Shown here: positions 1 to 64,000 of the stretch, in pieces
How the letters are laid out: each line of letters begins with the position of its first letter
Position numbering within the stretch: position 1 is the first letter of the stretch
Source of the DNA: Hydrogenimonas sp. SS33
Lineage (GTDB): Bacteria; Campylobacterota; Campylobacteria; Campylobacterales; Hydrogenimonadaceae
Direction: 5' to 3'
Length of the DNA: 64,000 nt
NCBI RefSeq assembly: GCF_040436365.1
Contig: NZ_AP026369.1
Span: 1,900,501-1,964,500 of the forward strand
The notes under the pieces: model-generated
Database searches by the model: none
The model's input: only the letters and a program-made list of their open reading frames with translations
What the model was told of the DNA's origin: nothing
Made by a program: the position numbers and the translations under genes

Positions 1-204
1 AACCTCAGCAAAGATGACGAAATGGATGAATTTACTTTGACTGCAAGCAAATCTTTCGGTGCATTCGATGCCTCCATTGCATACATCTATACCGATGCCG
101 ACAACCTGAACTGGAAAGATAAAAACGGAAATGGACAGCGTGACAAAAATGAAAATGGTGACAGCTTCAACACGCTGCAAGTCTACCTGACTTACAACTT
201 CTAA
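1..204 (+). CDS. C-terminal end of an outer-membrane porin-like protein (partial)
   Basis: Only the last 67 codons are in the window; the reading frame is open from base 1 and ends at TAA. The visible part has alternating polar and aromatic residues, an Asp/Asn-rich loop (DKNGNGQRDKNENGD) that could sit outside the cell or bind calcium, and a last strand ending in QVYLTYNF. A C-terminal Phe after alternating hydrophobic residues is the usual BAM recognition signal of outer-membrane beta-barrels. A Campylobacterota major-porin or OprD-like channel is the best guess, but the family cannot be fixed from so short a piece. A strong terminator follows 23 bases after the stop. Confidence 0.6.
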   Translation, partial: NLSKDDEMDEFTLTASKSFGAFDASIAYIYTDADNLNWKDKNGNGQRDKNENGDSFNTLQVYLTYNF

Positions 205-226
205 TCCAAGCTGTAACGCTTTCTTC

Positions 227-255
227 AAGGCCGCTCTTCGGGGCGGCCTTTTTTT
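227..255 (+). terminator. Rho-independent terminator after the porin gene
   Basis: An 8-bp GC-rich stem (AAGGCCGC, 227-234; GCGGCCTT, 243-250) closes an 8-base loop and runs into a T tract ending at 255. It stands between the porin stop codon and the promoter of the next gene. Confidence 0.9.
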
Positions 256-279
256 ATGCCCCTATTTTCACTCTTTCGC

Positions 280-285
280 TATAAT
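280..285 (+). promoter_or_regulatory. Probable -10 box (TATAAT) for the 322-840 gene
   Basis: A perfect TATAAT lies 36 bases upstream of the GTG start at 322, just after the terminator. An AAGGACC-type ribosome site sits in the inferred leader. No clear -35 is visible, as is common in Campylobacterota sigma70 promoters. Confidence 0.6.
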
Positions 286-321
286 ATCCACGCTTTACCA
301 TCAAATATCAAGGACCGATCC

Positions 322-840
322 GTGAAAAAACTCCTCTTTTTCGCCCTGCTGGCGACCGCTCTCGTTGCGGGGCAGTATGCAAAACTCAAAGACGGCACTA
401 TCATCATTCTCAAAGACGACGGGACATGGGAGAAGGTGGAGACTCTTCCCCAGGGGGCCCAGGTGGTGCCCGCTCCGACGGCTCAGACACAGAGCCAGAC
501 GGCAGCGACGCCCGCACCCCGGCCCAAAGCCGATCCCACGGCGCAGGCGTATGCCCAAAAACTGCAGGGGACCTGGAAAAGTGTTGACGGCAAACTGGCC
601 TACATTTTCGACGGGGACAAGGTCACCTTCATCGACGGCAAGAAGAAGCGGGTCGACACTTTCAAGGTCGAAAAGGTAGACCCCGCGAAACGCACCTTCT
701 TGCTGAATATCGGAGAGGGGGAGAAGATCGGCATCTTCTCATTCGGCGGAACCTACAGAAAACTGGCCTTCGGCCCCGGTTTCAAGACCTTCACCGACTA
801 CTCCGCCTCCATTCCCACCGAACTGCAGAAGGTGAAATGA
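322..840 (+). CDS. Secreted protein of unknown function, 172 aa
   Basis: I do not recognise the family. The GTG start at 322 is preferred over an upstream ATG at 256 because it follows an AAGGACC ribosome site and puts a clean signal peptide first: two lysines, then a hydrophobic run ending near residue 16 (LVAG). The mature protein begins with a small domain (KLKDGTIIILKDDGTWEKV), then a Pro/Ala/Gln/Thr-rich linker at about residues 48-75, then a beta-rich C-terminal half (about 80-172) with GTW and FIDGKKKR turns. It is likely periplasmic or surface-attached. It has its own promoter and lies upstream of a permease gene from which a heptad repeat tract separates it. Confidence 0.75.
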   Translation: MKKLLFFALLATALVAGQYAKLKDGTIIILKDDGTWEKVETLPQGAQVVPAPTAQTQSQTAATPAPRPKADPTAQAYAQKLQGTWKSVDGKLAYIFDGDKVTFIDGKKKRVDTFKVEKVDPAKRTFLLNIGEGEKIGIFSFGGTYRKLAFGPGFKTFTDYSASIPTELQKVK

Positions 841-851
841 GTTGAACATCC

Positions 852-879
852 GTTCACCGTTCACCGTTGACTGTTCACT
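852..879 (+). repeat. Heptad repeat tract, GTTCACC type
   Basis: Four consecutive 7-base units read GTTCACC, GTTCACC, GTTGACT, GTTCACT. Degenerate flanking units extend the tract to about 845-886. The tract fills the gap between two genes and ends 7 bases before the next ATG, in the place where a ribosome site would be expected. Confidence 0.8.
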
Positions 880-886
880 CTGAAAC

Positions 887-1846
887 ATGCGGCTGTTTCT
901 GCGAAAACTCCTCTACATCGGCGGGATGCTGCTGCTCATCTCGCTCATCTCTTTCCTCGCTATCCACGCCGCGCCCAACAGCTTCTTCGCGGCGGGCGAG
1001 CTGAACCCAAACATCACCAAAGAGTCCATCGAGCATCTCAAGGCGGTCTACGGCCTGGACAAACCGCTGTGGGAGCAGTATGTCCGCTGGGTCTGGGCGA
1101 TGCTGCATCTCGATTTCGGCCTCTCCTTCGCCAGCGGCAATCCGGTCATCGAAGAGATCGGCTCCCGTCTGCCGATCACTCTGTCGATGAACGTCATCTC
1201 CATGGTCTTCGTCTTCTTCATCGCCTTGAAACTGGGGATTCGAGCGGCTCTGTGGCAGGGGAGCGTGGCGGATCGGTCGGTCAAGCAGCTCTCTCTGGTG
1301 AGCTTCGCGATGCCATCTTTCTACCTGGCCCTGCTGCTGATCCTCTTCTTCGCGCTGAAGCTGGGGTGGTTCCCCATCAGCGGGTTGCAGAGCATCGACC
1401 CCAGGCAGGGTGTGATGAAGTGGGTCGACTACGCCTGGCACCTGGCCATTCCCATCTTCGTCATGGTCTTCGGAGGCATCGGCGGGCTGACGATGTATGT
1501 GCGCTCATTGACCCTGGAGATACTGAAAAGCGACTACATCTTCTTCGCCAAAGCCCGGGGGATCAACGACAGAACCATCAGACGACGCTTCATCCTGCCC
1601 AACCTGATGCCCTCCATCGTGACGATCCTGGGCCTCTCCCTGCCCGGGCTCATCGGCGGCAGCGTCATCATCGAGTCGATCTTCTCCATCAACGGCATGG
1701 GGTTGCTCTTCTACCAGTCGGCCCTGAGCCGGGATTACCCGGTCATTATGGGTATACTCATCATTACGGCATTTTTGACGCTACTTGGGAATGTGCTGGC
1801 GGATCTGACCCTTCTGAAGCTCAACCCCTACGCGGCAAGGGAGTGA
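887..1846 (+). CDS. ABC transporter permease, DppB/OppB family
   Basis: This 319-residue inner-membrane protein has the layout of dipeptide/oligopeptide/nickel permease subunit B. An N-terminal membrane helix (about residues 6-27) is followed by a periplasmic segment containing YGLDKPLWEQYVRW and LDFGLSF, both typical of the family, and then about five further helices. The cytoplasmic EAA-type loop that contacts the ATPase (KARGINDRTIRRRFILPNL) lies near residues 218-236. It would import a peptide or a small substrate with a binding protein, a DppC partner and ATPases. None of these lies beside it: the next gene is on the opposite strand and upstream is a secreted protein. It is therefore an orphan subunit here, and its substrate is unknown. 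Confidence 0.85.
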   Translation: MRLFLRKLLYIGGMLLLISLISFLAIHAAPNSFFAAGELNPNITKESIEHLKAVYGLDKPLWEQYVRWVWAMLHLDFGLSFASGNPVIEEIGSRLPITLSMNVISMVFVFFIALKLGIRAALWQGSVADRSVKQLSLVSFAMPSFYLALLLILFFALKLGWFPISGLQSIDPRQGVMKWVDYAWHLAIPIFVMVFGGIGGLTMYVRSLTLEILKSDYIFFAKARGINDRTIRRRFILPNLMPSIVTILGLSLPGLIGGSVIIESIFSINGMGLLFYQSALSRDYPVIMGILIITAFLTLLGNVLADLTLLKLNPYAARE

Positions 1847-1849
1847 GTC

Positions 1850-2068
1850 TCATGCCGCCACAGGTTTGAGGTAGTAGATTTTTGCGAGTTTTTTGGCGCG
1901 TTTCAAGTCGTTTTTGCGCAATGCGTCTCTGATTTCATCCAATTTAAGGGCATCTTCCAGTTTGAGGTAGGGTTCCCACCCTTTTTCGCTGTCGATGAGT
2001 TCCACCTCCACTTCAGCGGCATATTGCCCTTCATGCAGAAATTTTTTGATTTTTCTTGAGTGCATCAT
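1850..2068 (-). CDS. Small protein of a DUF4258-linked pair, antitoxin-like
   Basis: This 72-residue charged protein carries a stretch (GQYAAEVEVELIDSEKGW) followed by an acidic/basic helix ending in KKLAKIYYLKPVA. Small proteins of this type are commonly found next to DUF4258 genes, and I infer a toxin-antitoxin-like pair; the function is not established. Its ATG overlaps the stop of the upstream DUF4258 frame (ATGA), so the two were translationally coupled. A GGAGG-type ribosome site lies in the end of the upstream gene. The stop is 3 bases from the end of the convergent permease gene. It appears intact although its partner is frameshifted. Confidence 0.6.
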   Translation of the reverse strand: MMHSRKIKKFLHEGQYAAEVEVELIDSEKGWEPYLKLEDALKLDEIRDALRKNDLKRAKKLAKIYYLKPVAA

Positions 2069-2389
2069 CGCCTCCTTTTAAAATCTTCCGACCATTTGCC
2101 AGGGTCTGGCCTGTAGGCGGTAATTAAAACTGCGGGTTCATGACTTCCTTTGGGAATCCCCCAGACCACATGGACAGGTTTGCCTTCCCCATCTTTATTG
2201 AAGGACAAGACAACATGGTCCCTTACCGAAATTCGGGTAATCTTCCAAAACTTCCCCCGCCTCTATAGATACCAAAAGGTCACTGACGAATATGTTGTCT
2301 TCCGCCAATTCATCGTATCCGTGATTGGGAACGAGAACATCTCCATTTTTTACGAGGCGTTTGATGAGTTCGAAAGTTTCACTTTCCAA
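2065..2389 (-). pseudogene. DUF4258 protein gene with a frameshift
   Basis: Two reading frames together make one DUF4258-like protein. The first (TTG at 2389 to a TAA at 2195) gives a helix-rich start with NHGYDELAEDN and ends YPNFGKGPCCLVLQ. The family's next segment appears at once in another frame: KDGEGKPVHVVWGIPKG, then AVLITAYRPDPGKW, ending at TGA 2065-2067. Removing one T after the CAA codon near 2197 restores LVLQKDGEGKPVH, so the simplest explanation is a one-base insertion. DUF4258 proteins are about 100 residues and often paired with a small partner, as here. A sequencing error cannot be excluded; the start codon is uncertain. Confidence 0.65.
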
Positions 2390-2471
2390 ATCGTACCAAA
2401 CCTTTCAGCTTTTTTTTATTATAACCAAATTGGATGCAGCTTTTGTGAGATTGAGGAAGATGGGAAGAAAT

Positions 2472-2498
2472 CGCCCGTGCGCGGTGATCGCACAGGCG
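2472..2498 (-). terminator. Putative terminator downstream of nusA
   Basis: On the minus strand a 10-bp stem with one G-T pair (CGCCTGTGCG paired with CGCACGGGCG) closes a short loop 13 bases after the nusA stop and is followed by ATTTCTT. The T tract is interrupted, so termination may be partial. Confidence 0.55.
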
Positions 2499-2510
2499 TT
2501 TGTCGGAAGA

Positions 2511-3635
2511 TTATTCGCCGAAGAGCGCTTTGAGGGCGTCGGGGTTGACCGGTTTCTCCTCTTCGGTGCCGCCTTCTGTCGTGGTGCAGGTGGCGGTAGA
2601 GGGGAGTTCGACCAGGTCGATCTGGTAGCCGGTGAGCATGGAGGCGAGGCGGATGTTGATGCCGCTACGTCCGATGGCTTTGGACTTCTGGTCGCTGGGG
2701 AGTGAGACGATGGCTTTGTCTTCCTCGATCTTCACACTGCTGATGATGGCGGGGCTGAGGGCGCGGGCCACGAATATCTCCGGAATGGGGGAGTATTCGA
2801 TGCAGTCGATGTTTTCGCCGTTGAGCTCTTCGCTGACGGCGTTGATGCGCACCCCTTTCACACCGACGGTGGCGCCGACGGGGTCGACGGTGGGGGTCGT
2901 CGCCATCAGCGCCACTTTCGCCCGTTCACCGGGGATGCGGGCCGACTTCTCTATGACCACGAGCCCGTCCTGGATTTCGGGGACCTCCTGGCGCAGCAGC
3001 TCTTCGAGAAATTTGGGCATGGTGCGGGAGATCTCCAGGTGGATGCCGAACTTCTTGTCGATGCCCACATAGCGCAGAATGCCCTTGATCGTTTCGCCTA
3101 CCCTGAAGGACTCCCCTTTGATCCGGTTGCGTTTGGGCAAAACGGCGCGCACTTCATCGATTTCGATGTAGGTGTTCTCTTCCTTGTCGACCCGGGTGAC
3201 GGGGCCGCTGACTATGGTGCCGATCATCGCTTTGTACTTGTTGAACATCTGCTCTTCGACGAAGCGCTGGATGTGGTATTCGATTTCGTGGTAGAGGGCC
3301 GCGGCGGCGCTGCGGCCGTAGGACTCCAGGTCGATCTCGCTGGTCAGTTCGTCGCCCAGTTCCACGTCGGGGTCGATCTCTTTCGCCTCCTCGATGGAGA
3401 TGTACTTCTCCGGCTCGTCGACGAGGCGCGGGTCGCCCGGTTCGACGACGGTGATCTTCTGGTAGAGGGCGTAGCGCTTGCCCTTTTCGTCGATCTCCGC
3501 CTCGAAGTCGCACGCTTCGCAGATGACCCGTTTGGCGGTCTGGACGAGCGCCGTTTTGAAGGCCTCCTTGGCCGATTCGGGCGGCAGCCCCTTTTCATGG
3601 GCAATGGATTCTATGATATCTATGATTTTTTCCAT
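2511..3635 (-). CDS. nusA: Transcription termination/antitermination factor NusA
   Basis: NusA binds RNA polymerase and nascent RNA and tunes pausing, Rho-independent termination and antitermination in the cytoplasm. The 374-residue product starts MEKIIDIIESIAHEKGLP and shows the family order: polymerase-binding N-terminal domain (1 to about 125), S1 domain (about 135-205, GTIVSGPVTRVDKEENTYIEI split across its first strands), and tandem KH domains (about 230-345, with GVKGVRINAV and IGRSGINIRLAS). It lacks the C-terminal acidic repeats of enteric NusA, as is usual in Campylobacterota. It is transcribed alone on the minus strand here, without the rimP or infB neighbours seen elsewhere. A probable terminator follows. 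Confidence 0.95.
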   Translation of the reverse strand: MEKIIDIIESIAHEKGLPPESAKEAFKTALVQTAKRVICEACDFEAEIDEKGKRYALYQKITVVEPGDPRLVDEPEKYISIEEAKEIDPDVELGDELTSEIDLESYGRSAAAALYHEIEYHIQRFVEEQMFNKYKAMIGTIVSGPVTRVDKEENTYIEIDEVRAVLPKRNRIKGESFRVGETIKGILRYVGIDKKFGIHLEISRTMPKFLEELLRQEVPEIQDGLVVIEKSARIPGERAKVALMATTPTVDPVGATVGVKGVRINAVSEELNGENIDCIEYSPIPEIFVARALSPAIISSVKIEEDKAIVSLPSDQKSKAIGRSGINIRLASMLTGYQIDLVELPSTATCTTTEGGTEEEKPVNPDALKALFGE

Positions 3636-3763
3636 TTTGCTTGACAGTTCCTTTGAATGTTTCGTGATTGATTTTTTGTGCAGCGTGGGTGGTTTTCGTT
3701 TGAGGCGTCAATTATACTGAAAGCAATCTTTAACATTTATAAAAGATTTACCATTCTTTGGAT

Positions 3764-3769
3764 ATAATC
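3764..3769 (+). promoter_or_regulatory. Probable -10 box for the HP0268-like/miaB operon
   Basis: TATAAT in the context GGATATAATCGG lies 52 bases upstream of the ATG at 3821, in the AT-rich gap between the divergent nusA and this operon. No strong -35 is visible. Confidence 0.6.
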
Positions 3770-3820
3770 GGGCAATTATTACGCTCTCGTCGTAACGGGG
3801 GCCATACGAGGACCGAATCC

Positions 3821-4066
3821 ATGGAACTGAAAGCCGCACGAAAAGAACTCAACGCCAAGCCCAAAGCCGTCAGCCTCGACAAAATCGAGAAAGAGGTGGA
3901 AAAAGAGGGAGACAAAATCTTCTATTTCGACCGGGAGAACTCCCACAAGGACCTGATGGAGATGGTCGAACATTTCGAAGAGAAGGGGTATAGCGTCTAT
4001 TTCCGCGAAATCCGCTACGGACTGGACGAAAACGACTATCTCTACGAGGTGCACATACTGGTCTGA
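3821..4066 (+). CDS. HP0268-family protein
   Basis: This 81-residue protein matches the small HP0268 family of Campylobacterota. The recognisable core is [20 protein letters not shown], followed by [12 protein letters not shown] and [13 protein letters not shown] at the C-terminus; the H. pylori member has FYFAP.NAHKDM and DFLYELHII at the same places. The H. pylori protein has been reported to have nuclease activity. Whether this one does is not shown by the sequence. The ATG at 3821 is chosen over an in-frame start at 3758 because a GAGGAC ribosome-site-like sequence precedes it and the length then matches the family. It begins an operon with miaB, one base downstream, the same order as HP0268-HP0269. 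Confidence 0.8.
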
Positions 4067-4067
4067 C

Positions 4068-5372
4068 ATGGGCGCCAAAAAGTTCTACATCGAAACCCTC
4101 GGCTGCGCCATGAACGTGCGCGACAGCGAACACATGGTCGCGGAACTGACCCAGAAAGAGGGGTACGAACCCACCGACACGCTGGAGGAGGCGGACCTGA
4201 TTCTCATCAATACCTGCAGCGTGCGGGAGAAGCCGGTCCACAAGCTCTTCAGCGAGATCGGGGTTTTCAACAAACGCAAAAAAGAGGGGGCGAAGATCGG
4301 TGTCTGCGGATGTACCGCCAGCCACCTGGGGGAGGAGATCATCCGCCGCGCCCCCTTCGTCGATTTCGTGCTGGGGGCGCGCAACGTCAGCAAGATCACG
4401 CAGGTGCTCCACAAGCCCAAAGCGGTGGAGGTGGACATCGACTACGACGAGAGCCAGTACGCCTTCGGGGAGTTCCGCGCCTCGCCCTACAAGGCTTACG
4501 TCAACATCTCCATCGGCTGTGACAAGCAGTGCACCTTCTGTATCGTGCCCCACACCCGCGGCGAGGAGATCTCCATCCCCGCGGAACTGATCGTCCGGGA
4601 GGCGAAGCGGGCTGCGGAGAGCGGGGCGAAAGAGATCTTCCTGCTTGGGCAGAATGTCAACAACTACGGCCGCCGTTTCAGCGGGGAGCATCCCAAAACG
4701 ACCTTCACCGACCTGCTGAAGATGGTCAGCGAGATCGAGGCGGTGGAGCGCATCCGCTTCACCTCGCCCCACCCCCTGCATATGGACGACGCCTTTTTGG
4801 AAGAGTTCGCCCGCAACCCCAAAATCTGCAAGTCGATGCATATGCCGCTGCAGAGCGGCTCCACCCGTATTCTCAAGGCGATGAAGCGGGGCTATACGAA
4901 AGAGTGGTTCCTGGAGCGTGCCGCCAAACTGAGGGAAATGGTCCCGGGCGTCTCCATCAGCACCGACATCATCGTCGCCTTTCCGGGCGAGACGGAGGAG
5001 GATTTCGAAGATACGATGGATGTGCTGGAGAAGGTCCGGTTCGAGCAGCTCTTCAGCTTCAAATATTCCCCCCGCCCCCTGACGCCGGCGCAGCATTACG
5101 AAAACCGGGTGCCCGACGACATCGGCTCGGCACGCCTGAAACGGCTGCAGGAGCGCCACGGGGAGATTCTGGACGAATTGAAAGCTAAAAGGGTGGGGGA
5201 GGTCCACCGGGTCTACTTCGAAGAGCTGCGCCCCGGCGGCATGGTGGCGGGGCGCACCGACAACAACATGCTGGTGAGCGTGGAAGGAAGCGAAGAGCTG
5301 CTGGGCCGTACGCTTTCTGTGGAGATCACCGAAGCGGGCCGGACGGCGCACCGGGGCCGGGTGGTTGCGTAA
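4068..5372 (+). CDS. miaB: tRNA-2-methylthio-N6-dimethylallyladenosine synthase MiaB
   Basis: MiaB is a radical-SAM methylthiotransferase that adds the methylthio group to i6A37 of tRNAs reading UNN codons. The 434-residue product has the N-terminal UPF0004 domain with three cluster-binding cysteines ([24 protein letters not shown]), the radical-SAM motif CDKQCTFC with C151, C155 and C158, and a C-terminal TRAM domain starting near residue 370 ([13 protein letters not shown]). LGQNVNNYG is the MiaB-type motif after the radical-SAM loop, which separates it from RimO. It starts one base after the HP0268-like stop and its end overlaps the acyltransferase start by 8 bases, so all three genes should be cotranscribed. 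Confidence 0.95.
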
Positions 5373-5994
5373 ACTCTCCAAGCGTCTCGCCGTCGCCCTC
5401 ATCCCCCCGCTGGGGGTCGGGGTGATGTGGTTTTTGTACCTGACGACGCGAAAACGGTGGCATTTCGCCTTCGACGAGGCGGTGATGCGAAAACCCTTCG
5501 TCGTCCTCTTCTGGCATGGCGAGCTGCTGATGGCCCCCTTCATTTTCCGGAAAATCTCCCCAGAACCCAGAGTGAACGTGATGATCAGCGAACATACCGA
5601 CGGCGAGATCATCGCCCGCATCATCGGTGCTTTCGGCCTCGGTACGATCCGCGGCTCCAGCCGCAGGGGGGCGGCGAAAGCCTTCATCGCGGCGCTGCGG
5701 GCCGTCAAGCGGGGCGAGAGCGTGGGCATCACCCCCGACGGGCCCAAAGGGCCCAGGCACTCTGTCTCCGACGGCGCCGTCGCCGTCGCCCAGAAGGCGG
5801 GCATTCCCATCGTCCTGCTCAACTGCCGCCCCCGGCGCTACTGGCAGGCCAAAAGCTGGGACAGGTTCGTCATCCCCAAACCTTTCACCACCATCGACTA
5901 CTACGCTTCTGAAGCGATTGATGTGGCCGGTATGGAGGTGGAGGAGGCGAAGCGGCTGGTGCAATCACGCCTGATGGAGCATGCCGTCGCATGA
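5365..5994 (+). CDS. DUF374 / lysophospholipid acyltransferase-family protein
   Basis: The 209-residue protein has an N-terminal membrane anchor (about residues 9-27) and the DUF374 signature of the LPLAT superfamily. FWHGELL near residue 50 stands where the acyltransferase HX4D-type motif lies, [10 protein letters not shown] comes next, then [14 protein letters not shown], then [12 protein letters not shown]. It probably acylates a lipid or lipid A precursor on the inner membrane; the substrate cannot be read from sequence. The start is TTG at 5365, overlapping the end of miaB, and no better start is in frame nearby. H. pylori has the same order, with HP0270 after miaB. Neighbouring genes are in the same direction. 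Confidence 0.8.
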
Positions 5995-6073
5995 TTGGGT
6001 AAAATAGGTGTAACACTGTTTCGCCCCGCGGTACCGGACGGACTGCGGCGGCCGATTCCGCAAGGAGGCCCGC

Positions 6074-6544
6074 ATGGGTTCGAAATTCACCTACCTTCTG
6101 CTGGCCCTTCTTCTGCTGGGCGGCATGGCGCTCTTCGCATGGACCAACCCCTCCTACCAGAAAGCTTTCGAAGCGAAATGGCACTACTTCATGGGAGAGT
6201 ACGACGAGGCCTACCGCCTGGCGAAGGAGGCGTACCGGCTGGACCCCTACAACCGGATGGCGCTGACGGTCATGACCCGGACGGAGCGGGCGGAGAAGTA
6301 CCTCGCCTATATCCGTGACGGCCTAAGGTACCTCCATGCCATCGAAACCATCGCCGACCGCTCCCCCGTCAGCGAGGCGGACAGGGCACGGATAAAGATG
6401 ATGTGCGAAGTGATGCTCGGCCGGTATGAAAACCTCGCGGCTACGCCTTTGGGCGACGAAGAGCTGGCGGAGCGTGCCCGGGACATCTACACGAAATTCA
6501 AGACCATCTATCGCGACCTTTTCCCGGCCGGAAAAGGGCGATAG
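6074..6544 (+). CDS. Membrane-anchored TPR-like protein, 156 aa
   Basis: No named family is recognised. An N-terminal hydrophobic helix (about residues 5-23, LLLALLLLGG) anchors the protein with the rest in the periplasm. The next part, MGEYDEAYRLAKEAYRLDPYNRMAL, is a classic TPR-like helix pair with the A and P at the expected positions. The remaining 90 residues are helical and charged. A strong AAGGAGG ribosome site precedes the ATG. It sits just upstream of the PilM/PilN/PilO-like trio and may belong with it, since small TPR proteins often accompany pilus or secretion assembly genes; that link is inference. Confidence 0.7.
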   Translation: MGSKFTYLLLALLLLGGMALFAWTNPSYQKAFEAKWHYFMGEYDEAYRLAKEAYRLDPYNRMALTVMTRTERAEKYLAYIRDGLRYLHAIETIADRSPVSEADRARIKMMCEVMLGRYENLAATPLGDEELAERARDIYTKFKTIYRDLFPAGKGR

Positions 6545-6605
6545 AGAGGCGATTAAGCAAAAATAGACTAATATTTAGAAAAACGTAAAGTTCGGAAGGG
6601 AAGGC

Positions 6606-7565
6606 GTGGGGAAACTTCAGCGCTATTTTTGGCCAAAGACGGTACTGATTTTCGCGATCGTCGACGAGTCGATCGAGGCGGCGTTCGGTTTCATCGACAA
6701 AGGCGGCGTGGAGATTGCGGAGCGGCGAAGCCTGGCGCTGGAGAGAAAATCGGAGCTGAAAGCGTGGTACGACGACATCCTCCGCACCTACCCCCGCACC
6801 TATGTCGCCTCCATGCTCGATACGATCAACCAGGGCGCGCTGCCCGAATGCGGAAAGAGCGCTTTCGAGAAGTATGGCGTGGACGGCTCCCTGGTCCATG
6901 CCCTCTGCGTTGACGGCAAGTGGATGGCCTATACCTCCCTTGTGGAGATGAAGTGGCACGAACAGAAATTCAAGGGAATCGCCTTCGACATGCTCTTTTC
7001 CCCGTTTGTGCTGATCTACGAAAAGAGCCGTAATCTTCTGGAAGAGAGGCCCCGCCTTTTTCTGCTGCATCGTCACGGTATGGCTTTTCTTGCCGTTTTT
7101 TCCAAAGAAAAACTCTGGTATGCACAGGTGATTGTGGTAAACGAAGAGCTGGAAGAGGAGGCGGCGGTCGCCGGGTCCGGGGAGGAGGATGAGGCGTTGG
7201 GTTTTGACCTCGACCTTCTGGATGAGGAGGGCGAAATCGCTCCCATCAACGATGTGGATGTGCTGGGAGAATTCAAGACTCCCGGAGAGGAAGGTGTTGA
7301 AGAGGGCGGGGATGAAGAGGCACTGGGGAATCTCGAATATACCCTCAACCTTTTCGAGGAGATCAAAGAGGCGATTGCTCGTTTCTACAGGGACGAGCGC
7401 TACCCCCATACCTTTCTGGAGAAGGTGACACTTTATGATATGGATGAGGTGGGGCGTGATCTGGTACGGTATATCGAAGATGAACTCTTCATGGAAGCCT
7501 CCCTTGTCGATTTCGACCCCGTGGAAGTGATGGCGGCACTGGTTCCTGCCGAGATAAAGGGGTGA
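6606..7565 (+). CDS. PilM/GspL-like cytoplasmic protein of a pilus or transformation apparatus (putative)
   Basis: The 319-residue product has no clear membrane segment. Its N-terminal part (FAIVDESIEAAFGFIDKGGVEIAER) could be the first strands of an actin-like ATPase fold as in PilM or GspL, but the phosphate motifs are not convincing. An acidic, probably disordered segment runs from about residue 178 to 250 (rich in E and D with GEEDEALGFDLD). The assignment rests mainly on context: the next two genes are short one-helix proteins with the shape of PilN and PilO, with tight coupling (GTG/ATG overlaps). The start is GTG at 6606 after GAAGGGAAGG. In Campylobacter, comparable genes (cts) serve natural transformation. 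Confidence 0.55.
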   Translation: MGKLQRYFWPKTVLIFAIVDESIEAAFGFIDKGGVEIAERRSLALERKSELKAWYDDILRTYPRTYVASMLDTINQGALPECGKSAFEKYGVDGSLVHALCVDGKWMAYTSLVEMKWHEQKFKGIAFDMLFSPFVLIYEKSRNLLEERPRLFLLHRHGMAFLAVFSKEKLWYAQVIVVNEELEEEAAVAGSGEEDEALGFDLDLLDEEGEIAPINDVDVLGEFKTPGEEGVEEGGDEEALGNLEYTLNLFEEIKEAIARFYRDERYPHTFLEKVTLYDMDEVGRDLVRYIEDELFMEASLVDFDPVEVMAALVPAEIKG

Positions 7566-7567
7566 CG

Positions 7568-8095
7568 ATGGCATACAGCTTCATTCATCCGAAACCGAAA
7601 AAACGGATCGATTCCGAGAGCCGGATTCTCGCCGTTTTTCTCGTGACGACAGTGGTGTTGATTCTTGTTTTTACGCTCTTTCTCCTCTTCAGGCAGCTTA
7701 CGATGGAGAAAGAGAACAACGTAATGAAACATCGGACGCAGACACTCCATGCGGAAAGTTCGAAATACCGGAAGGAGATTGCCCGGATCGAACGTCTGGA
7801 GCGAAAGTACGAAACGATCCATACCAACAATACCCTGCTCAAGGAGAGCATCCAGAACCTCTTCGATCTCATTCCGGACCAGATTACGCTGACCAAGGCG
7901 ATCCTCGACCGCGACGGGCTCGTGCTTTACGGCGTCACCCCCTCCAAGGATGTCTACAACTACCTGCTTCTGGCGCCGCTGAAGTCGGTTTTCCAGCGAA
8001 ACGTCACCACCTTCTACCCCCTCAAAAACGGCTGGTGGCGTTTCGTGTCGGTCAATGAAGGGAGCATTGAAGCGGGAAGCGAGGTGGAAGAGTGA
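7568..8095 (+). CDS. PilN-like single-helix membrane protein
   Basis: This 175-residue protein has a cytoplasmic start (MAYSFIHPKPKKRID), one membrane helix at about residues 20-41 and a coiled coil at about 43-95, followed by a small globular end containing LTKAILDRDGLVLYGVTPSKDVYNYLL. That layout is the one of PilN or GspL/GspM periplasmic parts, which form the inner-membrane alignment complex of type IV pili and type II secretion. The ATG at 7568 is chosen over the GTG at 7562 because AAGGGG lies at the right distance. The upstream gene's stop (7563-7565) and the next gene's start (8092, overlapping by 4 bases) make a coupled operon. Confidence 0.65.
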   Translation: MAYSFIHPKPKKRIDSESRILAVFLVTTVVLILVFTLFLLFRQLTMEKENNVMKHRTQTLHAESSKYRKEIARIERLERKYETIHTNNTLLKESIQNLFDLIPDQITLTKAILDRDGLVLYGVTPSKDVYNYLLLAPLKSVFQRNVTTFYPLKNGWWRFVSVNEGSIEAGSEVEE

Positions 8096-8655
8096 GTTTC
8101 AAAGAGATCCGTCTCATACGCATGCTGATGTGGGTTCTTTTCTACCTCGTCGTCCTTTTCATTCTCATATTCGCCGTCGTCGTCCCCGCGGTGAAAGCCT
8201 ACAAACAGACCAACGCCGAACATGCCGAGATCAAGGCCCGTTACATGGCGGCGAAGAACGAGCACGACACCATACTGGACCGTCTCAAGGTTCTGCAGTC
8301 CAAAAACCGGAAAGTGGTGGAAGCTTTCGAAAACCGGTGGGACGAGAAGGCCTTTCTCGCTGCGGCGAAGCGTTACTTCCTCAAAGTGGACCTCAAACCC
8401 GTCGATATCAATTCGAGCGACCCCCATTTCAAAGTGTACGAACTCAACGCCATGGCGAAGATGGATTCGCCCCAGAACTTCTACCGCTTTCTGGATGCGC
8501 TCCCTTCCATTCCCTTCGTGATTCAGGCCGACTTTCCCATCGCCTTTCGTGCCCACGGTGGGGAGGAGATCGAAGGGGTTTTCAGAATCCGCGTCTATGA
8601 AGAGAAAAGGGGCAGCGAAAGCAATGCTTCCAAACCCTCCGTTTCGAAGAGGTAG
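8092..8655 (+). CDS. PilO-like single-helix membrane protein
   Basis: The 187-residue product has a short cytoplasmic start, one membrane helix at about residues 11-34 (LFYLVVLFILIFAVVVP), a helical coiled segment with KARYMAAKNEHDTILDRLKVL, and a C-terminal ferredoxin-like region. This is the arrangement of PilO/GspM. It follows the PilN-like gene with an ATGA overlap. No secretin (PilQ-like) gene follows; instead tilS converges and the last 61 bases of this gene overlap its 3' end. The C-terminal tail (KRGSESNASKPSVSKR) is low in complexity and may be a late extension into the neighbour. Confidence 0.65.
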   Translation: MSFKEIRLIRMLMWVLFYLVVLFILIFAVVVPAVKAYKQTNAEHAEIKARYMAAKNEHDTILDRLKVLQSKNRKVVEAFENRWDEKAFLAAAKRYFLKVDLKPVDINSSDPHFKVYELNAMAKMDSPQNFYRFLDALPSIPFVIQADFPIAFRAHGGEEIEGVFRIRVYEEKRGSESNASKPSVSKR

Positions 8656-9635
8656 GGGCGCACCTTTTCAGGGATCTTCGCTTTGCGGCACCGCTCCCGG
8701 AAGGGTTTGGGCATGACCGCCCGGCGGTAGGGCGCGACCCAGACCCTCTCCGGCTCGATGACGACTGCCCAGGTACCGGCGACCACCACATCCCGCTTTT
8801 GCAGAATCTCTCTTTTCTGCGCGCCGCTTGGCAGACAGCCGTTTCGTTTCAGGAGGCGGTCGATCTGGCGCATTAGCAAGGTCTCCTCTTTCGGGTGCCG
8901 AAAGAGCGTCAGCTCTCCGTGCCGAAAGAGAATCTCCGGGGAAGCGGCCAGGGTTCCGGCGTCTTCGAGCATATAGCGGAAGGAGCGGGCGATCCCTTCC
9001 GGGGACTCTTCCATCAAAAATTTTGCCGCCTGCTGCCGGAAGCGGTTGCGGGTGTAGGTTTCGTCATAGTTGCTCTCATCCACATAGTAGCGGATGCCCC
9101 GCGCTTTCAGATAGGCAAGAAGCCGCTCTTTCGGCGTCAGAAGCAGCGGTCTCACAAGCCGGTAGGACCTCGCTTCCCCTTTCCCGATTTCCGTTTCACG
9201 ATTCGCGATTTCCCGCTCCTCCAACGGCCGCATCCCTACCAGTTCCGCGCACCCCGCTCCTTTGCAAAGCTGCATCAGGTGCCACTCCAGCAGGTCGTCG
9301 AGCTGGTGGGCGGTGATGAGGGTGTCGTAACCGTGGGTCTGGATGAGCCTTTCGAAAAAGGCGTAGCGCTCCCGCCTGGCGCGGTGTTCGAAATCTTTTT
9401 TGCCGATTTTGGCGGTGTGCAGGTGGAGGCGTTTGCCGTCTCGTGCCGCCAGCGTCTCGGCGTAGGCGGCCTCTTCGTCGCTCTGGGGGCGGGTGCGGTA
9501 GTTGACCAGGGCGATGTCGAAGGGGATGTTCCGCTCTTTGAGCAGATGGTAGAGGGCGGTGGAGTCGACGCCGCCGGAGAAGGCCAGGAGGTTGCGGCCC
9601 TCAAGAAGCGGGGGAAGGGTGCTGCTTTCAAGCAT
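8595..9635 (-). CDS. tilS: tRNA(Ile)-lysidine synthase TilS
   Basis: TilS uses ATP and lysine to convert C34 of the CAU anticodon of tRNA-Ile to lysidine, letting it read AUA. The 346-residue product has the PP-loop motif SGGVDS at residues 20-25 and the family segment TAHQLDDLLEWHLMQLCKGAG near residues 109-129. After GMRPLEER comes an unusual insert (EIANRETEIGKGE), encoded by a heptad repeat tract, before the conserved YRLVRPLL. The C-terminal region is short, as in other Campylobacterota. The start at 9635 overlaps the rimO stop by 8 bases, so it is the second gene of a rimO-tilS operon. The 3' end overlaps the convergent PilO-like gene by 61 bases. Confidence 0.9.
   Translation of the reverse strand: MLESSTLPPLLEGRNLLAFSGGVDSTALYHLLKERNIPFDIALVNYRTRPQSDEEAAYAETLAARDGKRLHLHTAKIGKKDFEHRARRERYAFFERLIQTHGYDTLITAHQLDDLLEWHLMQLCKGAGCAELVGMRPLEEREIANRETEIGKGEARSYRLVRPLLLTPKERLLAYLKARGIRYYVDESNYDETYTRNRFRQQAAKFLMEESPEGIARSFRYMLEDAGTLAASPEILFRHGELTLFRHPKEETLLMRQIDRLLKRNGCLPSGAQKREILQKRDVVVAGTWAVVIEPERVWVAPYRRAVMPKPFRERCRKAKIPEKVRPYLFETEGLEALLSLPLFSS
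9181..9215. repeat. Heptad repeat tract, TTCCCGA type, inside tilS
   Basis: Five 7-base units read TTCCCGA, TTTCCGT, TTCACGA, TTCGCGA, TTTCCCG on the plus strand. They lie within the tilS coding region and encode the low-complexity insert between GMRPLEER and YRLVRP. The frame is kept through the tract. Confidence 0.8.
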
Positions 9636-10944
9636 CCGAGAGAATGCGCCCCAGCAACTGGGTTCCGGCCCTCTCCGTCACTTCGACGCGGTAGAGTCTG
9701 TCGTAGACGATGCCTTCGATGTCGCTGTCGTTGACGAGCACCTCCCCGTCGATCTCGGGCGCCCAGATGAGGGGACGGGCGGAGAGGAGGAATTCGTGCT
9801 CTTCGCTGGGCCCCGTGACGATCATCTCGAAGGTTTTGCCGACCATCTTCTCCAAAGAGGCCATCGTCGTTTTCTCCACGATCTCACCCAGCCGCTCGGC
9901 CCGTTCGTGGATCACCTCCGGGGCGATCTTGGGGGTGAGGTCATGGGCGGCGGTCCCCTCTTCGTCGGAGTATTCGAAGATGTTGACCCGGTCGAAGCCG
10001 AAGTTTTCGATGAAGTCGCACAGCGCCTGAAACTCCTCTTCGGTTTCGGTGGGAAACCCGACGATGACGCTGGTGCGGACGAAACTGCCGGGCGTGTCGC
10101 GCATCTGGGCCAGGAGCGATCGGATTTTGTCGGCGCCGATGCCCCGTTTCATCGCTTTGAGCACACGCGGGTGGATGTGCTGGATCGGCATGTCGAAGTA
10201 GTTTTGGAAAACGGGGGAGGCGGCGATACGCTCGATCAGCCGCGGCGAAGTGGTGCTTGGGTAGAGGTAGAGGATCCGGGCGCTTCGAACCCCTTCGATC
10301 GGTTCGATGGCGTCGATGAGGTCCACCAGACCGTCCTGGATGCCCAGGTCGCGCAGGTAGCTGCTGGAGTCCTGGGAGATGAAACTGAAGTCGTAGAATC
10401 CCTCCTTCGCCAGCCGCGTCACCTCTTTGACGACACTCTCCAGGGTTCTGGAGTGGAGCCTGCCCTTGAAGCCCGGAATGGCGCAGAAGCTGCAGGTCTG
10501 GTTGCACCCTTCGGCCAGTTTGACGTAGGCGTGGGCGCGGGAGCCGGTGACGACGCGTTCGTGCTCTTCGTCGACCAGGAAGACGTGGGGGGTGAAGCGG
10601 GTCTGCTTTTTGGCGATGAGTTCGTCGATCTTGTCGTAATCGCCGACGCCGGTGAAGATGTCGACTTCGGGAAGCTCTTTTTGCAGCTCCTCCTTGTAGC
10701 GCTCGCTCAGGCACCCCGCCATCACCAGCACGGACTCCTCTTTGCGCGCTTCGTGAAGAGTGAGCACGGTTTGGAGGCTCTCCTCTTTGGCGGCGTCGAT
10801 GAAGCCGCAGGTATTGACGATGATGACATCCGCCTCTTCCGGCGCGTCGGTCATATCGAAGGATTTCAGGCGCCCCAGCATCACCTCGGTATCGACGAGG
10901 TTTTTGGTGCATCCCAGAGAGACAATGTGTAGTTTTTTTGACAT
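9628..10944 (-). CDS. rimO: Ribosomal protein uS12 methylthiotransferase RimO
   Basis: RimO adds a methylthio group to the conserved Asp of ribosomal protein S12. The 438-residue product has the UPF0004 domain (VSLGCTKNLVDTEVMLG, then NTCGFIDAAKEES), the radical-SAM motif CNQTCSFC with C147, C151 and C154 followed by IPGFKG, and a C-terminal TRAM domain. GCTKN at the start and FISQDSSSYL distinguish it from MiaB at 4068-5372. The ATG at 10944 is chosen over an in-frame upstream ATG because the protein then starts at the conserved KLHIVSLGC and has the usual length. It is the first gene of an operon with tilS. Confidence 0.95.
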   Translation of the reverse strand: MSKKLHIVSLGCTKNLVDTEVMLGRLKSFDMTDAPEEADVIIVNTCGFIDAAKEESLQTVLTLHEARKEESVLVMAGCLSERYKEELQKELPEVDIFTGVGDYDKIDELIAKKQTRFTPHVFLVDEEHERVVTGSRAHAYVKLAEGCNQTCSFCAIPGFKGRLHSRTLESVVKEVTRLAKEGFYDFSFISQDSSSYLRDLGIQDGLVDLIDAIEPIEGVRSARILYLYPSTTSPRLIERIAASPVFQNYFDMPIQHIHPRVLKAMKRGIGADKIRSLLAQMRDTPGSFVRTSVIVGFPTETEEEFQALCDFIENFGFDRVNIFEYSDEEGTAAHDLTPKIAPEVIHERAERLGEIVEKTTMASLEKMVGKTFEMIVTGPSEEHEFLLSARPLIWAPEIDGEVLVNDSDIEGIVYDRLYRVEVTERAGTQLLGRILSDA

Positions 10945-11191
10945 GGTACGGAAAACCTGATCGGTAAATTTTGCCAATTTTACCATAATCGTCCCTTTCC
11001 GTATGCCGGGGTGTTTGGGCCGCAATCGCGGGTTTTCCGGCCGGCTGCAGTTGAAAAACCGGCCTGCGGCGCGTAACAGCACTCAAAAAGTGTCAGATTT
11101 GGCAAAAAGTGACAAAGCTGCAGCGGTCTTGGGGGAACCGGAAGTGCTCTTATGTTAAAATCGGTCATTTTTTACATCAGAAGGTGATTTC
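10945..11191. other. Intergenic region between divergent rimO and the DUF481 gene
   Basis: No gene is seen in these 247 bases. A possible hairpin (GGCCGG near 11038 with CCGGCC near 11060) lies in the middle, and TAAAAT at 11156-11161 could be the -10 box for the DUF481 gene, whose AAGGTGA ribosome site follows. Confidence 0.4.
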
Positions 11192-11920
11192 ATGAAAAAA
11201 GTTGCGGCAATGCTTCTTTGCGGTGCGGCTCTGTTCGCTGCGGATTTGAAGGTAGGAGAGCTTAAACAGCATGTCGAACTGGGCTATCTGGGAACGTCGG
11301 GCAATTCCGACAGCAAAACGCTCAGTGCACTCTACGGGAACGATTACCAATGGACCGATTCGACCGATGTCCATTTCAAAACCGATGCCTATTACGGAGA
11401 AAAAGACGGGGACAAAACCGATGAACGCTACAGGGCATACGGGATCGTCAACCACCATTATTCACCCCGAGGGTACTCCTATGTGGAAGCGGGGGCACTT
11501 CGCAACACCTTCCAGGGATACAATCAACAGTATAACGGCGGCCTGGGTATGGGGTATGTCATTATCGATGACAAAATCCAGCTTTTCAAGGTCCGTGGCG
11601 GTTATCAGTACCGATGGGCCAATTTTACCGACGGTACGGATGACGATTTCCATTTTCTGAAACTCGGGGCGAACTACAATTATCAGTTCAGCGAAACCGG
11701 CAAACTCGAATCGGAGCTGAATTTCCTGAAAAATCTTGAAAGTACCGATGATTTTGAGACGGTATTCAGAATCGCGGTGAAAGTTCTGATGGCTGAAAAC
11801 CTCTCTCTGAGGGTCGGCTTCGAAGTGAAATATGACAACACTCCTCCGTTAAACGATGACGGAAGCGAAAAAGATAAAACCGATACGACGACGACGGTAG
11901 GGATCGTCTATGACTTTTAA
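11192..11920 (+). CDS. DUF481-family outer-membrane beta-barrel protein
   Basis: The 242-residue product starts with a signal peptide (KKVAAMLLCGAALFAAD, cleaved near residue 17). The rest alternates amphipathic strands and short polar turns: HVELGYLGTSGNSDSKT is the typical DUF481 first-strand motif (salt-induced, YdiY-like proteins), and the C-terminus, TTTTVGIVYDF, ends in the BAM-type Phe. The barrel would have about 10-12 strands. Its role is unknown; family members are stress-related or act as small pores. An AGAAGG ribosome site precedes the ATG. The gene is isolated; it converges with the methylase gene and shared a hairpin terminator with it before a mobile element split the two. Confidence 0.85.
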   Translation: MKKVAAMLLCGAALFAADLKVGELKQHVELGYLGTSGNSDSKTLSALYGNDYQWTDSTDVHFKTDAYYGEKDGDKTDERYRAYGIVNHHYSPRGYSYVEAGALRNTFQGYNQQYNGGLGMGYVIIDDKIQLFKVRGGYQYRWANFTDGTDDDFHFLKLGANYNYQFSETGKLESELNFLKNLESTDDFETVFRIAVKVLMAENLSLRVGFEVKYDNTPPLNDDGSEKDKTDTTTTVGIVYDF

Positions 11921-11944
11921 AAGGTAAAATCCGGAGCAGTGCCG

Positions 11945-11968
11945 ACAAGGTAAATATTTTTACCTTGT
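11945..11968. terminator. Bidirectional hairpin between convergent genes
   Basis: ACAAGGTAAA and its complement TTTACCTTGT form a stem around a short AT loop 25 bases after the DUF481 stop. The right arm overlaps the 7-bp duplication at the edge of the inserted element, so the element landed at the base of this hairpin. Before insertion the hairpin would have served both convergent genes. Confidence 0.6.
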
Positions 11969-11970
11969 AA
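11964..11970. repeat. Left 7-bp target duplication of the MITE-like element
   Basis: CTTGTAA here is repeated exactly at 12240-12246, directly outside the other terminal inverted repeat. Confidence 0.7.
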
Positions 11971-12239
11971 CTGATGTTACGCAGTATATGCCGTCATCCG
12001 TCCAGCGAGAACGCATACGATGCGAGGCGAAAAGGTTCGGGCGTAGCCAAAGCTACGTCCGGTTCTTTTCAACGACGTCAGCGTGTGCGTTCTCGTCGGA
12101 CCCCGAAGGAGCGGCACCATCGCCGCACGATCACGGCGTTGCGACGACATCGGCGTAGCTTCGGCTACGCCTCGCCGCCGCGCCTTGTGCTCGCACGACG
12201 CTGATGCCGCGGATGGTGGCGTATACTGCGTAACATCAG
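11971..12239. mobile_element. MITE-like palindromic element, 269 bp, non-autonomous
   Basis: The ends are 30-bp inverted repeats that match at 27 positions; both begin CTGATGTTACGCAGTATA. A 7-bp direct repeat (CTTGTAA) flanks the element exactly on both sides. Inside are two hairpins. The left one (about 12006-12095) has arms CGAGAACGCATAC and GTGTGCGTTCTCG and an apex at 12041-12058. The right one has a perfect stem, GGCGTAGC, loop TTCG, GCTACGCC at 12152-12171. No credible protein is encoded, so a transposase elsewhere would have to move it. It could fold into a Y-shaped RNA when transcribed from either side. It supplies the last sense codon's end and the stop of the methylase gene on the minus strand. 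The family is not one I can name. Confidence 0.7.
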
Positions 12240-13936
12240 CTTGTAACGGATTTTCTAGGATCTGTCGCATTGCAAAGGGTTCTTTCTATATCTTTTTGCA
12301 GTAAAAGGATACTTCTTCTCTTTTCCCGTATCTCCGAAAAAATCTCCCGAGCCTTCACCGGGTCCATCGGTTGGACGTGGATCCGACCCAGCGCGTCGGG
12401 GTTGAGGGTGCGGTTGGGGCTTTCGGCATAGAGCGACTCCAACACCGCCCGTCCCTTTTTCGAACGGAAGAAGAGATAGAGCCCCTCGGCCTCTTCGCGC
12501 CTTTTCGGCCGCACGACGATCACCCCGGCGTTGGGAACCATGGCCCCTTCGCTCTTCCCGACGATGCCCACGGCATGGGGCGAGCCCCTCAATGGAAGCA
12601 GGATGTCGCCCTCCCGGAGACGGAAATTCCCGATCCTCTTCATATCGCCTCTCTTTTCCGTCCCGCGGCCGGTCGTGTAGTCGTCCTGCGCGATATCCGA
12701 GAGTCCGACCTCGAGGTATTCCGTTCCTTCCACTTTTTTGGTCTCCACGCGTTGGGCGCGGAATATCCTCTCCGCGACGTCCGAGAGGGGCACGCCGGGA
12801 CTTTGGGCCCTCTTCGGTGCCAGATAATGGGCGGGGGAGAGGCTCTGGGCGGTAATGTCGCCAACGGGAACGCGCACGCCGTGGGAGCTCTCTCTTTTCA
12901 GACGGACCGTCTCGACCAGCTCCCCGATGCGCACGATCGTGTTGCGGCGCCCCTTCCTCTTCTGATACCGCGGCACGTCCGCGTCGAGGAAGAAGACCTC
13001 TTCGTTGCCTGGCGAGAGCACCACCAGGGCCATCTCTTCCTTCCACCTGGGGATCAACCCGCCCGGAAGCGCGACCACCGCCTCGACGAGCCCGTCCATC
13101 GCCATCTTCGTGCGCACCTTCGCCTCCGCCGAGCTTCGTTTCAGCAGCGCGCCGCGCAGCAGCACCACCGCCCGTTTTTTCATCGTCGCCGCGGCGTGTT
13201 CGAGGAAGGCCAGCTCCGAGGCGTTGGCCGGCGGCACGCCGTAGCGGGCGAACCTGAAATCCCTCTTCAGCGCCTCCGTGTCCAGCGGCAGGTCGAAGGG
13301 CGGGTTGCAGACGACCCGGTCGAAACGGTGGCACTCCCCCTTCTCGCACCAGGCCGGGTCCATCAGCACGTCCCTACGCTCCAGGCGGCAGGAGGTGAGG
13401 CCGGAAAACTGCGCCGACAGCCCGGCGATGAGGCGGTTGACCCCCTCCACCTCCTCCCCGTAGAGGTCGATCTCCCTCTCGTGGCGGGCGAGGGTGCCGA
13501 AAAAGCCCCCGATGCCGAAACAGGGGTTGTAGACGCTCTCGCCCCTCCCGACCCCCAGAAGCCCCACCATCAGCTCCTTCAGCTCCACGGGGGTGGAGAA
13601 GCCGTAGAGGTCGTTGCCGCTCTTCTCGATCGTGAACTCCTGCAAAAAGCGCTCGACCGCCTCCGGATCCACGGGTGCTTCGGCCAGGTGCCTGGCGATC
13701 AGGTGCAGGGCCAGGCTCTCGTCGTGTTCGGTCACCCGGTGGCGAAGACCCAGCTCCCGGTAGGCCCGGTTGAGGGCGGCTTCGATCTCCCCCCGCTCCT
13801 TCGCCCCCGCGAGCGACTCGACGATCTCTGGGCGGTAGCGTTTGACCACGGCCAGCTCCAGCGTCTCCAGCAGCGCCAGGGAGCTTCGACCCAGGTGGCG
13901 CTTGAGGCGGTTCGCGATGTCTGTCAGGCTCTTCAT
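12236..13936 (-). CDS. Orphan N6-adenine DNA methyltransferase with C-terminal specificity-like region
   Basis: The 566-residue product resembles HsdM of type I systems joined to a target-recognition-like region. An N-terminal helical part (1 to about 115) is followed by the SAM-binding motif NPCFGIGGF near residue 137 and the catalytic NPPF near 211 (VVCNPPFDLP), typical of gamma-class N6-adenine methylases. From about residue 400 the sequence (VPLSDVAERIFRAQRVE, then YLEVGLSDI, GDILLPLRGSP, NRTLNPDALGRIHV) is like one S-subunit half, with a helical end. No restriction subunit is in the window. A GGAGAT site precedes the ATG. The final codon and TGA lie in the inserted MITE-like element; without it the end would read Arg-stop. 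metK, which makes its cofactor, is divergent upstream. Confidence 0.8.
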   Translation of the reverse strand: MKSLTDIANRLKRHLGRSSLALLETLELAVVKRYRPEIVESLAGAKERGEIEAALNRAYRELGLRHRVTEHDESLALHLIARHLAEAPVDPEAVERFLQEFTIEKSGNDLYGFSTPVELKELMVGLLGVGRGESVYNPCFGIGGFFGTLARHEREIDLYGEEVEGVNRLIAGLSAQFSGLTSCRLERRDVLMDPAWCEKGECHRFDRVVCNPPFDLPLDTEALKRDFRFARYGVPPANASELAFLEHAAATMKKRAVVLLRGALLKRSSAEAKVRTKMAMDGLVEAVVALPGGLIPRWKEEMALVVLSPGNEEVFFLDADVPRYQKRKGRRNTIVRIGELVETVRLKRESSHGVRVPVGDITAQSLSPAHYLAPKRAQSPGVPLSDVAERIFRAQRVETKKVEGTEYLEVGLSDIAQDDYTTGRGTEKRGDMKRIGNFRLREGDILLPLRGSPHAVGIVGKSEGAMVPNAGVIVVRPKRREEAEGLYLFFRSKKGRAVLESLYAESPNRTLNPDALGRIHVQPMDPVKAREIFSEIREKRRSILLLQKDIERTLCNATDPRKSVTS

Positions 13937-14039
13937 GGATCTCCAATGTTTTAAATACTTGACGTATTCAGATTATATCACGCCCGTACGGGCCCTGCCT
14001 TCCTCTACAATGGGACCGACGAAAAAACAAGGAGCCAAC

Positions 14040-15227
14040 ATGTATCTCTTCACCAGCGAAAACGTCTCCCCGGGCCACCCGGACAAATGCGCCGACATCA
14101 TCTCCGACACCATCGTCGACACATTTCTGGCCGCCGACCCGAACGCCAGGGTCGCGGCGGAGGTGATGATCGCAGGAAAGGAGGTGGTAATCGGCGGCGA
14201 AGTCTCTTCCACGCTGAAACCGGATCACGACGACTACGAAAAACTCGTGAAGAAGGCCCTTATAGACATCGGATACACCGGAACGGGCGGTTTCAGCCGG
14301 ACACAGGCCCTGCATCCCGACGACGTCACCGTCACCGTGCGCCTGAACGCCCAGTCTCCCGAAATCGCCTCGGGGGTGAAGCGCGAAGACGGCGAGATCG
14401 GGGCGGGGGACCAGGGGATCATGTTCGGATACGCCTGCGACGAGACGAAAGAGCTGATGCCCTCGGCCATCGTCTTCAGCCGCCGTATCCGCGAAAGGGT
14501 CTACGAGTACGCCCTGGGCCACCCCTTCGAACTGGGCGTCGACATCAAGACCCAGGTGACGGTGGATTACGGCTCGAAGGAGGGCTTCGACAATGGGGAG
14601 GTGAAGCGCATCGACACGATCGTCGTCTCCGCCCCCTACACCGAAAGCTTCGGCAGAGGCAACGCCGAGAGGCTGATCCGAAGGCTCATCCAAGAGTCCG
14701 GCCTGCCCGAAGGGCTGGTGGACGGACGCACCCGCCTCCTGATCAATCCCTCGGGAAGCTATGTCGGCCACAGCGCGCTGCACGACTGCGGGCTGACGGG
14801 CAGGAAGCTGATCGTCGACACCTACGGAGGGTACGCCCCCATCGGCGGCGGCGCCCAGTCGGGCAAGGACTGGACCAAGGTCGACAGGAGCGGCCTCTAC
14901 GCCGCCAGGTGGCTGGCCAGGCGGATCGTGGAGGAGGGGCTGGCCAAAAAGGCTCTGGTGCAGCTTTCTTACGCCATCGGCGAAGCGAAGCCCGTCTCCG
15001 TCACCGTGGACACGATGGGCACGGGCCGAAGCGGCGGGGGCGACGAAGAGCTCTCCGGGAGGCTCGCGGGTCTCTATCCTCTCACCCCGGCGTGGATCCG
15101 GGACGCCTTCGGGCTCGACAGGCCGGGGGAAGAGGGTTTCGGCTACGCCGACGTCGCCGCCAGAGGGCAGGTGGGCGTCGGAGAGTGGCCGTGGGAACGT
15201 CTGGTGGCCGCCGACGGTGGCCTGTGA
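14040..15227 (+). CDS. metK: S-adenosylmethionine synthase MetK
   Basis: MetK condenses methionine and ATP to S-adenosylmethionine, releasing phosphate and diphosphate. The 395-residue product starts MYLFTSENVSPGHPDK; GHPDK (residues 12-16) holds the catalytic His and an ATP-contacting Asp. GAGDQGIMFGYA is the methionine-loop hexapeptide region and GGGAQSGKDWTKVDRS the P-loop-like and potassium-binding segment. The ATG at 14040 has an AAGGAGCC site; the longer frame reaching to 13842 is not needed. It is divergent from a DNA methylase, a SAM consumer, and followed at 45 bases by a small acidic protein with its own AAAGGAG site. No SAM riboswitch is evident in the 103-base gap upstream. Confidence 0.96.
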   Translation: MYLFTSENVSPGHPDKCADIISDTIVDTFLAADPNARVAAEVMIAGKEVVIGGEVSSTLKPDHDDYEKLVKKALIDIGYTGTGGFSRTQALHPDDVTVTVRLNAQSPEIASGVKREDGEIGAGDQGIMFGYACDETKELMPSAIVFSRRIRERVYEYALGHPFELGVDIKTQVTVDYGSKEGFDNGEVKRIDTIVVSAPYTESFGRGNAERLIRRLIQESGLPEGLVDGRTRLLINPSGSYVGHSALHDCGLTGRKLIVDTYGGYAPIGGGAQSGKDWTKVDRSGLYAARWLARRIVEEGLAKKALVQLSYAIGEAKPVSVTVDTMGTGRSGGGDEELSGRLAGLYPLTPAWIRDAFGLDRPGEEGFGYADVAARGQVGVGEWPWERLVAADGGL

Positions 15228-15272
15228 TCGCACCGGCCGGGATATGGAACGAAACGAGAAAAGGAGCCGATA

Positions 15273-15761
15273 ATGGAAGACCTGACGATGGAAGAGGTGG
15301 GAGAGACCCTGTTGAAGAGGTACGGAAGCCTCGAATTCCTCCGCGGTTTCGAGGAAGACGACGAGCCGGAGTACTACGAACTCCTCTGGCGATGTTGGGA
15401 AGAGATCGGCGTCGAGCTCTACGACATCACCGTCGAATGGAAAGGCGGATGCCCCGGCAATGGCGGATACGGCGTCGGCGCCAGGAAACTGGACGAGTTC
15501 GTGATGGCCGAATGGGAGGGCGAGCTGTATTTCTACCGGGATGTCGACGAGTTCCTGGAGTACGGCTGCATCTACCAGGCCTTCACGCTCAAGGAGGATG
15601 CGTGGATCGATATCCGCACGAAGATCGACATCGAAAAGATCCCGTGGGAGATCGAGGCCGACGGGATCGACGTCTCGATAAACGGGAGGCCGTACATAAC
15701 GGAACACGGAAAGCTGCGAAAGGTGAGCAGGGTGCGCGACCTGATCGGGAGGTGTGGGTGA
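15273..15761 (+). CDS. Acidic protein of unknown function, 162 aa
   Basis: No family is recognised. The product is strongly acidic (many Glu and Asp, for example GFEEDDEPEYYELLW near residues 25-40) and Trp/Tyr-rich, with no signal peptide or membrane segment, so it is probably cytoplasmic. GGCPGNGGYGVGARKLDEF near residue 58 is a glycine-rich loop. The second half looks beta-rich. An AAAGGAG site precedes the ATG. It is likely cotranscribed with metK, but nothing in the sequence ties it to methionine metabolism. It is the last gene before the IS element and CRISPR locus. Confidence 0.65.
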   Translation: MEDLTMEEVGETLLKRYGSLEFLRGFEEDDEPEYYELLWRCWEEIGVELYDITVEWKGGCPGNGGYGVGARKLDEFVMAEWEGELYFYRDVDEFLEYGCIYQAFTLKEDAWIDIRTKIDIEKIPWEIEADGIDVSINGRPYITEHGKLRKVSRVRDLIGRCG

Positions 15762-15797
15762 CGAATAATAATCAAGATTGATCTTGTTCTTCGGTAA

Positions 15798-15805
15798 CAG
15801 ATAGA
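15798..15805. repeat. Left 8-bp target duplication of the IS256-family element
   Basis: CAGATAGA here is repeated exactly at 17149-17156, just outside the right inverted repeat. Confidence 0.85.
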
Positions 15806-17148
15806 GATAGTGTCAAGTAACATTCGCAATTTTCTTTCCGAATGATTCATCGTCAAGCAGCCTGAAGCTGCGCCTCGTGGATTTCCATCACCTCCTGCAG
15901 TTTGGCAGGCTGGATGTAACTGCGTTCAGATTCCCAATCCTCCGTATACTCCATCAGATAGGTGGCGATCAGCCTCAGATACGATTCTCTTGAAGGAAAA
16001 ACCGATACCACCTTCGAGCGCCTCCTGATCTCCTTGTTGATCCTCTCTAAAACGTTGGTCGAACTGATCCGCCGTTTGTCGATCTGCGGAAAGTGGTAAA
16101 ACTGCAACGAATCCTCCAGACCGTTTTGCAGGACTTCGATCGCTTCGGGAAATTTCTTATCATATTCATCGATGACCATCTGTGCGATTTTGAGTGCATC
16201 TTCTCTGCTCTCTTGCAGCCAGATGCTCTTGAGCCTGGCAGCGAACCTCTCTTTGGCCCTGTGGGGGACATGGGCCAGGATGTTGCGCATGAAGTGGACC
16301 TTGCACCGCTGCCACGAAGCGCCGATAAAACTCTGCTTGAAAGCTTTCTGGATCCCCTGATGGGCGTCGCTGATCAGCAGCGCGATCTTTTCGACGCCTC
16401 TTGTCCTCAATTTATCGAAAAAGCTTTTCCACGTTTCGGTACTCTCGGCGACGAAGGGTTCGATGGCCAGCACCTCCCTGTTGCCCTCTATCGTCACGCC
16501 GTAGGCCACCATCAGGGCCGTGGAGATCACTCTGCCTTCATGGTTTCTGATCTTTTCATACAAGGCGTCGACCCAGACGAAGGGATACTCCTTTCGCAAG
16601 GGACGGTTGCGAAACGCCTCGACCTGTTCGTCGAGTCCCTTGTTGATCTGTGATACCTGGGAAGCGGAGATATTCTCGATGCCGAGCTCTTTGGCAAGAC
16701 GTTCGATCTTTCTGGTTGATACGCCATTGACGTAGGCCTCTTGCACCAGAGCCATCAACGCCTGCTCGCTTCGCCTTCTTTCGGTGATGAAAAAGGGAAC
16801 GTAGCCTCCTTTGCGGATCTTTGGAACCATCAGGTAGACCGTTCCCAGTCTGGTGTCGAACCTTCTTGGACGGTATCCGCTGAAATGGCTCTTTCGCTCA
16901 CGGCTGTGTTCTCCTTTTGATGCGCCCACTTTCATCTGTGCCTCGATCTGCATCAACTGATCCATCATCCACTTCATCATGGACAAGAGCGGATCTTCCT
17001 CTGTGACGAATCCGGTTAGGATCTCTTTGAAAATTTCGCTATCATTTTTCATGGGTAGACTTCTCCATCGTTCTTTTTCTCACCGGAAAGTCTATCCAAC
17101 CCCTTCGGGGGTCTTCAAGTGAAATTGCGAACTTTAGTGTACACTATC
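15806..17148 (-). mobile_element. Complete IS256-family insertion sequence, 1343 bp
   Basis: The ends are 27-bp imperfect inverted repeats, 15806-15832 and 17122-17148. They share GATAGTGT at the tips and TTCGCAATTT at the inner ends and match at 22 of 27 positions. An exact 8-bp target duplication (CAGATAGA) flanks the element. One transposase gene fills the interior. Perfect duplication and an intact gene argue for recent insertion. The target lay between the acidic-protein gene and the leader-distal end of the CRISPR array. Confidence 0.93.
15853..17052 (-). CDS. IS256-family (mutator-type) transposase
   Basis: The 399-residue product has the features of the Transposase_mut family: a helical N-terminal DNA-binding part, SHFSGYRPRRFDTRLGTVYL and VPKIRKGGYVPFF, then the DDE catalytic core with the first Asp in VWVDALYEKI, the second in LLISDAHQGIQKAF, and the Glu in SSTNVLERINKEIRRR. 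WQRCKVHFMRNILAHV, between the second Asp and the Glu, is the family's C/H motif. The length is usual for IS256 members and no frameshift is present, so it is likely active. The start is the ATG at 17052, and the gene is wholly inside the inverted repeats. Confidence 0.95.
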   Translation of the reverse strand: MKNDSEIFKEILTGFVTEEDPLLSMMKWMMDQLMQIEAQMKVGASKGEHSRERKSHFSGYRPRRFDTRLGTVYLMVPKIRKGGYVPFFITERRRSEQALMALVQEAYVNGVSTRKIERLAKELGIENISASQVSQINKGLDEQVEAFRNRPLRKEYPFVWVDALYEKIRNHEGRVISTALMVAYGVTIEGNREVLAIEPFVAESTETWKSFFDKLRTRGVEKIALLISDAHQGIQKAFKQSFIGASWQRCKVHFMRNILAHVPHRAKERFAARLKSIWLQESREDALKIAQMVIDEYDKKFPEAIEVLQNGLEDSLQFYHFPQIDKRRISSTNVLERINKEIRRRSKVVSVFPSRESYLRLIATYLMEYTEDWESERSYIQPAKLQEVMEIHEAQLQAA

Positions 17149-17156
17149 CAGATAGA

Positions 17157-17238
17157 CAGTGAAAGCTTCTTTTTTAATAGTATACATCCCTGTGCGGTAA
17201 TTTGCCAGCTACCGGCAAACGGATCGGCGATGGGACAT
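17157..17238. other. Trailer-side flank of the CRISPR array
   Basis: These 82 bases lie between the IS256 right duplication and the degenerate last repeat. They hold a short hairpin (TTTGCC, 7-base loop, GGCAAA, near 17202-17220) without a T tract and no gene. The hairpin could be a decayed array remnant or a weak stop for the array transcript. Confidence 0.35.
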
Positions 17239-19671
17239 TTTTCAGGCTGCCTACGCGGCAGTTTACCCAGCCCGACATACGCCTACACCGTTGTCGTGAT
17301 TTCTAAGCTGCCTACGCGGCAGTTTACCGGGTGGCGTGGCATCGTGGCGACGGTGAAATTTTCTAAGCTGCCTACGCGGCAGTTTACGAATCTCTGCGCA
17401 GAGAGGTCGCCGACCATCTTTTCTAAGCTGCCTACGCGGCAGTTTACCAAGACCGCTCTGCTCGCGTGGATCGCTCTATTTTCTAAGCTGCCTACGCGGC
17501 AGTTTACAGCCAGTAGACGAGATCGTCTTTTGCGATACGTTTCTAAGCTGCCTACGCGGCAGTTTACTTTTTGTCAAAGACGACCGGAACGGTATCGATT
17601 TTCTAAGCTGCCTACGCGGCAGTTTACGCACGGCTTCGGCGGCGTTACGGGCGACTGCATTTTCTAAGCTGCCTACGCGGCAGTTTACAAAGAGTACAAC
17701 GAAGCGCGTCGCCATCCTGCTTTCTAAGCTGCCTACGCGGCAGTTTACCATGTGCTCGACGTTGAAGTCCATGCCGATGTTTTCTAAGCTGCCTACGCGG
17801 CAGTTTACATGCCTGCAAATATTTCGACGGAGGATGAAATTTTCTAAGCTGCCTACGCGGCAGTTTACGCTTCCATATATGGAGAAAGTCGTTATCGGTT
17901 TTTCTAAGCTGCCTACGCGGCAGTTTACCACGGCCATCTGACTATTGACATCCATGATTTTTTCTAAGCTGCCTACGCGGCAGTTTACTTCGATTTTTCG
18001 TTCACCCCCAATATCGAGCATTTCTAAGCTGCCTACGCGGCAGTTTACTCGGGGCGGCGGCGTCTTGAGAGCGGCGAGGCTTTCTAAGCTGCCTACGCGG
18101 CAGTTTACGGTCGGGTTTGAGAACCTCAGCTCCGCCGTGTGTTTCTAAGCTGCCTACGCGGCAGTTTACGGCGGAGCACCGTCCGACAGCACTATCGACG
18201 GTTTCTAAGCTGCCTACGCGGCAGTTTACGACCGGAAATTCCGGGAAGACGTGCTGAAAATTTTCTAAGCTGCCTACGCGGCAGTTTACGCCGCGCTGCG
18301 CCCGCAGAAGCGGCACGAAAATTTCTAAGCTGCCTACGCGGCAGTTTACTTGCGTGCGTTTTTGGCAAACACCGCCTCTTTTTTCTAAGCTGCCTACGCG
18401 GCAGTTTACTTTTTGACCCGGTGGGCTTCGTCGAGGATCAGTTTTCTAAGCTGCCTACGCGGCAGTTTACATCACCACAAAAATGAAGGAACTCATCTGG
18501 AATTTCTAAGCTGCCTACGCGGCAGTTTACTAAGCCATTTTTGAAAACCGGGTTCGCTATATTTTCTAAGCTGCCTACGCGGCAGTTTACGAGTCGAAGC
18601 TCGACAAACTCGAACGCGGGATTTTCTAAGCTGCCTACGCGGCAGTTTACGCATTGAGGCGTTCGTCATGGAATGTCTGCGGTTTCTAAGCTGCCTACGC
18701 GGCAGTTTACCTCTACCAAACGCTTCATCTCAGGCTCCAGTATTTCTAAGCTGCCTACGCGGCAGTTTACGCTTTTTTGGCCCTGAAAGAGAAGGTTCTC
18801 AATTTCTAAGCTGCCTACGCGGCAGTTTACGACACGAATGCGTGGTACCACGCTTTCTTTTTTTTCTAAGCTGCCTACGCGGCAGTTTACATCTCCAGCG
18901 TTGTAGATACCGACGGCGATACTTTCTAAGCTGCCTACGCGGCAGTTTACTATGGGCGGAACATGGGGCGCGGCTAAAACTTTTTCTAAGCTGCCTACGC
19001 GGCAGTTTACTCCCTCGATGTGCGCCAGATACCATTTATAAGTTTCTAAGCTGCCTACGCGGCAGTTTACTGCTCCGAATTAGCCGCCGCCGCAGTTGGG
19101 CATTTCTAAGCTGCCTACGCGGCAGTTTACAGCTATTTGGAAAGCTGAGCAAAGAATTCGGATTTCTAAGCTGCCTACGCGGCAGTTTACTGCCGGACGT
19201 TCCGGGGCCGGTTCCCTGCTTTTTTCTAAGCTGCCTACGCGGCAGTTTACCTGATTGGGGAAATCATGGACTTTTTAGGTGATTTCTAAGCTGCCTACGC
19301 GGCAGTTTACTAACGTTGCACGAGCCACGTAACCACCACTTGATTTCTAAGCTGCCTACGCGGCAGTTTACAACGCGAAGAGTCCATTTACCGGGATGTC
19401 ACTTTTCTAAGCTGCCTACGCGGCAGTTTACTGACACGAATGAAACCCAACGATTGATTGACTTTTCTAAGCTGCCTACGCGGCAGTTTACTGGAACGAA
19501 AGCGCCTAAACCGTTTACGTTGTTTTCTAAGCTGCCTACGCGGCAGTTTACGGTGAGAAATGATTCATGTCGTAAAGATCAACTTTCTAAGCTGCCTACG
19601 CGGCAGTTTACGGCAGAGACATGAAAACGATATTTTTGTAATGTTTCTAAGCTGCCTACGCGACAGTTTAC
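17239..19671 (-). CRISPR. Type I-F CRISPR array, 41 repeats and 40 spacers
   Basis: The 28-bp repeat reads TTTCTAAGCTGCC, then TACGCGGCAGTTTAC on the plus strand. In crRNA sense (minus strand) it starts GTAAACTGCC and ends GGCAGCTTAGAAA, with a CTGCC/GGCAG stem and a GCGTA loop, the I-F type cut by Cas6f to leave an 8-base CTTAGAAA 5' handle. Thirty-five spacers are 32 bp and five are 33 bp. The repeat at 17239-17266 has three changes in its first seven bases, marking the old, leader-distal end. The repeat at 19644-19671, next to the leader, has one change inside the stem (GCGGCAG to GCGACAG). All others are identical. The array is transcribed leftward from the leader beside cas6f. Confidence 0.97.
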
Positions 19672-19801
19672 CGCATCTCGTATCCCATCCTTATCCCATT
19701 TTATCGGTATTGCTTTCAAAAAAATATAAAAATAGAAAATTTTTTAAAAAACTCCTGTTTCCCTTTTTTTTCGTTCTTTTAAACAATGCCCCAAATTTTT
19801 C
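19672..19801 (-). promoter_or_regulatory. AT-rich CRISPR leader
   Basis: The 130 bases between the cas6f stop and the first repeat are strongly AT-rich with long A and T runs, as expected of a leader that carries the array promoter and the site where Cas1-Cas2/3 inserts spacers. On the minus strand GATAAAAT near 19700 could be a -10 box. No gene is present. Confidence 0.7.
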
Positions 19802-20395
19802 CTAAAATTCCGGTACAGTTGCTTCTCTGCTCAAACCGAAAGTATTGAACTTCCCTCCCATCTCTTCTGATTTGTCGATCTTTTCAATAAAAATACGTAT
19901 TCTTTGTCCGGTCGAACTACTATGGAAATTGATGAAAGCAAGTTGATTTCTTTTGATAATTTCCTCTTCTTTAAAGTTTTGATATCGTTTCTCGGATTCC
20001 TCTATGCTTATGTTGTGACGTTTTGCGTATCGTCTGGCAAGACGTTTTGGATTGGTTTTGAACTGACGTCGGCGGAAAATAGCGAATCCCGAATTTTCAG
20101 GAGTTTCATATATTTCGGAAAGTTGAAGATAGTCATTCATGGCAATGAGTCTCTTGTCGAGCTTCATTTCATCAAGCATGTTTTTTTCCGGAGAGAAGAT
20201 TCTGAGTCTGTCACCAAGGGGAAAACGATCTTTATCATAACGGGGAAAGGAAAAACCCACAGAGACTTTTCCTTCTGCATCGGAAATATCCACCAGGGAC
20301 CGATGAAGTTGTTCATAAAGTTTTCTCCATATAAATCCCAATGCGATTTCCATCTCTCCGGAGAGATGAATTTCCCGGTAATACCGCATAATCAT
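19802..20395 (-). CDS. cas6f: CRISPR RNA endonuclease Cas6f (Csy4)
   Basis: Cas6f cuts the array transcript at the base of the repeat hairpin and stays bound to the crRNA 3' end in the Csy complex. The 197-residue product aligns with the Pseudomonas protein at the landmarks: LYEQLHRSLVD with the catalytic His at residue 31, VGFSFPRYDKDRFPLGDRLRIF, an arginine-rich helix (NPKRLARRYAKRHNIS) that binds the RNA major groove, and FHSSSTGQRIRIFI with the catalytic-loop serine. The end, FGLSREATVPEF, matches the family tail. Its start overlaps the cas7f stop (ATGA). It is the last gene of the cas operon and borders the leader. Confidence 0.93.
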   Translation of the reverse strand: MIMRYYREIHLSGEMEIALGFIWRKLYEQLHRSLVDISDAEGKVSVGFSFPRYDKDRFPLGDRLRIFSPEKNMLDEMKLDKRLIAMNDYLQLSEIYETPENSGFAIFRRRQFKTNPKRLARRYAKRHNISIEESEKRYQNFKEEEIIKRNQLAFINFHSSSTGQRIRIFIEKIDKSEEMGGKFNTFGLSREATVPEF

Positions 20396-21402
20396 TTTTC
20401 ACTCTCTCCGAAAACACCGCCGCGTATCAGGACTGCCATTACATAATGTTCCTGTGATTTTGTCAGATTTTCACCTGCGACAAAACGATCGAAAAGAGTA
20501 TAAAAATCTTCTTTGTCGACAGGTGTCCGGAAGGCCCGGCCCAGATTGGTCACGGCGCCATACGGTTCGATGGCGATAGGTTGCTGTTCCTCGGCAAAGT
20601 CGGGATACCACGTATCGATGGTACGAAGCGCGTTTCCGATCTTCTGTGAATGCATCGCGGCGATATCGTCGACACTGTAGAGTACCTTGCTTTTGTTGCC
20701 CTGTCCTTTGTCCATTACGAGTTCTTCGCTCGGATAGATCTCCTGTGCCTTTCCGGCCTTCGCATAGCAGACGATGTCGAGCATCATGAAGCGCTCTTCG
20801 TCTGCGAGTGTTTCGGCGATTCGGCGACCCAGTTTCGTGACTTCTTCATCCTCGAAACCGAAATCCCGCAACGGGTACTTTTTGGCATCGAAGCTCCATT
20901 CATCTTCCGAGAGAAGGTCTTTGATGTGCACTTCGATCTTTTCGGCACCGACCCGGTTGCGCCACAAAAAACGTGCATTGGCCAGGTTGAGTGCGTATCG
21001 CCGCCCGAGCTCTTCAAATCCTGTGTTTTTAATATAATTGTCCACCGCTTTTTGATAACTCTCCAGAAATTCGGGACTGTTGCATGCGGATGGATGTTTT
21101 ATGCCTCCCAGAATTTTCAGGGTAAAGTGGAGTTTGAGCGTATCAAGGTTTTCCGCCAGTGCACAACTGTCAACCGTCTGAAGGTTGGGTTTTTCCACTT
21201 CAGCATTGAGTTTCAGGGGGTCTTTTGCTACGGTATCTTTGAGTCTGTTGCTAATGGTTCCTCTGACCGATTTTTCTACAAGCCTGAGCGGTTCTGATGC
21301 GCTTTGACGATTTTCCCAGACGGTGCCATACATATAGCCGTCTGAAGGAACCAGTTTTTTCTCGAACGACAATACGGATGCTATAACTGTTTTTTTCGCC
21401 AT
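20392..21402 (-). CDS. cas7f: Cascade backbone protein Cas7f (Csy3)
   Basis: Six copies of Cas7f form the crRNA-binding backbone of the type I-F Cascade. The 336-residue product starts KKTVIASVLSFEKKLVPSDG, the family's first strand, and shows NLQTVDSCAL, LHFTLKILGG near residue 95, GRRYALNLANARFLWRNR near residues 132-150, and ends with ENLTKSQEHYVMAVLIRGGVFGE. The length matches Csy3. It starts 13 bases after the cas5f stop, with an AAGGAG site, and overlaps cas6f by 4 bases. Confidence 0.95.
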   Translation of the reverse strand: MAKKTVIASVLSFEKKLVPSDGYMYGTVWENRQSASEPLRLVEKSVRGTISNRLKDTVAKDPLKLNAEVEKPNLQTVDSCALAENLDTLKLHFTLKILGGIKHPSACNSPEFLESYQKAVDNYIKNTGFEELGRRYALNLANARFLWRNRVGAEKIEVHIKDLLSEDEWSFDAKKYPLRDFGFEDEEVTKLGRRIAETLADEERFMMLDIVCYAKAGKAQEIYPSEELVMDKGQGNKSKVLYSVDDIAAMHSQKIGNALRTIDTWYPDFAEEQQPIAIEPYGAVTNLGRAFRTPVDKEDFYTLFDRFVAGENLTKSQEHYVMAVLIRGGVFGESEK

Positions 21403-21415
21403 TTTCTACTCCTTG

Positions 21416-22276
21416 TTATTGTTTTGTTTCACATAGATAAAGAGAATTTTCCGCATCGTAGCGGTATCTCCACAGCATTTCTTCCAGCCGGTCTACCCGG
21501 TGAGGCATACGGAATTCTCCCAGTGTGATGACACTTTCGGCAAAACGGTGGGGCACGTCTGGATCGCGTGCATTGACCGCTTTTCCAAGAGGAGATATGC
21601 CCATGAAACCGATTGCAACGGGCACGATCCATCCGGGATACCGTCGGAAACTTTCCCATCGGATTTTATTTTCACTGCTTTCACATCGATGATGAAGTGC
21701 CAGAGCGTTGATCAGAGCATCGAGTGCGTCAGCATTTTCGGCCATTGCCTGCCGCATCAGATCCCTCCGTTCCAGTAGCGCGTAGCCGGGACCGGCAATA
21801 TGCATCAGTTCGGAAGGGTGTTCCAGCTCTTCGATCACAGGCTCGCCCGAAGAGGGGAGGATGTCGCCTCCCGCGATTTTCATACGACCTTTTATGAGTT
21901 TTGCAACTTCCGAAAGGATCCTTTTTTGAACGGAAAAACGACGTATCCCATCAAGTTCCACGATCAGTGTGACATCGAGATGTATGCGTGCCTCTTCGAC
22001 GAACGAAGGACGTTCCCCGTTTTTATCGAGAGGATTGGCAGTGCCTATGATGGAATGTATGTAGTCATGCGGGCCGCGATAGGTTTGAAGATCGGTCCAG
22101 TGACTGACGATTCCTACGGACGGAAACTTCAGATCGGGAAATTTCCCGCCAAGGTTGCGTTCCAACGCGTGGACTGCCCCCAGCCATGCTGTGATTGCAG
22201 GAAAACCGATGGTATAGGGGCTTGACAGCGCATTGGCGTTCTGGATGCGGATGTGTGGAAGTACCAGAAACTTCAT
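21416..22276 (-). CDS. cas5f: Cascade subunit Cas5f (Csy2)
   Basis: Cas5f binds the 5' handle of the crRNA and forms the tail of the complex with Cas8f. The 286-residue product begins LVLPHIRIQNANALSSPYTIGFPAITAWLG, split over the first strands as in other Csy2 proteins, has GIVSHWTDLQTYRGPHDYIH near residue 55, and a YPGWIVPVAIGFMGISPLG segment near residues 219-237, the typical C-terminal motif. The start overlaps the cas8f stop by 4 bases (ATGA). Length and order fit type I-F1. Confidence 0.94.
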   Translation of the reverse strand: MKFLVLPHIRIQNANALSSPYTIGFPAITAWLGAVHALERNLGGKFPDLKFPSVGIVSHWTDLQTYRGPHDYIHSIIGTANPLDKNGERPSFVEEARIHLDVTLIVELDGIRRFSVQKRILSEVAKLIKGRMKIAGGDILPSSGEPVIEELEHPSELMHIAGPGYALLERRDLMRQAMAENADALDALINALALHHRCESSENKIRWESFRRYPGWIVPVAIGFMGISPLGKAVNARDPDVPHRFAESVITLGEFRMPHRVDRLEEMLWRYRYDAENSLYLCETKQ

Positions 22277-23526
22277 CGCAATGCCTCCTCATACTCCCTA
22301 ATAACCGAAAAAATGTCTTTTCGCTCGGTTTCACCGAGTTTCAGGCCCTTTTTCGACCTTTTTTCCAGTTCCAAGATGATCCATCTGGCGATATGCTCCT
22401 CCAGCTCTTTCAGCCATTTCCCATCCCCTTCACGCACTTGCCGATTTTCCGGCAACAACCAAATTTTTTGATATTGGGGCAATCGGGAGCTTTCGGCGTA
22501 ATACTGCGCATCGGCGACCATGCGCACCAGCCACATTGTATCGACAATGAGTTCCATCAGTTGGCGATACCGTCGGATCCTGCTGTTGCGGATTGCTTGA
22601 TTGTTGTATTCCGTTTCCATGATAACACCGAGTGCGTCGAAGATCTCACGAACCATTTTCCGGGGTAGAGACTGGGAAAAGAAATCTTTTCGTGGGAAAC
22701 GAATGCTTCGACGTTCAATGGTCGGCGGCATAGAACGCAGCAAATATGCCTTGCCTCCGTATTGATTGTTTAATACGGAAATATTCTGAGGCTTTCCTCC
22801 CCCATAGGCGATCATCGTCAAATCGGTTATCTCCTTATAGGAAGTGACATTTTCGCAAAGTCCTTTTTTTCTGGCCTCTCTTCCCGCCTTGTTCATATCC
22901 CCGAATCGCAGGTCGTCTATCATCTTTTTCATGCGAAAAACAATCCCCGAATTGGTCAAAATGGAAAGCAGGTGATATTCATTCTCGTTTATGGGGAAAT
23001 AGACCTGTTTGATGCCGGAGCATGTTTCCGGCATTTCCCTTTCTTTTTTATCGATCATCTTCAAAAAACCGGAACGAAGTTCGTCATAGGAGTGCCCGGG
23101 TATCTCAAGCAGTTTTTTTGCGAGAGGTGTTTCATCCCGAATATGTTCGAAAAGGTATTTTCCGTCTGAGAGCTTTAGTGTCAAAAACTTGTATATCGGT
23201 ATGGCGGCCGCGTTGCCGTAGCCGTCGATTTCGATGTTTTCGACATTGCCGCACCGTAGAAACCCGTCCGCAGAAAAACGTTTTGTGTCGCAGATGACCG
23301 GTGTCGATCTGCACGACGGATGGGAAAATTTAGGTGGATGTGTCGCCAGCGAAATCTGTCCGGCACGTTTGGCCGCATTGGGTATCCAGTTTTGCAAAGA
23401 GAACTTCTCTTCACACTGAGTGCGTACGACCTCTTTCTCCTCTTCACTCATGGTTTTTTTGAGTCTCGGTTTTAACCAGGATTCTTTCCGCTCGTCAAAA
23501 AAATCCGTGATAGCTTTGTCGGTCAC
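22273..23526 (-). CDS. cas8f: Cascade large subunit Cas8f (Csy1)
   Basis: Cas8f recognises the PAM and holds the 5' end of the crRNA with Cas5f. The start is GTG at 23526, because AGGAGG precedes it at 6-7 bases and the longer frame to 23841 runs inside cas3. The 417-residue product has an N-terminal helical part with KAITDFFDERKESWLKPRL, KFSHPSCRSTP and CGNVENIEIDGYGNAAAIPIYKFL, and the Csy1 signature GGGKPQNISVLNNQYGG near residue 248. The helical C-terminal part would contact Cas2-3. It lies 13 bases after cas3 and overlaps cas5f. Confidence 0.93.
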   Translation of the reverse strand: MTDKAITDFFDERKESWLKPRLKKTMSEEEKEVVRTQCEEKFSLQNWIPNAAKRAGQISLATHPPKFSHPSCRSTPVICDTKRFSADGFLRCGNVENIEIDGYGNAAAIPIYKFLTLKLSDGKYLFEHIRDETPLAKKLLEIPGHSYDELRSGFLKMIDKKEREMPETCSGIKQVYFPINENEYHLLSILTNSGIVFRMKKMIDDLRFGDMNKAGREARKKGLCENVTSYKEITDLTMIAYGGGKPQNISVLNNQYGGKAYLLRSMPPTIERRSIRFPRKDFFSQSLPRKMVREIFDALGVIMETEYNNQAIRNSRIRRYRQLMELIVDTMWLVRMVADAQYYAESSRLPQYQKIWLLPENRQVREGDGKWLKELEEHIARWIILELEKRSKKGLKLGETERKDIFSVIREYEEALR

Positions 23527-23539
23527 ATTGAACCTCCTT

Positions 23540-26500
23540 TCATTTTTTGGTATACAAACCCAATTGATCGTTGTAGATGAATGATGAATGAAGCGGTGCG
23601 TCGCGGGAATAAACCTGCCAGCTGATCTCCCCAAAGCGTAAAGTGACGGAGCGTTTGTCTGTTCCGAAACGCTCGGCATAGACATCCGCCAGCCGATCGT
23701 AATCCCGTTCAAGCCAGAGTCTGTCGCTGCCCGGCAGCATTTCTTCGACATGGATATTGAGTATCGCTTCGCGATCGACAGGTGTGCCCTCGTTGTCGAG
23801 TTCGGCGAAGTAGTAACGGCCCTGCTCTTCGTCGTAGACACGGTAGCACTTGATCGTCGGACTGCTCTTCCGAAAGGGGTGGAAACCCTGGGGCAGAGCG
23901 GTCAGGAACCACATCTGGCTCAAGTCGCCTTCCAGTGTCTCCGGGCCGATATTTTCGTAAGCGGTCAGGAGTCTTTCCATCAGGTCATGCTCCATGTCCG
24001 CCAGCCTCTCCTGCGGATGCAGAGGATCGGGTTTGACGATGCGCGGCACCGCATCGATGCGCCGTGAGAGGTTTTTCGGGTTGAGGAGCCGCGATATGTC
24101 GTGGGTGGTCAGAACTGTTTCCGTTTCGAATCCGGGATGGATGAAATAGGCCTTCCCCGGTTGGTCGCCGTCCATGTAGGCTTTGTAGTTGTACCGCATG
24201 ATCGAGACGTTGGGAGTTTCTGTCGCCCCTTTTCTATGCCTTCGTACGCGTCCGGCCATTTGAATCATCGAGCGCCATGAAGAGGGTTCGATGAGGGCCC
24301 AGTCGAAATCGTGGTCCCTCCCGACCTCTTCCACAGGCGTGGCGACGACCACGAAAAGAATGTCTTCATGGTTGCTCTGCCCGATATGTCTGCGGACAAC
24401 GGGATCTTCCAGTATTTTCTTTCGTCCCGACGTCTCCTCTTTTCGCTTGAGAATCGAATCGAGGTAATGTTCCTGCTCGTGGCGCATCAGCAGGATCTGC
24501 TGCGAGTGATAAACCATGAGCCGAATGTCTCCTTTGCCGAGGCCCCGCTCGAGCAGGTATCGTCCCATCTCGACACAGGGACGGATATTTGCCATGCGGA
24601 CGACACCGAAGGAAACGCGTTTTTTCGTTGCGGGGTCGATAATGTGGTGATGGGTATGGAGTCGGTAGAGCTCTTCCGCGACCGTGTCGAAATAGGTTTG
24701 CCGGAGTGTCTCCTCTTCTCTCTCCTCCGTAATGGATGGCAGATCGCAGATTCTCCCTTTTCTAAGCGGTGGAAGAGTTTGGAGTTTTTCGACACGTTTT
24801 GTGACGAAACCGCCGTGTATCTTCCGGTACAGTGTTTCCGATTCCTCATCGACAGGGATCGTTTCCGTCCTGCTTTTGAATTCGTCCACCCAAAACAGCT
24901 GCAGGGCGTTGGCCGCTTCATGGGTTTTGGCATAAAACTCCCAGCCTTTCCGGTAGGCATGGAAATATCCTTCGGCAAGATCCGGTGGGATCGTTGCCGA
25001 AGAGATCATCACTTTCCGCCCCAGCATGCCGGCAAGCTGGATCAGACGGCCGATGGCGATCAGGTCGCTGCCGTCGAAGTCGTCGATCTCGTCGATGACC
25101 AGATCGGAGCTCAGCAGTCGCAGCGAAGGCAGGATGTGCCGTCCCCCTTTTTTGGAATCGACGCTTCCCATCATGTGATCGATGGTCGTCACCAACACCG
25201 GAGCGTACAGAAGGGCGCGTTCCTTTTGGCCGTGAAAAAGAGTCTCCAGCAATCTGTCGTCGGTGTTGCCTTCGAAAAAAACCTCCTCTCCGCTCAATGA
25301 TTCAAGAGATTCCGACCCGAAGGGTGCGAGTGGATTTTCTTCATCTTCTATGTTGTCCAGGTCGTTGTCGTGCAGTTGTTTGATGGCGCGGGAACCGATG
25401 ATGACTGCCAGATCGTCACTCTCCATCCCAAGACGGTTGCGGTATTCGTCTCCCGTTTGCAGAGTCAGGGTCCGAAGGCCCAGAACGAGGGTATAGCGCA
25501 GACTTCCGGGCTTTTCGGAGAGCGCCATCATAATTTTGGCATTGGCGATGGTCTTTCCGGTTCCCGTGCTGGCCATGTTAACAGCGAAGAATCCTCTCTT
25601 CTGTTCCTGCCTGCGGGTGGATTCTTTCAAGACACGCACAGCTTTGTCCTGCCAGGCGAACGGAGAAGGAGAAGGTTTGCGAAGCTTGCGCAGCCGTGTG
25701 CTTCGGGGCAGGTTCCGCTGCAGGGCGGGCAGGCGATAGACGATCCTCACTGCTGTATCGCAGACACCGCAAAGGTGTTCGTCGAGGTACTGCTTCAATT
25801 TGCCGGTTTTCGGGTCGGTGTTGGCATAAAGAGGAGTGTCTGTTTTCCAGAAAGGATCGGCCGGTTTGGAGGAGCAGTCATGGTCGGCCAGTATCAGAGC
25901 AAGGCGGGCATGATGGAGGATGGGACGTAGATTCCCGTCTTCATTAAGTTTTTCAAGGTGTTCCTGATGGAGGGCCAAACGTTTCATCCAGCGGCGAAGG
26001 CGCTGCTTCCACATATCGCTGCCGGTAAGGAGTCCTCTGGAAAATTGTAGGCAGGAGTTGAAATCCCCTTCATTGTCGTATCCCCAGGATGCTTCGATGA
26101 TGGAGAAAAATTCGGAAAGATCGGGCAGTTCGTTCCCTTTGTATATCTTTATGGGCTCTCGGGGAAAAGGGAGCTTGTGATGGGAGAGAATCAGCCAGGC
26201 AACCAATTGGACATTCAATGGATATTCGGCAAAGGATTCGGAAATCCTTTTTAACTCCTTGGGTTTTTTGGATAGTCGAGCGAGGATCTCTTCTTCGTCG
26301 AAGTGGTCATTTAGAATCCGTTCAGTCCAACTTTCCGGGTCGATGGAGACAAACGCGCCGAACAGAAGTAGGCTGATCCACTCATGACGAAACGGGTCCG
26401 ACTCTTTGGAACGTCTTTTCAGCTTTTTTTGGAAGAGGTCGTTCGCTTTTCCCCAGTCGTGAAACAGTGCAGCGACCGCGGCGAGAGCCTGAACCGTCTG

Positions 26501-26827
26501 AAGATAGAGCCAGTCGTTCTCTTCGTAACGCTCCAGTATCCCGACCGATGTGCGATGGACAGGAACTCTCCCCTCCTGATCGAAGCGATCCTTGCTTCCG
26601 ACGATCCAAAGCAGCTCGCTGTGATTTCGGCTTCGGATCCAGTGGCAGCTGACGGCAGTATTCTTGGTCGCAGTTTCGCCAAGAAGTTTTCGTACCGTTT
26701 TCAGGCCCTCCCGGGTAATGATGGTCTGCCACGTGTTGTCTCCGATACGTTCGGCGAAACTGTCGAGCACTCTACGCGTTGTTTTTAGAGCTCTTTTTTC
26801 GCACTGGGAAACAAAGAGGACCATCAT
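23540..26827 (-). CDS. cas3: Cas2-Cas3 fusion nuclease-helicase of type I-F
   Basis: This protein both degrades targeted DNA and, through its Cas2 part, joins Cas1 in spacer uptake. The 1095-residue product begins with a Cas2-like domain (VLFVSQCEKRALKTTRRVLDSF, about 1-90). The HD nuclease domain follows, with ALFHDWGKAND near residue 120. The SF2 helicase has Walker A STGTGKTIANA near residue 420, Walker B as DEIDDF near 577 and motif III SSATIPPD. Further back QMAGRVRRHRKG is motif VI. A C-terminal domain closes the chain. The Cas2 fusion is diagnostic of I-F. Its ATG overlaps the cas1 stop. No frameshift is visible, so it should be active. Confidence 0.96.
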   Translation of the reverse strand: MMVLFVSQCEKRALKTTRRVLDSFAERIGDNTWQTIITREGLKTVRKLLGETATKNTAVSCHWIRSRNHSELLWIVGSKDRFDQEGRVPVHRTSVGILERYEENDWLYLQTVQALAAVAALFHDWGKANDLFQKKLKRRSKESDPFRHEWISLLLFGAFVSIDPESWTERILNDHFDEEEILARLSKKPKELKRISESFAEYPLNVQLVAWLILSHHKLPFPREPIKIYKGNELPDLSEFFSIIEASWGYDNEGDFNSCLQFSRGLLTGSDMWKQRLRRWMKRLALHQEHLEKLNEDGNLRPILHHARLALILADHDCSSKPADPFWKTDTPLYANTDPKTGKLKQYLDEHLCGVCDTAVRIVYRLPALQRNLPRSTRLRKLRKPSPSPFAWQDKAVRVLKESTRRQEQKRGFFAVNMASTGTGKTIANAKIMMALSEKPGSLRYTLVLGLRTLTLQTGDEYRNRLGMESDDLAVIIGSRAIKQLHDNDLDNIEDEENPLAPFGSESLESLSGEEVFFEGNTDDRLLETLFHGQKERALLYAPVLVTTIDHMMGSVDSKKGGRHILPSLRLLSSDLVIDEIDDFDGSDLIAIGRLIQLAGMLGRKVMISSATIPPDLAEGYFHAYRKGWEFYAKTHEAANALQLFWVDEFKSRTETIPVDEESETLYRKIHGGFVTKRVEKLQTLPPLRKGRICDLPSITEEREEETLRQTYFDTVAEELYRLHTHHHIIDPATKKRVSFGVVRMANIRPCVEMGRYLLERGLGKGDIRLMVYHSQQILLMRHEQEHYLDSILKRKEETSGRKKILEDPVVRRHIGQSNHEDILFVVVATPVEEVGRDHDFDWALIEPSSWRSMIQMAGRVRRHRKGATETPNVSIMRYNYKAYMDGDQPGKAYFIHPGFETETVLTTHDISRLLNPKNLSRRIDAVPRIVKPDPLHPQERLADMEHDLMERLLTAYENIGPETLEGDLSQMWFLTALPQGFHPFRKSSPTIKCYRVYDEEQGRYYFAELDNEGTPVDREAILNIHVEEMLPGSDRLWLERDYDRLADVYAERFGTDKRSVTLRFGEISWQVYSRDAPLHSSFIYNDQLGLYTKK

Positions 26828-27768
26828 GGTTTGATTCCGTAGTGTATAGCGATATTCTGGACCTGGTCAAACATGAAGTTCAAAGCACCGTGCTCGACGA
26901 AACTCTGAAGACACCGGGCGCGGAACTCCCTGTCCTCGATGCCCTCTTTTGCACCGATGAAGGCATTGGGCAGTACAATCGCATCCTTTGCGAGATCGGC
27001 AATATCAAAAACAAGAGCTCCCCTGCGGGTTTTGCCGTGCATCAGGGCAAAAGCGTGGGGAATGCCGAGCGCCCAAAGTGCTGTGGCGGCGAGGCCATAA
27101 GCGAGGTAATTGCCGTGATCAAGGAAATCGTTGGCGGGATCGGCATGGCTTCTCTGGCGGCTGAATCCCGAAAGTCCTGTTATATTGGCGGCATGTTTGT
27201 AGAGTCGTTTGGTCAGATCTGCTTCAAGTTGCAGCAGTTTGCCAATCGAAGAGGCTTCAGAAATCTTTTCTCGATAGAGATCGATCATTTTTTCGATCGA
27301 ATCGCTGTCGAAACCTTCCATTTTGAATGTACGGTCTTTTCTCCAGACGCTACAGATATAATTGAGACGTTCGTTCTCAAGGTACTTGGCGGCATCCAGA
27401 CGTTTGGATTCATCGAACCAAAACGAGAGCCATCTTTGAACATATTCCGTAGGACGGTATTCGTTCTGCGGTGTAAGCCATTCGATCTCAACTCCGGCAA
27501 ACAGCGGTGTTGCCCCTCCACCGCAAAAACCAACTAAAACACCTGCCTGGGAAAGCATCCGCATTGCAGCCTGTGTGATGGATGTACCGGTACCGAGCAA
27601 AAGACAGGTCGTATTGGCGATAGGAATATTCCAATAACGATACTCTTTGTACTCTTCACTCAGGTAGACAACCCTGCCATCCTTCTGCATAACGCGACAC
27701 ATTTCAAGATAATAAATATTTGCTCGCTTGGAGTGAAGGATGGTTTTAAGTCCGGTTAACTGCACCAT
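26824..27768 (-). CDS. cas1: CRISPR integrase Cas1, type I-F
   Basis: Cas1 with the Cas2 domain of Cas2-3 cuts and joins new spacers at the leader-repeat junction. The 314-residue product has the N-terminal beta domain (KTILHSKRANIYYLEMCRVM) and the helical catalytic domain with the metal ligands expected in the Glu of LQLEADLTKRLYKHAA, the His of LMHGKTRRGALVFDIADL and the Asp region just after it; FLDHGNYLAYGLAATALWALGIPHAF is a typical I-F stretch. It heads the operon. Its ATG has no ribosome site, and a TATACT box ends 7 bases upstream, so the message may start at the ATG. Confidence 0.95.
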   Translation of the reverse strand: MVQLTGLKTILHSKRANIYYLEMCRVMQKDGRVVYLSEEYKEYRYWNIPIANTTCLLLGTGTSITQAAMRMLSQAGVLVGFCGGGATPLFAGVEIEWLTPQNEYRPTEYVQRWLSFWFDESKRLDAAKYLENERLNYICSVWRKDRTFKMEGFDSDSIEKMIDLYREKISEASSIGKLLQLEADLTKRLYKHAANITGLSGFSRQRSHADPANDFLDHGNYLAYGLAATALWALGIPHAFALMHGKTRRGALVFDIADLAKDAIVLPNAFIGAKEGIEDREFRARCLQSFVEHGALNFMFDQVQNIAIHYGIKP

Positions 27769-27774
27769 GTAACA

Positions 27775-27780
27775 AGTATA
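27775..27780 (-). promoter_or_regulatory. Probable -10 box of the cas operon
   Basis: On the minus strand TATACT lies with its last base 7 positions before the A of the cas1 ATG, and AAGACA stands 18 bases upstream as a possible -35. Transcription would begin at or next to the start codon. The rest of the AT-rich gap to the tRNA (27781-27968) holds a 13-bp tandem duplication (TTTTATGGAGTTT at 27868 and 27881) and no gene. Confidence 0.5.
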
Positions 27781-27968
27781 GTGTTATTTCATTTATTCTG
27801 TCTTTAAGAACAGATTTATGGTTGGAAGCTGATAAGGCTGAAGCAGTTTTTCAGCGGAGATCAATCATTTTATGGAGTTTTTTTATGGAGTTTTTAAAAT
27901 TTATGGAACCGATATAGATAAGTAGACCGTTTGTATCTTGTTTTTTGAAGGTAGAATGTTGAAGATAG

Positions 27969-28044
27969 TGGTGGCCAGAGGCAGAATCGAACTGCCGACA
28001 CGCAGATTTTCAGTCTGCTGCTCTACCGACTGAGCTATCTGGCC
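27969..28044 (-). tRNA. tRNA-Phe (anticodon GAA)
   Basis: The minus strand folds as a standard cloverleaf: acceptor GGCCAGA with TCTGGCC, D arm GCTCAGTCGGTAGAGC, anticodon arm CAGAC-TGAAAAT-CTG with GAA, T arm with GGCAGTTCGATTCTGCC, and an encoded CCA end at 27969-27971. The 3' end faces the CRISPR-cas block, the side on which tRNA-targeting integrases act. A TATAAT box lies upstream at 28060-28065. Confidence 0.96.
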
Positions 28045-28059
28045 GGTTGGTAGGACGGA

Positions 28060-28065
28060 ATTATA
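28060..28065 (-). promoter_or_regulatory. Probable -10 box of tRNA-Phe
   Basis: TATAAT on the minus strand lies 16 bases upstream of the tRNA 5' end, in the 33-base gap after murD, placing the start a few bases before the mature tRNA. Confidence 0.6.
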
Positions 28066-28077
28066 GTGATTTTCTTC

Positions 28078-29331
28078 TTAAAAACTGCTGACAATATTTT
28101 TGAAAAGTTCGCCCCGTTCGGCGTAGGAGGAGAACTGGTCCAGGCTGGCGGCGGCGGGGGAGAGGATGGCGACGCTTCGTGTGTCGTGGACCTTTGCGAT
28201 GGCTCTAACGGCGCGTTCCAGGGTGCCGCTCACTTCGCAGGGGATGGCGTAGCGGCGGGCCAAGTCGGCGACCTTTTCTTTGTTGCTGCCGATGGCGTAG
28301 ATGTGCAGGTCGTAGCTCTTCAGTGTCTCGAAAAGCGGTGTCAGGTCGACCCCTTTGTCGTCGCCGCCCAGGATGAGGTGGATGGGGCGCTCTTTGAAGG
28401 GTTTGAGCGCCTGGACTGTCGCGTCGATGTTGGTCGCTTTGGTGTCGTTGACCCAGAGTCGCCCCAGGGCGTCGGTCACGCGCTCCTGCCGGTGCGGTTC
28501 GAGCCGGAACGCGTTGATCTTGTCGTAATCGACCCTGTCGAAGAGGATCTTCGCCACGCCCATCGCCAGTACCGCATCCAGCAAAAAGGCGCCTTCGAAA
28601 TCTATTTTCTCCACATCGATGCCGAAATAGCGGGCGATCGCTCCGGTCTCTTTATAGGGGATTTTGAACCCTTCCGTCGGGGTGTCGGCGAAGGCATCGG
28701 GCAGGAGGATCGCCTCCCCTTCACGCATGCTTCTCAAAGGTTTGAGCTTGTCGGCCAGGTAGGCCGCTTCGCCCCCGTGCCAGCTCAGATGGTCCGGTGT
28801 CATGGGCAGAAGCAGGTAGAGGTCGGGTTTGGCTAAGCGGGTGTAGTGAAGGGTAAAGGAGCTGGTCTCCAGCACCCACAGGGGGCGGGTCTCGTCGAGC
28901 AGGGCCAGCGGTGTGCCGATATTGCCGCCGCTGACCGCCCCCCGGTCGGCCAGGAGGTGGGTGAGCATCTGCGTCGTCGTCGTTTTGCCGTTGGTACCGG
29001 AAACCCAAATCGTGTAAGGTCGACTAAAATCTTCCCATTCCCGATTTCCGCTTCCCGTTTCCCGAATTTTCCGACCCCGCTCGGAGAGAAAGAGGTCGTA
29101 TTCGCTGATGAGGTGCTTTGCCTTGGCAATGAGCGGATGCGAAGGAGGAAAGCCGGGGCTGGGGATCTCCACATCGCTTCGGTCGGGGTCGAAGAGAGAG
29201 GGGGGAAGGAGGCGGTTGCCTTCGGCATCCTTGTGCGGGACGGTGACATGGTCGTCGTAGAAGTCGCAGGGCCCCAGTTTCTTGGCGATGGCGCGGGTCG
29301 TTTTGCCGTATCCGAAGAGGGAGATGGTCAC
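28078..29331 (-). CDS. murD: UDP-N-acetylmuramoyl-L-alanine:D-glutamate ligase MurD
   Basis: MurD adds D-glutamate to UDP-MurNAc-L-Ala in cytoplasmic peptidoglycan precursor synthesis. The start is GTG at 29331, giving MTISLFGYGKTTRAIAKKLG, the conserved N-terminal Rossmann strand; the longer frame to 29421 only translates heptad repeats. The 417-residue product has the ATP loop VSGTNGKTTTTQM near residue 110, NIGTPLALL, and LWVNDTKATNIDATVQAL near residue 285. A short insert, RETGSGNREWEDF, lies directly before the ATP-loop strand and is encoded by a TTCCCGA-type heptad tract. It follows mraY in the same direction, as in other Campylobacterota. Confidence 0.93.
   Translation of the reverse strand: MTISLFGYGKTTRAIAKKLGPCDFYDDHVTVPHKDAEGNRLLPPSLFDPDRSDVEIPSPGFPPSHPLIAKAKHLISEYDLFLSERGRKIRETGSGNREWEDFSRPYTIWVSGTNGKTTTTQMLTHLLADRGAVSGGNIGTPLALLDETRPLWVLETSSFTLHYTRLAKPDLYLLLPMTPDHLSWHGGEAAYLADKLKPLRSMREGEAILLPDAFADTPTEGFKIPYKETGAIARYFGIDVEKIDFEGAFLLDAVLAMGVAKILFDRVDYDKINAFRLEPHRQERVTDALGRLWVNDTKATNIDATVQALKPFKERPIHLILGGDDKGVDLTPLFETLKSYDLHIYAIGSNKEKVADLARRYAIPCEVSGTLERAVRAIAKVHDTRSVAILSPAAASLDQFSSYAERGELFKNIVSSF
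29031..29065. repeat. Heptad repeat tract, TTCCCGA type, inside murD
   Basis: Five 7-base units on the plus strand: CTTCCCA, TTCCCGA, TTTCCGC, TTCCCGT, TTCCCGA. The consensus is the same as in the tract inside tilS. It encodes the RETGSGNREWED insert ahead of the MurD ATP loop. Confidence 0.8.
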
Positions 29332-29353
29332 GGGCGGGCTCCGGAGGGGGTCG

Positions 29354-29381
29354 GTGAATAGTGAACAGTGAACGGTGAACG
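29354..29381. repeat. Heptad repeat tract, GTGAACA type, upstream of murD
   Basis: Four units: GTGAATA, GTGAACA, GTGAACG, GTGAACG. It lies 23 bases upstream of the murD start, in the mraY-murD gap, and is the reverse complement in type of the tract at 852-879. Confidence 0.85.
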
Positions 29382-29403
29382 GATTAGAGACGCGTAAATT
29401 ATC

Positions 29404-29431
29404 CCAATTCCAAATGACCAATAACTAAACA
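29404..29431. repeat. Heptad repeat tract, CCAATGA type, after mraY
   Basis: Four degenerate units: CCAATTC, CAAATGA, CCAATAA, CTAAACA. The tract begins directly beside the mraY stop codon, so the mraY-murD gap is built mostly of two different heptad types. Confidence 0.65.
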
Positions 29432-30496
29432 TCACCGAATTTTCAACGTAATGAGCGCCAGCAGGTTGGCGATGAAGGCGATGATCCAGAAGCGCACGAT
29501 GATCTTGTTCTCCGCCCACTGTTTCATTTCGAAGTGGTGGTGGATGGGGGCCATCAGGAAGATCCGTTTGCCGCGGAGTTTGTAGCTGCCCACCTGGGCG
29601 ATGACGGAGACGGTTTCTATGACGAAGATGGCGCCGATGAGGATCAGGAGGATTTCGCTTTTGCCGAGAACGGCCATATACCCCAGGAACGCGCCGACCG
29701 AGAGGCTCCCGCTGTCGCCCATGAAGACTTCGGCGGGGTTGCAGTTGTACCACAAAAATCCGATGAGCGCGCCGATGAGGGCGGAGGCGACGATGGCCAC
29801 CTCTCCGACACCGATGATTTTGGGCCAGAAGAGGTAGCTGCTCAGGATGGCGTTACCGGTGACATAGACGATGACGCCCAGGGAGAAAAGGGCGAAGATG
29901 GAGGGAACGGTGGCCAGGCCGTCGAGCCCGTCGGTGAGGTTGACGGCGTTGCTGGCGGCCACCATGACAAGGGCCCAGAAGATGACGGCGCCCCACCCCA
30001 TGTCGAAGAGGGGAAATTTGACGAAGGGAACGTAGAAATCGGTGTTGAAACGGGCATAGAAAAGCAAAAAGGTGCCGATGACGAGGGCGAGCAGGAGCTG
30101 TAGCGCGAACTTTCCCCGGGGGCTGAGCCCGTGAAGATTGTTGCCGGAAACCACTTTGCCGTAATCGTCGCTCAGGCCGATGAGGCAAAAACCCATCAGT
30201 GTTGCCAGTGCGCCCACCACATAGGGATTGTTGAGTTTGGCGCTGAGCAAAGTCGCGATGAGGGTGGAGAAGATGAAGACGACGCCGCCCATGGTGGGCG
30301 TGTCCTTCTTTTTCAGATGGGCCTTGGGAACGAACTTGTTGATGGGCTGGCTCGCCTTTTTCGCTTTCGCCCACCGGATGAAAAGCGGCATCAGGTAAAG
30401 CGTCAGCGCCAGGGCGATGAAAAAGGCGAAGCCGGCGCGGACCGTGATGTATTTGAAAAGATTGACGTCGAGATGACGATAGAACCAGTAAAGCAT
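29432..30496 (-). CDS. mraY: Phospho-N-acetylmuramoyl-pentapeptide transferase MraY
   Basis: MraY transfers phospho-MurNAc-pentapeptide to undecaprenyl phosphate, forming lipid I in the inner membrane. The 354-residue product has about ten membrane helices and the family motifs: [13 protein letters not shown] near residue 60, LSDDYGKV near 108 with the catalytic Asp pair, [14 protein letters not shown] near 181, and the C-terminal [13 protein letters not shown] near 310 carrying the HHH motif. The ATG at 30496 is conserved in position. It leads the mraY-murD operon and is divergent from gpmI. Confidence 0.96.
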
Positions 30497-30605
30497 GTCA
30501 GCAAATCCGGGATTGTCAGGTTTATGAACTTAAAAGCGATATTTTAATATAGTTAGACCTAATCGAGGATAAAACCGGACTCTCTTTTTTAAAGGATCTT
30601 AAACC

Positions 30606-32081
30606 GTGGCGAATAAGACGATTTTGGTGATTACCGACGGCATCGGGTACAAACCACACTCCAAAGCCAACGCTTTCGAGGCGGCGAAGAAACCGACCTA
30701 CGACTGGCTCTTCTCCCATGTTCCCTACTCGCTCATTCACACCTACGGTCTGCATGTGGGGCTTCCGGAGGGGCAGATGGGCAACTCGGAAGTGGGGCAC
30801 ATGACCATCGGCAGCGGCCGGGTGCTCTACCAGGATCTGGTGAAGATCTCCCTGGCGCTCAAAGACGGCTCGCTCAAGGAGAACGAAACCCTCCAGGCCC
30901 TTTTTGAAAAGAGCGGCCGTCTCCACCTCGTCGGGCTCATGAGCGACGGCGGGGTCCATTCGCATATCGAGCATATCATCGGTGTGGCCAACATCGCCGC
31001 CGAAGCGGGCAAACGCGTCTTTTTGCACCTCATTACCGACGGCCGGGACGTCTCTCCCACCTCCGCACCCGAGTACCTGAAGCAGATCGAACCGATTCTA
31101 AGCGACCGGGTGAGCATCGCCACCCTGGGCGGCCGCTTCTACACGATGGACCGGGACCGGCGGTGGGAGCGGGTGGAGAAGGGGTATCGCGCCATTGTGG
31201 AGGCGACGCCCAAAACCGACCTTTCGCCGCTTGATTATGTTCAAAAGAGCTATGCGCAGGATGTGACGGACGAATTCATCGAACCGACGGCCTTTGCGGG
31301 TTACGAAGGGATGGAAGAGGGGGATGCGGTGCTCTTCATGAATTTCCGCAGCGACCGCATGCGGGAGATCGTCACCGCCATCGGCGACCCGACGTTCGAA
31401 GCCTTCGAGCGCAAGCCGATCCACGTCCACATCGCCACGATGACCGAGTACGACAAGAGTTTCCCCTATCCCGTTCTCTTCAGGAAAGAGGTGCCCAAAA
31501 ATACGCTGGCGGAGGTGATCGCCGACGCGGGGCTTACCCAGCTCCACACCGCCGAGACGGAAAAGTACGCCCATGTCACCTTCTTTTTCAACGGCGGCGT
31601 GGAGGAGCCGGTGGAGAACGAGTCGCGGGTGCTCATTCCAAGCCCCAAGGTGAAAACCTACGACATGAAACCCGAAATGAGCGCCCCGGAGGTGGGCGAC
31701 GCGGTTTTGACGGCGATGGAAGAGGCGTACGACTTCATCGTCGTCAACTTCGCCAACGGGGACATGGTGGGCCACACCGGCAATTTCGAAGCGGCGGTGA
31801 AAGCCGTCGAGGCGGTCGACAGGGAGCTGGGAAGGATCGTCGAAAAGGCGAAGGAGAAAGAGTACCGGCTGGTACTCACCTCCGACCACGGCAACTGCGA
31901 AGAGATGCTGGATGAAAACGGCAAAGTGCTGACCAACCACACGGTGGGCGACGTCTGGTGCTTCGTCATGGCACCGGAGGTGAAAGAGGTCAAACCCGGC
32001 GCGCTCAACAACATCGCCCCGACGGTGCTGAAACTGATGGCCCTGCCGATTCCGGAAGAGATGGACGAACCGCTGGTTTAG
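30606..32081 (+). CDS. gpmI: 2,3-bisphosphoglycerate-independent phosphoglycerate mutase GpmI
   Basis: GpmI interconverts 3- and 2-phosphoglycerate with two manganese ions, in gluconeogenesis or glycolysis. The 491-residue product has the alkaline-phosphatase-like metal site: [10 protein letters not shown] at the start, the phosphorylated Ser in [13 protein letters not shown] near residue 61, [14 protein letters not shown] near residue 139, [10 protein letters not shown] near 247, [12 protein letters not shown] near residue 380 and [10 protein letters not shown] near 425. The start is GTG at 30606 after AAAGGATCTT. It is followed by heptad repeats and fabG. The length is usual for the family. 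Confidence 0.95.
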
Positions 32082-32089
32082 GAGTGATG

Positions 32090-32110
32090 GTAAACAGTAA
32101 ACGATGAACG
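32090..32110. repeat. Heptad repeat tract, GTAAACA type, after gpmI
   Basis: Three units: GTAAACA, GTAAACG, ATGAACG, starting 8 bases after the gpmI stop codon. Confidence 0.7.
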
Positions 32111-32139
32111 GAAAAAAGGGAGCGAAGCGACCTTCCCAA

Positions 32140-32167
32140 AACTTTTAGTTTTTAGTTTTTAACTTTT
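32140..32167. repeat. Heptad repeat tract, AGTTTTT type, before fabG
   Basis: Four units: AACTTTT, AGTTTTT, AGTTTTT, AACTTTT, ending 22 bases before the fabG ATG and just before its AAGGAG site. A different sequence type from the tract 30 bases earlier but the same 7-base step. Confidence 0.75.
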
Positions 32168-32189
32168 CACTGAAAAAGAAGGAGTTTGA

Positions 32190-32936
32190 ATGAAATTCAC
32201 GGGAAAAAATGTATTGGTGACCGGCGCGAGCCGGGGGATCGGCGCACAGATCGCCAAGACGCTGGCGGGGTACGGCCTGAAGGTGTGGATCAACTACCGA
32301 AGCGGTGCCGAGGCGGCGGATACGGTCAAGGCGGCCATCGAAGCCGACGGCGGCGAGGCGGCGGTCATCGGCTTCGATGTCAGTGACGAAGCGGCCTATG
32401 TGGAGGCGGTCAAAACCATCGTCGATGCCGACGGCGAGCTGAGTTACATCGTCAACAATGCGGGCATCACCAAAGACAAACTGGCGATGCGGATGAAGGT
32501 GGAGGAGTTCGAAGCGGTGCTCAAAGCCAACCTCACTTCCGCCTTCGTCGGCTGCCGGGAGGCGATCAAGGTGATGGGCAAAAAGCGGTTCGGCGCCGTC
32601 GTCAATGTCGCCTCAATTGTCGGAGAGACCGGCAACGCCGGTCAGACCAACTACAGCGCTTCCAAAGGCGGGCTCATCGCCATGACCAAGAGCTTCGCCC
32701 TCGAAGGGGCGGCGAGAAACATCCGCTTCAACGCGGTCACCCCCGGTTTCATCGCCACCGACATGACCGACACGCTCAAAGAGGAGATCAAGCAGGCGTT
32801 CATCGACCGCATTCCCCTGGCCCGTTTCGGCGACCCCAAGGAGGTGGCCGAAGCGATCGCCTTCCTGCTCAGCGACCACGCCTCCTACATCACCGGCGAA
32901 ACCCTCAAAGTCAACGGCGGCATGAATATGGCATAA
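32190..32936 (+). CDS. fabG: 3-oxoacyl-[acyl-carrier-protein] reductase FabG
   Basis: FabG reduces 3-oxoacyl-ACP with NADPH in type II fatty acid synthesis. The 248-residue short-chain dehydrogenase has the cofactor loop TGASRGIG near residue 12, NNAG near residue 88, and the catalytic triad with Ser in VNVASIVGETGNAG and YSASK (Tyr and Lys) near residues 151-155. The C-terminal GGMNMA is usual. An AAGGAGTTTGA site precedes the ATG. It stands before acpP, fabF and accA, separated from acpP by a 352-base repeat-rich gap, so acpP likely has its own promoter. Confidence 0.95.
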   Translation: MKFTGKNVLVTGASRGIGAQIAKTLAGYGLKVWINYRSGAEAADTVKAAIEADGGEAAVIGFDVSDEAAYVEAVKTIVDADGELSYIVNNAGITKDKLAMRMKVEEFEAVLKANLTSAFVGCREAIKVMGKKRFGAVVNVASIVGETGNAGQTNYSASKGGLIAMTKSFALEGAARNIRFNAVTPGFIATDMTDTLKEEIKQAFIDRIPLARFGDPKEVAEAIAFLLSDHASYITGETLKVNGGMNMA

Positions 32937-32980
32937 CCCGTGAAGCGAACGACACCTGCGTGTCGTTCGTAGGGTTATGC
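32932..32980 (+). terminator. Long hairpin at the fabG stop codon
   Basis: Arms GCATAACCC and GGGTTATGC enclose a second perfect stem GAACGACAC / GTGTCGTTC with loop CTGC. The outer left arm contains the fabG stop codon. No T tract follows, so it may act as a message-end stabiliser or Rho-dependent stop rather than an intrinsic terminator. Confidence 0.45.
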
Positions 32981-33153
32981 GAGCTTGCGGTCTGCACTCC
33001 TGCAACCGCAAGGTCCGGGCCGCATGAGCCCGGCATGAAGTACCGAAAAAGTGAGAACTGACTCCGTCAAAGAGAAGAGCGGCCCGGCGGGTCCCCGTGA
33101 AGCGAACGACACCTGCGTGTCGTTCGTAGGGTTATGCGAGCTTGCGGTCTGCA
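32937..33153. repeat. Two identical 60-bp direct repeats between fabG and acpP
   Basis: Bases 32937-32996 and 33094-33153 are identical over 60 bp, starting CCCGTGAAGCGAACGACACC. Each copy contains the GAACGACAC / GTGTCGTTC hairpin. Both copies continue into related but diverged sequence with CCGCAAGG. The 157-base period includes a spacer with another small stem (GGGC, 7 bases, GCCC near 33018). Only the first copy has the outer arm that includes the fabG stop, so the second seems to be a duplicate of the first. No gene is seen in this stretch. Confidence 0.85.
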
Positions 33154-33187
33154 GACTTGCGGCCGCAAGGCCGATCGAAAAACGCAA

Positions 33188-33236
33188 TTTCCACTTTCCC
33201 GATAACCAATGACCATTGACCCATGACCAAATAACA
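33188..33236. repeat. Heptad repeat tract, mixed TTTCCCG and ATGACCA types, upstream of acpP
   Basis: Seven consecutive 7-base steps: TTTCCAC, TTTCCCG, ATAACCA, ATGACCA, TTGACCC, ATGACCA, AATAACA. The change from one consensus to another occurs without loss of the 7-base phase. The tract lies about 50 bases upstream of the acpP ATG and may overlap its promoter. Confidence 0.8.
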
Positions 33237-33288
33237 TTTAAACTTTTTTTTGCTACCATTATGCAATTCATCAAAAAAGGAGATTGGA

Positions 33289-33519
33289 ATGGCAATTTTT
33301 GACGACGTAAAAGAGGTAGTTGTTGAGCAGCTCAACGTCAATCCGGACGAAGTGAAAATGGAGTCCAAATTCGTAGAAGACCTGGGCGCGGACAGCCTCG
33401 ATGTTGTTGAACTGGTCATGGCACTGGAAGAGAAATTCGGTATCGAAATTCCCGACGATCAGGCGGAAAAGATCCAAACCGTCGGTGACGCGGTCAAATA
33501 TATCGAAGAGAACAAATAA
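33289..33519 (+). CDS. acpP: Acyl carrier protein AcpP
   Basis: AcpP carries growing acyl chains on a phosphopantetheine arm. The 76-residue acidic protein has the attachment Ser at residue 36 in [19 protein letters not shown], and ends [15 protein letters not shown], all typical. An AAAAGGAGA site precedes the ATG. Codon choice looks less GC-biased than in its neighbours, as expected for an abundant protein. A hairpin after its stop probably lowers read-through into fabF. Confidence 0.97.
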
Positions 33520-33531
33520 GTCATTCAATCT

Positions 33532-33549
33532 TTCCCGCTTCGGCGGGAA
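33532..33549 (+). terminator. Hairpin between acpP and fabF, likely attenuating
   Basis: A perfect 7-bp stem, TTCCCGC / GCGGGAA, with a TTCG tetraloop, follows the acpP stop by 12 bases. No T tract follows, so partial termination or RNA stabilisation of the abundant acpP message is more likely than full termination. Confidence 0.55.
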
Positions 33550-33579
33550 TGCAACGAGAACAATGTGCAAGGAGTTGGT

Positions 33580-34797
33580 GTGAGGCGATTGGTAGTCACC
33601 GGACTTGGGATGATAAATGCGGTAGGTCACGATAAAGAGAGTTCTTTTAATGCCATTGTCGAAGGCAAATGTGGCATTGACAGAATTACTTTGTTCGATG
33701 CGAGCAGCTACAGCGTGCAGATTGCCGCGGAAGTGAAAGATTTCGATCCCAAAACGGTGATGGACCCCCGGGAGGTCAAAAAGGCGGACCGGTTCATCCA
33801 GCTGGGCCTCAAGGCGGCGGCGGAAGCGATGGAAGATGCCGGCATCGACGAGAGTGTCGAGCGGGAGCGGTTCGGTGTCAGCTGCGCCTCGGGTATCGGC
33901 GGGTTGCCGACGATAGAGAGGAGTTCCATCATCCTTCATGAGAGAGGACCGCGTCGCATCTCCCCCTTCTTCATCCCCTCCGCCCTGGCCAACATGCTGG
34001 GCGGGTTCGTCTCCATCGCCCACACCCTCAAAGGGCCCAACCTCGGCTCCGTTACCGCCTGTGCGGCGGGAACCCATGCGATATCCGAAGCGGCGAAGAC
34101 CATTCTGCTGGGCGGTGCCGACCGCATGCTGGTGGTCGGCGGCGAAGCGGCCATCACCGGCATCGGCGTCGGTGGTTTCGCGGCGATGAAAGCGCTCTCT
34201 ACCCGCAATGATGACCCGCAGCACGCCTCCCGTCCCTTCGACAGGGAGCGTGACGGTTTTGTCATGGGGGAAGGGGCCGGCGCGCTGGTGCTGGAAGAGT
34301 ACGAGTCGGCCAAAGCACGCGGTGCGAAGATCTATGCCGAGTTGATCGGCTTCGGGGAGAGCGGAGACGCCAACCATATTACGACACCGACAATGGACGG
34401 CCCGCTGCGCGCCATGAAAGCGGCGGTGGCGATGGCCGGCAACCCGGCCATCGACTATGTCAATGCCCACGGCACTTCCACGCCCATCAACGACAAGAAC
34501 GAAACGGCGGCGCTGAAAGAGCTTTTCGGGGGCAAAGAGAAGTGCCCGCCCGTCAGCTCTACCAAAGGGCAGATCGGCCACTGCCTCGGCGCAGCCGGTT
34601 CCATCGAAGCGGTGATCGCGCTGATGGCGATGGAGAGAGGTATCATTCCGCCCACTATCAACTACGAGCATCCCGATGAAAACTGCGACCTCGACTATGT
34701 CACCGAAGGGGCAAGGAAAGCGGAGCTGAATGTGGTCATGAGCAACTCCTTCGGCTTCGGCGGCACCAACGGCGTCGTCATCTTCAAAAAGGTCTGA
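33580..34797 (+). CDS. fabF: 3-oxoacyl-[acyl-carrier-protein] synthase II FabF
   Basis: FabF elongates acyl-ACP with malonyl-ACP. The start is GTG at 33580 (MRRLVVTGLGMINAVG), preceded by AAGGAG; a GTG at 33565 would lie upstream of that site. The 405-residue thiolase-fold product has the catalytic Cys in SVTACAAGTHAI near residue 165, the first His in VNAHGTSTPINDKNE near residue 300, the Lys/His segment STKGQIGHCLGAAGSIEA near residues 328-345, and the GFGGTNGVVIF end. It is followed after 3 bases by accA, an order shared with H. pylori (HP0558-HP0557). Confidence 0.96.
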   Translation: MRRLVVTGLGMINAVGHDKESSFNAIVEGKCGIDRITLFDASSYSVQIAAEVKDFDPKTVMDPREVKKADRFIQLGLKAAAEAMEDAGIDESVERERFGVSCASGIGGLPTIERSSIILHERGPRRISPFFIPSALANMLGGFVSIAHTLKGPNLGSVTACAAGTHAISEAAKTILLGGADRMLVVGGEAAITGIGVGGFAAMKALSTRNDDPQHASRPFDRERDGFVMGEGAGALVLEEYESAKARGAKIYAELIGFGESGDANHITTPTMDGPLRAMKAAVAMAGNPAIDYVNAHGTSTPINDKNETAALKELFGGKEKCPPVSSTKGQIGHCLGAAGSIEAVIALMAMERGIIPPTINYEHPDENCDLDYVTEGARKAELNVVMSNSFGFGGTNGVVIFKKV

Positions 34798-34800
34798 TAC

Positions 34801-35745
34801 GTGGCGACCTACCTTCCGTTCGAAGAGAAACTCAAAGAGATCGAAGACGAGATCGCTTCAGCGAAGGTAAGGGGTGATACCGACGCGGTCGCCATTTTGG
34901 AAAAAGACCTCGAAAAAGAGCTCTCCAAAGTCTACAAAAACCTCTCAGACTACCAGAAACTCCAGCTTGCGCGCCATCCCGACCGGCCCTATGCGCTGGA
35001 CTACATCCGCCTGCTGATGCGGGACGCCATCGAGATCCACGGTGACCGCACCTACCGGGACGACCCGGCCATCATTTGCTATCTCGGCTATATCGGCGAC
35101 GAAAAGTGTGTCGTCATCGGAGAGCAGAAGGGGCGGGGTACGAAAAACAAACTCAAACGCAACTTCGGCATGCCCCATCCGGAGGGGTACCGCAAGGCAC
35201 TGCGGGTCGCGAAGCTGGCGGAGAAGTTCAACCTCCCCGTCTTGATGCTCATCGATACTCCGGGCGCCTATCCGGGTATCGGGGCAGAAGAGCGGGGACA
35301 GAGCGAAGCGATCGCCAGAAACCTGCTGGAGTTGAGCCGGCTCGATACCATTACCGTCTCCATCGTCATCGGAGAAGGCGGCAGCGGCGGGGCACTCGCC
35401 ATCGGTGTGGCCGACAGACTGGCAATGATGCGCTACTCGGTCTTCAGTGTCATCTCTCCCGAAGGGTGTGCCGCCATCCTCTGGAACGACCCCGCAAAGG
35501 TGGAACAGGCGACCAAAGCCCTCAAGATCACACCGGATGAACTGAAGAAGATGGAATTGATCGACGACATCATCGACGAACCCCTCATCGGCGCCCACAG
35601 GGACAAAGAGGGTGCCGCGAAAGCGGTGGGGGACTATTTTCTGCAAAGTGTCGCCGAACTGCGGGAAGAGGGGCACGAAGAGCGCATGAAGAAAAGGTAT
35701 GGGAAGCTGATGAGTTTCGGCGCCTTTGCGGAGCCGAAAGCGTAA
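34801..35745 (+). CDS. accA: Acetyl-CoA carboxylase carboxyltransferase subunit alpha AccA
   Basis: AccA with AccD transfers the carboxyl group from biotin on AccB to acetyl-CoA. The 314-residue product has the family features: a helical N-terminus ([15 protein letters not shown]), [14 protein letters not shown] near residue 58, [26 protein letters not shown] split across the core near residue 108, [22 protein letters not shown] near residue 150, and the oxyanion region [16 protein letters not shown] near residue 195. The start is GTG at 34801, 3 bases after fabF. A strong terminator follows. The beta subunit is not in the window. Confidence 0.96.
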
Positions 35746-35770
35746 TACCGGGTAGAAAAAAGAGATAAAA

Positions 35771-35812
35771 AAAGCCGGGCCGCCCCGAAAACGGGCGCCC
35801 GGCTTTTCTCTT
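35771..35812. terminator. Bidirectional terminator between accA and the DUF465 gene
   Basis: A 10-bp stem (AAAGCCGGGC, 35771-35780; GCCCGGCTTT, 35797-35806) with an inner CCCG/CGGG stem is flanked by A-rich sequence on the left and TTTTCTCTTTTT on the right, so it can serve both convergent genes. Confidence 0.85.
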
Positions 35813-35827
35813 TTTATGAAAAAAAAA

Positions 35828-36055
35828 TCAGAGATTGTGCTCTTTTTTGTACTCCATGATCATGCGGTAGGCTTCATCTTTGAGGCGAAGCTTCTCTTTT
35901 TTCAGCTTTTCCAGTTCCAGGTCGTCCATATGTTCACGCCCCTCTTCCACATCGGTGACGATTTTGTCAAGTTCGTTGTGTCGCTCGAAAATTTTGGCGA
36001 AATGGGCATTTTCCACTTTCAGTTTGCTGATGATGTCGCGGTATTCGTGAAGCAT
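35828..36055 (-). CDS. DUF465 (YdcH-family) coiled-coil protein
   Basis: The 75-residue protein is almost entirely helical and charged. It contains FAKIFERHNELDKIVTDVEEG and LEKLKKEKLRLKDEAYRMI, the pattern of the DUF465/YdcH family, whose members are small two-helix hairpins of unknown function. It has no signal peptide. A GGAGA site precedes the ATG. It stands alone, convergent to accA across a bidirectional terminator, and 47 bases downstream of argJ in the same direction. Confidence 0.8.
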   Translation of the reverse strand: MLHEYRDIISKLKVENAHFAKIFERHNELDKIVTDVEEGREHMDDLELEKLKKEKLRLKDEAYRMIMEYKKEHNL

Positions 36056-36102
36056 CGTCTCTCCTGTTTCTAATTTTTCTGATTATATTCAAATGTTGCT
36101 TA

Positions 36103-37290
36103 TTATGTTCTGTAATCGGCATTGATTTTGACATACTCATACCCCAGGTCGCACCCGTAGGCGGTGAAGGCGCCTTCACCGATTCCCAGGTCGCAGTGGA
36201 TGGAGAAGGCCTTCTTCTGCATCACTTTGGCCGCTTTGGCTTCCCTTTCTTCGTCGAAAAGGATGGTGCCTTTGTCGTAGACGGTCACGTTTCCGAAGGT
36301 GATGGTGAGGGTCCGTGGGTCGCATTCGGCGCCGCTGGCCCCGATGGTTGAGGCGATACGCCCCCAGTTGGGGTCTTCGCCGTAAAGGGCCGTCTTGACC
36401 AGCAGGGAGTGGGTGAGGGCTTTGGCGGCGACGGCGGCGTCGGCATCGTTTTTGGCACCGGTGACCCTGAAAGCGACGCATTTGGTGGCCCCTTCGCCGT
36501 CGGCGACGATTTTGAGGGCCAGTTCGTGCATCACCTTTTCCAGGGCGAAAGCGAAGGCCTCCCGGCGGTAGATACCTGATTTTCCGTTGGAAAGAAGCAT
36601 CACCGTGTCGTTGGTGGAGGTGTCGCCGTCGACGCTGATGGCGTTGAAGGTGGTGGCGGCGCAGGCGCGCAGCAGCGGTTTCATCTCATCCTGCGGGATC
36701 GCCGCATCGGTGGTAATGAAGCAGAGCATCGTCGCCATCGCGGGGTCGATCATGCCCGCCCCCTTGGCCATGGCGCCGATGCGGAAAGAGGCGCCGCTAT
36801 CAAGCTGCACTTCGAAAGCGACGGTTTTGGGGTAGCTGTCGGTCGTCATGATCGCCTCCGCCGCCGCATCACCGTCTCTTTTTTTGAGGTCGAACCGTTC
36901 GACGCCCGCTTTGATTTTTTCCACCGGAAGCGGTACCCCGATGACGCCGGTGGAACTCATCACGGGATGGGTGATGTTCCCAAGTCTGTCGCAGGCATGG
37001 GCCAGAATGGTTTCGATGTCTTCAACCCCTTTCTCTCCGGTCATGGCGTTGGCGTTTTTGGCGTTGATGAGTACGAAATCGCTCTGCTTGACGCCATGCT
37101 TTTGAAAATGGCGGATGGGTGCGGCTTGGAAGCGGTTGGTGGTGAAGATCGCTTCCACGTCACAGAGGGTGTCGGAGTGGATGAAGGCGATATCCTTTTG
37201 GCCCTGGGGTTTCAGGCCCGCGGCGATACCGTCGGCGTAAAACCCCTGGGGCGCGCAGACACCGTTGTCAATAGATACGAGTTTGAACAT
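36103..37290 (-). CDS. argJ: Bifunctional ornithine acetyltransferase / N-acetylglutamate synthase ArgJ
   Basis: ArgJ moves the acetyl group from N-acetylornithine to glutamate in the cyclic arginine pathway, and bifunctional forms also use acetyl-CoA. The 395-residue precursor self-cleaves before the nucleophilic Thr in [13 protein letters not shown], near residue 185. Other motifs are [15 protein letters not shown] near residue 112, [24 protein letters not shown] near residue 218, and [16 protein letters not shown] near residue 307. The C-terminal [10 protein letters not shown] is the usual end. It stands upstream of DUF465 and downstream of rpmB on the same strand; no other arg gene is near. 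Confidence 0.95.
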
Positions 37291-37402
37291 AGCGGAATCT
37301 CCTGATTAATAAAGGGCATCTCAAAAAAGAAAGATGGAAAAAATCGAAAGGAAGAGAAACAAAAGAGGAGGGCGGCCAAAGGAGACCTTCGGCCCGAAGG
37401 GC

Positions 37403-37594
37403 TTAGGCGCCCTTCTTTTTCATGGTGCGCAGCGTGGATGCGGCGACTTTGATCTTCTTGCGCGTTCCGTCTTCGAGCGTGATGCGAACGGTGCGAAGGT
37501 TGGGCAGAAAGCGACGCTTCGTTTTGTTGTGGGCGTGGCTGACGTTGTATCCGGTCATCGGACCTTTTCCGGTAATAGAGCATTTTCGTGCCAT
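37403..37594 (-). CDS. rpmB: 50S ribosomal protein L28
   Basis: The 63-residue basic product starts [21 protein letters not shown] and continues [16 protein letters not shown], which is the bL28 signature, ending in [11 protein letters not shown]. The ATG at 37594 gives the standard start; the longer frame to 37657 has no support. Only one Cys remains of the zinc-binding pattern, so this is the zinc-free type. It is on the minus strand upstream of argJ. Confidence 0.96.
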
Positions 37595-37738
37595 AATTTC
37601 TACCTTTGCAAAATATTGGGTGTCAAAAAGTTGGCTAATTCTATTGAAACGAAGCAAAAAGTTTGCTTAATTTAAGGAATGATTTATTTTGACGAAGGCC
37701 TCTCTTTTCACCTTTTTCCCAGAGTTACGTTAAAATTC

Positions 37739-37744
37739 TATAAT
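37739..37744 (+). promoter_or_regulatory. Probable -10 box for the HDOD-CheX operon
   Basis: TATAAT lies 35 bases upstream of the ATG at 37779 in the AT-rich gap divergent from rpmB. No clear -35 is seen. Confidence 0.55.
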
Positions 37745-37778
37745 TAACTGAAGTAATTAACTTGCAAGGTGCCGCTTT

Positions 37779-38576
37779 ATGGTGACTCGGGAAGAGATAG
37801 AATCCTATATCGAACAAGTGCCTCCGCTCCCCTCCACACTTAGGGAGAGCCTCGCCGCACTCGAGAAAAAAGAGCTGGCGGAAGCGGCGAAGACCGCCTC
37901 CGCGGACGTGGCGATGGTGCACTATCTGCAGTGTGTCGTCAACAGTGCGGCCTACGGGTTCCGCAACGAGCTGAAGGAACCGAAGCAGATCTTTTCGGCC
38001 CTGGGGACGGAGCGTGCCAAATCGCTGCTCTATGCCTACATGGTCTCCCTGATGAGCCCGAAAGCGTGGCGTTTCTTCCGTCTCACTTCCGACGACTTCA
38101 CCCATTTTCAGACATCGTTGATGGCCCGGTGGGAGAAGCTGCTGAAACAGGAAGGCGCCGACGAGAAATACCTGAGTGCGGCGGCCCTGATGAGTGCGGG
38201 ACTGGTGGTCGCCGATGCGCTCTTTGGCGAATATGCGGCGGATGTGGCGCTCTTAAGGGAGCATGAGGCGCTGGACCTCGACACGATTTTGGAGCGGCTG
38301 ACGGGTATGCGGTTTGACGGCCTGGTGGATATGGTCGCACAAAAGTGGGAGATGCAAAGAGATGTCCGGGAGGTGGTGCGCCTGGCTTTCGGCAACGAGG
38401 CGTGCGGTATGGAGGAAGAGACGTGCCGGCTCGCCCGGCTGCTCCACCTGCTGCTCTTCTATGAACTGAGCCGCCCGGTGATGATGGAGGCGGAAGCCAA
38501 CGCCTTTGTCGAATTCCGGCCCGAATTCGTCGCGCCGGTGATAGAGCGGTTTGAAAAGGCGGTGGAGATCGCATGA
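37779..38576 (+). CDS. HDOD-domain protein
   Basis: The 265-residue product matches the HDOD domain, a catalytically inactive relative of HD phosphohydrolases used in signalling. Seen features are the N-terminal VPPLPSTLRESLAALEKKEL and the segment VHYLQCVVNSAAYGFRNELKEPKQIFSALGTERAKSLL (given here only as its ends, residues 46-85), the typical first HDOD helices, with ALMSAGLVVADALFGEY later. The HD residues are absent, as in the family. Its stop overlaps the start of a STAS/CheX-type gene (ATGA), so the pair should act together, perhaps in motility or surface sensing. The target is unknown. Confidence 0.85.
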   Translation: MVTREEIESYIEQVPPLPSTLRESLAALEKKELAEAAKTASADVAMVHYLQCVVNSAAYGFRNELKEPKQIFSALGTERAKSLLYAYMVSLMSPKAWRFFRLTSDDFTHFQTSLMARWEKLLKQEGADEKYLSAAALMSAGLVVADALFGEYAADVALLREHEALDLDTILERLTGMRFDGLVDMVAQKWEMQRDVREVVRLAFGNEACGMEEETCRLARLLHLLLFYELSRPVMMEAEANAFVEFRPEFVAPVIERFEKAVEIA

Positions 38577-39970
38577 GACCCGTTATCAAAAAGCAGCGCA
38601 TCGCCCTCTTCGCCCCCCAGGGGTTTCTCGACGGCAACAACGCTTCCCAGCTCATTACGATGCAGGATATCCAGGCGACGCTCTCCGCCAATGTCAACAT
38701 GGTGCTGGTTTCGCTGAAAAAGGTGGTTTTCTTCAACAAAAACGGCATCACCGTCGTCCTCGACGCCCTGGAGAAGATACAGAAAAAGAACAAGGCGACC
38801 ATCGGGTTCTGCGACTACGACCGGAAACAGTACGACGCTTTTTTCAAGTTTTTCGAAGGGGATATCAACTTCTCCCTCTTCAAAACCATCGACATCGCCA
38901 TGCTTTTCGCCGGCGGGCTCGAGGCGAAATCCCGGGACGAAAATGTCCTTCTCTTCAATGAAGACCCGACCCAGCGGAGCATGCAGGCGATCGAGATATT
39001 CGACCGGGGTTACAATCCGGTCGTCGTGCAGAAGCTGGAAGATTTCACCTCCAAAGCGGAGGAGAGCGACAAGTTCGCCGCCGTCGTCGACATGACCTAC
39101 CTGGGCCTCATGTCCAGCCGCATCGCCGCCAGGACCCGGGGAAACTGCGTCATCTACTACCTCAAAGGCTTTCTCGACGGCTCCATTACGGAGCAGTTCG
39201 ACCTCCTCTACCACCAAAACTGCCTGAAGGTGGGGTTCCAGCTCTTCATGTTCGACGCCACCCGGGTCAGCTCCCTCAACATCCACGCCGCCAACTTCTT
39301 CTCCAGGCTTTCAACCGCCGGGGCCGAATACGGCGCCCTCATCGCCATCGTGGGCCTCGATATGGAGAAGACGCCCAGAAAGTTCGTGGAAGAGCTGGAA
39401 GATGCGGGCATCATGTTTTTCGAGAATGAAACGGACTTTTTCACCGACGAGGTCGTGCAGTCCATGAGCGGCGGCGGTGCGGCGGTGAAGAAGGAGAAGC
39501 ACAAACTGACCAAACCGGTCGTGGCCCGCCTGCCGGTGCTGGTCTCCGCGACGATGGATACGCTCCAGATGATGACGGGGATGATGGCGCTGAAGGAGGG
39601 GATGGCGATTCAGCCGCTGAAACTCGGCGGCGAGGCGCTGATGGCCAGCTCCATCGCCTTTTACGGCGATATCGACGGAATGATGACGCTGGTGATGCCC
39701 AAAACCATGGTCAAAAAGGCGTGCACCCTGATTCTGGGTGAAGAGAGCGATGACAACGAAGTGCTGGCCGACGCGCTGAGCGAACTGGTCAATATCGTCG
39801 CCGGCAAATCGAAGACGATGCTGCAGGATCAGGGGGTGATGATCAACATCACCCTGCCGCGCAGCTACACCACCATCGAAGATCTCGAGCAGACCCTGGC
39901 GGGTATCCAGGGTGTTCAGGTAAACTTCAGTTTTGAAGATTATCCTTTCACATTCTATTTGAGCCCGTGA
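38573..39970 (+). CDS. Multi-domain protein with C-terminal CheX-like phosphatase domain
   Basis: The 465-residue product has three parts. An N-terminal STAS-like domain (about 1-110, with FAPQGFLDGNNASQLIT and VVFFNKNGITVVLDAL) and a second STAS-like domain (about 185-300, with IYYLKGFLDGSITEQF) flank a degenerate receiver-like region. The last 150 residues look like CheX: GGEALMASSIAFYGDIDGMM, then LADALSELVNIVAGKSKTML, the helix that carries the CheX E...N phosphatase pair (Glu and Asn spaced as in EL-N). CheX-type enzymes dephosphorylate CheY-P. It is coupled to the HDOD gene, so a role in chemotaxis signalling is likely. No che genes are adjacent. Confidence 0.75.
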   Translation: MRPVIKKQRIALFAPQGFLDGNNASQLITMQDIQATLSANVNMVLVSLKKVVFFNKNGITVVLDALEKIQKKNKATIGFCDYDRKQYDAFFKFFEGDINFSLFKTIDIAMLFAGGLEAKSRDENVLLFNEDPTQRSMQAIEIFDRGYNPVVVQKLEDFTSKAEESDKFAAVVDMTYLGLMSSRIAARTRGNCVIYYLKGFLDGSITEQFDLLYHQNCLKVGFQLFMFDATRVSSLNIHAANFFSRLSTAGAEYGALIAIVGLDMEKTPRKFVEELEDAGIMFFENETDFFTDEVVQSMSGGGAAVKKEKHKLTKPVVARLPVLVSATMDTLQMMTGMMALKEGMAIQPLKLGGEALMASSIAFYGDIDGMMTLVMPKTMVKKACTLILGEESDDNEVLADALSELVNIVAGKSKTMLQDQGVMINITLPRSYTTIEDLEQTLAGIQGVQVNFSFEDYPFTFYLSP

Positions 39971-39974
39971 GTCC

Positions 39975-40030
39975 GGTGAAGGGTGAACGGGAAACAGTAC
40001 ACGGTGAACAGTAAACATTGAACAGTAAAC
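39975..40030. repeat. Heptad repeat tract, GGTGAAC/AGTAAAC type, upstream of rpe
   Basis: Eight consecutive 7-base units: GGTGAAG, GGTGAAC, GGGAAAC, AGTACAC, GGTGAAC, AGTAAAC, ATTGAAC, AGTAAAC. It is the longest tract in the window and fills the gap between the CheX-type gene and rpe, ending just before the rpe ribosome site (GAGAAGGAG). Confidence 0.9.
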
Positions 40031-40046
40031 GGAGAGAAGGAGTCGT

Positions 40047-40697
40047 ATGAGCATGTTGGTGGCGCCGAGTATTCTTTCGGCCGATTTCGGCCATCTGGCC
40101 CGGGATGTGGAGGCGATCTGCGAAGGGGGATGCGATTTTGTCCATGTGGATGTGATGGACGGCCACTTCGTGCCGAACCTGACCATCGGACCGGTCGTCG
40201 TCGAAGCGGTGGCCAAAGCGGCCACGAAGCCCCTGGATATCCATCTGATGGTGGAAAACAACACCTTTTTCGTCGACCTTTTCGCCCCATTGAAGCCGGA
40301 ATTCATCTCCTTTCACATCGAGGAGGAGAAGCATCCCCATCGGCTGATCCAGAAGATCCGCGGGCTGGGGATCCGCCCCTCCATCGTGCTCAACCCCCAT
40401 ACGCCGCCGCAGTGTGTGGAGTATCTGCTCGAAGACCTGGATATGGTGCTGCTGATGAGCGTCAACCCGGGATTTGGGGGGCAGCGGTTCATTCCCGGCG
40501 TCCTGGAGAAGGCGAAAGTGCTCAAAGAGCTGGTGGAGAAGCGCAACCCCAAGTGCCTCATCGAGATCGACGGCGGCGTGAGCGACGCCAACATCCATGC
40601 CGTCAAAGAGGCCGGCGTCGACGTGGCGGTGTCGGGAAGCTACGTGTTCAGGCACAGAAACGGCATCCGCCACGCCATCGAAAGCCTGAAAGTTTGA
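40047..40697 (+). CDS. rpe: Ribulose-phosphate 3-epimerase Rpe
   Basis: Rpe interconverts ribulose 5-phosphate and xylulose 5-phosphate in the pentose phosphate pathway. The 216-residue TIM-barrel product has APSILSADFGHLARDV at the start, the metal/catalytic motifs VHVDVMDGHFVPNLTIG near residue 33 and DIHLMVEN near residue 64, VNPGFGGQRFIPGVLEK near residue 139, and EIDGGVSDANI near residue 173. A GAGAAGGAG site precedes the ATG. trpF follows 26 bases later in the same direction. Confidence 0.96.
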   Translation: MSMLVAPSILSADFGHLARDVEAICEGGCDFVHVDVMDGHFVPNLTIGPVVVEAVAKAATKPLDIHLMVENNTFFVDLFAPLKPEFISFHIEEEKHPHRLIQKIRGLGIRPSIVLNPHTPPQCVEYLLEDLDMVLLMSVNPGFGGQRFIPGVLEKAKVLKELVEKRNPKCLIEIDGGVSDANIHAVKEAGVDVAVSGSYVFRHRNGIRHAIESLKV

Positions 40698-40723
40698 CGT
40701 TGGCCGTTAGCCGGAGCTGATAG

Positions 40724-41347
40724 ATGCCCGATTCCCGCCCAACCCCCCGTGTCAAAATCTGCGGCATCACCAACCTCGACGATGCCATGGCGGCCGTGGA
40801 GGCGGGGGCCGACGCTTTGGGTTTCGTCTTTTACGAAAAATCCCCCCGGTACGTGAGTGTGCAGGAGGCCAAAGCCATCGTCACACAGCTTCCCCCCTTC
40901 GTGGAGCGGGTGGGGCTCTTCGTCAACAAAACGCCGATGGAGGTGGACCTGGCCTGTGCCGAGAGCGGCATGAGCTTGGCGCAGATCCATTTTGATGTGG
41001 ACGAAAGCTACCTCCATGCACTCCATACCAAAGCGCTGCCGGTGGTCCGGGCGCGCGCACCTGAGGATGTCATGACCTTCGAAGGGCGCTACCGTCTGGT
41101 GGACGCCTTCTGTGAAAGCTACGGCGGTGCGGGAAAGCGGCTCAACCTGGAGTGGTTCGAAGGCATCGACTGCTCGCGCATCGTCCTGGCGGGGGGGCTG
41201 ACGCCGGAGAATGTCTCCGAAGCCCTTGCTTACGGTTTTTACGGTGTCGATGTGAGCAGCGGGGTCGAGAGAGCGAGAGGGAAGAAGGACCCCGCCAGAA
41301 TCCGGGCCTTCATCGAAGCGGTCAAAGGGAGCGCGTGCGGCCGCTGA
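40724..41347 (+). CDS. trpF: Phosphoribosylanthranilate isomerase TrpF
   Basis: TrpF converts phosphoribosylanthranilate to CdRP in tryptophan synthesis. The 207-residue product has the expected VKICGITNLDDAMAA near residue 9 with the catalytic Cys, GADALGFVFYEKSPRYVS near residue 27, VGLFVNKTP near residue 63, and the C-terminal phosphate-binding LAGGLTPENVSEAL and GVDVSSGVE motifs. No other trp gene is in the window. Its last 13 bases overlap the following exonuclease gene. Confidence 0.95.
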   Translation: MPDSRPTPRVKICGITNLDDAMAAVEAGADALGFVFYEKSPRYVSVQEAKAIVTQLPPFVERVGLFVNKTPMEVDLACAESGMSLAQIHFDVDESYLHALHTKALPVVRARAPEDVMTFEGRYRLVDAFCESYGGAGKRLNLEWFEGIDCSRIVLAGGLTPENVSEALAYGFYGVDVSSGVERARGKKDPARIRAFIEAVKGSACGR

Positions 41348-42129
41348 TCGACAACCTCGTCGCCGCCGTCAAGAAGCGGGGAGGGAGGATGCCGCTGGAG
41401 GAGTTCCGCGCCCTCATCCAAAAGACCCGCGACTCCCTCTTCGAAGATGTGGATACCCTGACCGAACTGGTGATCGCCTCGGGGGTGCCCATCGACATCG
41501 TCGGCGAGGAGGTGGTGCTGGAGACCTTCTTCCGCCCCTGGCGGGAGGAGACCTTCTGCGTCGTCGACATCGAGACTAACGGGAGTGTCCCCAGCCGCTC
41601 CCAGATCATTGAGATCGGTGCATTGAAGTGGCGAAACGGCGAGATCGTCGATAGGTTCGAATCTTTCGCGGCCTGCAGCTACCTCCCCTACCAGATCAGC
41701 GAAATCACCGGCATCAACCCCGAAGACCTGGAAGGGGCGCCGGAACTTTCGAAAATGTTGCCGAAATTCAAGGCCTTTCTGGGAAGTGCGGTGTTCGTCG
41801 CCCACAACATCTCCTTCGACTACAACTTCGTCTCCCACTCCTTCGAGCGTTTCGGGCTGGGGGTGCTGGGCAACCGGAAACTCTGCACCATCGAGCTGGC
41901 GCGGCGCACCATCGAAGCGGAGCGGTACGGCCTGGGGCACCTGAATGTGGCGCTGGACATCAACACGCTGGTCCATCACCGCGCCTACGCCGATGCCCTG
42001 ACCGCCTCCAAAGTCCTGGAGATCGGGCTGAAAAACCTCCCCGAAACGGTCGTCACCACCGAAGAGCTGATCGACTTCACGAAGATGCCGGTAAGAAAGG
42101 CGAAGCAGCTTCGCTCGACCGGAAACTGA
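41335..42129 (+). CDS. DEDDh 3'-5' exonuclease, DnaQ/PolC-epsilon-like
   Basis: The 264-residue product has an N-terminal helical part (about 1-75) not found in plain DnaQ, then an exonuclease domain: ExoI FCVVDIETNGS with the DxE pair near residue 81, ExoII FVAHNISFDYNF near residue 160, and ExoIII HHRAYADA with the His and Asp near residue 217. It degrades DNA from the 3' end and could proofread for DNA polymerase III or act in repair. The start is GTG at 41335 after AAAGGGAG, overlapping trpF by 13 bases. H. pylori and Campylobacter encode similar stand-alone proteins. Confidence 0.88.
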   Translation: MRPLIDNLVAAVKKRGGRMPLEEFRALIQKTRDSLFEDVDTLTELVIASGVPIDIVGEEVVLETFFRPWREETFCVVDIETNGSVPSRSQIIEIGALKWRNGEIVDRFESFAACSYLPYQISEITGINPEDLEGAPELSKMLPKFKAFLGSAVFVAHNISFDYNFVSHSFERFGLGVLGNRKLCTIELARRTIEAERYGLGHLNVALDINTLVHHRAYADALTASKVLEIGLKNLPETVVTTEELIDFTKMPVRKAKQLRSTGN

Positions 42130-43314
42130 TCAGACGAAGCGGTTCATCACTTTCGCCGCAAGCAGGTCTCCCCAGACATTGACGGCGGTGCGGAACATAT
42201 CGAGGATTCTGTCCACCGCGGCGATGAGGCCGATGGCTTCCAGGGGCAGGCCGACGGCGGAGAGGATCATCGTCATCATCACCAGCCCCGCGCCGGGAAT
42301 GCCCGCGGCACCGACGGAGGCGAAGGTGGCGGTGAGGAAAATGACGATCTGCTGGGAAAAGCCCAGCTCCACGCCGTAACTGTTGGCGATGAACATGACG
42401 GCGATCGCTTCGTAGAGGGCGGTTCCGTCCATATTGACCGTGGCGCCCAGAGGAAGCACGAAGCCGGCGCTTTCGCGCTTGACGCCGCCCTTGGTGGATG
42501 CGACGTCGATGGAGACGGGGAGGGTGGCGGAGCTGGAGGCGGTCGAAAAGGCGATAAGCACCGCTTCGCGCACTTTCCGGAAATACTCCAGCGGATTGAA
42601 ACGCCCCAGAAAAGCGGCGACGGCGGGCAGGACGAAGAGGGCGTGCAGAAAGAGGGCGGTCAAAACCGCCGCCACGTAGCTTTTCAGGTCGACAATAGTC
42701 TGGAACCCCTCTTTGGCCACGACATAGCCGATGAGGGAGAAGACCCCGAGGGGGGTCAGGGCGATGACCCATTCGGCCACTTTGGCCATGGCGTCGTTGA
42801 CACTTTCGAAAAAGAGCTGAAGCGTCTCCCGTTTGGCCGGCTCCAGGTAGAGGGCGGCGACGGCGAAGAGGATGACGAAGACCAGAATCTGGACGATCCT
42901 CCCTTCGTCGAGCGAATGGAAAATATTGGCGGGAACGAAGGAGAGCAGCAGCGAAGCGAAGCTCTGCTCTTTCGGCGGTTGAATGGTCTGTGCGGCATGG
43001 AGGTGGTGGGAGGTGGCCGGTTCCGCGAAGTTGACGACGAGCAGACCCAGCGTCACCGCCAAAGCGGTGGTGAGCAGGTAGTATCCGAAGGTTTTGATGC
43101 CGAGGTTTTTGAGCGCTTCGCCGCTTCCCAGGCTCACCACCGCCACGAAGACTGAGGCGAAAACCAGGGGAATGATGAGCATTTTCAGCAGCATCAGAAA
43201 GAGGTCGCCGAGCCATTTGAGCGACAGCATCGCTTCTGGCAGCCACAGGCCGGCGAGAATGCCGAAAAGAATGGCCAGAAGTGTCAGGCTTTCGATGGAG
43301 AAGAGTTTTTTCAT
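42130..43314 (-). CDS. Dicarboxylate/amino acid:cation symporter (DAACS family)
   Basis: The 394-residue inner-membrane protein belongs to the glutamate/aspartate/dicarboxylate:proton or sodium symporters (GltP, DctA, SstT). It has about eight helices and two re-entrant loops. The signature parts are the serine-rich FSTASSSATLPVSI near residue 267 and ATVNMDGTALYEAIAVMFIA near residue 303, then GIPGAGLVMMTMIL near 348. The ATG at 43314 (MKKLFSIESL) is chosen over the frame's far start at 43419 because it starts the first helix and overlaps the upstream stop by 4 bases. The substrate is not fixed by sequence. Confidence 0.9.
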   Translation of the reverse strand: MKKLFSIESLTLLAILFGILAGLWLPEAMLSLKWLGDLFLMLLKMLIIPLVFASVFVAVVSLGSGEALKNLGIKTFGYYLLTTALAVTLGLLVVNFAEPATSHHLHAAQTIQPPKEQSFASLLLSFVPANIFHSLDEGRIVQILVFVILFAVAALYLEPAKRETLQLFFESVNDAMAKVAEWVIALTPLGVFSLIGYVVAKEGFQTIVDLKSYVAAVLTALFLHALFVLPAVAAFLGRFNPLEYFRKVREAVLIAFSTASSSATLPVSIDVASTKGGVKRESAGFVLPLGATVNMDGTALYEAIAVMFIANSYGVELGFSQQIVIFLTATFASVGAAGIPGAGLVMMTMILSAVGLPLEAIGLIAAVDRILDMFRTAVNVWGDLLAAKVMNRFV

Positions 43315-43928
43315 GACGGTTTTTCCATTTTCGGTAATTGCCATCCCCTGTAATAGGCGATGAGGCGGAGAGCGAGCCCGGCGGCCGCAACGGTTCCCGT
43401 GGCCCACGGGCCTTTCCATCCCAGTGCGTCGCCGAGATAGAGCAGCAGCGAAACAAGCAGGGCGACGGTGCCGTAAAAGTCGGCGGTGAGGACGATGGGC
43501 ACTTCGTTGACCATCATGTCGCGCAGCATGCCGCCTCCCACGGCGGTGACAAAGCCGAGCAGAAGTGTCCCCAGAAGGTTGAAATGGGCGTCGATGGCAG
43601 TCAGCGCCCCGGTCAGGGCGAAGGCCACCAGTCCGATGCTGTCACTCAGAATGAAGAGGGTGTGGCGTTCGGGGCGGGCGCGGGTATGCAGCCGCAGCAG
43701 CAGGGCGGCGGCGATGCCGGCCGCCACGAAGAGCGTCACCGTCCCGTCGGAGAAGGCGACCGGCGTGCGGCCCACCGTGATGTCCCGTATCATGCCGCCT
43801 CCCAGCGCCGTCAGAAAGGCGGCGATGATGAGCCCCAGCAGGTCGAGCTCCTTGCGCACGCCTGCCAGAAAACCGCTGACGGCGAAACTGGCCAGCCCCA
43901 GGGCGTCGGCAACGGCGAAAAGGGTCAT
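43311..43928 (-). CDS. TRIC-type trimeric intracellular cation channel family protein (UPF0126)
   Basis: The 205-residue product has the internal two-fold repeat and seven membrane helices of the UPF0126/YicG family, now known as bacterial TRIC channels. Each half has a GGGM(I/L)RD motif: LTALGGGMIRDITVGRTP near residue 41 and VTAVGGGMLRDMMVNEVP near residue 127. The prokaryotic proteins conduct monovalent cations or have other roles still argued. It overlaps the symporter gene by 4 bases and the gamma-carbonic anhydrase gene by 4 bases, so the three form one tight minus-strand operon. Confidence 0.9.
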   Translation of the reverse strand: MTLFAVADALGLASFAVSGFLAGVRKELDLLGLIIAAFLTALGGGMIRDITVGRTPVAFSDGTVTLFVAAGIAAALLLRLHTRARPERHTLFILSDSIGLVAFALTGALTAIDAHFNLLGTLLLGFVTAVGGGMLRDMMVNEVPIVLTADFYGTVALLVSLLLYLGDALGWKGPWATGTVAAAGLALRLIAYYRGWQLPKMEKPS

Positions 43929-44461
43929 GCGATGTGGTCGATGTACTCGTTTTTAAACTCGACGTAGCGCCTGGCGGAGGCGTAGAGCTCCTCCACCTCT
44001 TCGTCGGTGAGCTGCCGGACCGCTTTGGCGGGCGAGCCGATGATGAGGCTGCGGGGCGGGAAGGTTTTGCCGCCGGTCACCAGCGCCCCGGCGCCGACGA
44101 TGGACTCTTTGCCGATGACGGCGCCGTCGAGGATGGTGCTGTTCATTCCGATGAGGCAGCCGTCTTCGATGGTGCAGCCGTGGAGCATCACCCTGTGCCC
44201 CACCGTCACGTCGTTTCCGATGATGGTCGGGTGGCCGTCGCTCATGTCGGGTTTTTTGTAGTGGGTGACGTGGATCATCGTCAGGTCCTGGATGTTGGTC
44301 CTGTCACCGATGCGGATTTTGTGGACATCTCCGCGGATGACGCACCCGAACCAGACGGAACACTCTTCGCCCGTCTCCACATTTCCCACGACGGTCGCGT
44401 CGGGGGCGACCCAGCACTTTTCGCCGAATTTGGGAAACCACTCTTTGTATCGCAAAAGCAT
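43925..44461 (-). CDS. Gamma-carbonic anhydrase-like hexapeptide-repeat protein
   Basis: The 178-residue left-handed beta-helix protein has the gamma-carbonic anhydrase pattern: FGCVIRGDVHKIRIGDRTNIQD near residue 40, MIHVTHYKKP near residue 67 and VTVGHRVMLHGCTIEDGCLIG near residue 87, giving the three metal-ligand histidines. Proteins of this group (YrdA, PaaY) are not always active as carbonic anhydrases. The ATG at 44461 is chosen over the GTG at 44467 because GAGGAG then sits 7 bases upstream. It is first in the operon with the TRIC and DAACS genes. Whether the trio works together is unknown. Confidence 0.88.
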   Translation of the reverse strand: MLLRYKEWFPKFGEKCWVAPDATVVGNVETGEECSVWFGCVIRGDVHKIRIGDRTNIQDLTMIHVTHYKKPDMSDGHPTIIGNDVTVGHRVMLHGCTIEDGCLIGMNSTILDGAVIGKESIVGAGALVTGGKTFPPRSLIIGSPAKAVRQLTDEEVEELYASARRYVEFKNEYIDHIA

Positions 44462-44502
44462 GGCCACTCCTCGTTTTTTGGGTGATTATACTACAATGGC
44501 GT

Positions 44503-44622
44503 ATGGATTTTCTCAAATTTGCAGAGCATGCCGACTGGAGTGATCCGGTTAACTGGATCCCCGTCATCATCGTCGGGTATATCTTCATCTATCTGGTCGG
44601 AATCTTTTTCGGGGAGGAGTAG
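44503..44622 (+). CDS. 39-residue single-helix membrane protein
   Basis: This short frame begins MDFLKFAEHADWSDPVNW, then has one membrane helix (about residues 19-36, IPVIIVGYIFIYLVGIFF) and ends in GEE-stop. It occupies the 163-base gap between the divergent gamma-carbonic anhydrase gene and the convergent uvrB, ending 2 bases before the uvrB stop. TATACT (44487-44492) and TACAAT (44492-44497) lie just upstream and there is no ribosome site, so the message may be leaderless. The clean soluble-then-helix design supports a real small membrane protein; function is unknown. Confidence 0.55.
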   Translation: MDFLKFAEHADWSDPVNWIPVIIVGYIFIYLVGIFFGEE

Positions 44623-44624
44623 GG

Positions 44625-46595
44625 TCAGAGCCGTTTGATCTTCTCGATCTCGTCTCTGAGCCGCGCCGCCTCCTCGAACTCCAGCTTTTTGGCCGCTTCG
44701 TGCATCTTTTTGGTCAGCTCCCTGACCAGCTTCTGCCGCTCTTTGGCCGGCATCCGCTCCACTTTGTTCTTCTTTTCGTAGAGGATGCCGTGGTCTTCGA
44801 CTTTGAGGTTCTCGTCGAGCCGGCGTCCCACCGAGGTGGGGGTGATACCGTGCTTTTCGTTCCACTCCCGCTGCCTTTTGCGGCGTTCCTGGGTGGTTTC
44901 GATGGCCCGCCGCATCGAGTCGGTCATCTTTTTGGCGTACATCAGCACCCGCCCGTTGACATTCCGCGCCGCCCGGCCCATGGTCTGGATGAGGGCGGTT
45001 TCGCTGCGCAGGAAACCCTCCTTGTCGGCGTCCAGAATCGCCACGAGGCTCACCTCCGGCAGGTCGAGGCCTTCGCGCAGAAGGTTGATGCCCACCAGCA
45101 CGTCGAACTCCCCAAGGCGTAGGGAGCGGATGATCTGGTTGCGCTCGATGGCGTCGATATCGCTGTGCATATATTTGACCTTGAGTCCGAGGTCGTTGTA
45201 GTAGGTGGTCAGCTCCTCGGCCATCTTTTTGGTCAGCACCGTCACCAGCACCCGCTCGCCGCGGGCCACCACCTTTTTGATCTCGTCGTAGAGGTCTTCC
45301 ACCTGGTATTCGCTGTCCTTGACCTCCACCTCCGGGTCCAGCAGCCCCGTGGGGCGGATGATCTGTTCGGCCACCACGGCGGAGAGTCCGGTCTCCAGCT
45401 CCCCCGGCGTGGCGGAGACGAAGAGGTAGTGGGGCGCTTTGTCGATGAACTCCTCGAACTTCAGAGGGCGGTTGTCCAGGGCGCTGGGGAGGCGGAAGCC
45501 GTACTCCACCAGCACCTCTTTGCGGCTTCGGTCTCCCGCGTACATCCCCCTGAACTGGGGAAGACTGACGTGGCTTTCGTCGACGATGATGAGGTAGGGG
45601 CGCCGTTTGATCTCGAAATAGTCCAGCAGGGAGTAGGGGGTCTCGCCCGGCTTTTTGCCCGTCAGGTGCCTGGCGTAGTTCTCGATGCCCTTGCACATGC
45701 CGGTGGTCTCCAACATCTCCAGGTCGAATTCGGTGCGCTGTTTGAGGCGCTGGTACTCGAGGAGTTTGCCCTCCTTCTTGAACCAGGCCAGCCGCTCGGC
45801 CAGCTCATCTTCGATGCTCTTGATCGCCTCCTGCAGCCGGGTGCCGCCGACGATGAAGTTGCTGGCGGCGTAGACGGTGGTGGTGGTCAGGTCGCTGATT
45901 TTGCGGTTGGTCAGCGGGTCGAAAGTGTAGAGAGCTTCGATCTCGTCGCCGAAAAACTCCACCCGCAGGGCCTCCTCTTCGGCGTAGGCGGGGTAGATGT
46001 CCACCACGTCGCCGCTGAGGCGGAAGTCGCCCCTGTCGAAGAAGTTGTCGTTGCGTTTGTACCCCATCTCCACCAGCTTCAAAAGAAGAGAACGCTGGTC
46101 GATCTCGTCGCCGATTTCCAGTTTCTGGACCATCTTTTTGTATTCGACGGGGTTTCCCAGGCCGTAGTTGGCGGAGACGGAGGCGACGACGATGACATCG
46201 TCGTAGGTCAGCAGGCTCGCCGTGGCGCTGAGGCGGAGCCTCTCCAGCTCCTCGTTGACGGAACTGTCCTTTTCGATGAAGAGGTCCTGGCGGGGAATGT
46301 AGGCTTCGGGTTGGTAGTAGTCGTAGTAGCTGATGAAATATTCGACGTGGTTGTCGGGGAAAAAGCCCTTGAATTCGCTGTAGAGCTGCGCCGCCAGGGT
46401 TTTGTTGTGGGTCATGATGAGGGTGGGCATCTGCAGCTTTTGGATGACCTGCGCCATCGTGAAGGTTTTGCCGCTGCCGGTCACCCCCAGCAGCGTCTGG
46501 TACCGATGCCCCGCCTCGATGGAGTTGGTCAGCAGTTTGATCGCCTGCGGCTGGTCCCCGGAGGGTTGGAAATCGCTTTTGAGTTCGAAGAGCAT
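44625..46595 (-). CDS. uvrB: Excinuclease ABC subunit B UvrB
   Basis: UvrB receives damaged DNA from UvrA, verifies it and recruits UvrC. The ATG at 46595 ([19 protein letters not shown]) is the conserved start; the frame's extension to 46670 only translates heptad repeats. The 656-residue product has Walker [10 protein letters not shown] near residue 39, the beta-hairpin region [12 protein letters not shown] near residue 91, DESHVSLPQ, helicase motifs V/VI with [23 protein letters not shown] split near residue 500 and QTMGRAARN, and the C-terminal UVR motif ([22 protein letters not shown], residues about 625-646). It is transcribed alone. Confidence 0.97.
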
Positions 46596-46643
46596 GAGAG
46601 CCTTTGCAATCCGGTGGCTCGGTCGTCGGCGATAAAGGTTTCT

Positions 46644-46678
46644 CCCCAATCGCCAATGACCAGTGACCAATGACTTTG
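46644..46678. repeat. Heptad repeat tract, GACCAAT type, upstream of uvrB
   Basis: Five 7-base units: CCCCAAT, CGCCAAT, GACCAGT, GACCAAT, GACTTTG. The tract lies in the divergent gap between uvrB and the ZapB-like gene, directly next to the latter's TATAAT box. Confidence 0.8.
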
Positions 46679-46689
46679 ATGAATATGGC

Positions 46690-46695
46690 TATAAT
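46690..46695 (+). promoter_or_regulatory. Probable -10 box for the ZapB/ZapA-like pair
   Basis: TATAAT lies 33 bases upstream of the ATG at 46728, just after a heptad tract; on the minus strand the same AT-rich stretch may serve uvrB. Confidence 0.5.
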
Positions 46696-46727
46696 TATAC
46701 CAACCAAACCCCGACGAGGAACGACAG

Positions 46728-46958
46728 ATGGAAAACCTTCCGGTCATCGAGCAGCTCTCCAGAAAGATCGACGAAGTCCTTTCGCAGCTCAAAACGCTCA
46801 AAGAAGAAAACGCGCGCCTTCGCAACGAACTGGTCGCCGCCAAGGCCCAGAACGAAGCCAAGGATGCCCAGATCGCCAAACTCAACGAAGAGCTGGCGAT
46901 GAAAGACCTGGAGATCGAAGAGGTCATCGGCAAGATCGAAGCGATTCTGGGAGAGTAA
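46728..46958 (+). CDS. Small coiled-coil protein, ZapB-like
   Basis: The 76-residue product is one continuous coiled coil with leucines or isoleucines at heptad positions (IEQLSRKIDEVLSQLKTL, then ENARLRNELVAAKAQ and KLNEELAMKDLEIEEVIGKI). It has no signal peptide. Length and shape match ZapB and related Z-ring-associated coiled coils, and the next gene, 9 bases on, looks like zapA, so a divisome role is a fair inference. Coiled coils resemble each other by composition, so the name is tentative. A GACGAGGAACG sequence precedes the ATG. Confidence 0.6.
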   Translation: MENLPVIEQLSRKIDEVLSQLKTLKEENARLRNELVAAKAQNEAKDAQIAKLNEELAMKDLEIEEVIGKIEAILGE

Positions 46959-46967
46959 CGGCCGTTC

Positions 46968-47183
46968 ATGAAAAAGATCTCCCTGGTCATCGGCTCCAAA
47001 CGCTACACCATCACCCTCGAAGAGCCCTTCGCCGAGAGGGTCGAAAAGGAGCTGGTGGACCTTTTCGACCCCGCCAAGGACAACGAAACCAAAATCCTCC
47101 TGCAGGCCTTTTTGCAAAAGCAGATCGAATGCCTCGAACTGGAAGCCCGACTCACCGAACTTCTGAAAAAATTTTCCGATTAA
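46968..47183 (+). CDS. zapA: ZapA-like cell division protein
   Basis: The 71-residue product starts with a small beta segment (KKISLVIGSKRYTITLEEPF), the ZapA-type N-terminal domain, and continues as a helix (LLQAFLQKQIECLELEARL). ZapA crosslinks FtsZ filaments and recruits ZapB. The length is short for ZapA (about 90-110 in enterics) but normal for Campylobacterota versions. It follows the coiled-coil gene after 9 bases. The symbol is used as the best fit, not as proof. Confidence 0.6.
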   Translation: MKKISLVIGSKRYTITLEEPFAERVEKELVDLFDPAKDNETKILLQAFLQKQIECLELEARLTELLKKFSD

Positions 47184-47265
47184 GTAAACATTTACACGAA
47201 TTGGCCGATAATACTTTCGAGCCTTCGTAGCGACGAAGGACAATACTACTTTTCAAGGAGTTACC

Positions 47266-47745
47266 ATGCGACGTGGTTTTACAATGATCGAGTTGATCTT
47301 CGTGATCGTGATTCTGGGTATTCTGGCGGCGGTTGCCATTCCCAAACTGGCTGCAACGAGGGATGATGCGAAAATCTCTAAAGGGTTGTCTGAAATCAGT
47401 ACGGCAATCAATGATTTCGGTTCATACTATACATCTCGTGGTGCATTTGGCAAAGTCAGCGATATGACGAATGTTTCGAGTTTCTATACTGATTCGGCTG
47501 CAGGAACAAGTGCGGACAATACAGAGCTCAACAATACGACTGCTAGTATTTATTATGCAGTTCCCAATAATAATGGTGACAATGAAGGTTGTGTGAAATT
47601 TACCTTCACACCAGATGGAAACATTACTGTAGAACCTGATACCACCAATACAGGTAATATTTGTACAGGCATACAAGGTAGTAATACTTACAAAAACGAT
47701 TTGAATGGTACAAAAGCATTTGGCGGTAAACGCGTAACTTTTTAA
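47266..47745 (+). CDS. Type II pseudopilin / prepilin with N-methylation motif
   Basis: The 159-residue precursor has a five-residue basic leader MRRGF with the prepilin peptidase cut after Gly4, giving FTMIELIFVIVILGILAAVAIPKL as residues 5-28 (here split at LIFVIVILG): Glu at mature position 5 and a long hydrophobic helix. The C-terminal domain is Asn/Thr/Gly-rich with two Cys in NEGCVKFTF and GNICTGIQG that could form a disulfide. It would be part of a type II secretion-like or transformation pseudopilus. The segment from about 47380 to 47760 is clearly more AT-rich than its surroundings, which may mean transfer or recombination of the variable domain. An AAGGAG site precedes the ATG. Confidence 0.88.
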   Translation: MRRGFTMIELIFVIVILGILAAVAIPKLAATRDDAKISKGLSEISTAINDFGSYYTSRGAFGKVSDMTNVSSFYTDSAAGTSADNTELNNTTASIYYAVPNNNGDNEGCVKFTFTPDGNITVEPDTTNTGNICTGIQGSNTYKNDLNGTKAFGGKRVTF

Positions 47746-47770
47746 ATCACGCTATTTTGCTTTATTTAAT

Positions 47771-47795
47771 GGGCCGGAGCATTTTTCTCCGGCCC
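47771..47795. terminator. Hairpin between the two pseudopilin genes
   Basis: A perfect 9-bp stem, GGGCCGGAG / CTCCGGCCC, with a 7-base T-rich loop lies 26 bases after the first pseudopilin stop. The downstream T tract is missing, so it may attenuate rather than fully terminate. Confidence 0.55.
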
Positions 47796-47855
47796 AATCC
47801 CCTTGATTCCAACAAAACAATCAATGAACCGACAATCCAATAATGAGGAAAATTT

Positions 47856-48281
47856 ATGCAAAGCACCCATAGATCCGCATTCACGATGATCGAACTGATC
47901 TTTGTCATAGTAGTGATAGGCATTCTCGCCTCCATTGCTATGCCAAAACTGTGGGTCACCCGGGATGATGCCATCATAGCGAAAGGGCGTGCCGAGGTTT
48001 CTACTATCCGCAGTGGTATCGCCACGGAACGGCAAAAGAGTTTGCTCTCTGGAAATGCGGCCTACCCCGCTTCGCTTGACAAAGACAACAAAGCATTCGG
48101 TGCGATCATGGAGTATGGCGTTGCAACCAGCGACAGTGCGGGACACTGGAGCCACGAGGCGAACACCACTACCTATATCTACCATCTGGGCGATACCGAT
48201 GTAAACTTTACATATAACCCTGATACAGGAAAATTCGACTGCGACCATACCGTTCAGGGATGTAAGGATTTGACGGAATAG
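47856..48281 (+). CDS. Second type II pseudopilin
   Basis: The 141-residue precursor has an eight-residue leader (MQSTHRSA) before FTMIELIFVIVVIGILASI, so the peptidase would cut after Ala8, a permitted substitute for Gly, and the mature Glu5 is kept. The helix is followed by a shorter C-terminal domain with KFDCDHTVQGC near the end, whose two Cys may pair. It is clearly a paralogue of the preceding gene by the shared start and by KLxxTRDDA.I.KG. Its stop lies one base before the priA start. Together the two could be the major and minor pseudopilins of the cell's transformation machine. Confidence 0.88.
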   Translation: MQSTHRSAFTMIELIFVIVVIGILASIAMPKLWVTRDDAIIAKGRAEVSTIRSGIATERQKSLLSGNAAYPASLDKDNKAFGAIMEYGVATSDSAGHWSHEANTTTYIYHLGDTDVNFTYNPDTGKFDCDHTVQGCKDLTE

Positions 48282-48282
48282 T

Positions 48283-50127
48283 TTGGCCTCTTTGCACTAT
48301 TATAATCTCTGCCTGCTCGGCAGGCGCGCCCCTCTTTTTACCTACCACTCTCCTGCAAAACTGAAACCGTTTGAACTCGTAGAAGTTCCGCACCGGGGCA
48401 AAACCGTGCAGGCTGCAGTGGTGGCCCGGGTGGAGAAACCCTCTTTCGAAACGCGGGAGATTGTAGAGCGTCTTCCCTTCCGTTATGCCCAATATCAGGT
48501 AGAGACGGCGAGGTTCATCGAGACCTATTACGTCTGCACACCGGGGGAGGCGTTGTCGCTTTTCGAACCTTTCCCCGCAGAGGAGCTTTCTGGAGTCTCC
48601 CGTGAAGGGCGGCCGGTCACCGCGCTTTCAAAACCGCAGCAGGAAGCTTACGAATCTCTCAAAACCCATGCTTCCGCCCTTCTCTTCGCGCCTACCGGCA
48701 GCGGCAAAACCGAAATCTACATGCAGCTTTTCGCAGATACCCTCGCCAAGGGGCAAAGTGCCGTTTTTTTGATGCCGGAGATCAGCCTGACGCCCCAGAT
48801 GGAGAAGCGGCTGAAGGTCCATTTCGGCGATGCCGTGGCCATCTGGCACTCGAAGCTGACCAAAAAGCGCCGGGCCGAGACGCTGGAGCGCATCCGAAAA
48901 GGGGAGGTGCGCATCGTGGCGGGCCCCCGGTCGGCTCTTTTTCTGCCGATGCATGAGATCGGCCTGATCGTCGTGGACGAAGAGCACGATGACAGTTACA
49001 AAGCCCACAACCGCCCGCGTTACCATGCCAGGGACCTGGCCCTTTACATGGGAAAGCTCCTGGATGCGAACGTGCTCCTCGGCAGTGCGACGCCAAGCGT
49101 TTCCAGCTATGCGAAGCAGCCGGTGGTGAAAATAGAGAAACCCTTTGTCGAAACGAAAAAGCGGTACGTTTTCGAGCGTGGCGGGTGCCGCCTGACGCCG
49201 ACGATGATGGAAGCCATCGAGAGGCATACGAAAGAGGGCGGGCAGGTGATGGTCTTTCTGCCGACGCGTGCCAACTTCAAATATCTCTACTGCGAAAACT
49301 GCGGCCACCATGTGGAGTGCCCCTTCTGCTCGGTGGGGATGAGCCTGCACCGGCGGCGCAGGGTGGTGCAGTGCCACTACTGCGGCTATACGGAGAAGAT
49401 TCCCTCCCGCTGCTCCGAATGCGGAAGCGACATCAGCCAGGAGCGCATGGGGACGGCCGAAGTGGTGGAGCTCTTGCGGGAGCGGTTCCCCCATCTGGCG
49501 ATCCAGCAGTTCGACAAGGACACCATCACCACCGCCAACAAACTGCAAAAGACGCTGGAACGGTTCGCCAAAAAAGAGATCGACGTGCTGGTCGGCACAC
49601 AGATGCTCGCCAAGGGGCACGACTATGCCGACATCACCCTGGCGATCGTTCTGGGGCTCGACTACATTCTGGCGCTTCCCGACTACCGCGCCAGGGAGCG
49701 TGCCCAGTCGCTCTTCGTGCAGATCGCCGGACGGGCGGGGCGTGCCCGGGAGGCGGAGGTGATCGTCCAGACCAACGAGCCGGAGTTTTTCACCGAGTAT
49801 CTGGGGAATTACGAGAAGTTTCTCAAAGAGGAGCTCGATGCCAGGGAGGGGCTCTATCCGCCCACCCGCCACCTCTGCCGTCTGCTCTTTTCCGACAGGG
49901 ACGAAACCCGGGGGATGGCCCGGGTGCAGAAGGTGAAAGAGGCGGTCGAAAGCTACGGCCTGGTGGAGGTAGTGGGGGCCGGCAAGGCGCCCATCGAAAA
50001 GATCGCAGGGAAATTCAGGTTCAATATCCTGCTCAGAAGCGCGAACCGTCGGGAGCTCCTGCGCGTCGTCAAAGCGGTGGACGACGGAACCTTCGAGGTC
50101 GACATGGACCCGGTCGATTTCGCCTGA
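48283..50127 (+). CDS. priA: Primosomal replication restart helicase PriA
   Basis: PriA recognises stalled forks and reloads DnaB. The 614-residue product has the N-terminal 3'-DNA-end-binding domain (YNLCLLGRRAPLFTYHSP), Walker A FAPTGSGKTEIYM near residue 135, the DEEH box VVDEEHDDSYK near residue 229, and the zinc cysteines CENCGHHVECPFC and CHYCGYTEKIPSRCSECG (residues about 336-390) that insert between the helicase halves. LGTQMLAKGHDY is the motif in the second half. The start is TTG at 48283, one base after the pseudopilin stop. The length is slightly shorter than E. coli PriA, as usual in this class. Confidence 0.95.
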   Translation: MASLHYYNLCLLGRRAPLFTYHSPAKLKPFELVEVPHRGKTVQAAVVARVEKPSFETREIVERLPFRYAQYQVETARFIETYYVCTPGEALSLFEPFPAEELSGVSREGRPVTALSKPQQEAYESLKTHASALLFAPTGSGKTEIYMQLFADTLAKGQSAVFLMPEISLTPQMEKRLKVHFGDAVAIWHSKLTKKRRAETLERIRKGEVRIVAGPRSALFLPMHEIGLIVVDEEHDDSYKAHNRPRYHARDLALYMGKLLDANVLLGSATPSVSSYAKQPVVKIEKPFVETKKRYVFERGGCRLTPTMMEAIERHTKEGGQVMVFLPTRANFKYLYCENCGHHVECPFCSVGMSLHRRRRVVQCHYCGYTEKIPSRCSECGSDISQERMGTAEVVELLRERFPHLAIQQFDKDTITTANKLQKTLERFAKKEIDVLVGTQMLAKGHDYADITLAIVLGLDYILALPDYRARERAQSLFVQIAGRAGRAREAEVIVQTNEPEFFTEYLGNYEKFLKEELDAREGLYPPTRHLCRLLFSDRDETRGMARVQKVKEAVESYGLVEVVGAGKAPIEKIAGKFRFNILLRSANRRELLRVVKAVDDGTFEVDMDPVDFA

Positions 50128-50135
50128 CGGTGTGA

Positions 50136-50141
50136 TATAAT
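50136..50141 (+). promoter_or_regulatory. Probable -10 box of ispG, placing the start at the ATG
   Basis: TATAAT ends 7 bases before the A of the ispG ATG and no ribosome site lies between. The arrangement is what a leaderless message would show. Confidence 0.5.
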
Positions 50142-50147
50142 CGCTCC

Positions 50148-51209
50148 ATGATTCAACGATACCCTACCAGACAGATCCGTGTAGGCAACGTGCCGGTGGG
50201 CGGCGACGCGCCCATTTCGGTGCAGTCGATGACCTATTCGCGCACGGCGGATGTGGAGGCGACGGTGGAGCAGATCAACCGGCTCCACTTCGCCGGTGCC
50301 GACATCGTCCGTGTCGCCGTCCCCGACTACGAAGACGCCTATGCCCTCAAAACCATTCGCGAGCGCACCTCCCTGCCGCTGGTGGCCGATATCCACTTCA
50401 ACCACCGCCTCGCCCTCATCGCCGCCGAGCATGTGGACTGCATCCGCATCAACCCCGGCAACATCGGCGAAAAATCCCGGGTCAAAGAGGTGGTCAAAGC
50501 CTGCAAAGAGCGCGGCATTCCCATCCGTGTCGGCGTCAACTGCGGGTCGCTGGAGAAGCAGTTTGAAGAGAGATACGGCCCCACCGCCCAGGGGATGGTC
50601 CAGAGTGCCCTCTACAACATCAAGTTTCTCGAAGACCTCGACTTCACCGACATCAAGGTTTCGCTCAAGGCGAGCGACGTGGAGCGGACCGTGGAAGCCT
50701 ATCGGCTGCTTCGGCCGCGGGTCGACTACCCCTTTCATCTGGGGGTGACGGAGGCGGGGACCGTCTTTCACGCTACCATCAAGAGCGCCATCGGCCTGGG
50801 GACGCTGCTGCTGGAGGGCATCGGCGACACACTTCGCGTCTCCATCACCGGCGAGCTGGAGAAGGAGATAGAAGTGGGCCGCGCCATTTTAAAAGACAGC
50901 GGCGCCGCCAAAGAGGGGCTCAACATCATCTCCTGCCCCACCTGCGGCCGCATCGAGGCGGACCTGGTCAAGGCGGTGGCGGAAGTGGAGGAGCGGACCC
51001 GGCACATCAAGACCCCGTTGAACGTCTCGGTCATGGGGTGCGTGGTCAACGCCATCGGCGAAGCCAAAAGCGCCGACGTGGCCATCGCCTACGGCAAAGG
51101 GAGCGGTTTGGTGATGGTCAAGGGGGAGGTGGTGGCCAAACTGCCCGAATCGAAGTTGGTGGAGCGCTTCCTGGAAGAGGTGGAGAAGATGGCGGAGAGC
51201 GGAGAATGA
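50148..51209 (+). CDS. ispG: 4-hydroxy-3-methylbut-2-enyl diphosphate synthase IspG (GcpE)
   Basis: IspG reduces the cyclic diphosphate MEcPP to HMBPP in the non-mevalonate isoprenoid pathway, using a 4Fe-4S cluster. The 353-residue product begins [19 protein letters not shown] and has [16 protein letters not shown] near residue 25, [16 protein letters not shown] near residue 103, and the cluster Cys in [13 protein letters not shown] (two) and [19 protein letters not shown] (one) near residues 262-300. The length fits the bacterial two-domain form. It follows priA by 20 bases and may start without a leader; dnaB follows at 48 bases. Confidence 0.96.
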
Positions 51210-51257
51210 AGAGGCTATTTGGCATCGAAATCGAAGAAAGAGTGAAACAGGGAGCCT

Positions 51258-52691
51258 ATGGAAGAGCATCTTTATAACCTGAATATCGAACGGGCGGTGT
51301 TGAGCACGATCATCTTCGACCCCTCCCAGTACGAAGAGATTGCGGCACAGCTGAAGCCGGAAGATTTCTACCATCCGTTCCATCAGCACCTTTTCGAGGC
51401 GATGGAGGAGCTCTCCCGCGCCGACGAGCCGATCGACGAGGAGTTTTTGAAGGAGAAGCTGATCCACAAAAACCTCTTCGACGAGGTGGCTTTTCTGGAT
51501 GTGTTGGGGGCCAATCCCCTCTCCAACACCCACGCCTACATCAAGGAGATCAAAGCCAAAGCCCAGAAGCGCGCTCTGGTGACGCTGGCGACGGAGATCA
51601 AGAAGCTCACCATCGAAGACGACCTGCCCGCCGAAGATGTGATGGACGCGGTGGAAGCGAAACTCTACGCCATCACCTCCGAAGCGTCGACCCAGGACTT
51701 CCGGGAGTCTCTGGAGATGGCCCGCAGCACGCTGGAGCACATCAAAAAGATGAAAGAGCGGGGCAACTCCATGCTCATCGGGGTCGATACCGGCTTCAAA
51801 GACCTCAACCGCATGACCTCGGGGTTCGGCGAAGGGGACCTGGTCATCGTCGCGGCACGGCCGGCGATGGGGAAAACGGCCCTCACGCTCAACATGGCGC
51901 TCAAATCCCTCGAAAACGGGGACGGGGTCGCCTTTTTCTCCCTGGAGATGCCGGCGGAGCAGCTGGTGCTGCGGATGCTCAGCGCCAAGACCTCCATCGC
52001 CCTGCAGGATCTGCGGGTGGGCAACATGACCGACGAAGAGTGGACCCGTCTGGGGGAGGCGGTGGATTGGCTGGGGAGCCAGAAGCTCTTCGTGGATGAC
52101 GAAGGCTCGCTCAACATTCACCAGGTGCGGGCCAAGCTGCGCAAGCTCAAATCCCACCATCCCGAAATCAAGGTCGCCTTCATCGACTACCTGCAGCTGA
52201 TGACGGGAACCTCCAACAAAGACCGCCACCAGGAGGTCAGCGACATCTCCCGGGGACTGAAGATGCTGGCGCGGGAACTGAACATGCCCATTATCGCCCT
52301 TTCGCAGCTCAACCGCTCCCTGGAGTCCCGTGCCGACAAGCGCCCCATGCTCAGCGACCTGCGGGAGTCGGGGGCGATCGAGCAGGATGCTGACATTATC
52401 CTCTTCGTCTACCGCGACGACGTCTACCGCATCCGCGAAGAGAAGGAGAAGGAGATGAAGGCACGCGCCGAGGGAAAAGAGTACAAGTCGACCTTCCACG
52501 AAAAAGAGGAGGAGGATGCGGAGATCATCATCGGCAAGCAGCGCAACGGCCCCACGGGCATCGTGGAGCTGAAATTCCAGAAACGTTTCACCCGCTTCGT
52601 CGATGCCGGCCATGTGCCGGTGGAGATCGTCTACGAGCAGTCCAACATCGACACGGGCGGTGAAACGAAAATTGAGCTTCCGCCTATCTAA
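51258..52691 (+). CDS. dnaB: Replicative DNA helicase DnaB
   Basis: DnaB is the hexameric fork helicase. The 477-residue product has the helical N-terminal domain (NLNIERAVLSTIIFDPSQY), a linker, and the RecA-like motor with Walker A AARPAMGKTALTL near residue 199, FFSLEMPAEQLVLRM near residue 227, Walker B KVAFIDYLQLM near residue 305, and the C-terminal LSDLRESGAIEQDADIILFVYRD stretch (near residue 367, quoted in part). An AGGGAGCC site precedes the ATG. Its end overlaps comEC. The pairing of dnaB with a comEC gene is conserved in Helicobacter (HP1362-HP1361). Confidence 0.97.
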   Translation: MEEHLYNLNIERAVLSTIIFDPSQYEEIAAQLKPEDFYHPFHQHLFEAMEELSRADEPIDEEFLKEKLIHKNLFDEVAFLDVLGANPLSNTHAYIKEIKAKAQKRALVTLATEIKKLTIEDDLPAEDVMDAVEAKLYAITSEASTQDFRESLEMARSTLEHIKKMKERGNSMLIGVDTGFKDLNRMTSGFGEGDLVIVAARPAMGKTALTLNMALKSLENGDGVAFFSLEMPAEQLVLRMLSAKTSIALQDLRVGNMTDEEWTRLGEAVDWLGSQKLFVDDEGSLNIHQVRAKLRKLKSHHPEIKVAFIDYLQLMTGTSNKDRHQEVSDISRGLKMLARELNMPIIALSQLNRSLESRADKRPMLSDLRESGAIEQDADIILFVYRDDVYRIREEKEKEMKARAEGKEYKSTFHEKEEEDAEIIIGKQRNGPTGIVELKFQKRFTRFVDAGHVPVEIVYEQSNIDTGGETKIELPPI

Positions 52692-53952
52692 ACCGCTTCT
52701 CATCGAAGGGCGGCGGGAGTGGCTTCTCTTCTTCGCCGCCGCCTTCACCCTTTTTCTTCTCTCCCTAAGCCGGCAATACCTGCAGTACCGCACGCTGGTT
52801 TCCCAGAAAAAGAGGGCGGTGGAGGCCGAGGTGCTTGTGCAGTACGCCAAAACGAAAAAGGGCCGCGCCTACCAGGTGCTCAAACTCCACAGCGATGCGC
52901 TGGGAAAAGATTTTTTCACGACCTCAAAAGAACCGCTCAAAAACCTTCGCGGGCGGCGGGTGGCGCTGCTGCTCTTTCCCAAAAAGGTGGGATTCGTCGA
53001 CTTTCTGCGCACCCCTTTCATCCCGGCCTACATTCTGCGGGTGCTGCCCGGCCAAAGCCTTCGCTTCCGCCTCTATGACCACATCGCCGCCCAGCATCCC
53101 GAGCGCTGGATGCAGGAGCTCTACGGCGCCCTCTTTCTGGCACTGCCCGTCTCCAAAGATCTGCGCCAGGCGGTGACGAAGCTGGGGGCCAACCACCTGC
53201 TGGCGCTCAGCGGTTTTCACATGGGGGTGCTCTGGTTCATACTCTACGGTGGGTTGAGCCTGCTCTACAGGCCGCTGCAGAACCGCTTCTTTCCCTGGCG
53301 CCACCGCCTTCTGGATGTCGGCGCCGTGACGGTGGGCGTGCTGGGAGGCTATCTGCTTCTGACCGGCATGCCGCCCTCCCTGCTTCGCGCCTATGCCATG
53401 GTGGTGACGGGATGGCTGGCGCTGCTGTTTGGGATCGAACTACTCTCCTTCTCCTTCCTTGCCGTCTGCGCCGTGGCGCTGGTCGCCCTCATTCCGTCGC
53501 TTCTTTTTTCCATCGGGTTCTGGCTCTCGGTCTGGGGGGTCTTTTCGATCTACCAGTTTCTGCGGTGGACCGAGGGATGGCCGGCGTGGGTGGTTTTCCT
53601 CGGCCTGAACCTCTGGGTCTGGCTCGCAATGCTGCCGGTGGTGCATACGCTCTTCGGTACCTTCGCCCCGAGCCAGCTCTTCTCCCCGCTGCTGACCCTC
53701 CTCTTCACGCTCTTCTACCCCGTCGCGATGGCGCTGAATTTGCTTGGCGCGGGCGGCTTGATGGACGGCATGGTCATGGAACTCCTGCGTTACGGTGCGC
53801 AGGTGCCCGCCGTGACGGTCACACTTCCCCGGTGGGTTGGCGGACTCTTTGTGCTACTCGCCCTCTTCGCCGTGCGGTTTCGGGTCGCACTCTATCTTCA
53901 GATGGGGGTGATGCTTCTTTTTCTTCTCTATCTCGTTGAGAAAGTAGCATAG
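52660..53952 (+). CDS. comEC: ComEC/Rec2-family DNA uptake channel, short form
   Basis: ComEC forms the inner-membrane channel for single-stranded DNA in natural transformation. The 430-residue product has a first membrane helix near residues 18-38, a soluble part (about 40-165), and then the competence domain with HLLALSGFHMGVLWF near residue 185, the family hallmark, followed by about seven helices. It lacks the C-terminal metallo-beta-lactamase domain, as in other Campylobacterota. The start is taken as GTG at 52660, inside the dnaB end; TTG at 52672 is also possible. The 3' end overlaps the convergent yihY by 99 bases. Confidence 0.85.
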   Translation: MKRKLSFRLSKPLLIEGRREWLLFFAAAFTLFLLSLSRQYLQYRTLVSQKKRAVEAEVLVQYAKTKKGRAYQVLKLHSDALGKDFFTTSKEPLKNLRGRRVALLLFPKKVGFVDFLRTPFIPAYILRVLPGQSLRFRLYDHIAAQHPERWMQELYGALFLALPVSKDLRQAVTKLGANHLLALSGFHMGVLWFILYGGLSLLYRPLQNRFFPWRHRLLDVGAVTVGVLGGYLLLTGMPPSLLRAYAMVVTGWLALLFGIELLSFSFLAVCAVALVALIPSLLFSIGFWLSVWGVFSIYQFLRWTEGWPAWVVFLGLNLWVWLAMLPVVHTLFGTFAPSQLFSPLLTLLFTLFYPVAMALNLLGAGGLMDGMVMELLRYGAQVPAVTVTLPRWVGGLFVLLALFAVRFRVALYLQMGVMLLFLLYLVEKVA

Positions 53953-54759
53953 CTTCTGGCCGTAGAGGAAGATGATCCAACTGACATAGATCCAGAGCAT
54001 GAAAAAGAGCAGAATGCTGAAAGAGCCGTAGATCGTCGTGTAGGTTTTGGTATGGAGCGTGTAGTAGATGAAGAGGTTTTTGCCGATGTACCAGACCAGC
54101 GAGGCGAAAAAGCTGGAGATAGCGGCGGCTTTGATGCGGATGACGGTGGCCGTCGATATTTTGTAGGTGACGAAAAAGAGGGCCCAGATGATGAGATAGG
54201 GGAAGAGGGCCAGGAAGTCGATATGGCTGGTGTAGGCCGTGCTGTCGAGAAGTTTCTGGACCTTGACCGAAAGGTAGATGGAGGCCGCCAGTGCCATGGG
54301 GCCCAGCGTGATGAGGGTCCAGTAGGTGGTCAGTGCACTCCAGAACCCCTTTTGGCGGGTGCGGAAGATCTTGCCGACGATATATTCGTAGTTCTGGAAG
54401 AACATCACCGAAGCGACGATGATGAAGATGAAACCGATGGTCCCCAGCTTCGACGTGTTGGCCAGAAAGGTGTCGATATACTGCGAAACCGTTTCGTGGG
54501 AGGCGGGCATGATGTTGGAGAAGATAAACTGCTTGATACGCTCATACTGTTCGCTGAAGTTGGGGAGCCGCACGATCAGCGAAAAGCTCACCAGCAGTAG
54601 CGGAATGATCGTGAAGATGGTATAGAAACTGAGGCTTGCGGCGTAGTAGGGGATATCGGGGTCGTAGAACGCTTTGAGTTTGCAATAGAGGGTTTTGAGT
54701 GAGAAGTGGGAAGTGGAAAGTGAGAAATTCGTTTCGTTGCTCTGCTTCTCACTCCTCAC
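53854..54759 (-). CDS. YihY/BrkB-family (UPF0761) inner-membrane protein
   Basis: The 301-residue product has the YihY family's six membrane helices, with PYYAASLSFYTIFTIIPLLL near residue 38 and SFSILLFFMLWIYVSWIIFLYGQKL (near residue 248, quoted from its ends) as the typical first and last helices. The family was once called ribonuclease BN; its true role is unknown. The start is GTG at 54759. The first 20 or so residues (with NFSLSTSHFSLKT) are encoded by a heptad tract, and the GAGGAG ribosome site is itself part of another heptad tract. The C-terminal charged tail overlaps the end of comEC on the other strand. Confidence 0.8.
   Translation of the reverse strand: MRSEKQSNETNFSLSTSHFSLKTLYCKLKAFYDPDIPYYAASLSFYTIFTIIPLLLVSFSLIVRLPNFSEQYERIKQFIFSNIMPASHETVSQYIDTFLANTSKLGTIGFIFIIVASVMFFQNYEYIVGKIFRTRQKGFWSALTTYWTLITLGPMALAASIYLSVKVQKLLDSTAYTSHIDFLALFPYLIIWALFFVTYKISTATVIRIKAAAISSFFASLVWYIGKNLFIYYTLHTKTYTTIYGSFSILLFFMLWIYVSWIIFLYGQKLCYFLNEIEKKKKHHPHLKIECDPKPHGEEGE
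54699..54726. repeat. Heptad repeat tract, GTGAGAA type, inside the start of yihY
   Basis: Four units on the plus strand: GTGAGAA, GTGGGAA, GTGGAAA, GTGAGAA. They encode the FSLSTSHFSL portion of the YihY N-terminus. Confidence 0.8.
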
Positions 54760-54779
54760 TTCATACTCCTCACTTTGCT
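54745..54779. repeat. Heptad repeat tract, CTCCTCA type, between glcD and yihY
   Basis: Five units: CTTCTCA, CTCCTCA, CTTCATA, CTCCTCA, CTTTGCT. Read on the minus strand, it contains the last bases of the glcD stop, the GAGGAG ribosome site and the GTG start of yihY. Confidence 0.85.
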
Positions 54780-56160
54780 AAAGCGCCATTTTCCCCGGAT
54801 TGAGGATATTGTTGGGGTCGAAGGCCCGTTTGATGTCGCGGAAGAGCTGCAGCTCCTCTTCTGTGAAGGCCAGGTGCATGAAGGGGGCCTTGGAGAGGCC
54901 GATGCCGTGTTCTCCGCTGAGGGTTCCGCCCAGATCGACGGTGATGCGGAAGATCTCTTCGATTGCCTGATGGCCGATTTTGAGCTGTTCGGAGTCACTG
55001 CCGTCGACCATGACGTTGGTGTGGACGTTGCCGTCTCCCGTGTGGCCGAAGCAGGGGATTTTGACGTTGTACTTCAGGGCCACGTCGTTGATGCGCCGAA
55101 GCAGTTCGGGCAGAACGGAGCGGGGGACGGTAATGTCTTCGTTGATCTTCTTGGAGCCGTAGATCGTGATGGACTGGCTGGCGTTGCGGCGGGCGAACCA
55201 GAGGTCCGCCGCCTCGGCGTCGTCTTTGGCCTTTTTGAAGTCGCTGCAGCCGTTTTCCATGAAAACCTTTTCGATGACATCCATCTGGTAGCTGATCTCT
55301 TCGGGCAGGTTGCCGTCTACGTCGGTGATGAGGATGGCGCCCGCATCCACCGGGAGCCCCTTGTGGTACTTCTCCTCCACGGCGCGGATAGTGAGGTTGT
55401 CCAGAAACTCCATCGCCACGGGGGTGACGCCGCTGGCCATCGTTTTGTAGACCGCCTCCATCGCCGCTTCGACACTGGGGAAGATGCCCATGGCGGTCTT
55501 TTTGAGTTTCGGCTTGGCGATCAGCTTGAGGGTGATTTCGGTGATGACCGCCAGGGTCCCTTCGCTGGCGATGAGGATGCCCGCGATATTGTAGCCCGCC
55601 ACATCCTTGATGGTCTTTTTGCCGGCGCGGATGATGTCGCCGTTGGGGCGGACGGCGCGGATGGCCATGACGTAGTCCTTGGTGATGCCGTATTTGGCCG
55701 CCCGCATGCCGCCGGCGTTTTCGCTGACGTTGCCGCCGATGGTGCTGTACTCCTGGCTGGCTGGGTCGGGCGGGTAGAAGAGCCCTTTGGCCTCCACCGC
55801 CTTCTGCAGCTCCATGTTGATGACCCCCGGCTGGACCACGGCGACCATATTGTCCATGTCGATTTCGAGGATCTTGTTCATATGCTTCTCCATCGCCAGG
55901 ACGATGCCGCCGTTGGCCGGAAGCGCGCCGCCGGTGAAGCCGCTGCCCGCCCCGCGGGGGACGATGGCGATTTTGTGTTCGTTGCAGTAGCGCAGAATGG
56001 CGCTCACATCCTCTTCGTGGCGGGGAAAAACGACGGCGTCGGGTTCGTACCGCTCCCTCGTGGCGTCGTAACTGTAGGCGATCATGTGGGCCTTGTCGGC
56101 GTAAATGTTGTCACTGCCGACAATGGCGCTCAGGGCGTGGATATGTTTGGGGTCGATCAC
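54778..56160 (-). CDS. glcD: FAD-linked glycolate/D-lactate oxidase, GlcD-like
   Basis: The 460-residue FAD-binding PCMH-type oxidoreductase oxidises a 2-hydroxy acid such as glycolate or D-lactate. Its FAD site shows VPRGAGSGFTGGALPANGGIV near residue 65 (quoted in part), PASQEYSTIGGNVSENAGG near residue 133, and the C-terminal FGHTGDGNVHTNVM near residue 375 with the substrate-site histidines, ending with GTLSGEHGIGLSKAPFM. The C-terminal part is of the FAD-oxidase type. It overlaps the PgbA-like gene (ATGA). H. pylori has glcD (HP0509) beside pgbA (HP0508), the same order. Confidence 0.9.
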   Translation of the reverse strand: MIDPKHIHALSAIVGSDNIYADKAHMIAYSYDATRERYEPDAVVFPRHEEDVSAILRYCNEHKIAIVPRGAGSGFTGGALPANGGIVLAMEKHMNKILEIDMDNMVAVVQPGVINMELQKAVEAKGLFYPPDPASQEYSTIGGNVSENAGGMRAAKYGITKDYVMAIRAVRPNGDIIRAGKKTIKDVAGYNIAGILIASEGTLAVITEITLKLIAKPKLKKTAMGIFPSVEAAMEAVYKTMASGVTPVAMEFLDNLTIRAVEEKYHKGLPVDAGAILITDVDGNLPEEISYQMDVIEKVFMENGCSDFKKAKDDAEAADLWFARRNASQSITIYGSKKINEDITVPRSVLPELLRRINDVALKYNVKIPCFGHTGDGNVHTNVMVDGSDSEQLKIGHQAIEEIFRITVDLGGTLSGEHGIGLSKAPFMHLAFTEEELQLFRDIKRAFDPNNILNPGKMAL

Positions 56161-56879
56161 TTTTGTTGCTCCAGTCGTTTGTAGAATCGGTCGAAATCGT
56201 CGATTTTGTGCTCCGTCCAGTCGTAGAAGGGGGAGGGAATCTCCTCGAAGCGGTTGTAGAAGGGCTGCTTGAACTTTTTCGGCTCGACGGAGGCGACGTC
56301 GACATGGGCTACCTTCTGCCAGCTTTTACAGTCGAGAAAATCGGTGCCGTCGGCATACATGAACATGACGATGCCCAGAGCGAATTTGTCGCACATGCGC
56401 TGGAAATGCTCCTTGTCCGGAATCGGCGATTTGTCCTTCGCCAGCTCCGCCGCCATCAGGTCGGGGTGGATGATGTGGAGTTTGGAAAAGCTCTTTCGGG
56501 CCTTGTCGAAGGATTTTCGGTTGGGGACGATCGGCAGGACCCTGTCGTAGAGATAGCCCAGGATCACCGTGTCTCCCTGTCGGGGCGGCGTCTTGACGGA
56601 GGGGAGGTTGGGCTGTTTCAACCCGGTGTAGGGAAGCAGCTTTATCGACGTTTGCGCCGCGTCGCTGCGGGTGACCACGGCCGAGGCGACGATCGCTTTG
56701 TGGGTCGGGTTGTAGGTGTGGATGACGATGCCGCTCACCCCGGCGGGGATGTTCTTCAGGTCCACGGTGCCGGTCTTGCCGCTCACCTGCTGCAGGGTGC
56801 CCGTTTCGCTCCGGGGTTCGGCGGCGAAGAGGGTGCCGGCGGCGAGAGAGATGAGAAAAAGCGTCTTGAAAAGTTTCAT
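56157..56879 (-). CDS. PgbA-like secreted protein (plasminogen-binding N-terminal domain family)
   Basis: The 240-residue product starts with a signal peptide (KLFKTLFLISLAAGTLFAAE, cleaved near residue 20). The mature part contains KTGTVDLKNIPAGVSGIVIH, typical of the family first described in H. pylori PgbA. Then come an RQGDTVILGYLYDRVLPIVPN segment near residue 100 and a DKFALGIVMFMYADGTDFLDC region near residue 163. In free-living relatives binding of plasminogen is unlikely to be the native role. It sits directly upstream of glcD, overlapping by 4 bases, and is divergent from the M23 peptidase gene, matching the order HP0506 to HP0509. Confidence 0.8.
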   Translation of the reverse strand: MKLFKTLFLISLAAGTLFAAEPRSETGTLQQVSGKTGTVDLKNIPAGVSGIVIHTYNPTHKAIVASAVVTRSDAAQTSIKLLPYTGLKQPNLPSVKTPPRQGDTVILGYLYDRVLPIVPNRKSFDKARKSFSKLHIIHPDLMAAELAKDKSPIPDKEHFQRMCDKFALGIVMFMYADGTDFLDCKSWQKVAHVDVASVEPKKFKQPFYNRFEEIPSPFYDWTEHKIDDFDRFYKRLEQQK

Positions 56880-56976
56880 GGAATTTCCGTTCTTTGAAAT
56901 TGTCCGATTATACTCAAAGCATCTTTTAAAGCCTCTTTAACGGGCTTTGAAGTAGAATGGGCCTTAAAAACGGACG

Positions 56977-58194
56977 GTGATTTTGAGAAGACTCTTTTTC
57001 GCATGCTTGCTGCTGGCCGCTGCCCTGCACGCTTCGATGGTCAAAAAGGAGCCCTGGCCCCAGGGTGAGAGTTTCCTGCACTACCTGGCGCACCACGACA
57101 TGCCCCAGTCGATCTACTGGAATCTGGACAAGGAGGCCAAGGAGCTCTGCGAGGAGATCCGCGCCGGCGCTCCCTACTACACGATGACCGACGACAACGG
57201 CACGACGATCGAGCAGGTGCTGATACCGGTTAACGAAGAGCTTCAGATCCACCTGGTGAAGACGAAAGAGGGGTACCGCTTCGAGATGATCCCCGTCATC
57301 TACCGCAAGATCGAAGATATTTTCGCCCTTCCCATCCGACGTTCCCCCTACCAGGATATCATCGAAGCGACCCATAACCGCAAGCTCGCCCACGCCTTCG
57401 TCGACGCCTTCAAAAACAGTTTCGATTTCACCCGCCTGCGCAAGGGGGACGAACTGGCCGTCGCCTACGAAGAGAAGATGCGCCTGGGGGAACCCTACGG
57501 GTTGCCCGTCATCCGGGCGGCGATGATCGAGCAGCACAAAAAGCCCCACTTTCTCTTCCGTTTCCATGACCGCTACTACGACGAGAAGGGGAAGGAAGTG
57601 GAAGGGTTCGTCTTCCGTAAACCGGTGAACCATGTGCGCATCACCTCCCGTTTCACCCTGCGGCGGTGGCACCCCATCCTGCACCGTTACCGGGCCCATC
57701 TGGGGGTCGATTTCGGCGGGCGGGTCGGCACGCCCATCTATGCGGCGGCGGACGGCCGCATCATCTTCGCCGGGCGCCTGGGAGGCTACGGCAACGTTAT
57801 CAAAATCCGCCACCGCGACGGCTTCATGACGCTCTATGCCCATATGCACCGTTTCAGGCGGGGGATGCACCGCGGAAAATATGTCAAAAAGGGGCAGGTG
57901 ATCGGCTACATCGGTTCCACGGGGATGAGTACGGGCCCCCACCTGCACTTCGGCCTCTACAAAAACGGCAGGCCCGTCAACCCCCTGGGCGTCATCAAGG
58001 TGACCAGGAAAACCCTCTACGGCAAACGCAGGAAAGCCTTCATCCGCTATGCCGAAACGATGAAGCAGAAGCTTCTCAACGCCGCCAAAACCCATGCCTG
58101 CGCCGTCCGACTCGACGACCTCTCCAGGAGCCGCTACTGCATCGACGAAGCCGACGCCGACAAAACCGACGGCAATGAAAGCAGTGGCGGATGA
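56977..58194 (+). CDS. Periplasmic M23 endopeptidase, Csd3/HdpA-like
   Basis: The 405-residue product has an N-terminal signal peptide (LRRLFFACLLLAAALHAS), a long inhibitory/LytM-like front domain (about 30-200, with PQSIYWNLDKEAKELCEEI) and a C-terminal peptidase M23 domain. The zinc site is HLGVDFG (His241, Asp245) and HLHFGLY near residue 322, with LYAHMHRF supplying the catalytic His near 289. It would cut D-Ala-meso-DAP crosslinks and trim peptides, affecting cell shape as Csd3 does in H. pylori. The start is GTG at 56977. It overlaps the Nudix gene by 4 bases. Confidence 0.9.
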   Translation: MILRRLFFACLLLAAALHASMVKKEPWPQGESFLHYLAHHDMPQSIYWNLDKEAKELCEEIRAGAPYYTMTDDNGTTIEQVLIPVNEELQIHLVKTKEGYRFEMIPVIYRKIEDIFALPIRRSPYQDIIEATHNRKLAHAFVDAFKNSFDFTRLRKGDELAVAYEEKMRLGEPYGLPVIRAAMIEQHKKPHFLFRFHDRYYDEKGKEVEGFVFRKPVNHVRITSRFTLRRWHPILHRYRAHLGVDFGGRVGTPIYAAADGRIIFAGRLGGYGNVIKIRHRDGFMTLYAHMHRFRRGMHRGKYVKKGQVIGYIGSTGMSTGPHLHFGLYKNGRPVNPLGVIKVTRKTLYGKRRKAFIRYAETMKQKLLNAAKTHACAVRLDDLSRSRYCIDEADADKTDGNESSGG

Positions 58195-58748
58195 TCGAAA
58201 AGGTCCGCCTCGAACCTCTCGTCGATTCCCGGTTCGTCCGGCCGGCTTTGGTGCGCTACGTGCAGGACGGCGTCGAGAAGAGCTGGGAAGTGATCCGCGC
58301 CCACGACAGTGTCGCCGTGTTCCTTTTCCACCGGGAAAAAGAGGCCTTTTTGCTGGTCAGGCAGTTCCGCCCCGCCGTCTATCTGCAAAATGGAGACGGC
58401 TTTACCTACGAGCTCTGCGCCGGTATTGTCGACAAAGCGCTGCCCCTGGTGCAGATCGCCAAAGAGGAGATCGAAGAGGAGACGGGGTATGGTGTCGATG
58501 CGGCGAAGATCGAAAAAGTGACCTCTTTCTACACCTCCGTCGGTTTCGCCGGTTCGAAACAGACCCTCTTCTATGCGGAAGTGGATGAAAGAATGAGAGT
58601 GGGCGAAGGGGGAGGCATCGACGACGAAAGCATCGAAGTGGTGGAAGTGCCGCTTTCAAAAGCGCGGGAATTCATGTTCGACGAATCGATCGTCAAAACA
58701 CCCGGACTGCTTTTCGCGTTTATGTGGTTTTTTTCAACGAAAAGTTAA
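58191..58748 (+). CDS. Nudix hydrolase with a variant Nudix box
   Basis: The 185-residue product has the Nudix fold of the ADP-ribose/nucleotide-sugar pyrophosphatase type (VAVFLFHREKEAFLLVRQFRPAV, residues about 41-63). The box reads GIVDKALPLVQIAKEEIEEETGY; compared with GX5EX7REUXEEXGU it keeps the terminal EEIEEETG but has Leu for the first Glu and Glu for the Arg. The metal ligands in EExxEE are intact, so it may still work on an unusual substrate. Its start overlaps the M23 gene. The stop codon lies in a heptad repeat tract. Confidence 0.8.
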   Translation: MIEKVRLEPLVDSRFVRPALVRYVQDGVEKSWEVIRAHDSVAVFLFHREKEAFLLVRQFRPAVYLQNGDGFTYELCAGIVDKALPLVQIAKEEIEEETGYGVDAAKIEKVTSFYTSVGFAGSKQTLFYAEVDERMRVGEGGGIDDESIEVVEVPLSKAREFMFDESIVKTPGLLFAFMWFFSTKS

Positions 58749-58768
58749 AAACTAAAAACGAAAAGTTT
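58741..58768. repeat. Heptad repeat tract, AAAACTA type, at the Nudix stop codon
   Basis: Four units: AAAGTTA, AAAACTA, AAAACGA, AAAGTTT. They include the TAA of the Nudix gene and are the complement in type of the AGTTTTT tract before fabG. Confidence 0.75.
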
Positions 58769-58810
58769 TGGTAAACGCTTCGCTTTTCATTTGTGCTTTT
58801 TCGCTTTCCC

Positions 58811-58838
58811 CCAATGACCAGTGACCAATAACCAATGA
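58811..58838. repeat. Heptad repeat tract, CCAATGA type, after aguB
   Basis: Four units: CCAATGA, CCAGTGA, CCAATAA, CCAATGA. They lie 6 bases from the stop of the convergent aguB gene. The tract 43 bases away is a different type. Confidence 0.85.
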
Positions 58839-58843
58839 CTATT

Positions 58844-59719
58844 TTAATCGATGTACCGCTTCAGCAGCCCGTCATAGGCGTCTATCCGCCGGTCTCTCAG
58901 AAAGGGCCACCATCGGCGGACCGTTTCGCTTCGTTCGAGGTCGATGTCGCAGAGGAGGATCTCTTCGTTGTCGTTGGAAGCGGTGGCGAGCATCTCTCCC
59001 TGGGGGCCGCAGGCGAAGCTGTTTCCCCAGAAACGGATGCCGTTCAAAGCGCCGCTGGGGTCCTTTTCGAAGCCGACCCGGTTGACGGCGACGAGGGGGA
59101 GGCCGTTGGCGACGGCGTGGCCGCGCTGGACGGTGACCCACGCTTCCAGCTGCCGCGCTTTCTCCTCTTGGCTATCTTCGTCGAACCAGCCGATGGCGGT
59201 GGGATAGATGAGCATCTGGGCCCCTTTGAGCGCCATGAGCCGGGCCGCTTCCGGGTACCACTGGTCCCAGCAGACCAGCACACCCAGGCGCCCGACGGAG
59301 GTGTCGATGGGCTCGAACCCCAGGTCGCCAGGGGTGAAGTAGAACTTTTCGTAGAAACCGGGATCGTCGGGTATGTGCATTTTGCGGTATTTTCCGGCGA
59401 TGGAACCATCTTTTTCGAAAACCACCGCCGTATTGTGATAAAGGCCCGGGGCACGCTTTTCAAAGAGGGAGGTGACCAGCACGACCCCGTTGTTTCGGGC
59501 CACATCGCTCCAGAAGCGAAGATCCGCTTCAAAGGTTTCGGCCAAGTCGAAAAGCCCCACCGATTCGTGCTGGCAGAAGTAGGGGCCTTGATGAAGTTCC
59601 TGGAGAATCACCAGTTCGGCCCCTTTTTTTGCCGCGTCGGCCACCTTTTGGGCGGTAGCCTGTTTCATGGTGACGGTATCGCCGGTGTAGCGTTGTTGAA
59701 CGAGAGCGGTTTTGGGCAT
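58844..59719 (-). CDS. aguB: N-carbamoylputrescine amidase AguB
   Basis: AguB hydrolyses N-carbamoylputrescine to putrescine, CO2 and ammonia. The 291-residue nitrilase-fold product has the Glu-Lys-Cys triad: Glu41 in VILQELHQGPYFC, the Lys in KYRKMHIPDDPGFYEKFYF near residue 115, and the Cys in GVLVCWDQWYPEAARLMAL near residue 149. WGNSF and IDLERSETVRRWWPFLRDRR at the end are typical of this subfamily. It lies 3 bases after the agmatine deiminase gene, so the two form the agmatine-to-putrescine operon. Confidence 0.95.
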   Translation of the reverse strand: MPKTALVQQRYTGDTVTMKQATAQKVADAAKKGAELVILQELHQGPYFCQHESVGLFDLAETFEADLRFWSDVARNNGVVLVTSLFEKRAPGLYHNTAVVFEKDGSIAGKYRKMHIPDDPGFYEKFYFTPGDLGFEPIDTSVGRLGVLVCWDQWYPEAARLMALKGAQMLIYPTAIGWFDEDSQEEKARQLEAWVTVQRGHAVANGLPLVAVNRVGFEKDPSGALNGIRFWGNSFACGPQGEMLATASNDNEEILLCDIDLERSETVRRWWPFLRDRRIDAYDGLLKRYID

Positions 59720-59722
59720 GAG

Positions 59723-60745
59723 TTACTCCTGATAAAAGCTCGGTATCTGCATCGTCACGCAGTGGAGGCTGCCGCCTTGTTCTATCAGCTTCAGGCAGTT
59801 GATGGGAATCACTTCCCTGCCCGGGAAGAGGGTTTTGAAAAGCTCCACCGTCGGCTTGTCTCTGGCATCGTCGTAGACCGGCAGCAGCACGGCGTGGTTG
59901 GTGATGAGGAAGTTGGCGTAGGTCGCGGGGAGCCGTCGGCCCTTGCGGTCATGTTTGGGTGAGGGGATGGGCAGGGGGACTAGGCGGTAAGGGTTGCCCT
60001 CTTTCGTGCGAAACGTCGCAAGCTGCGCTTCCATCCGCTTCAGCGGTTCGTAGTGGGCGTCTTCGGGGTCGTCGCAGGCGGCGTAAATGATGGTTTCGGC
60101 ATCCACGAACCGTGCCAGTGTGTCGATGTGGGCGTCGGTGTCGTCGCCTTCCAGCTCTCCGTGGTCGAGCCAGAGAATCCTTTCGATGCAGAGCTTCTCC
60201 TTCAAAAGCGCTTCGATGGCGGATTTGTCCATACCGGGGTTGCGGTTGGGGTTGAGCAGGCAGCGGGAAGTGGTCAGCAGGGTTCCCGTCCCGTCGGTTT
60301 CGATAGAGCCGCCCTCCAGGACGAAATCGACTTTCTCATACCCGCCGTAGAGATACCCCTTTTCGATCAGAGCCTCGGTGACGGCGTTGTCGAGGGCGCT
60401 TTCGAATTTGTTGCCCCATCCGTTGAAGGTAAAATCGAGAAACTTTCTTTTGCCTTTTTCATAGACGGTGATCGGGCCGAAATCCCTCGCCCATGTATCG
60501 TTGGTCGGGAGTCGGACGAAGGTGATGTTTCGTATCTCGCAAAAGAGCGATTTGGTCGATTCGGGGTCGTCGCAGACGATGATGACCGGTTCGTTATAGG
60601 CGATGGAGCTGGCGATCCGCACGAAAGGGGTGAGCGCCCCCTTCAGGTCGTCGGCCCAGTCGGTTCCCCCGTGGGGAAAGGCCATCAGCACCGCATCCTG
60701 GCGGTGCCACTCAGTCGGGAAGGTGCACCCGGTCGTCTTCGTCAT
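59723..60745 (-). CDS. aguA: Agmatine deiminase AguA
   Basis: AguA converts agmatine to N-carbamoylputrescine, the substrate of the next gene. The 340-residue pentein-fold product has PTEWHRQDAVLMAFPHGGTDW near the start, NDTWARDFGPITVY near residue 81, VLEGGSIETDG near residue 142, LDHGELEGDDTDAHIDT near residue 195, and the catalytic Cys329 in QGGSLHCVTMQIPS. The ATG at 60745 lies 35 bases inside the end of the upstream small membrane-protein gene; the frame's extension to 60850 is not needed. Putrescine made here may feed polyamine synthesis. Confidence 0.95.
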   Translation of the reverse strand: MTKTTGCTFPTEWHRQDAVLMAFPHGGTDWADDLKGALTPFVRIASSIAYNEPVIIVCDDPESTKSLFCEIRNITFVRLPTNDTWARDFGPITVYEKGKRKFLDFTFNGWGNKFESALDNAVTEALIEKGYLYGGYEKVDFVLEGGSIETDGTGTLLTTSRCLLNPNRNPGMDKSAIEALLKEKLCIERILWLDHGELEGDDTDAHIDTLARFVDAETIIYAACDDPEDAHYEPLKRMEAQLATFRTKEGNPYRLVPLPIPSPKHDRKGRRLPATYANFLITNHAVLLPVYDDARDKPTVELFKTLFPGREVIPINCLKLIEQGGSLHCVTMQIPSFYQE

Positions 60746-60941
60746 GTTTGACCACTTTGATGCTTTTGACGACCCAGTAGATGACGAAAATCGCCGTGGC
60801 CGCCATGCCGAGAAGTTTGATGGCCGCGACAATCGGGTGTGCCGCCGCACCGCTGTCGGGTATGAATTCGGGCTCCTCTTCGGCCAGAAGCGGGAGGGCC
60901 GCCAGCCCCGAAAGTATGAAAAGAGAGACGGTTTTTCGCAA
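60711..60941 (-). CDS. Small secreted or membrane protein, 76 aa
   Basis: The TTG at 60941 follows AGGAGG at the right distance, while an ATG one frame over leads to a short frame of no merit. The product has a signal peptide (RKTVSLFILSGLAALPLLAEEE, cut near residue 19), a short acidic-polar stretch, and a membrane helix at about residues 40-62 (LLGMAATAIFVIYWVV), ending in a charged tail KSIKVVKHDEDDRVHLPD. Function is unknown. It is divergent from alr, and its 3' end overlaps aguA by 35 bases, so it may be cotranscribed with the agmatine genes. Confidence 0.6.
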   Translation of the reverse strand: MRKTVSLFILSGLAALPLLAEEEPEFIPDSGAAAHPIVAAIKLLGMAATAIFVIYWVVKSIKVVKHDEDDRVHLPD

Positions 60942-60961
60942 ACATTCCTCCTTCTTTTCGG

Positions 60962-60967
60962 TACAAT
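60962..60967 (+). promoter_or_regulatory. Probable -10 box of alr, placing the start at the ATG
   Basis: TACAAT ends 7 bases before the A of the alr ATG, with no ribosome site between, the same spacing as for ispG and cas1. Confidence 0.4.
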
Positions 60968-60973
60968 GGCACC

Positions 60974-61984
60974 ATGTCAACCATCGAAATTTCACGGGCC
61001 AATTTTGAACACAATCTTAACCAAATCGCCCAGAAAACGCAATCGCTCGAGAAGGTCGCCCTGGTACTCAAAGACAATGCCTATGGCCACGGGCTGGAGC
61101 TTGTCGCATCGCTTGCCGCCCGGGCCGGCGTCTCCCATGCCGTGGTGCGCAACCTTCCGGAAGCCGAAAAGGTCGCACCTCTTTTCAAAACGGTTCTCGT
61201 GCTGGCCGACATCCCCGAAGAGACCCCGCCGGAGGGTGTGCGTTTCGTCGTCAACGACCTGCGGCAAATCGGGCAGATACCCCGCGGCACGGCGGTGGAA
61301 CTGAAGGTCGATACGGGAATGCACCGCAACGGCATCGCTTTCGAAGAGGCGGAATGTGCGGTGGAGGCGATCGAAAAGAGAGGCCTGCGGCTGATGGGGG
61401 TGATGACCCACTACCGTGGTGCCGACGAGATGGGAAGCGACTTTTTTTGGCAGCGAAAGCGGTTTGAAACGTTGCGGGATAGGTTGGAGAAAGAGGGGCT
61501 GAAAGGGGTTCGGTGGCACAGCTGCAACTCCGCCGCCCTTTTCCGTTCGGAGCGTTTTGAAGAGGATATTGCCAGAGTCGGCATCGCCGCCTACGGCTGC
61601 CTGCGGATGCCCGAACCTTTCGGCCGGCCCGACCTGCGGCCCGTCATGTCCCTCTGGGCCGACAGGCTCTCGACCCGCCCGGCGGAGCCCTCGTGGCGCA
61701 TCGGTTACGGCGGGGAGGGCCGGCTGGAGGAGGGCGGCCACCTCTCGACCTACGACATCGGTTACGGCGACGGGTGGCTCCGCGGCGACGCTTCTAAGCC
61801 CTACCGCCTGCCCGACGGCCGCCCGCTGGTGGGCAGAGTGTCGATGGATATGGTGAGTGTGGCGGGGGAGGAGGAGCGCATCTGTCTCTTTCGCGATGCG
61901 GCGGAGGCGGCGGTGCAGTTTGGAACCATCGCCTACGACGTGATGGTCAAACTCTCCCCCCGCATTCCCAGAGTGGCGGTATGA
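60974..61984 (+). CDS. alr: Alanine racemase Alr
   Basis: Alr makes D-alanine for peptidoglycan. The 336-residue fold-III PLP enzyme has the cofactor Lys33 in VALVLKDNAYGHGLELVA, a substrate/phosphate region with VDTGMHRNGIAFEE near residue 112, WHSCNSAALFR near residue 179, and the catalytic Tyr in STYDIGYGDGW near residue 258. RVSMDMVSV near residue 287 is the other characteristic motif. It is shorter than enteric Alr, as in Helicobacter. It overlaps the next gene by 4 bases. Confidence 0.95.
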   Translation: MSTIEISRANFEHNLNQIAQKTQSLEKVALVLKDNAYGHGLELVASLAARAGVSHAVVRNLPEAEKVAPLFKTVLVLADIPEETPPEGVRFVVNDLRQIGQIPRGTAVELKVDTGMHRNGIAFEEAECAVEAIEKRGLRLMGVMTHYRGADEMGSDFFWQRKRFETLRDRLEKEGLKGVRWHSCNSAALFRSERFEEDIARVGIAAYGCLRMPEPFGRPDLRPVMSLWADRLSTRPAEPSWRIGYGGEGRLEEGGHLSTYDIGYGDGWLRGDASKPYRLPDGRPLVGRVSMDMVSVAGEEERICLFRDAAEAAVQFGTIAYDVMVKLSPRIPRVAV

Positions 61985-62844
61985 ACGCGGCACTCGCGGC
62001 GGCACTTCTCGCGGCTCTCGCACTCTACCCCTTTTATGTGGTGCACCGGCAGACGGCAGGCACCCATACGCAAATCGTCCGCTCTCCCGCCGAGTGGGGC
62101 GTGCCCTACCAAAAGATCGACTTCACGACGGACGACGGCATTTTGTTGAAGGGGTGGTGGATCCCCGCCGAAAGCTTGCGTGCTGTTTTGCTGCTGCACG
62201 GTAAAGCGGGGAGCCGCAACGGCGAATACAGCGGCATTTTCGAACTGGCAAGGCGCTACCGGGATGCGGGTTTTTCGGTGATGATGGCCGACATGCGGGG
62301 CCACGGCGAAAGCGGCGGCGACCGGGTCTACTTCGGGGTGCGGGAGTCTCGTGATCTGTCGGCGTGGGTCGCCTCGCTCGACCCCCGGCGACGGTATCGC
62401 TGGGGAATCCACGGCTTCTCCATGGGGGCGGTGACGGCGATGATGATGCAAGAACGCGAACCCGGCCGGTTCGCTTTCGTCGTGGCCGACGCCCCCTGGA
62501 CAGATTTCGAAGTTTTGGTGAAGCAGGAGCTCTGGAAACGGGCACTGCTGCCGCCCTTTGCCTACCCCTATGTTCGCTGGATCGCCGAAACCTTTTTCGG
62601 GCAGGACTTTTCCGAGGCCGACAACCGGACGCGGGTGAAAAAGTTGTGTGGGAAGCCCGTACTCTACATCCGCGAAAAGGAGGATGACCTGCTTCCTGCC
62701 TACCAGTGGAAACGGCTCCGCCTCGCCTGCCCCGGGGCCGAAGTCGTCGAGTACAAAGGGGTCGGCCACGTGGAAGCGTTCAGAAACGACCCCGACGCCT
62801 ACTGGCGCAGGGTGGAAGATTTTTTAAAAGTTGAAGTTTTTTGA
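61981..62844 (+). CDS. Alpha/beta hydrolase with N-terminal membrane anchor
   Basis: The 287-residue product has an N-terminal hydrophobic helix (about residues 3-20) and an alpha/beta hydrolase domain of the BAAT/acyl or DUF1749/YqkD-like type: VLLLHGKAGSRNGEYSG near residue 68, the nucleophile elbow HGFSMGAVTAMMM near residue 140 with Ser143, an acid candidate in REKEDDLLP near residue 232, and the His in GVGHVEAF near residue 260. It would act at the inner membrane, probably facing outward, on an unknown ester or amide. It overlaps alr by 4 bases. The 3' end overlaps the convergent cytochrome gene by 21 bases. Confidence 0.85.
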   Translation: MNAALAAALLAALALYPFYVVHRQTAGTHTQIVRSPAEWGVPYQKIDFTTDDGILLKGWWIPAESLRAVLLLHGKAGSRNGEYSGIFELARRYRDAGFSVMMADMRGHGESGGDRVYFGVRESRDLSAWVASLDPRRRYRWGIHGFSMGAVTAMMMQEREPGRFAFVVADAPWTDFEVLVKQELWKRALLPPFAYPYVRWIAETFFGQDFSEADNRTRVKKLCGKPVLYIREKEDDLLPAYQWKRLRLACPGAEVVEYKGVGHVEAFRNDPDAYWRRVEDFLKVEVF

Positions 62845-63978
62845 GGTGAGAACCCTAAATTCGGTCAGTTTTTTGTCGGTGATTCCCAGTTTTTTGGCCG
62901 CTTTGGGGTTGACGATGAAGTAGCCGAGTGTCAAAGTGACCCTGTCTCCCGGTTGCAGGGCGATGCCGGTGGGAACGGTTTTGGTGCTTTTGGCGTCGAT
63001 GGTATTGGCTTTGACGACGGTATCGGCGACCCAGGGCATCGCCGGTTTGCCGGCGTGTCCGAGGATGCGGTAGAAGTTGACCGGTTTGGCGCTGACGGTT
63101 TTGCCGCCTCTTTCGACGGCGATGCGAAGCTGGGCCAGCCGCAGCGGATGGTTGAAGAGTTGATGGTCGGCTTCGTTGACGATTTTGGCGACCAGCTCTC
63201 CCCCCTTCTTGACCGCTTCGAGTTTCACATACTTTTTCAGATATTCCGTCCCGTTGTGGAGTCCCGCGAAACCGTGGTAGGCGTGGGTAGCGCTTTTTTG
63301 GATCGTGTTGAAGGAGCCGGGGATCTGGGGCATGTGGCAGCCGATGCAGTTTCTCTTCGAGGGTTTGTCGCTGCGGTTCATCGTGCAGACGCTGAAACCT
63401 TTGCCGTTTTGTTTGTGGTCGTGGCACCCCAGGCAGACGCGGCCGTCGGCGAAGAGTTGATTGCCGTAGTCGATGGTGTGAAAAGGAGAGCCCGTCGTGG
63501 CACGGCTGAGGCCGAAGAGGCCGCTCTTTCTGTGGAACTTGACCCACTCTTTGACACTTTTGCCCTCTTTGGCGGCGTAGTAGTATTTGGGCTTTTCGTT
63601 CAGAAGGTTTTCATTGTGCCTGGCGTGGGTTTCGACCGACTGGATGCGGTGGCAGTAGGCGCAGCTGATGGGTTCGTTTTTTTGGATTTCGTCCGCTTCG
63701 GGAAGCGCAGGCCGGTTGGAAGCGAGCCGGCCCATGAGCCGGGTATCTCCGGGAGTGTGGCAGACGGCGCACTCATACTTCTTCTTTTTCAGCATCGGAT
63801 GTTTCTGCCAGACCGCCTTGTGGACGGGGTCGTTGAAAACGGAGCTGTTGCGGTGCATGGAGCCCATATACTCTTTGTAGATGAGCGGGTGGCATTTGGA
63901 ACAGACTTTGGAAGAGACGAATTGGGTCTGGGCCGTCAGAGCGACGGCAAAGAGCAGAAATGCAAGAGATCGGATCAT
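62824..63978 (-). CDS. Secreted pentaheme cytochrome c
   Basis: The 384-residue product has a signal peptide (RSLAFLLFAVALTAQ) and five CXXCH haem-binding motifs: CSKCH at residue 26, then CAVCH, CAYCH, CLGCH and CIGCH, all in the first 230 residues. Many His residues could act as distal ligands. The last 150 residues have no Cys and look beta-rich. This resembles the cytochrome c554/multihaem family of periplasmic electron carriers in sulfur- and nitrogen-respiring Campylobacterota, but I cannot name its partner. Upstream lies the window edge, so the operon is not visible. Confidence 0.85.
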   Translation of the reverse strand: MIRSLAFLLFAVALTAQTQFVSSKVCSKCHPLIYKEYMGSMHRNSSVFNDPVHKAVWQKHPMLKKKKYECAVCHTPGDTRLMGRLASNRPALPEADEIQKNEPISCAYCHRIQSVETHARHNENLLNEKPKYYYAAKEGKSVKEWVKFHRKSGLFGLSRATTGSPFHTIDYGNQLFADGRVCLGCHDHKQNGKGFSVCTMNRSDKPSKRNCIGCHMPQIPGSFNTIQKSATHAYHGFAGLHNGTEYLKKYVKLEAVKKGGELVAKIVNEADHQLFNHPLRLAQLRIAVERGGKTVSAKPVNFYRILGHAGKPAMPWVADTVVKANTIDAKSTKTVPTGIALQPGDRVTLTLGYFIVNPKAAKKLGITDKKLTEFRVLTSKNFNF

Positions 63979-64000
63979 ACAGGTTCCCCCGTTTTTTCAG

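Follow-up and report, generated by a model that had tools for sequence, protein, structure and literature searches.

Heptanucleotide arrays at gene junctions of Hydrogenimonas sp. SS33 are parts of composite small dispersed repeats

For decades, repeats of heptamers have been observed in scattered bacteria, and to our knowledge no origin for them is accepted. In Nostoc punctiforme, the elements described by Elhai are reportedly hairpin repeats of 21–27 nt embedded in heptamer arrays, and are said to be probably mobile.

Among the other described systems, the cyanobacterial STRR/long SSRs of the 2007 survey by Mrazek, as reported in PMC4679880, are 7-nt tandem units, mostly intergenic, with several words per genome; the same report relays the idea that polymerase slips by 7 nt, the length in contact with the enzyme. 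In Beggiatoaceae, direct repeats of one dominant word, TAACTGA, lie upstream of start codons at gene junctions, are patchily distributed across phyla, and have been proposed as binding sites (MacGregor, 2015, PMC4679880). The Xanthomonas word GGGAATC and the Nostoc word GGGGAYT, both of which form G-quadruplexes (PMC4692102), and the Geobacter word GGGACCG (PMC2700814) occur in dispersed arrays of typically four units, and REPINs are short hairpin elements that are dispersed and non-autonomous (Bertels and Rainey, 2011, PMC3116915). A preliminary description of the DNA studied here held that such repeats are known in cyanobacteria and knew of none in Campylobacterota. The first statement stands, but heptamer repeats are also known from Xanthomonas, Geobacter, Beggiatoaceae and Bacteroidetes, and a report of one heptanucleotide, GTGATTA, from Helicobacter pylori is cited in PMC4692102.

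Heptamer tracts in the window and the genome

We analysed a 64-kb stretch of the Hydrogenimonas sp. SS33 genome (the window) with a +1/−1 lag-7 score and a cut-off of at least 12, using eight block shuffles of the window as the control. The window contained 11 lag-7 segments, compared to 0 in each shuffle, 0–2 segments for lags 4, 5, 6, 8, 10, 11 and 13, and 4 for lag 9. All 11 belong to the 14 tracts listed in the preliminary description, whose coordinates and units (GTGAACA, CCAATGA, TTTCCCG, AGTTTTT and CTCCTCA types) we verified, and no further position in the window reached the cut-off at lag 7. The remaining three tracts (29404–29431, 32090–32110 and 54745–54779) fell below it singly and alone are not significant.

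Across a genome sample of 795 kb in 40 spread stretches plus the window (36% of the genome), intergenic lag-7 identity was 0.274, compared to 0.261 after shuffling (z 7.9), with no excess in coding DNA. Strict period-7 tracts numbered 52 intergenic and 34 coding, and every other period gave at most 4 intergenic strict tracts, harmonics 14 and 21 excepted. Strong enrichment, in the window as in the sample, is confined to period 7; a weaker period-8 form is present too (GGTGAGAA). Long perfect arrays also occur, for example 19 copies of AGTGAGC at L035:12801. Chance low-complexity DNA is rejected by the shuffles, the lag-7 excess and the comparison of periods. As in STRR, exact 7-nt tandem units are found above chance and above other periods, and their location is mainly noncoding, arrays being ~14–18-fold denser in noncoding than in coding DNA. 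Neither outcome that the preliminary description named as speaking against it was observed: the lag-7 excess is genome-wide, and such tracts are present in relatives as well.

That description also placed most tracts in short gaps next to start or stop codons. Most do lie at junctions, but two, the exceptions to noncoding location in the window, lie inside genes (9181–9215 in tilS and 29031–29065 in murD), so not every tract fills a gap. All coordinates refer to the + strand. At 852–879, four units of CCGTTCA/GTTCACC (reverse complement GGTGAAC; lag-7 18/21) stand between two + strand genes. The junction upstream of murD, nearly absent in the congener G003, carries four GTGAACR units (29354–29381) paired with a degenerate CCAATGA array (29404–29431). 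Three GTAAACR units (32090–32110), in a block absent from G002, are followed by a spacer with a GCGAAGC mini-hairpin (32111–32139, AAGGGAGCGAAGCGACCTTCCC) and by four AGTTTTT/AACTTTT units (32140–32167). At 33188–33236, TTTCCCG-type units change into ATGACCA-type units with the 7-base phase intact, as first noted. Eight GGTGAAC/AGTAAAC units occupy 39975–40030, and ~4–5 CCAATGA-type units (GACCAAT) occupy 46644–46678. A GTGAGAA array (54699–54726) is the left arm of an inverted pair, with a CTTCTCA/CTCCTCA array (54745–54779) as its partner, and an AAAACT-type array (58741–58768), followed by a GCTTCGC mini-hairpin, is paired with four CCAATGA units (58811–58838).

Composite architecture and turnover of array words

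These tracts are not free microsatellites but components of composite small dispersed repeats. In the composite layout, arrays of about four heptamers alternate with short hairpins, which sit between arrays of different words and not within one array. Spacers between arrays were hairpin-rich both in g5 (z −1.94 vs −0.29, p 6e-7) and in SS33 (z −0.86 vs 0.24, p 9e-4), and unit number peaked at four in g5, where 69 of 109 tracts had 4–4.9 units. The best-preserved form in this species is an 85-bp core between two arrays, present in 22 scattered near-full copies of 84–99% identity. Cores closer to the consensus tended to have a greater total length of arrays (rho 0.68, p 5e-4), a birth-and-decay pattern. 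Neither the core nor the hairpins had an Rfam match at gathering thresholds, and the core had no match among viral contigs and plasmids.

Variant units were arranged in blocks, with 74 runs vs 117 expected in SS33 and 557 vs 862 expected at loci of other phyla. Paralogous cores carry from 1 to 21 left-array units; loci L043 and L044 have identical cores and different right arrays, and L041 and L042, which differ at 2 core positions, carry 11 copies of AGTGGGT and 18 copies of AGTGAGA. Array words did not correlate with core relatedness (p 0.21 and 0.69), which rejects inheritance of the word together with the core. These comparisons show that array word and length change faster than the core and, with the blocky variants, indicate that arrays gain and lose whole 7-nt units and become homogeneous by local events. 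Words differ widely both within and between genomes, and a few recur at many unlinked loci. A stop-codon cassette was rejected because CCAATGC is free of stop codons in all six reading frames, and a G-quadruplex was rejected as a general requirement, AGTGAGC, GTGAACA, ACTAACG and AAAACTG having no G-runs.

The tilS and murD arrays are in frame. In tilS (ORF 8595–9635, minus strand), the TTTCCCG-type array at 9181–9215 is part of a 42-nt (6 × 7) insertion encoding 14 amino acids, present only in SS33 among 20 aligned genomes; the inserted segment has no counterpart in relatives, yet corresponds to a word that SS33 also has at other places in its genome. The TTTCCCG-type array of murD (29031–29065, minus-strand gene) lies in a linker that bears significant, in-frame lag-7 arrays in 7 of 12 genus members, this species included, with five different words across the seven species. 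The majority of these words are found again at other positions of their own genome and are rare or absent in other genomes. Such differences at one place suggest that cells may insert or rewrite arrays in 7-base steps. Because six 7-nt units equal 14 codons, the tilS and murD cases show how noncoding repeats can become part of conserved proteins without disrupting them.

Possible origins of the arrays

Junctions in congeners were compact and without arrays at most compared sites; in G003 and G002, this held for most of ten sites, which were empty or compact. These empty sites, the tilS insertion and the 22 core copies show that array-carrying segments have been gained at many places. The explanation that we favour, at somewhat better than even probability, is dispersal of heptamer-bearing segments combined with 7-nt tandem duplication and contraction, followed by decay. 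Locally, slipped-strand or tandem duplication during replication would be favoured next to stable hairpins. Words already in the genome would be copied to new sites, either through a mobile step that is non-autonomous or through ectopic recombination, and each species would therefore have its own word set. Point mutation would then decay the copies into degenerate tracts, those of the window being old or partial copies of composite elements; a regulatory role would not be needed. Several observations count against this explanation: we found no target-site duplication, transposase or autonomous partner that would serve the dispersal step, free slippage does not predict the four-unit peak in g5, the differing words of the murD linker agree better with replacement or repeated insertion than with one array drifting slowly, and the murD-linker word of G001 occurs nowhere else in that genome.

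The process with a 7-base step proposed in the preliminary description is supported, and slippage, one of its suggested forms, may account for array growth but not for the same words at many unlinked places. Pure slippage from chance seeds, amplifying any 7-nt near-repeat in place, agrees with the dominance of period 7, with the blocky variants and with heptamers being the top-abundance class of long SSRs in many genomes (PMC4679880). It is already weakened by the recurrence of a few words at unlinked loci, by the tilS segment and by arrays that travel with a conserved 85-bp core, and we consider it unlikely. To a broader proposal we give a similarly low probability: a trans-acting system that writes or rewrites runs of about four heptamers from species-wide words, producing the murD differences and word swaps between paralogs that outpace core mutation, and that may also lie behind such repeats in Cyanobacteria, Xanthomonas, Geobacter and further bacteria.

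A dedicated templated enzyme, of reverse-transcriptase or telomerase-like kind, writing such runs from RNA templates into species-wide word sets appears less likely still. The tight unit number in g5, the discrete recurring words, the differing words in one murD slot and a reverse transcriptase encoded in SS33 are consistent with it, but that protein is of the RT-Toprim type I-C retron kind, a reverse transcriptase is encoded in no more than 2 of 13 genus genomes, and the blocky variants point to local duplication. An RVT_1 search gave no match in G002, G003, G004 or G008, of which the last three are array-rich. A reverse transcriptase is thus not found in every array-rich genome, which rejects classing these as reverse-transcriptase-written repeats and speaks against the RNA-templated or dedicated-enzyme copying suggested earlier. 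Equally improbable, in our view, is selection for function, by which arrays would be protein- or RNA-binding sites near start codons held at about four copies. Concentration at junctions and unit numbers near four agree with this, but the words vary widely, arrays lie next to start codons, next to stop codons and within tilS and murD with no start-codon bias, their frequency is about equal at convergent (0.12) and co-directional (0.105) junctions and 0.069 at divergent ones, and most congener junctions lack them. A REPIN-like origin, in which a Y1 (RAYT) transposase moves the hairpins and the heptamers are carried along, is just as doubtful: hairpins punctuate the arrays, and SS33 and several congeners encode a 257-aa Y1_Tnp protein that has a helix-turn-helix at its C terminus, but its gene is not flanked by REP hairpins or arrays as a RAYT would be, array-bearing G008 (88% complete, many arrays) and G001 gave no Y1_Tnp match, the core shows no obvious GTAG-tagged palindromic doublet, and among genus genomes neither a reverse transcriptase nor a RAYT co-distributes with arrays.

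Comparison with known systems

Tiny hairpins accompany heptamer arrays here, as they reportedly do in Nostoc punctiforme; in our elements they stand between arrays whose words differ, and the principal core measures 85 bp. CCAATGA arrays also occur in Nostoc, Oscillatoria, Mucilaginibacter, Planctomycetota and Verrucomicrobiota. Unlike REPINs, the present elements showed neither linkage to a RAYT nor a palindrome doublet that would define them. Most words here, unlike those of Xanthomonas and Nostoc, cannot form G-quadruplexes, and many words take the place of the single dominant one of Beggiatoaceae.

The genus offers a tractable case, with 22 copies of one element at graded ages, sites that are empty in relatives, an in-frame tilS insertion and a multi-word slot in murD, an essential gene, so that slippage, mobility and templated rewriting can be separated by strain comparison and mutation-accumulation experiments. 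Heptamer repeats in other bacteria and the idea of 7-nt polymerase slippage (Mrazek, 2007, as relayed in PMC4679880) are already known. New here are the murD slot and the finding of a composite architecture in Campylobacterota, Nitratifractor among them. Compared to STRR, the present arrays belong to composites that have a set order and contain hairpins or an 85-bp core, and some lie in frame in tilS and murD.

Seven-nucleotide periodicity and array turnover

All 14 heptamer tracts listed for the window in the preliminary description were present as written, and 11 segments of the window scored 12 or more at lag 7 (+1/-1 scoring), each already among these tracts, compared to 0 in each of 8 shuffles. 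That description had named a genome-wide lag-7 excess in intergenic DNA as one check of its proposal, and we found such an excess: in a sample made up of the window and 40 further chromosomal stretches (795 kb, from a chromosome of 2,254,567 nt), intergenic lag-7 identity was 0.274 compared to 0.261 after shuffling (z 7.9), with an accompanying echo at lag 14 and no lag-7 excess in coding DNA. At a strict score, period 7 gave 52 intergenic and 34 nominally coding tracts in this sample, and every other period gave 4 intergenic tracts or fewer, the harmonics 14 and 21 excepted. Many of the 34 coding tracts are probably miscalled ORFs of a simple gene finder; with stricter ORFs, tract density outside genes was 17.6 times that inside. 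The GGTGAGAA/GGTGGGAA word departs from a strict 7-nt step: its period-8 arrays adjoin heptamer arrays at three loci outside the window (L016:4980-5020, L033:9140-9175 and L024:19300-19360).

Variant units were clustered in blocks, both in SS33 (74 runs vs 117 expected) and at loci of other phyla (557 runs vs 862 expected), as expected for local duplication and not for independent point mutation. The 7-nt phase is kept through word changes inside one array, at 33188-33236 and also at L035:436-600 outside the window.

A composite element and its distribution

In the rest of the SS33 genome, outside the window, arrays are paired around conserved DNA in the order (AGTGNNN)n, an 85-bp core (AGTATCAGCGAAGCTGATTTTGAATGGGTTGTCAAGGGTTTTCGTCAATTCTACGAAATTTTAAACTGCGAATCATTCTCAACGC), (CCAATGM)n, AAAAACTGAAATCAAAGAGGGGCGAAGCCCCGTTC and (ACTAACG)n. 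The 22 near-full copies of the core (84-99% identity) have left arrays of 1-21 units, with the words AGTGAGC, AGTGAGA, AGTGGGT, AGTGAGT or AGTGAAA, and right arrays mostly of CCAATGA or CCAATGC. Array length rises with closeness of the core to its consensus (rho 0.68, p 5e-4), and core relatedness does not predict the array word (p 0.21 and 0.69). For example, loci L043 and L044 have identical cores and different right arrays; L041 and L042 carry 11 units of AGTGGGT vs 18 of AGTGAGA, with cores differing at two positions. Searches of viral contigs, plasmids and Rfam found no relatives of the core, which, judged from its sequence, could be a displaced promoter region. A Fur-box-like palindrome (TGAGAATgATTCTC, minus strand) and a TTGACA hexamer occur within the core, as at L046:1501-1585. 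Tracts of the window appear to be decayed copies of composite repeats, or members of another kind. Among them are four pairs: 29354/29404, 32090/32140 (whose partners flank a GCGAAGC hairpin), 54699/54745 (inverted) and 58741/58811.

The core is species-specific, with a fragment retained beside an (ACTACTC)n array in the congener G003. Of 12 congeners, 9 have AGTG-type arrays, which were absent from all 8 genomes examined from other families; period-7 tracts were rare in 20 further genomes of the order, each sampled once at up to 20 kb. Among 397 genomes of the phylum, (CCAATGM)3 was found in five, SS33 and four of the genus that includes Nitratifractor salsuginis; control words gave almost nothing (1 match in one genome). 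Hairpins with conserved stems (GCGTTGC-n3-GCAACGC; TGGGATTGCTATCCCA) separate successive arrays in that genus; each array has about four units, and the words that fill these slots vary among loci. Unit number is tight (four units in 69 of 109 tracts, more than five in one), and it is less biased than array density by the picking of these stretches around CCAATGM matches. Exact (CCAATGA)3CC, the only word scanned outside the phylum, occurs among the matches listed in Cyanobacteria, Bacteroidota, Planctomycetota, Verrucomicrobiota and Desulfobacterota, several of these loci having more heptamer words alongside. Draft genomes give array numbers that are too low, because assemblies break at heptamer arrays (contigs C4, C7 and C8 of G016; C9, C42, C56, C162 and C180 of G008).

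Gain of arrays at junctions and within genes

In the congeners G003 and G002, most of the orthologous junctions compared are compact and carry no arrays, including those at the sites of two full 85-bp elements; junction J2 of G003 is an exception, in which a hairpin and an AGTGAG-type stretch are both present. These comparisons revealed no target duplication. The 9181 tract is carried by tilS (product a PP-loop ATPase, PF01171) as a 42-nt, 14-codon insertion that none of 19 aligned relatives has, one of them (G016) having a shorter, unrelated insertion. Its TTTCCCG-type word is common elsewhere in SS33 and is not at the tilS site in relatives.

Tract 29031 lies directly before the Walker motif SGTNGKTT, in a linker of what we take, from this motif and the usual features of Mur ligases, to be murD. 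This linker holds in-frame arrays of (CGGGAAN)5 in SS33, (CTCAACA)4 in G003 and G004, (CATCCAA)4 in G009, (AACGAAC)4 in G001 and G006, and (AACCNAA)5 in G002; arrays are weak in G010 and G012 and absent from G005, G007, G011 and outgroups. Exact double arrays of CTCAACA occur only in G003, G004 and G008, those of CATCCAA in G009 and at a single place in each of G003 and G004, and those of AACGAAC only in G001 and G006 (beyond murD, one locus in G006 and none in G001). Thus, the word in this slot is usually one also used elsewhere in the same species. Such a pattern can arise if a tolerant site receives insertions repeatedly, or if an older array is replaced.

Other repeats were also observed. 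A MITE-like, ~123-bp dispersed palindromic repeat (ACTTACGTTACGC...GCGTAACGTAAGT) occurs at L002:10198-10319 and about 15 other places, and is common to SS33 and G002 (L096:3088-3210; 81-93% identity). Another dispersed hairpin repeat (GTGAAGCGAACGACACCTGCGTGTCGTTCGTAGGGTTATGCGAGCTTGCGGTCTGCA) occurs twice in the junction at 32940-33180 and also in the orthologous G002 junction. At 17721-19551, 60-bp tandem units with a constant part (TTTCTAAGCTGCCTACGCGGCAGTTTAC) and variable spacers look like a CRISPR array.

Mechanism and known systems

Arrays are gained, occur in multiple copies, are homogenized locally in blocks and change words rapidly. Growth would proceed by slipped-strand duplication beside hairpins, and shared words would come from a copy-and-insert or recombination step. 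Sequence searches found no transposase for the heptamer elements, and no reverse transcriptase was found in array-rich congeners. SS33 itself encodes a reverse transcriptase of 587 aa whose C-terminal part is Toprim-like (L232:1384-3147; G000:C1:388429). It matches PADLOC RT-Toprim_I-C retron models, and within the genus the only other match was in G005.

Mrazek (2007), as relayed in PMC4679880, suggested 7 nt as a polymerase contact length. Such a length fits the array growth step and does not explain the shared words or the murD slot. The SS33 repeats lack the REPIN features tested and show those tested for heptanucleotide long simple repeats. They also resemble the small dispersed repeats of Nostoc, which reportedly lie inside heptamers (Elhai 2008), the correspondence being one of likeness.

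Follow-up and report, generated by a model that had tools for sequence, protein, structure and literature searches.

A 269-bp MITE at a gene end in Hydrogenimonas and its probable parent among IS701-like insertion sequences

The 269-bp element that lies between two convergent genes of the window (the whole 64,000-nucleotide stretch of Hydrogenimonas DNA that was analysed) is a MITE and not a local palindrome. It was probably mobilised by an IS701-like insertion sequence (IS) of the NF049921 group, whose transposase would have acted on it in trans; this reading, drawn from sequence comparisons, is given a probability of about 0.9. The assignment of the parent rests on outer ends that are identical in the MITE and the IS, on the same 7-bp TTANTAA duplication, on the presence of multiple copies and on a pair of empty and filled sites.

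Table 1. Positions of the MITE, its parts and its neighbours in the window, and of a related insertion in another genome
Feature	Position	Strand	Remark
DUF481 outer-membrane-type protein gene	11192..11920	+	convergent neighbour of the methylase gene
Hairpin between the convergent genes (10-bp stem, 4-nt loop)	11945..11968	.	insertion at its 3' base; terminator role only putative
Target-site duplication CTTGTAA, left copy	11964..11970	+	fits the family target TTANTAA
MITE, non-autonomous, 269-bp subfamily	11971..12239	.	further copies in the host genome and in relatives
Left terminal inverted repeat	11971..12000	+	outer 14 bp (CTGATGTTACGCAG) equal the ends of the autonomous IS
Internal hairpin arm 1	12000..12101	.	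41 predicted pairs, of which 11 show two-sided compensatory change
Internal hairpin arm 2	12111..12210	.	includes the perfect GGCGTAGC/GCTACGCC hairpin at 12152-12171
Right terminal inverted repeat	12210..12239	-	27/30 against the left repeat
N6 DNA methylase gene	12236..13936	-	TGA stop (12236-12238) within the CTGA end of the element
Target-site duplication CTTGTAA, right copy	12240..12246	+	exact
269-bp MITE in G016	L165, about 2177-2444		interrupts a 1-Cys peroxiredoxin gene; stops in the element

The original prediction described a MITE-like element of this length with 30-bp inverted ends, a 7-bp duplication, internal hairpins and no gene, and this description holds in each part. The inverted ends agree at 27 of 30 positions, and exact copies of CTTGTAA border the element on both sides. 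Folded as a single strand, the element reaches -93.2 kcal/mol compared with -55.9 for shuffled sequences (z -9.8). Its open reading frames of 76 and 97 aa match no Pfam family and contain no recognisable gene. The element is short, lacks a transposase gene and carries terminal inverted repeats and a target-site duplication, all of which are features of a MITE; the further features (multiple dispersed copies, an empty site and ends that match those of an autonomous element) were found as well.

The insertion lies at the base of a hairpin between the two convergent genes, which had been proposed to be a terminator shared by both. The hairpin itself is present, with a perfect 10-bp stem (11945-11954/11959-11968; -14 kcal/mol, z -4.4) whose 3' end falls within the left CTTGTAA, and the genes are convergent as stated. 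A bidirectional intrinsic terminator would have a stem followed by a T-run, and because the hairpin has no T-run and is absent from the list of a consensus terminator scan, a role in termination can only be suggested. The proposal that the insertion exchanged the stop codon of the methylase gene and left the protein almost unchanged was borne out: when the flanks are joined with a single CTTGTAA the methylase ends in SVTR-TAA, while the filled site reads SVTS-TGA. No ortholog of the N6 DNA methylase was found in 17 relatives, and hence no empty site for the window locus, so that this locus was only presumably once empty.

The host genome (complete, 2.25 Mb, genus Hydrogenimonas) contains nine other full-length copies of the 269-bp form (91-98% identity), one copy with a deletion (239 bp) and one half copy. 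A second subfamily of 110-135 bp has the same outer ends, and end pairing identified 34 paired copies of it in the host genome. The 13-bp end occurs 84 times at no more than one mismatch, compared with two occurrences of the reversed control. Clear copies of the 269-bp form are present in the relatives G002, G003, G004, G012 and G016, with weaker partial matches in G005 and G008, so that the search for further copies that had been proposed was positive both in the host and in its relatives. The closest pair of 269-bp copies is identical at 264 of 269 positions, suggesting that transposition activity was not ancient. A shared duplicated context for copies 147586 and 959397 was considered and rejected, as only 139 bp (the element and its duplication) match, and by this comparison the two are independent insertions. 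The same intergenic region carries a 269-bp copy in G003 (L076) and a 125-bp copy in the host genome (L137), and one junction seems to coincide in the two, which may reflect a shared hot spot or a replacement. The family, with a minimum of 45 paired copies in a genome of 2.25 Mb, has to be considered when gene ends and intergenic regions of Hydrogenimonas are annotated.

Exact 7-bp duplications border 18 of 45 paired copies and nine more have duplications with one mismatch, compared with an average of 0.6 (at most four) exact duplications in a shuffled-partner control. Averaged, the exact duplications give the palindromic consensus TTANTAA. Roughly one in three paired copies lacks a duplication that can still be recognised, consistent with these copies being old. 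The empty site that the original prediction proposed to look for was found for another copy of the family. In G016 the element is inserted into a peroxiredoxin gene (CCTTTATAA, element, TTTATAATC; duplication TTTATAA), and the matching site of the host genome is uninterrupted (CCTTTGTAATC), with an open reading frame running through.

A transposase whose own element ends match those of the MITE, the third object of the proposed searches, was found outside the genus. The end motif has 59 exact matches in a Thiotrichaceae MAG and 19 in a Pleurocapsa MAG, with none for the reversed control, and a search of the Thiotrichaceae order revealed elements that have perfect ends, CTGATGTTACGCA(G), and a length of 1108-1115 bp. 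These ISs of about 1.1 kb encode a transposase of about 352 aa that scores 348 bits against the NCBIfam profile NF049921, 'IS701 family transposase' (transpos_IS701_2), for which the curated cutoff is 250 bits. The transposase also matches Pfam DDE_5 and DDE_Tnp_1, and it reaches 83 bits against NF033540, which is below the cutoff of that profile. Twelve 7-bp duplications flank intact IS copies and average to TTANTAA; duplications of 8 bp occur once or twice (L236, and L234, a 1245-bp interrupted copy). Autonomous ISs with MITE-matching ends are present in G334, G364, G366 and G367 and in named plasmids (e.g., Thiothrix unzii pTunz2). Full-length ISs with perfect or near-perfect ends were found in T. 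unzii, Polaromonas naphthalenivorans (duplication TATTTAA), Cyanobacterium sp. HL-69, Stanieria and Acinetobacter schindleri (TTATTTA), and the named relatives in Moraxella and Piscirickettsia have variant ends. Only the ends are common to MITE and IS; none of the MITE interior was matched to the IS. Viral contigs scanned for an 18-mer gave no match, a search for the 18-mer among 245 genomes of the Pleurocapsa order led back to the starting genome alone, and an exact text search of the literature for CTGATGTTACGCA found no mention. Dense occurrence of the same ends was seen in G060, G324 and other MAGs of the Thiotrichaceae order (e.g., 59 in 2.4 Mb); they frequently lie at the margins of contigs, so that these repeats break assemblies. 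In G359, of the Thiothrix order, a 412-bp element (L233) and the 1245-bp IS with an interrupted transposase (L234) have the same ends and are possible intermediates between IS and MITE.

Protein and profile searches of the host genome detected no transposase of the NF049921 group, and mobilisation by such an enzyme is thus deduced from relatives. A relic in G002 consists of the C-terminal 109 aa of the transposase (48% identity) abutting a CTGACGTTACGCA end, in the same layout as the intact IS, whose stop codon falls within the end. The joining of this relic to the same end indicates that the parent was once present in the genus, and with no transposase in the host and a fragment in G002 the MITE family looks stranded. 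In the proposed mechanism, the DDE transposase would bind both ends of the element, excise it and, with cuts staggered by 7 bp, insert it at AT-rich sites that resemble TTANTAA. Later the enzyme would have been lost from the host genome, leaving dispersed and probably immobile copies, and in the window the TGA of the element would have taken over as the methylase stop. Several other candidates were set aside. The first search was for a parent of the PF01610 or PF01609 type, and transposases of the ISL3 and DDE_Tnp_1 types are absent from the host genome; long candidate elements in G002 and G004 (L154, L155 and L170) contain no transposase; and the TAACTGA repeats of Beggiatoaceae (PMC4679880), considered since the junction reads TAACTGA, are linked to no transposase or MITE in that paper.

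The ISs of the NF049921 group (e.g., that of T. unzii pTunz2) share with the MITE their ends and the 7-bp TTANTAA duplication but are about 1.1 kb long and carry a gene, whereas the MITE is geneless and has 269 (or 110-135) bp. By the NF049921 profile the parent belongs to the IS701 family, but its 7-bp (once or twice 8-bp) duplications and CTGATG ends depart from the canonical IS701 family, which has 4-bp duplications and ---YACT ends (PMC2266710); both have a DDE transposase and are related at the profile level (NF033540). ISAba11, an IS701-like element of Acinetobacter, has a similar length and a transposase of the same broad superfamily, yet this transposase is only 24% identical to that of the parent group, and ISAba11 makes duplications of 5 bp (PMC7885321) compared with 7 bp, so the parent does not belong to the ISAba11 group. 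MITEAba12, also from Acinetobacter, provides a precedent as an IS-linked bacterial MITE that has stops in all frames and is fused to a gene end (PMC6382973). Like the window MITE it is tied to an IS by its ends and the length of its duplication, but it is of the ISAba12 type, with GGCTTTGTTGCACAAA ends and a 9-bp duplication. A MITE with an IS parent is judged to be an already known kind of system, of which the Hydrogenimonas family is a new instance. It provides a worked case in which the parent IS of a MITE has been traced across phyla from its ends, the length of its duplication and its target consensus, even though this parent is absent from the host.

The strong folding of the element would also suit a local palindrome or a structured regulatory or noncoding RNA element that does not move. 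A 101-pair consensus fold over 18 full-length copies from six genomes has 97.2% of cells paired and two-sided changes in 32 of the 101 pairs, compared with 93.6% and 11.6 in a shuffle control in which none of 500 shuffles reached either observed value, although counts of compensatory change are inflated by the relatedness of the copies. The 123-bp subfamily follows the same trend more weakly (96.8% versus 95.1% paired; 11 two-sided cells versus 2.7). An immobile structure nevertheless has very little probability, since the copies are dispersed, each with its own 7-bp duplications, the ends are identical to those of autonomous ISs and no Rfam family matches the element; the empty and filled pair refutes it as the sole explanation. 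A structural or RNA role of the MITE in addition to its mobility is possible, and compensatory changes could also arise without selection, by templated correction inside long palindromes. Movement by a different resident transposase, such as that of the IS256-type element 5 kb away (a Mutator-type transposase), is highly improbable. That element reads GATAGTGT... at both sides instead of CTGATG, the host has neither of the two transposase types that were sought first, and the NF049921 IS matches both the ends and the duplication exactly.

The position of the insertions bears on whether the element has been retained as a useful mobile terminator or stop cassette (stops and a hairpin) rather than as a mere parasite. 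Both strands of TTANTAA contain a TAA, and the CTGA with which the element starts provides a TGA, so gene-end insertions tend to be harmless and the near-neutral insertion at a gene end becomes understandable: the target itself is a double-stranded stop signal. The swap of the methylase stop follows from this target preference and is one of several stop-neutral cases, a listing that also includes frames that are not genes, in which the coding end is unchanged or altered by one residue and the stop comes from the duplicated target or from the TGA of the element. Of the 45 insertions, 14 lie no more than 12 nt from a predicted stop codon, compared with 9.1% of TTANTAA-like sites and 2.9% of all positions, by home-made gene calls with a simple hexamer score. 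The recurrence of stop-neutral ends and the covariation of the structure also suit a cassette. However, when insertions inside genes are excluded the comparison is 14/38 with 7/37, which is probably not significant, and target preference together with the purging of harmful insertions is enough to explain the enrichment; retention as a cassette is thus unlikely. A broader proposal, that the IS701-like group evolved the TTANTAA target and CTGA end to hit stops without changing proteins and that the folded three-arm structure of the MITE is selected, as covariation over its whole length may suggest, is speculative and rather unlikely.

The window and the host genome contain other repeats. A second MITE-like family, unrelated to the first and with members about 250 bp long (L107-L112), has at least six copies in the host genome with the ends TAGACTTCTTGCARAACTATAC / GTATAGTTTTGCAAGAAGTCTA, and its members share a CGTAGC/GCTACG hairpin. 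On the minus strand of the window, a CRISPR array of 38 CRISPR-DR4-type repeats (17300-19611) adjoins the IS256/Mutator-type transposase at 15853-17052.
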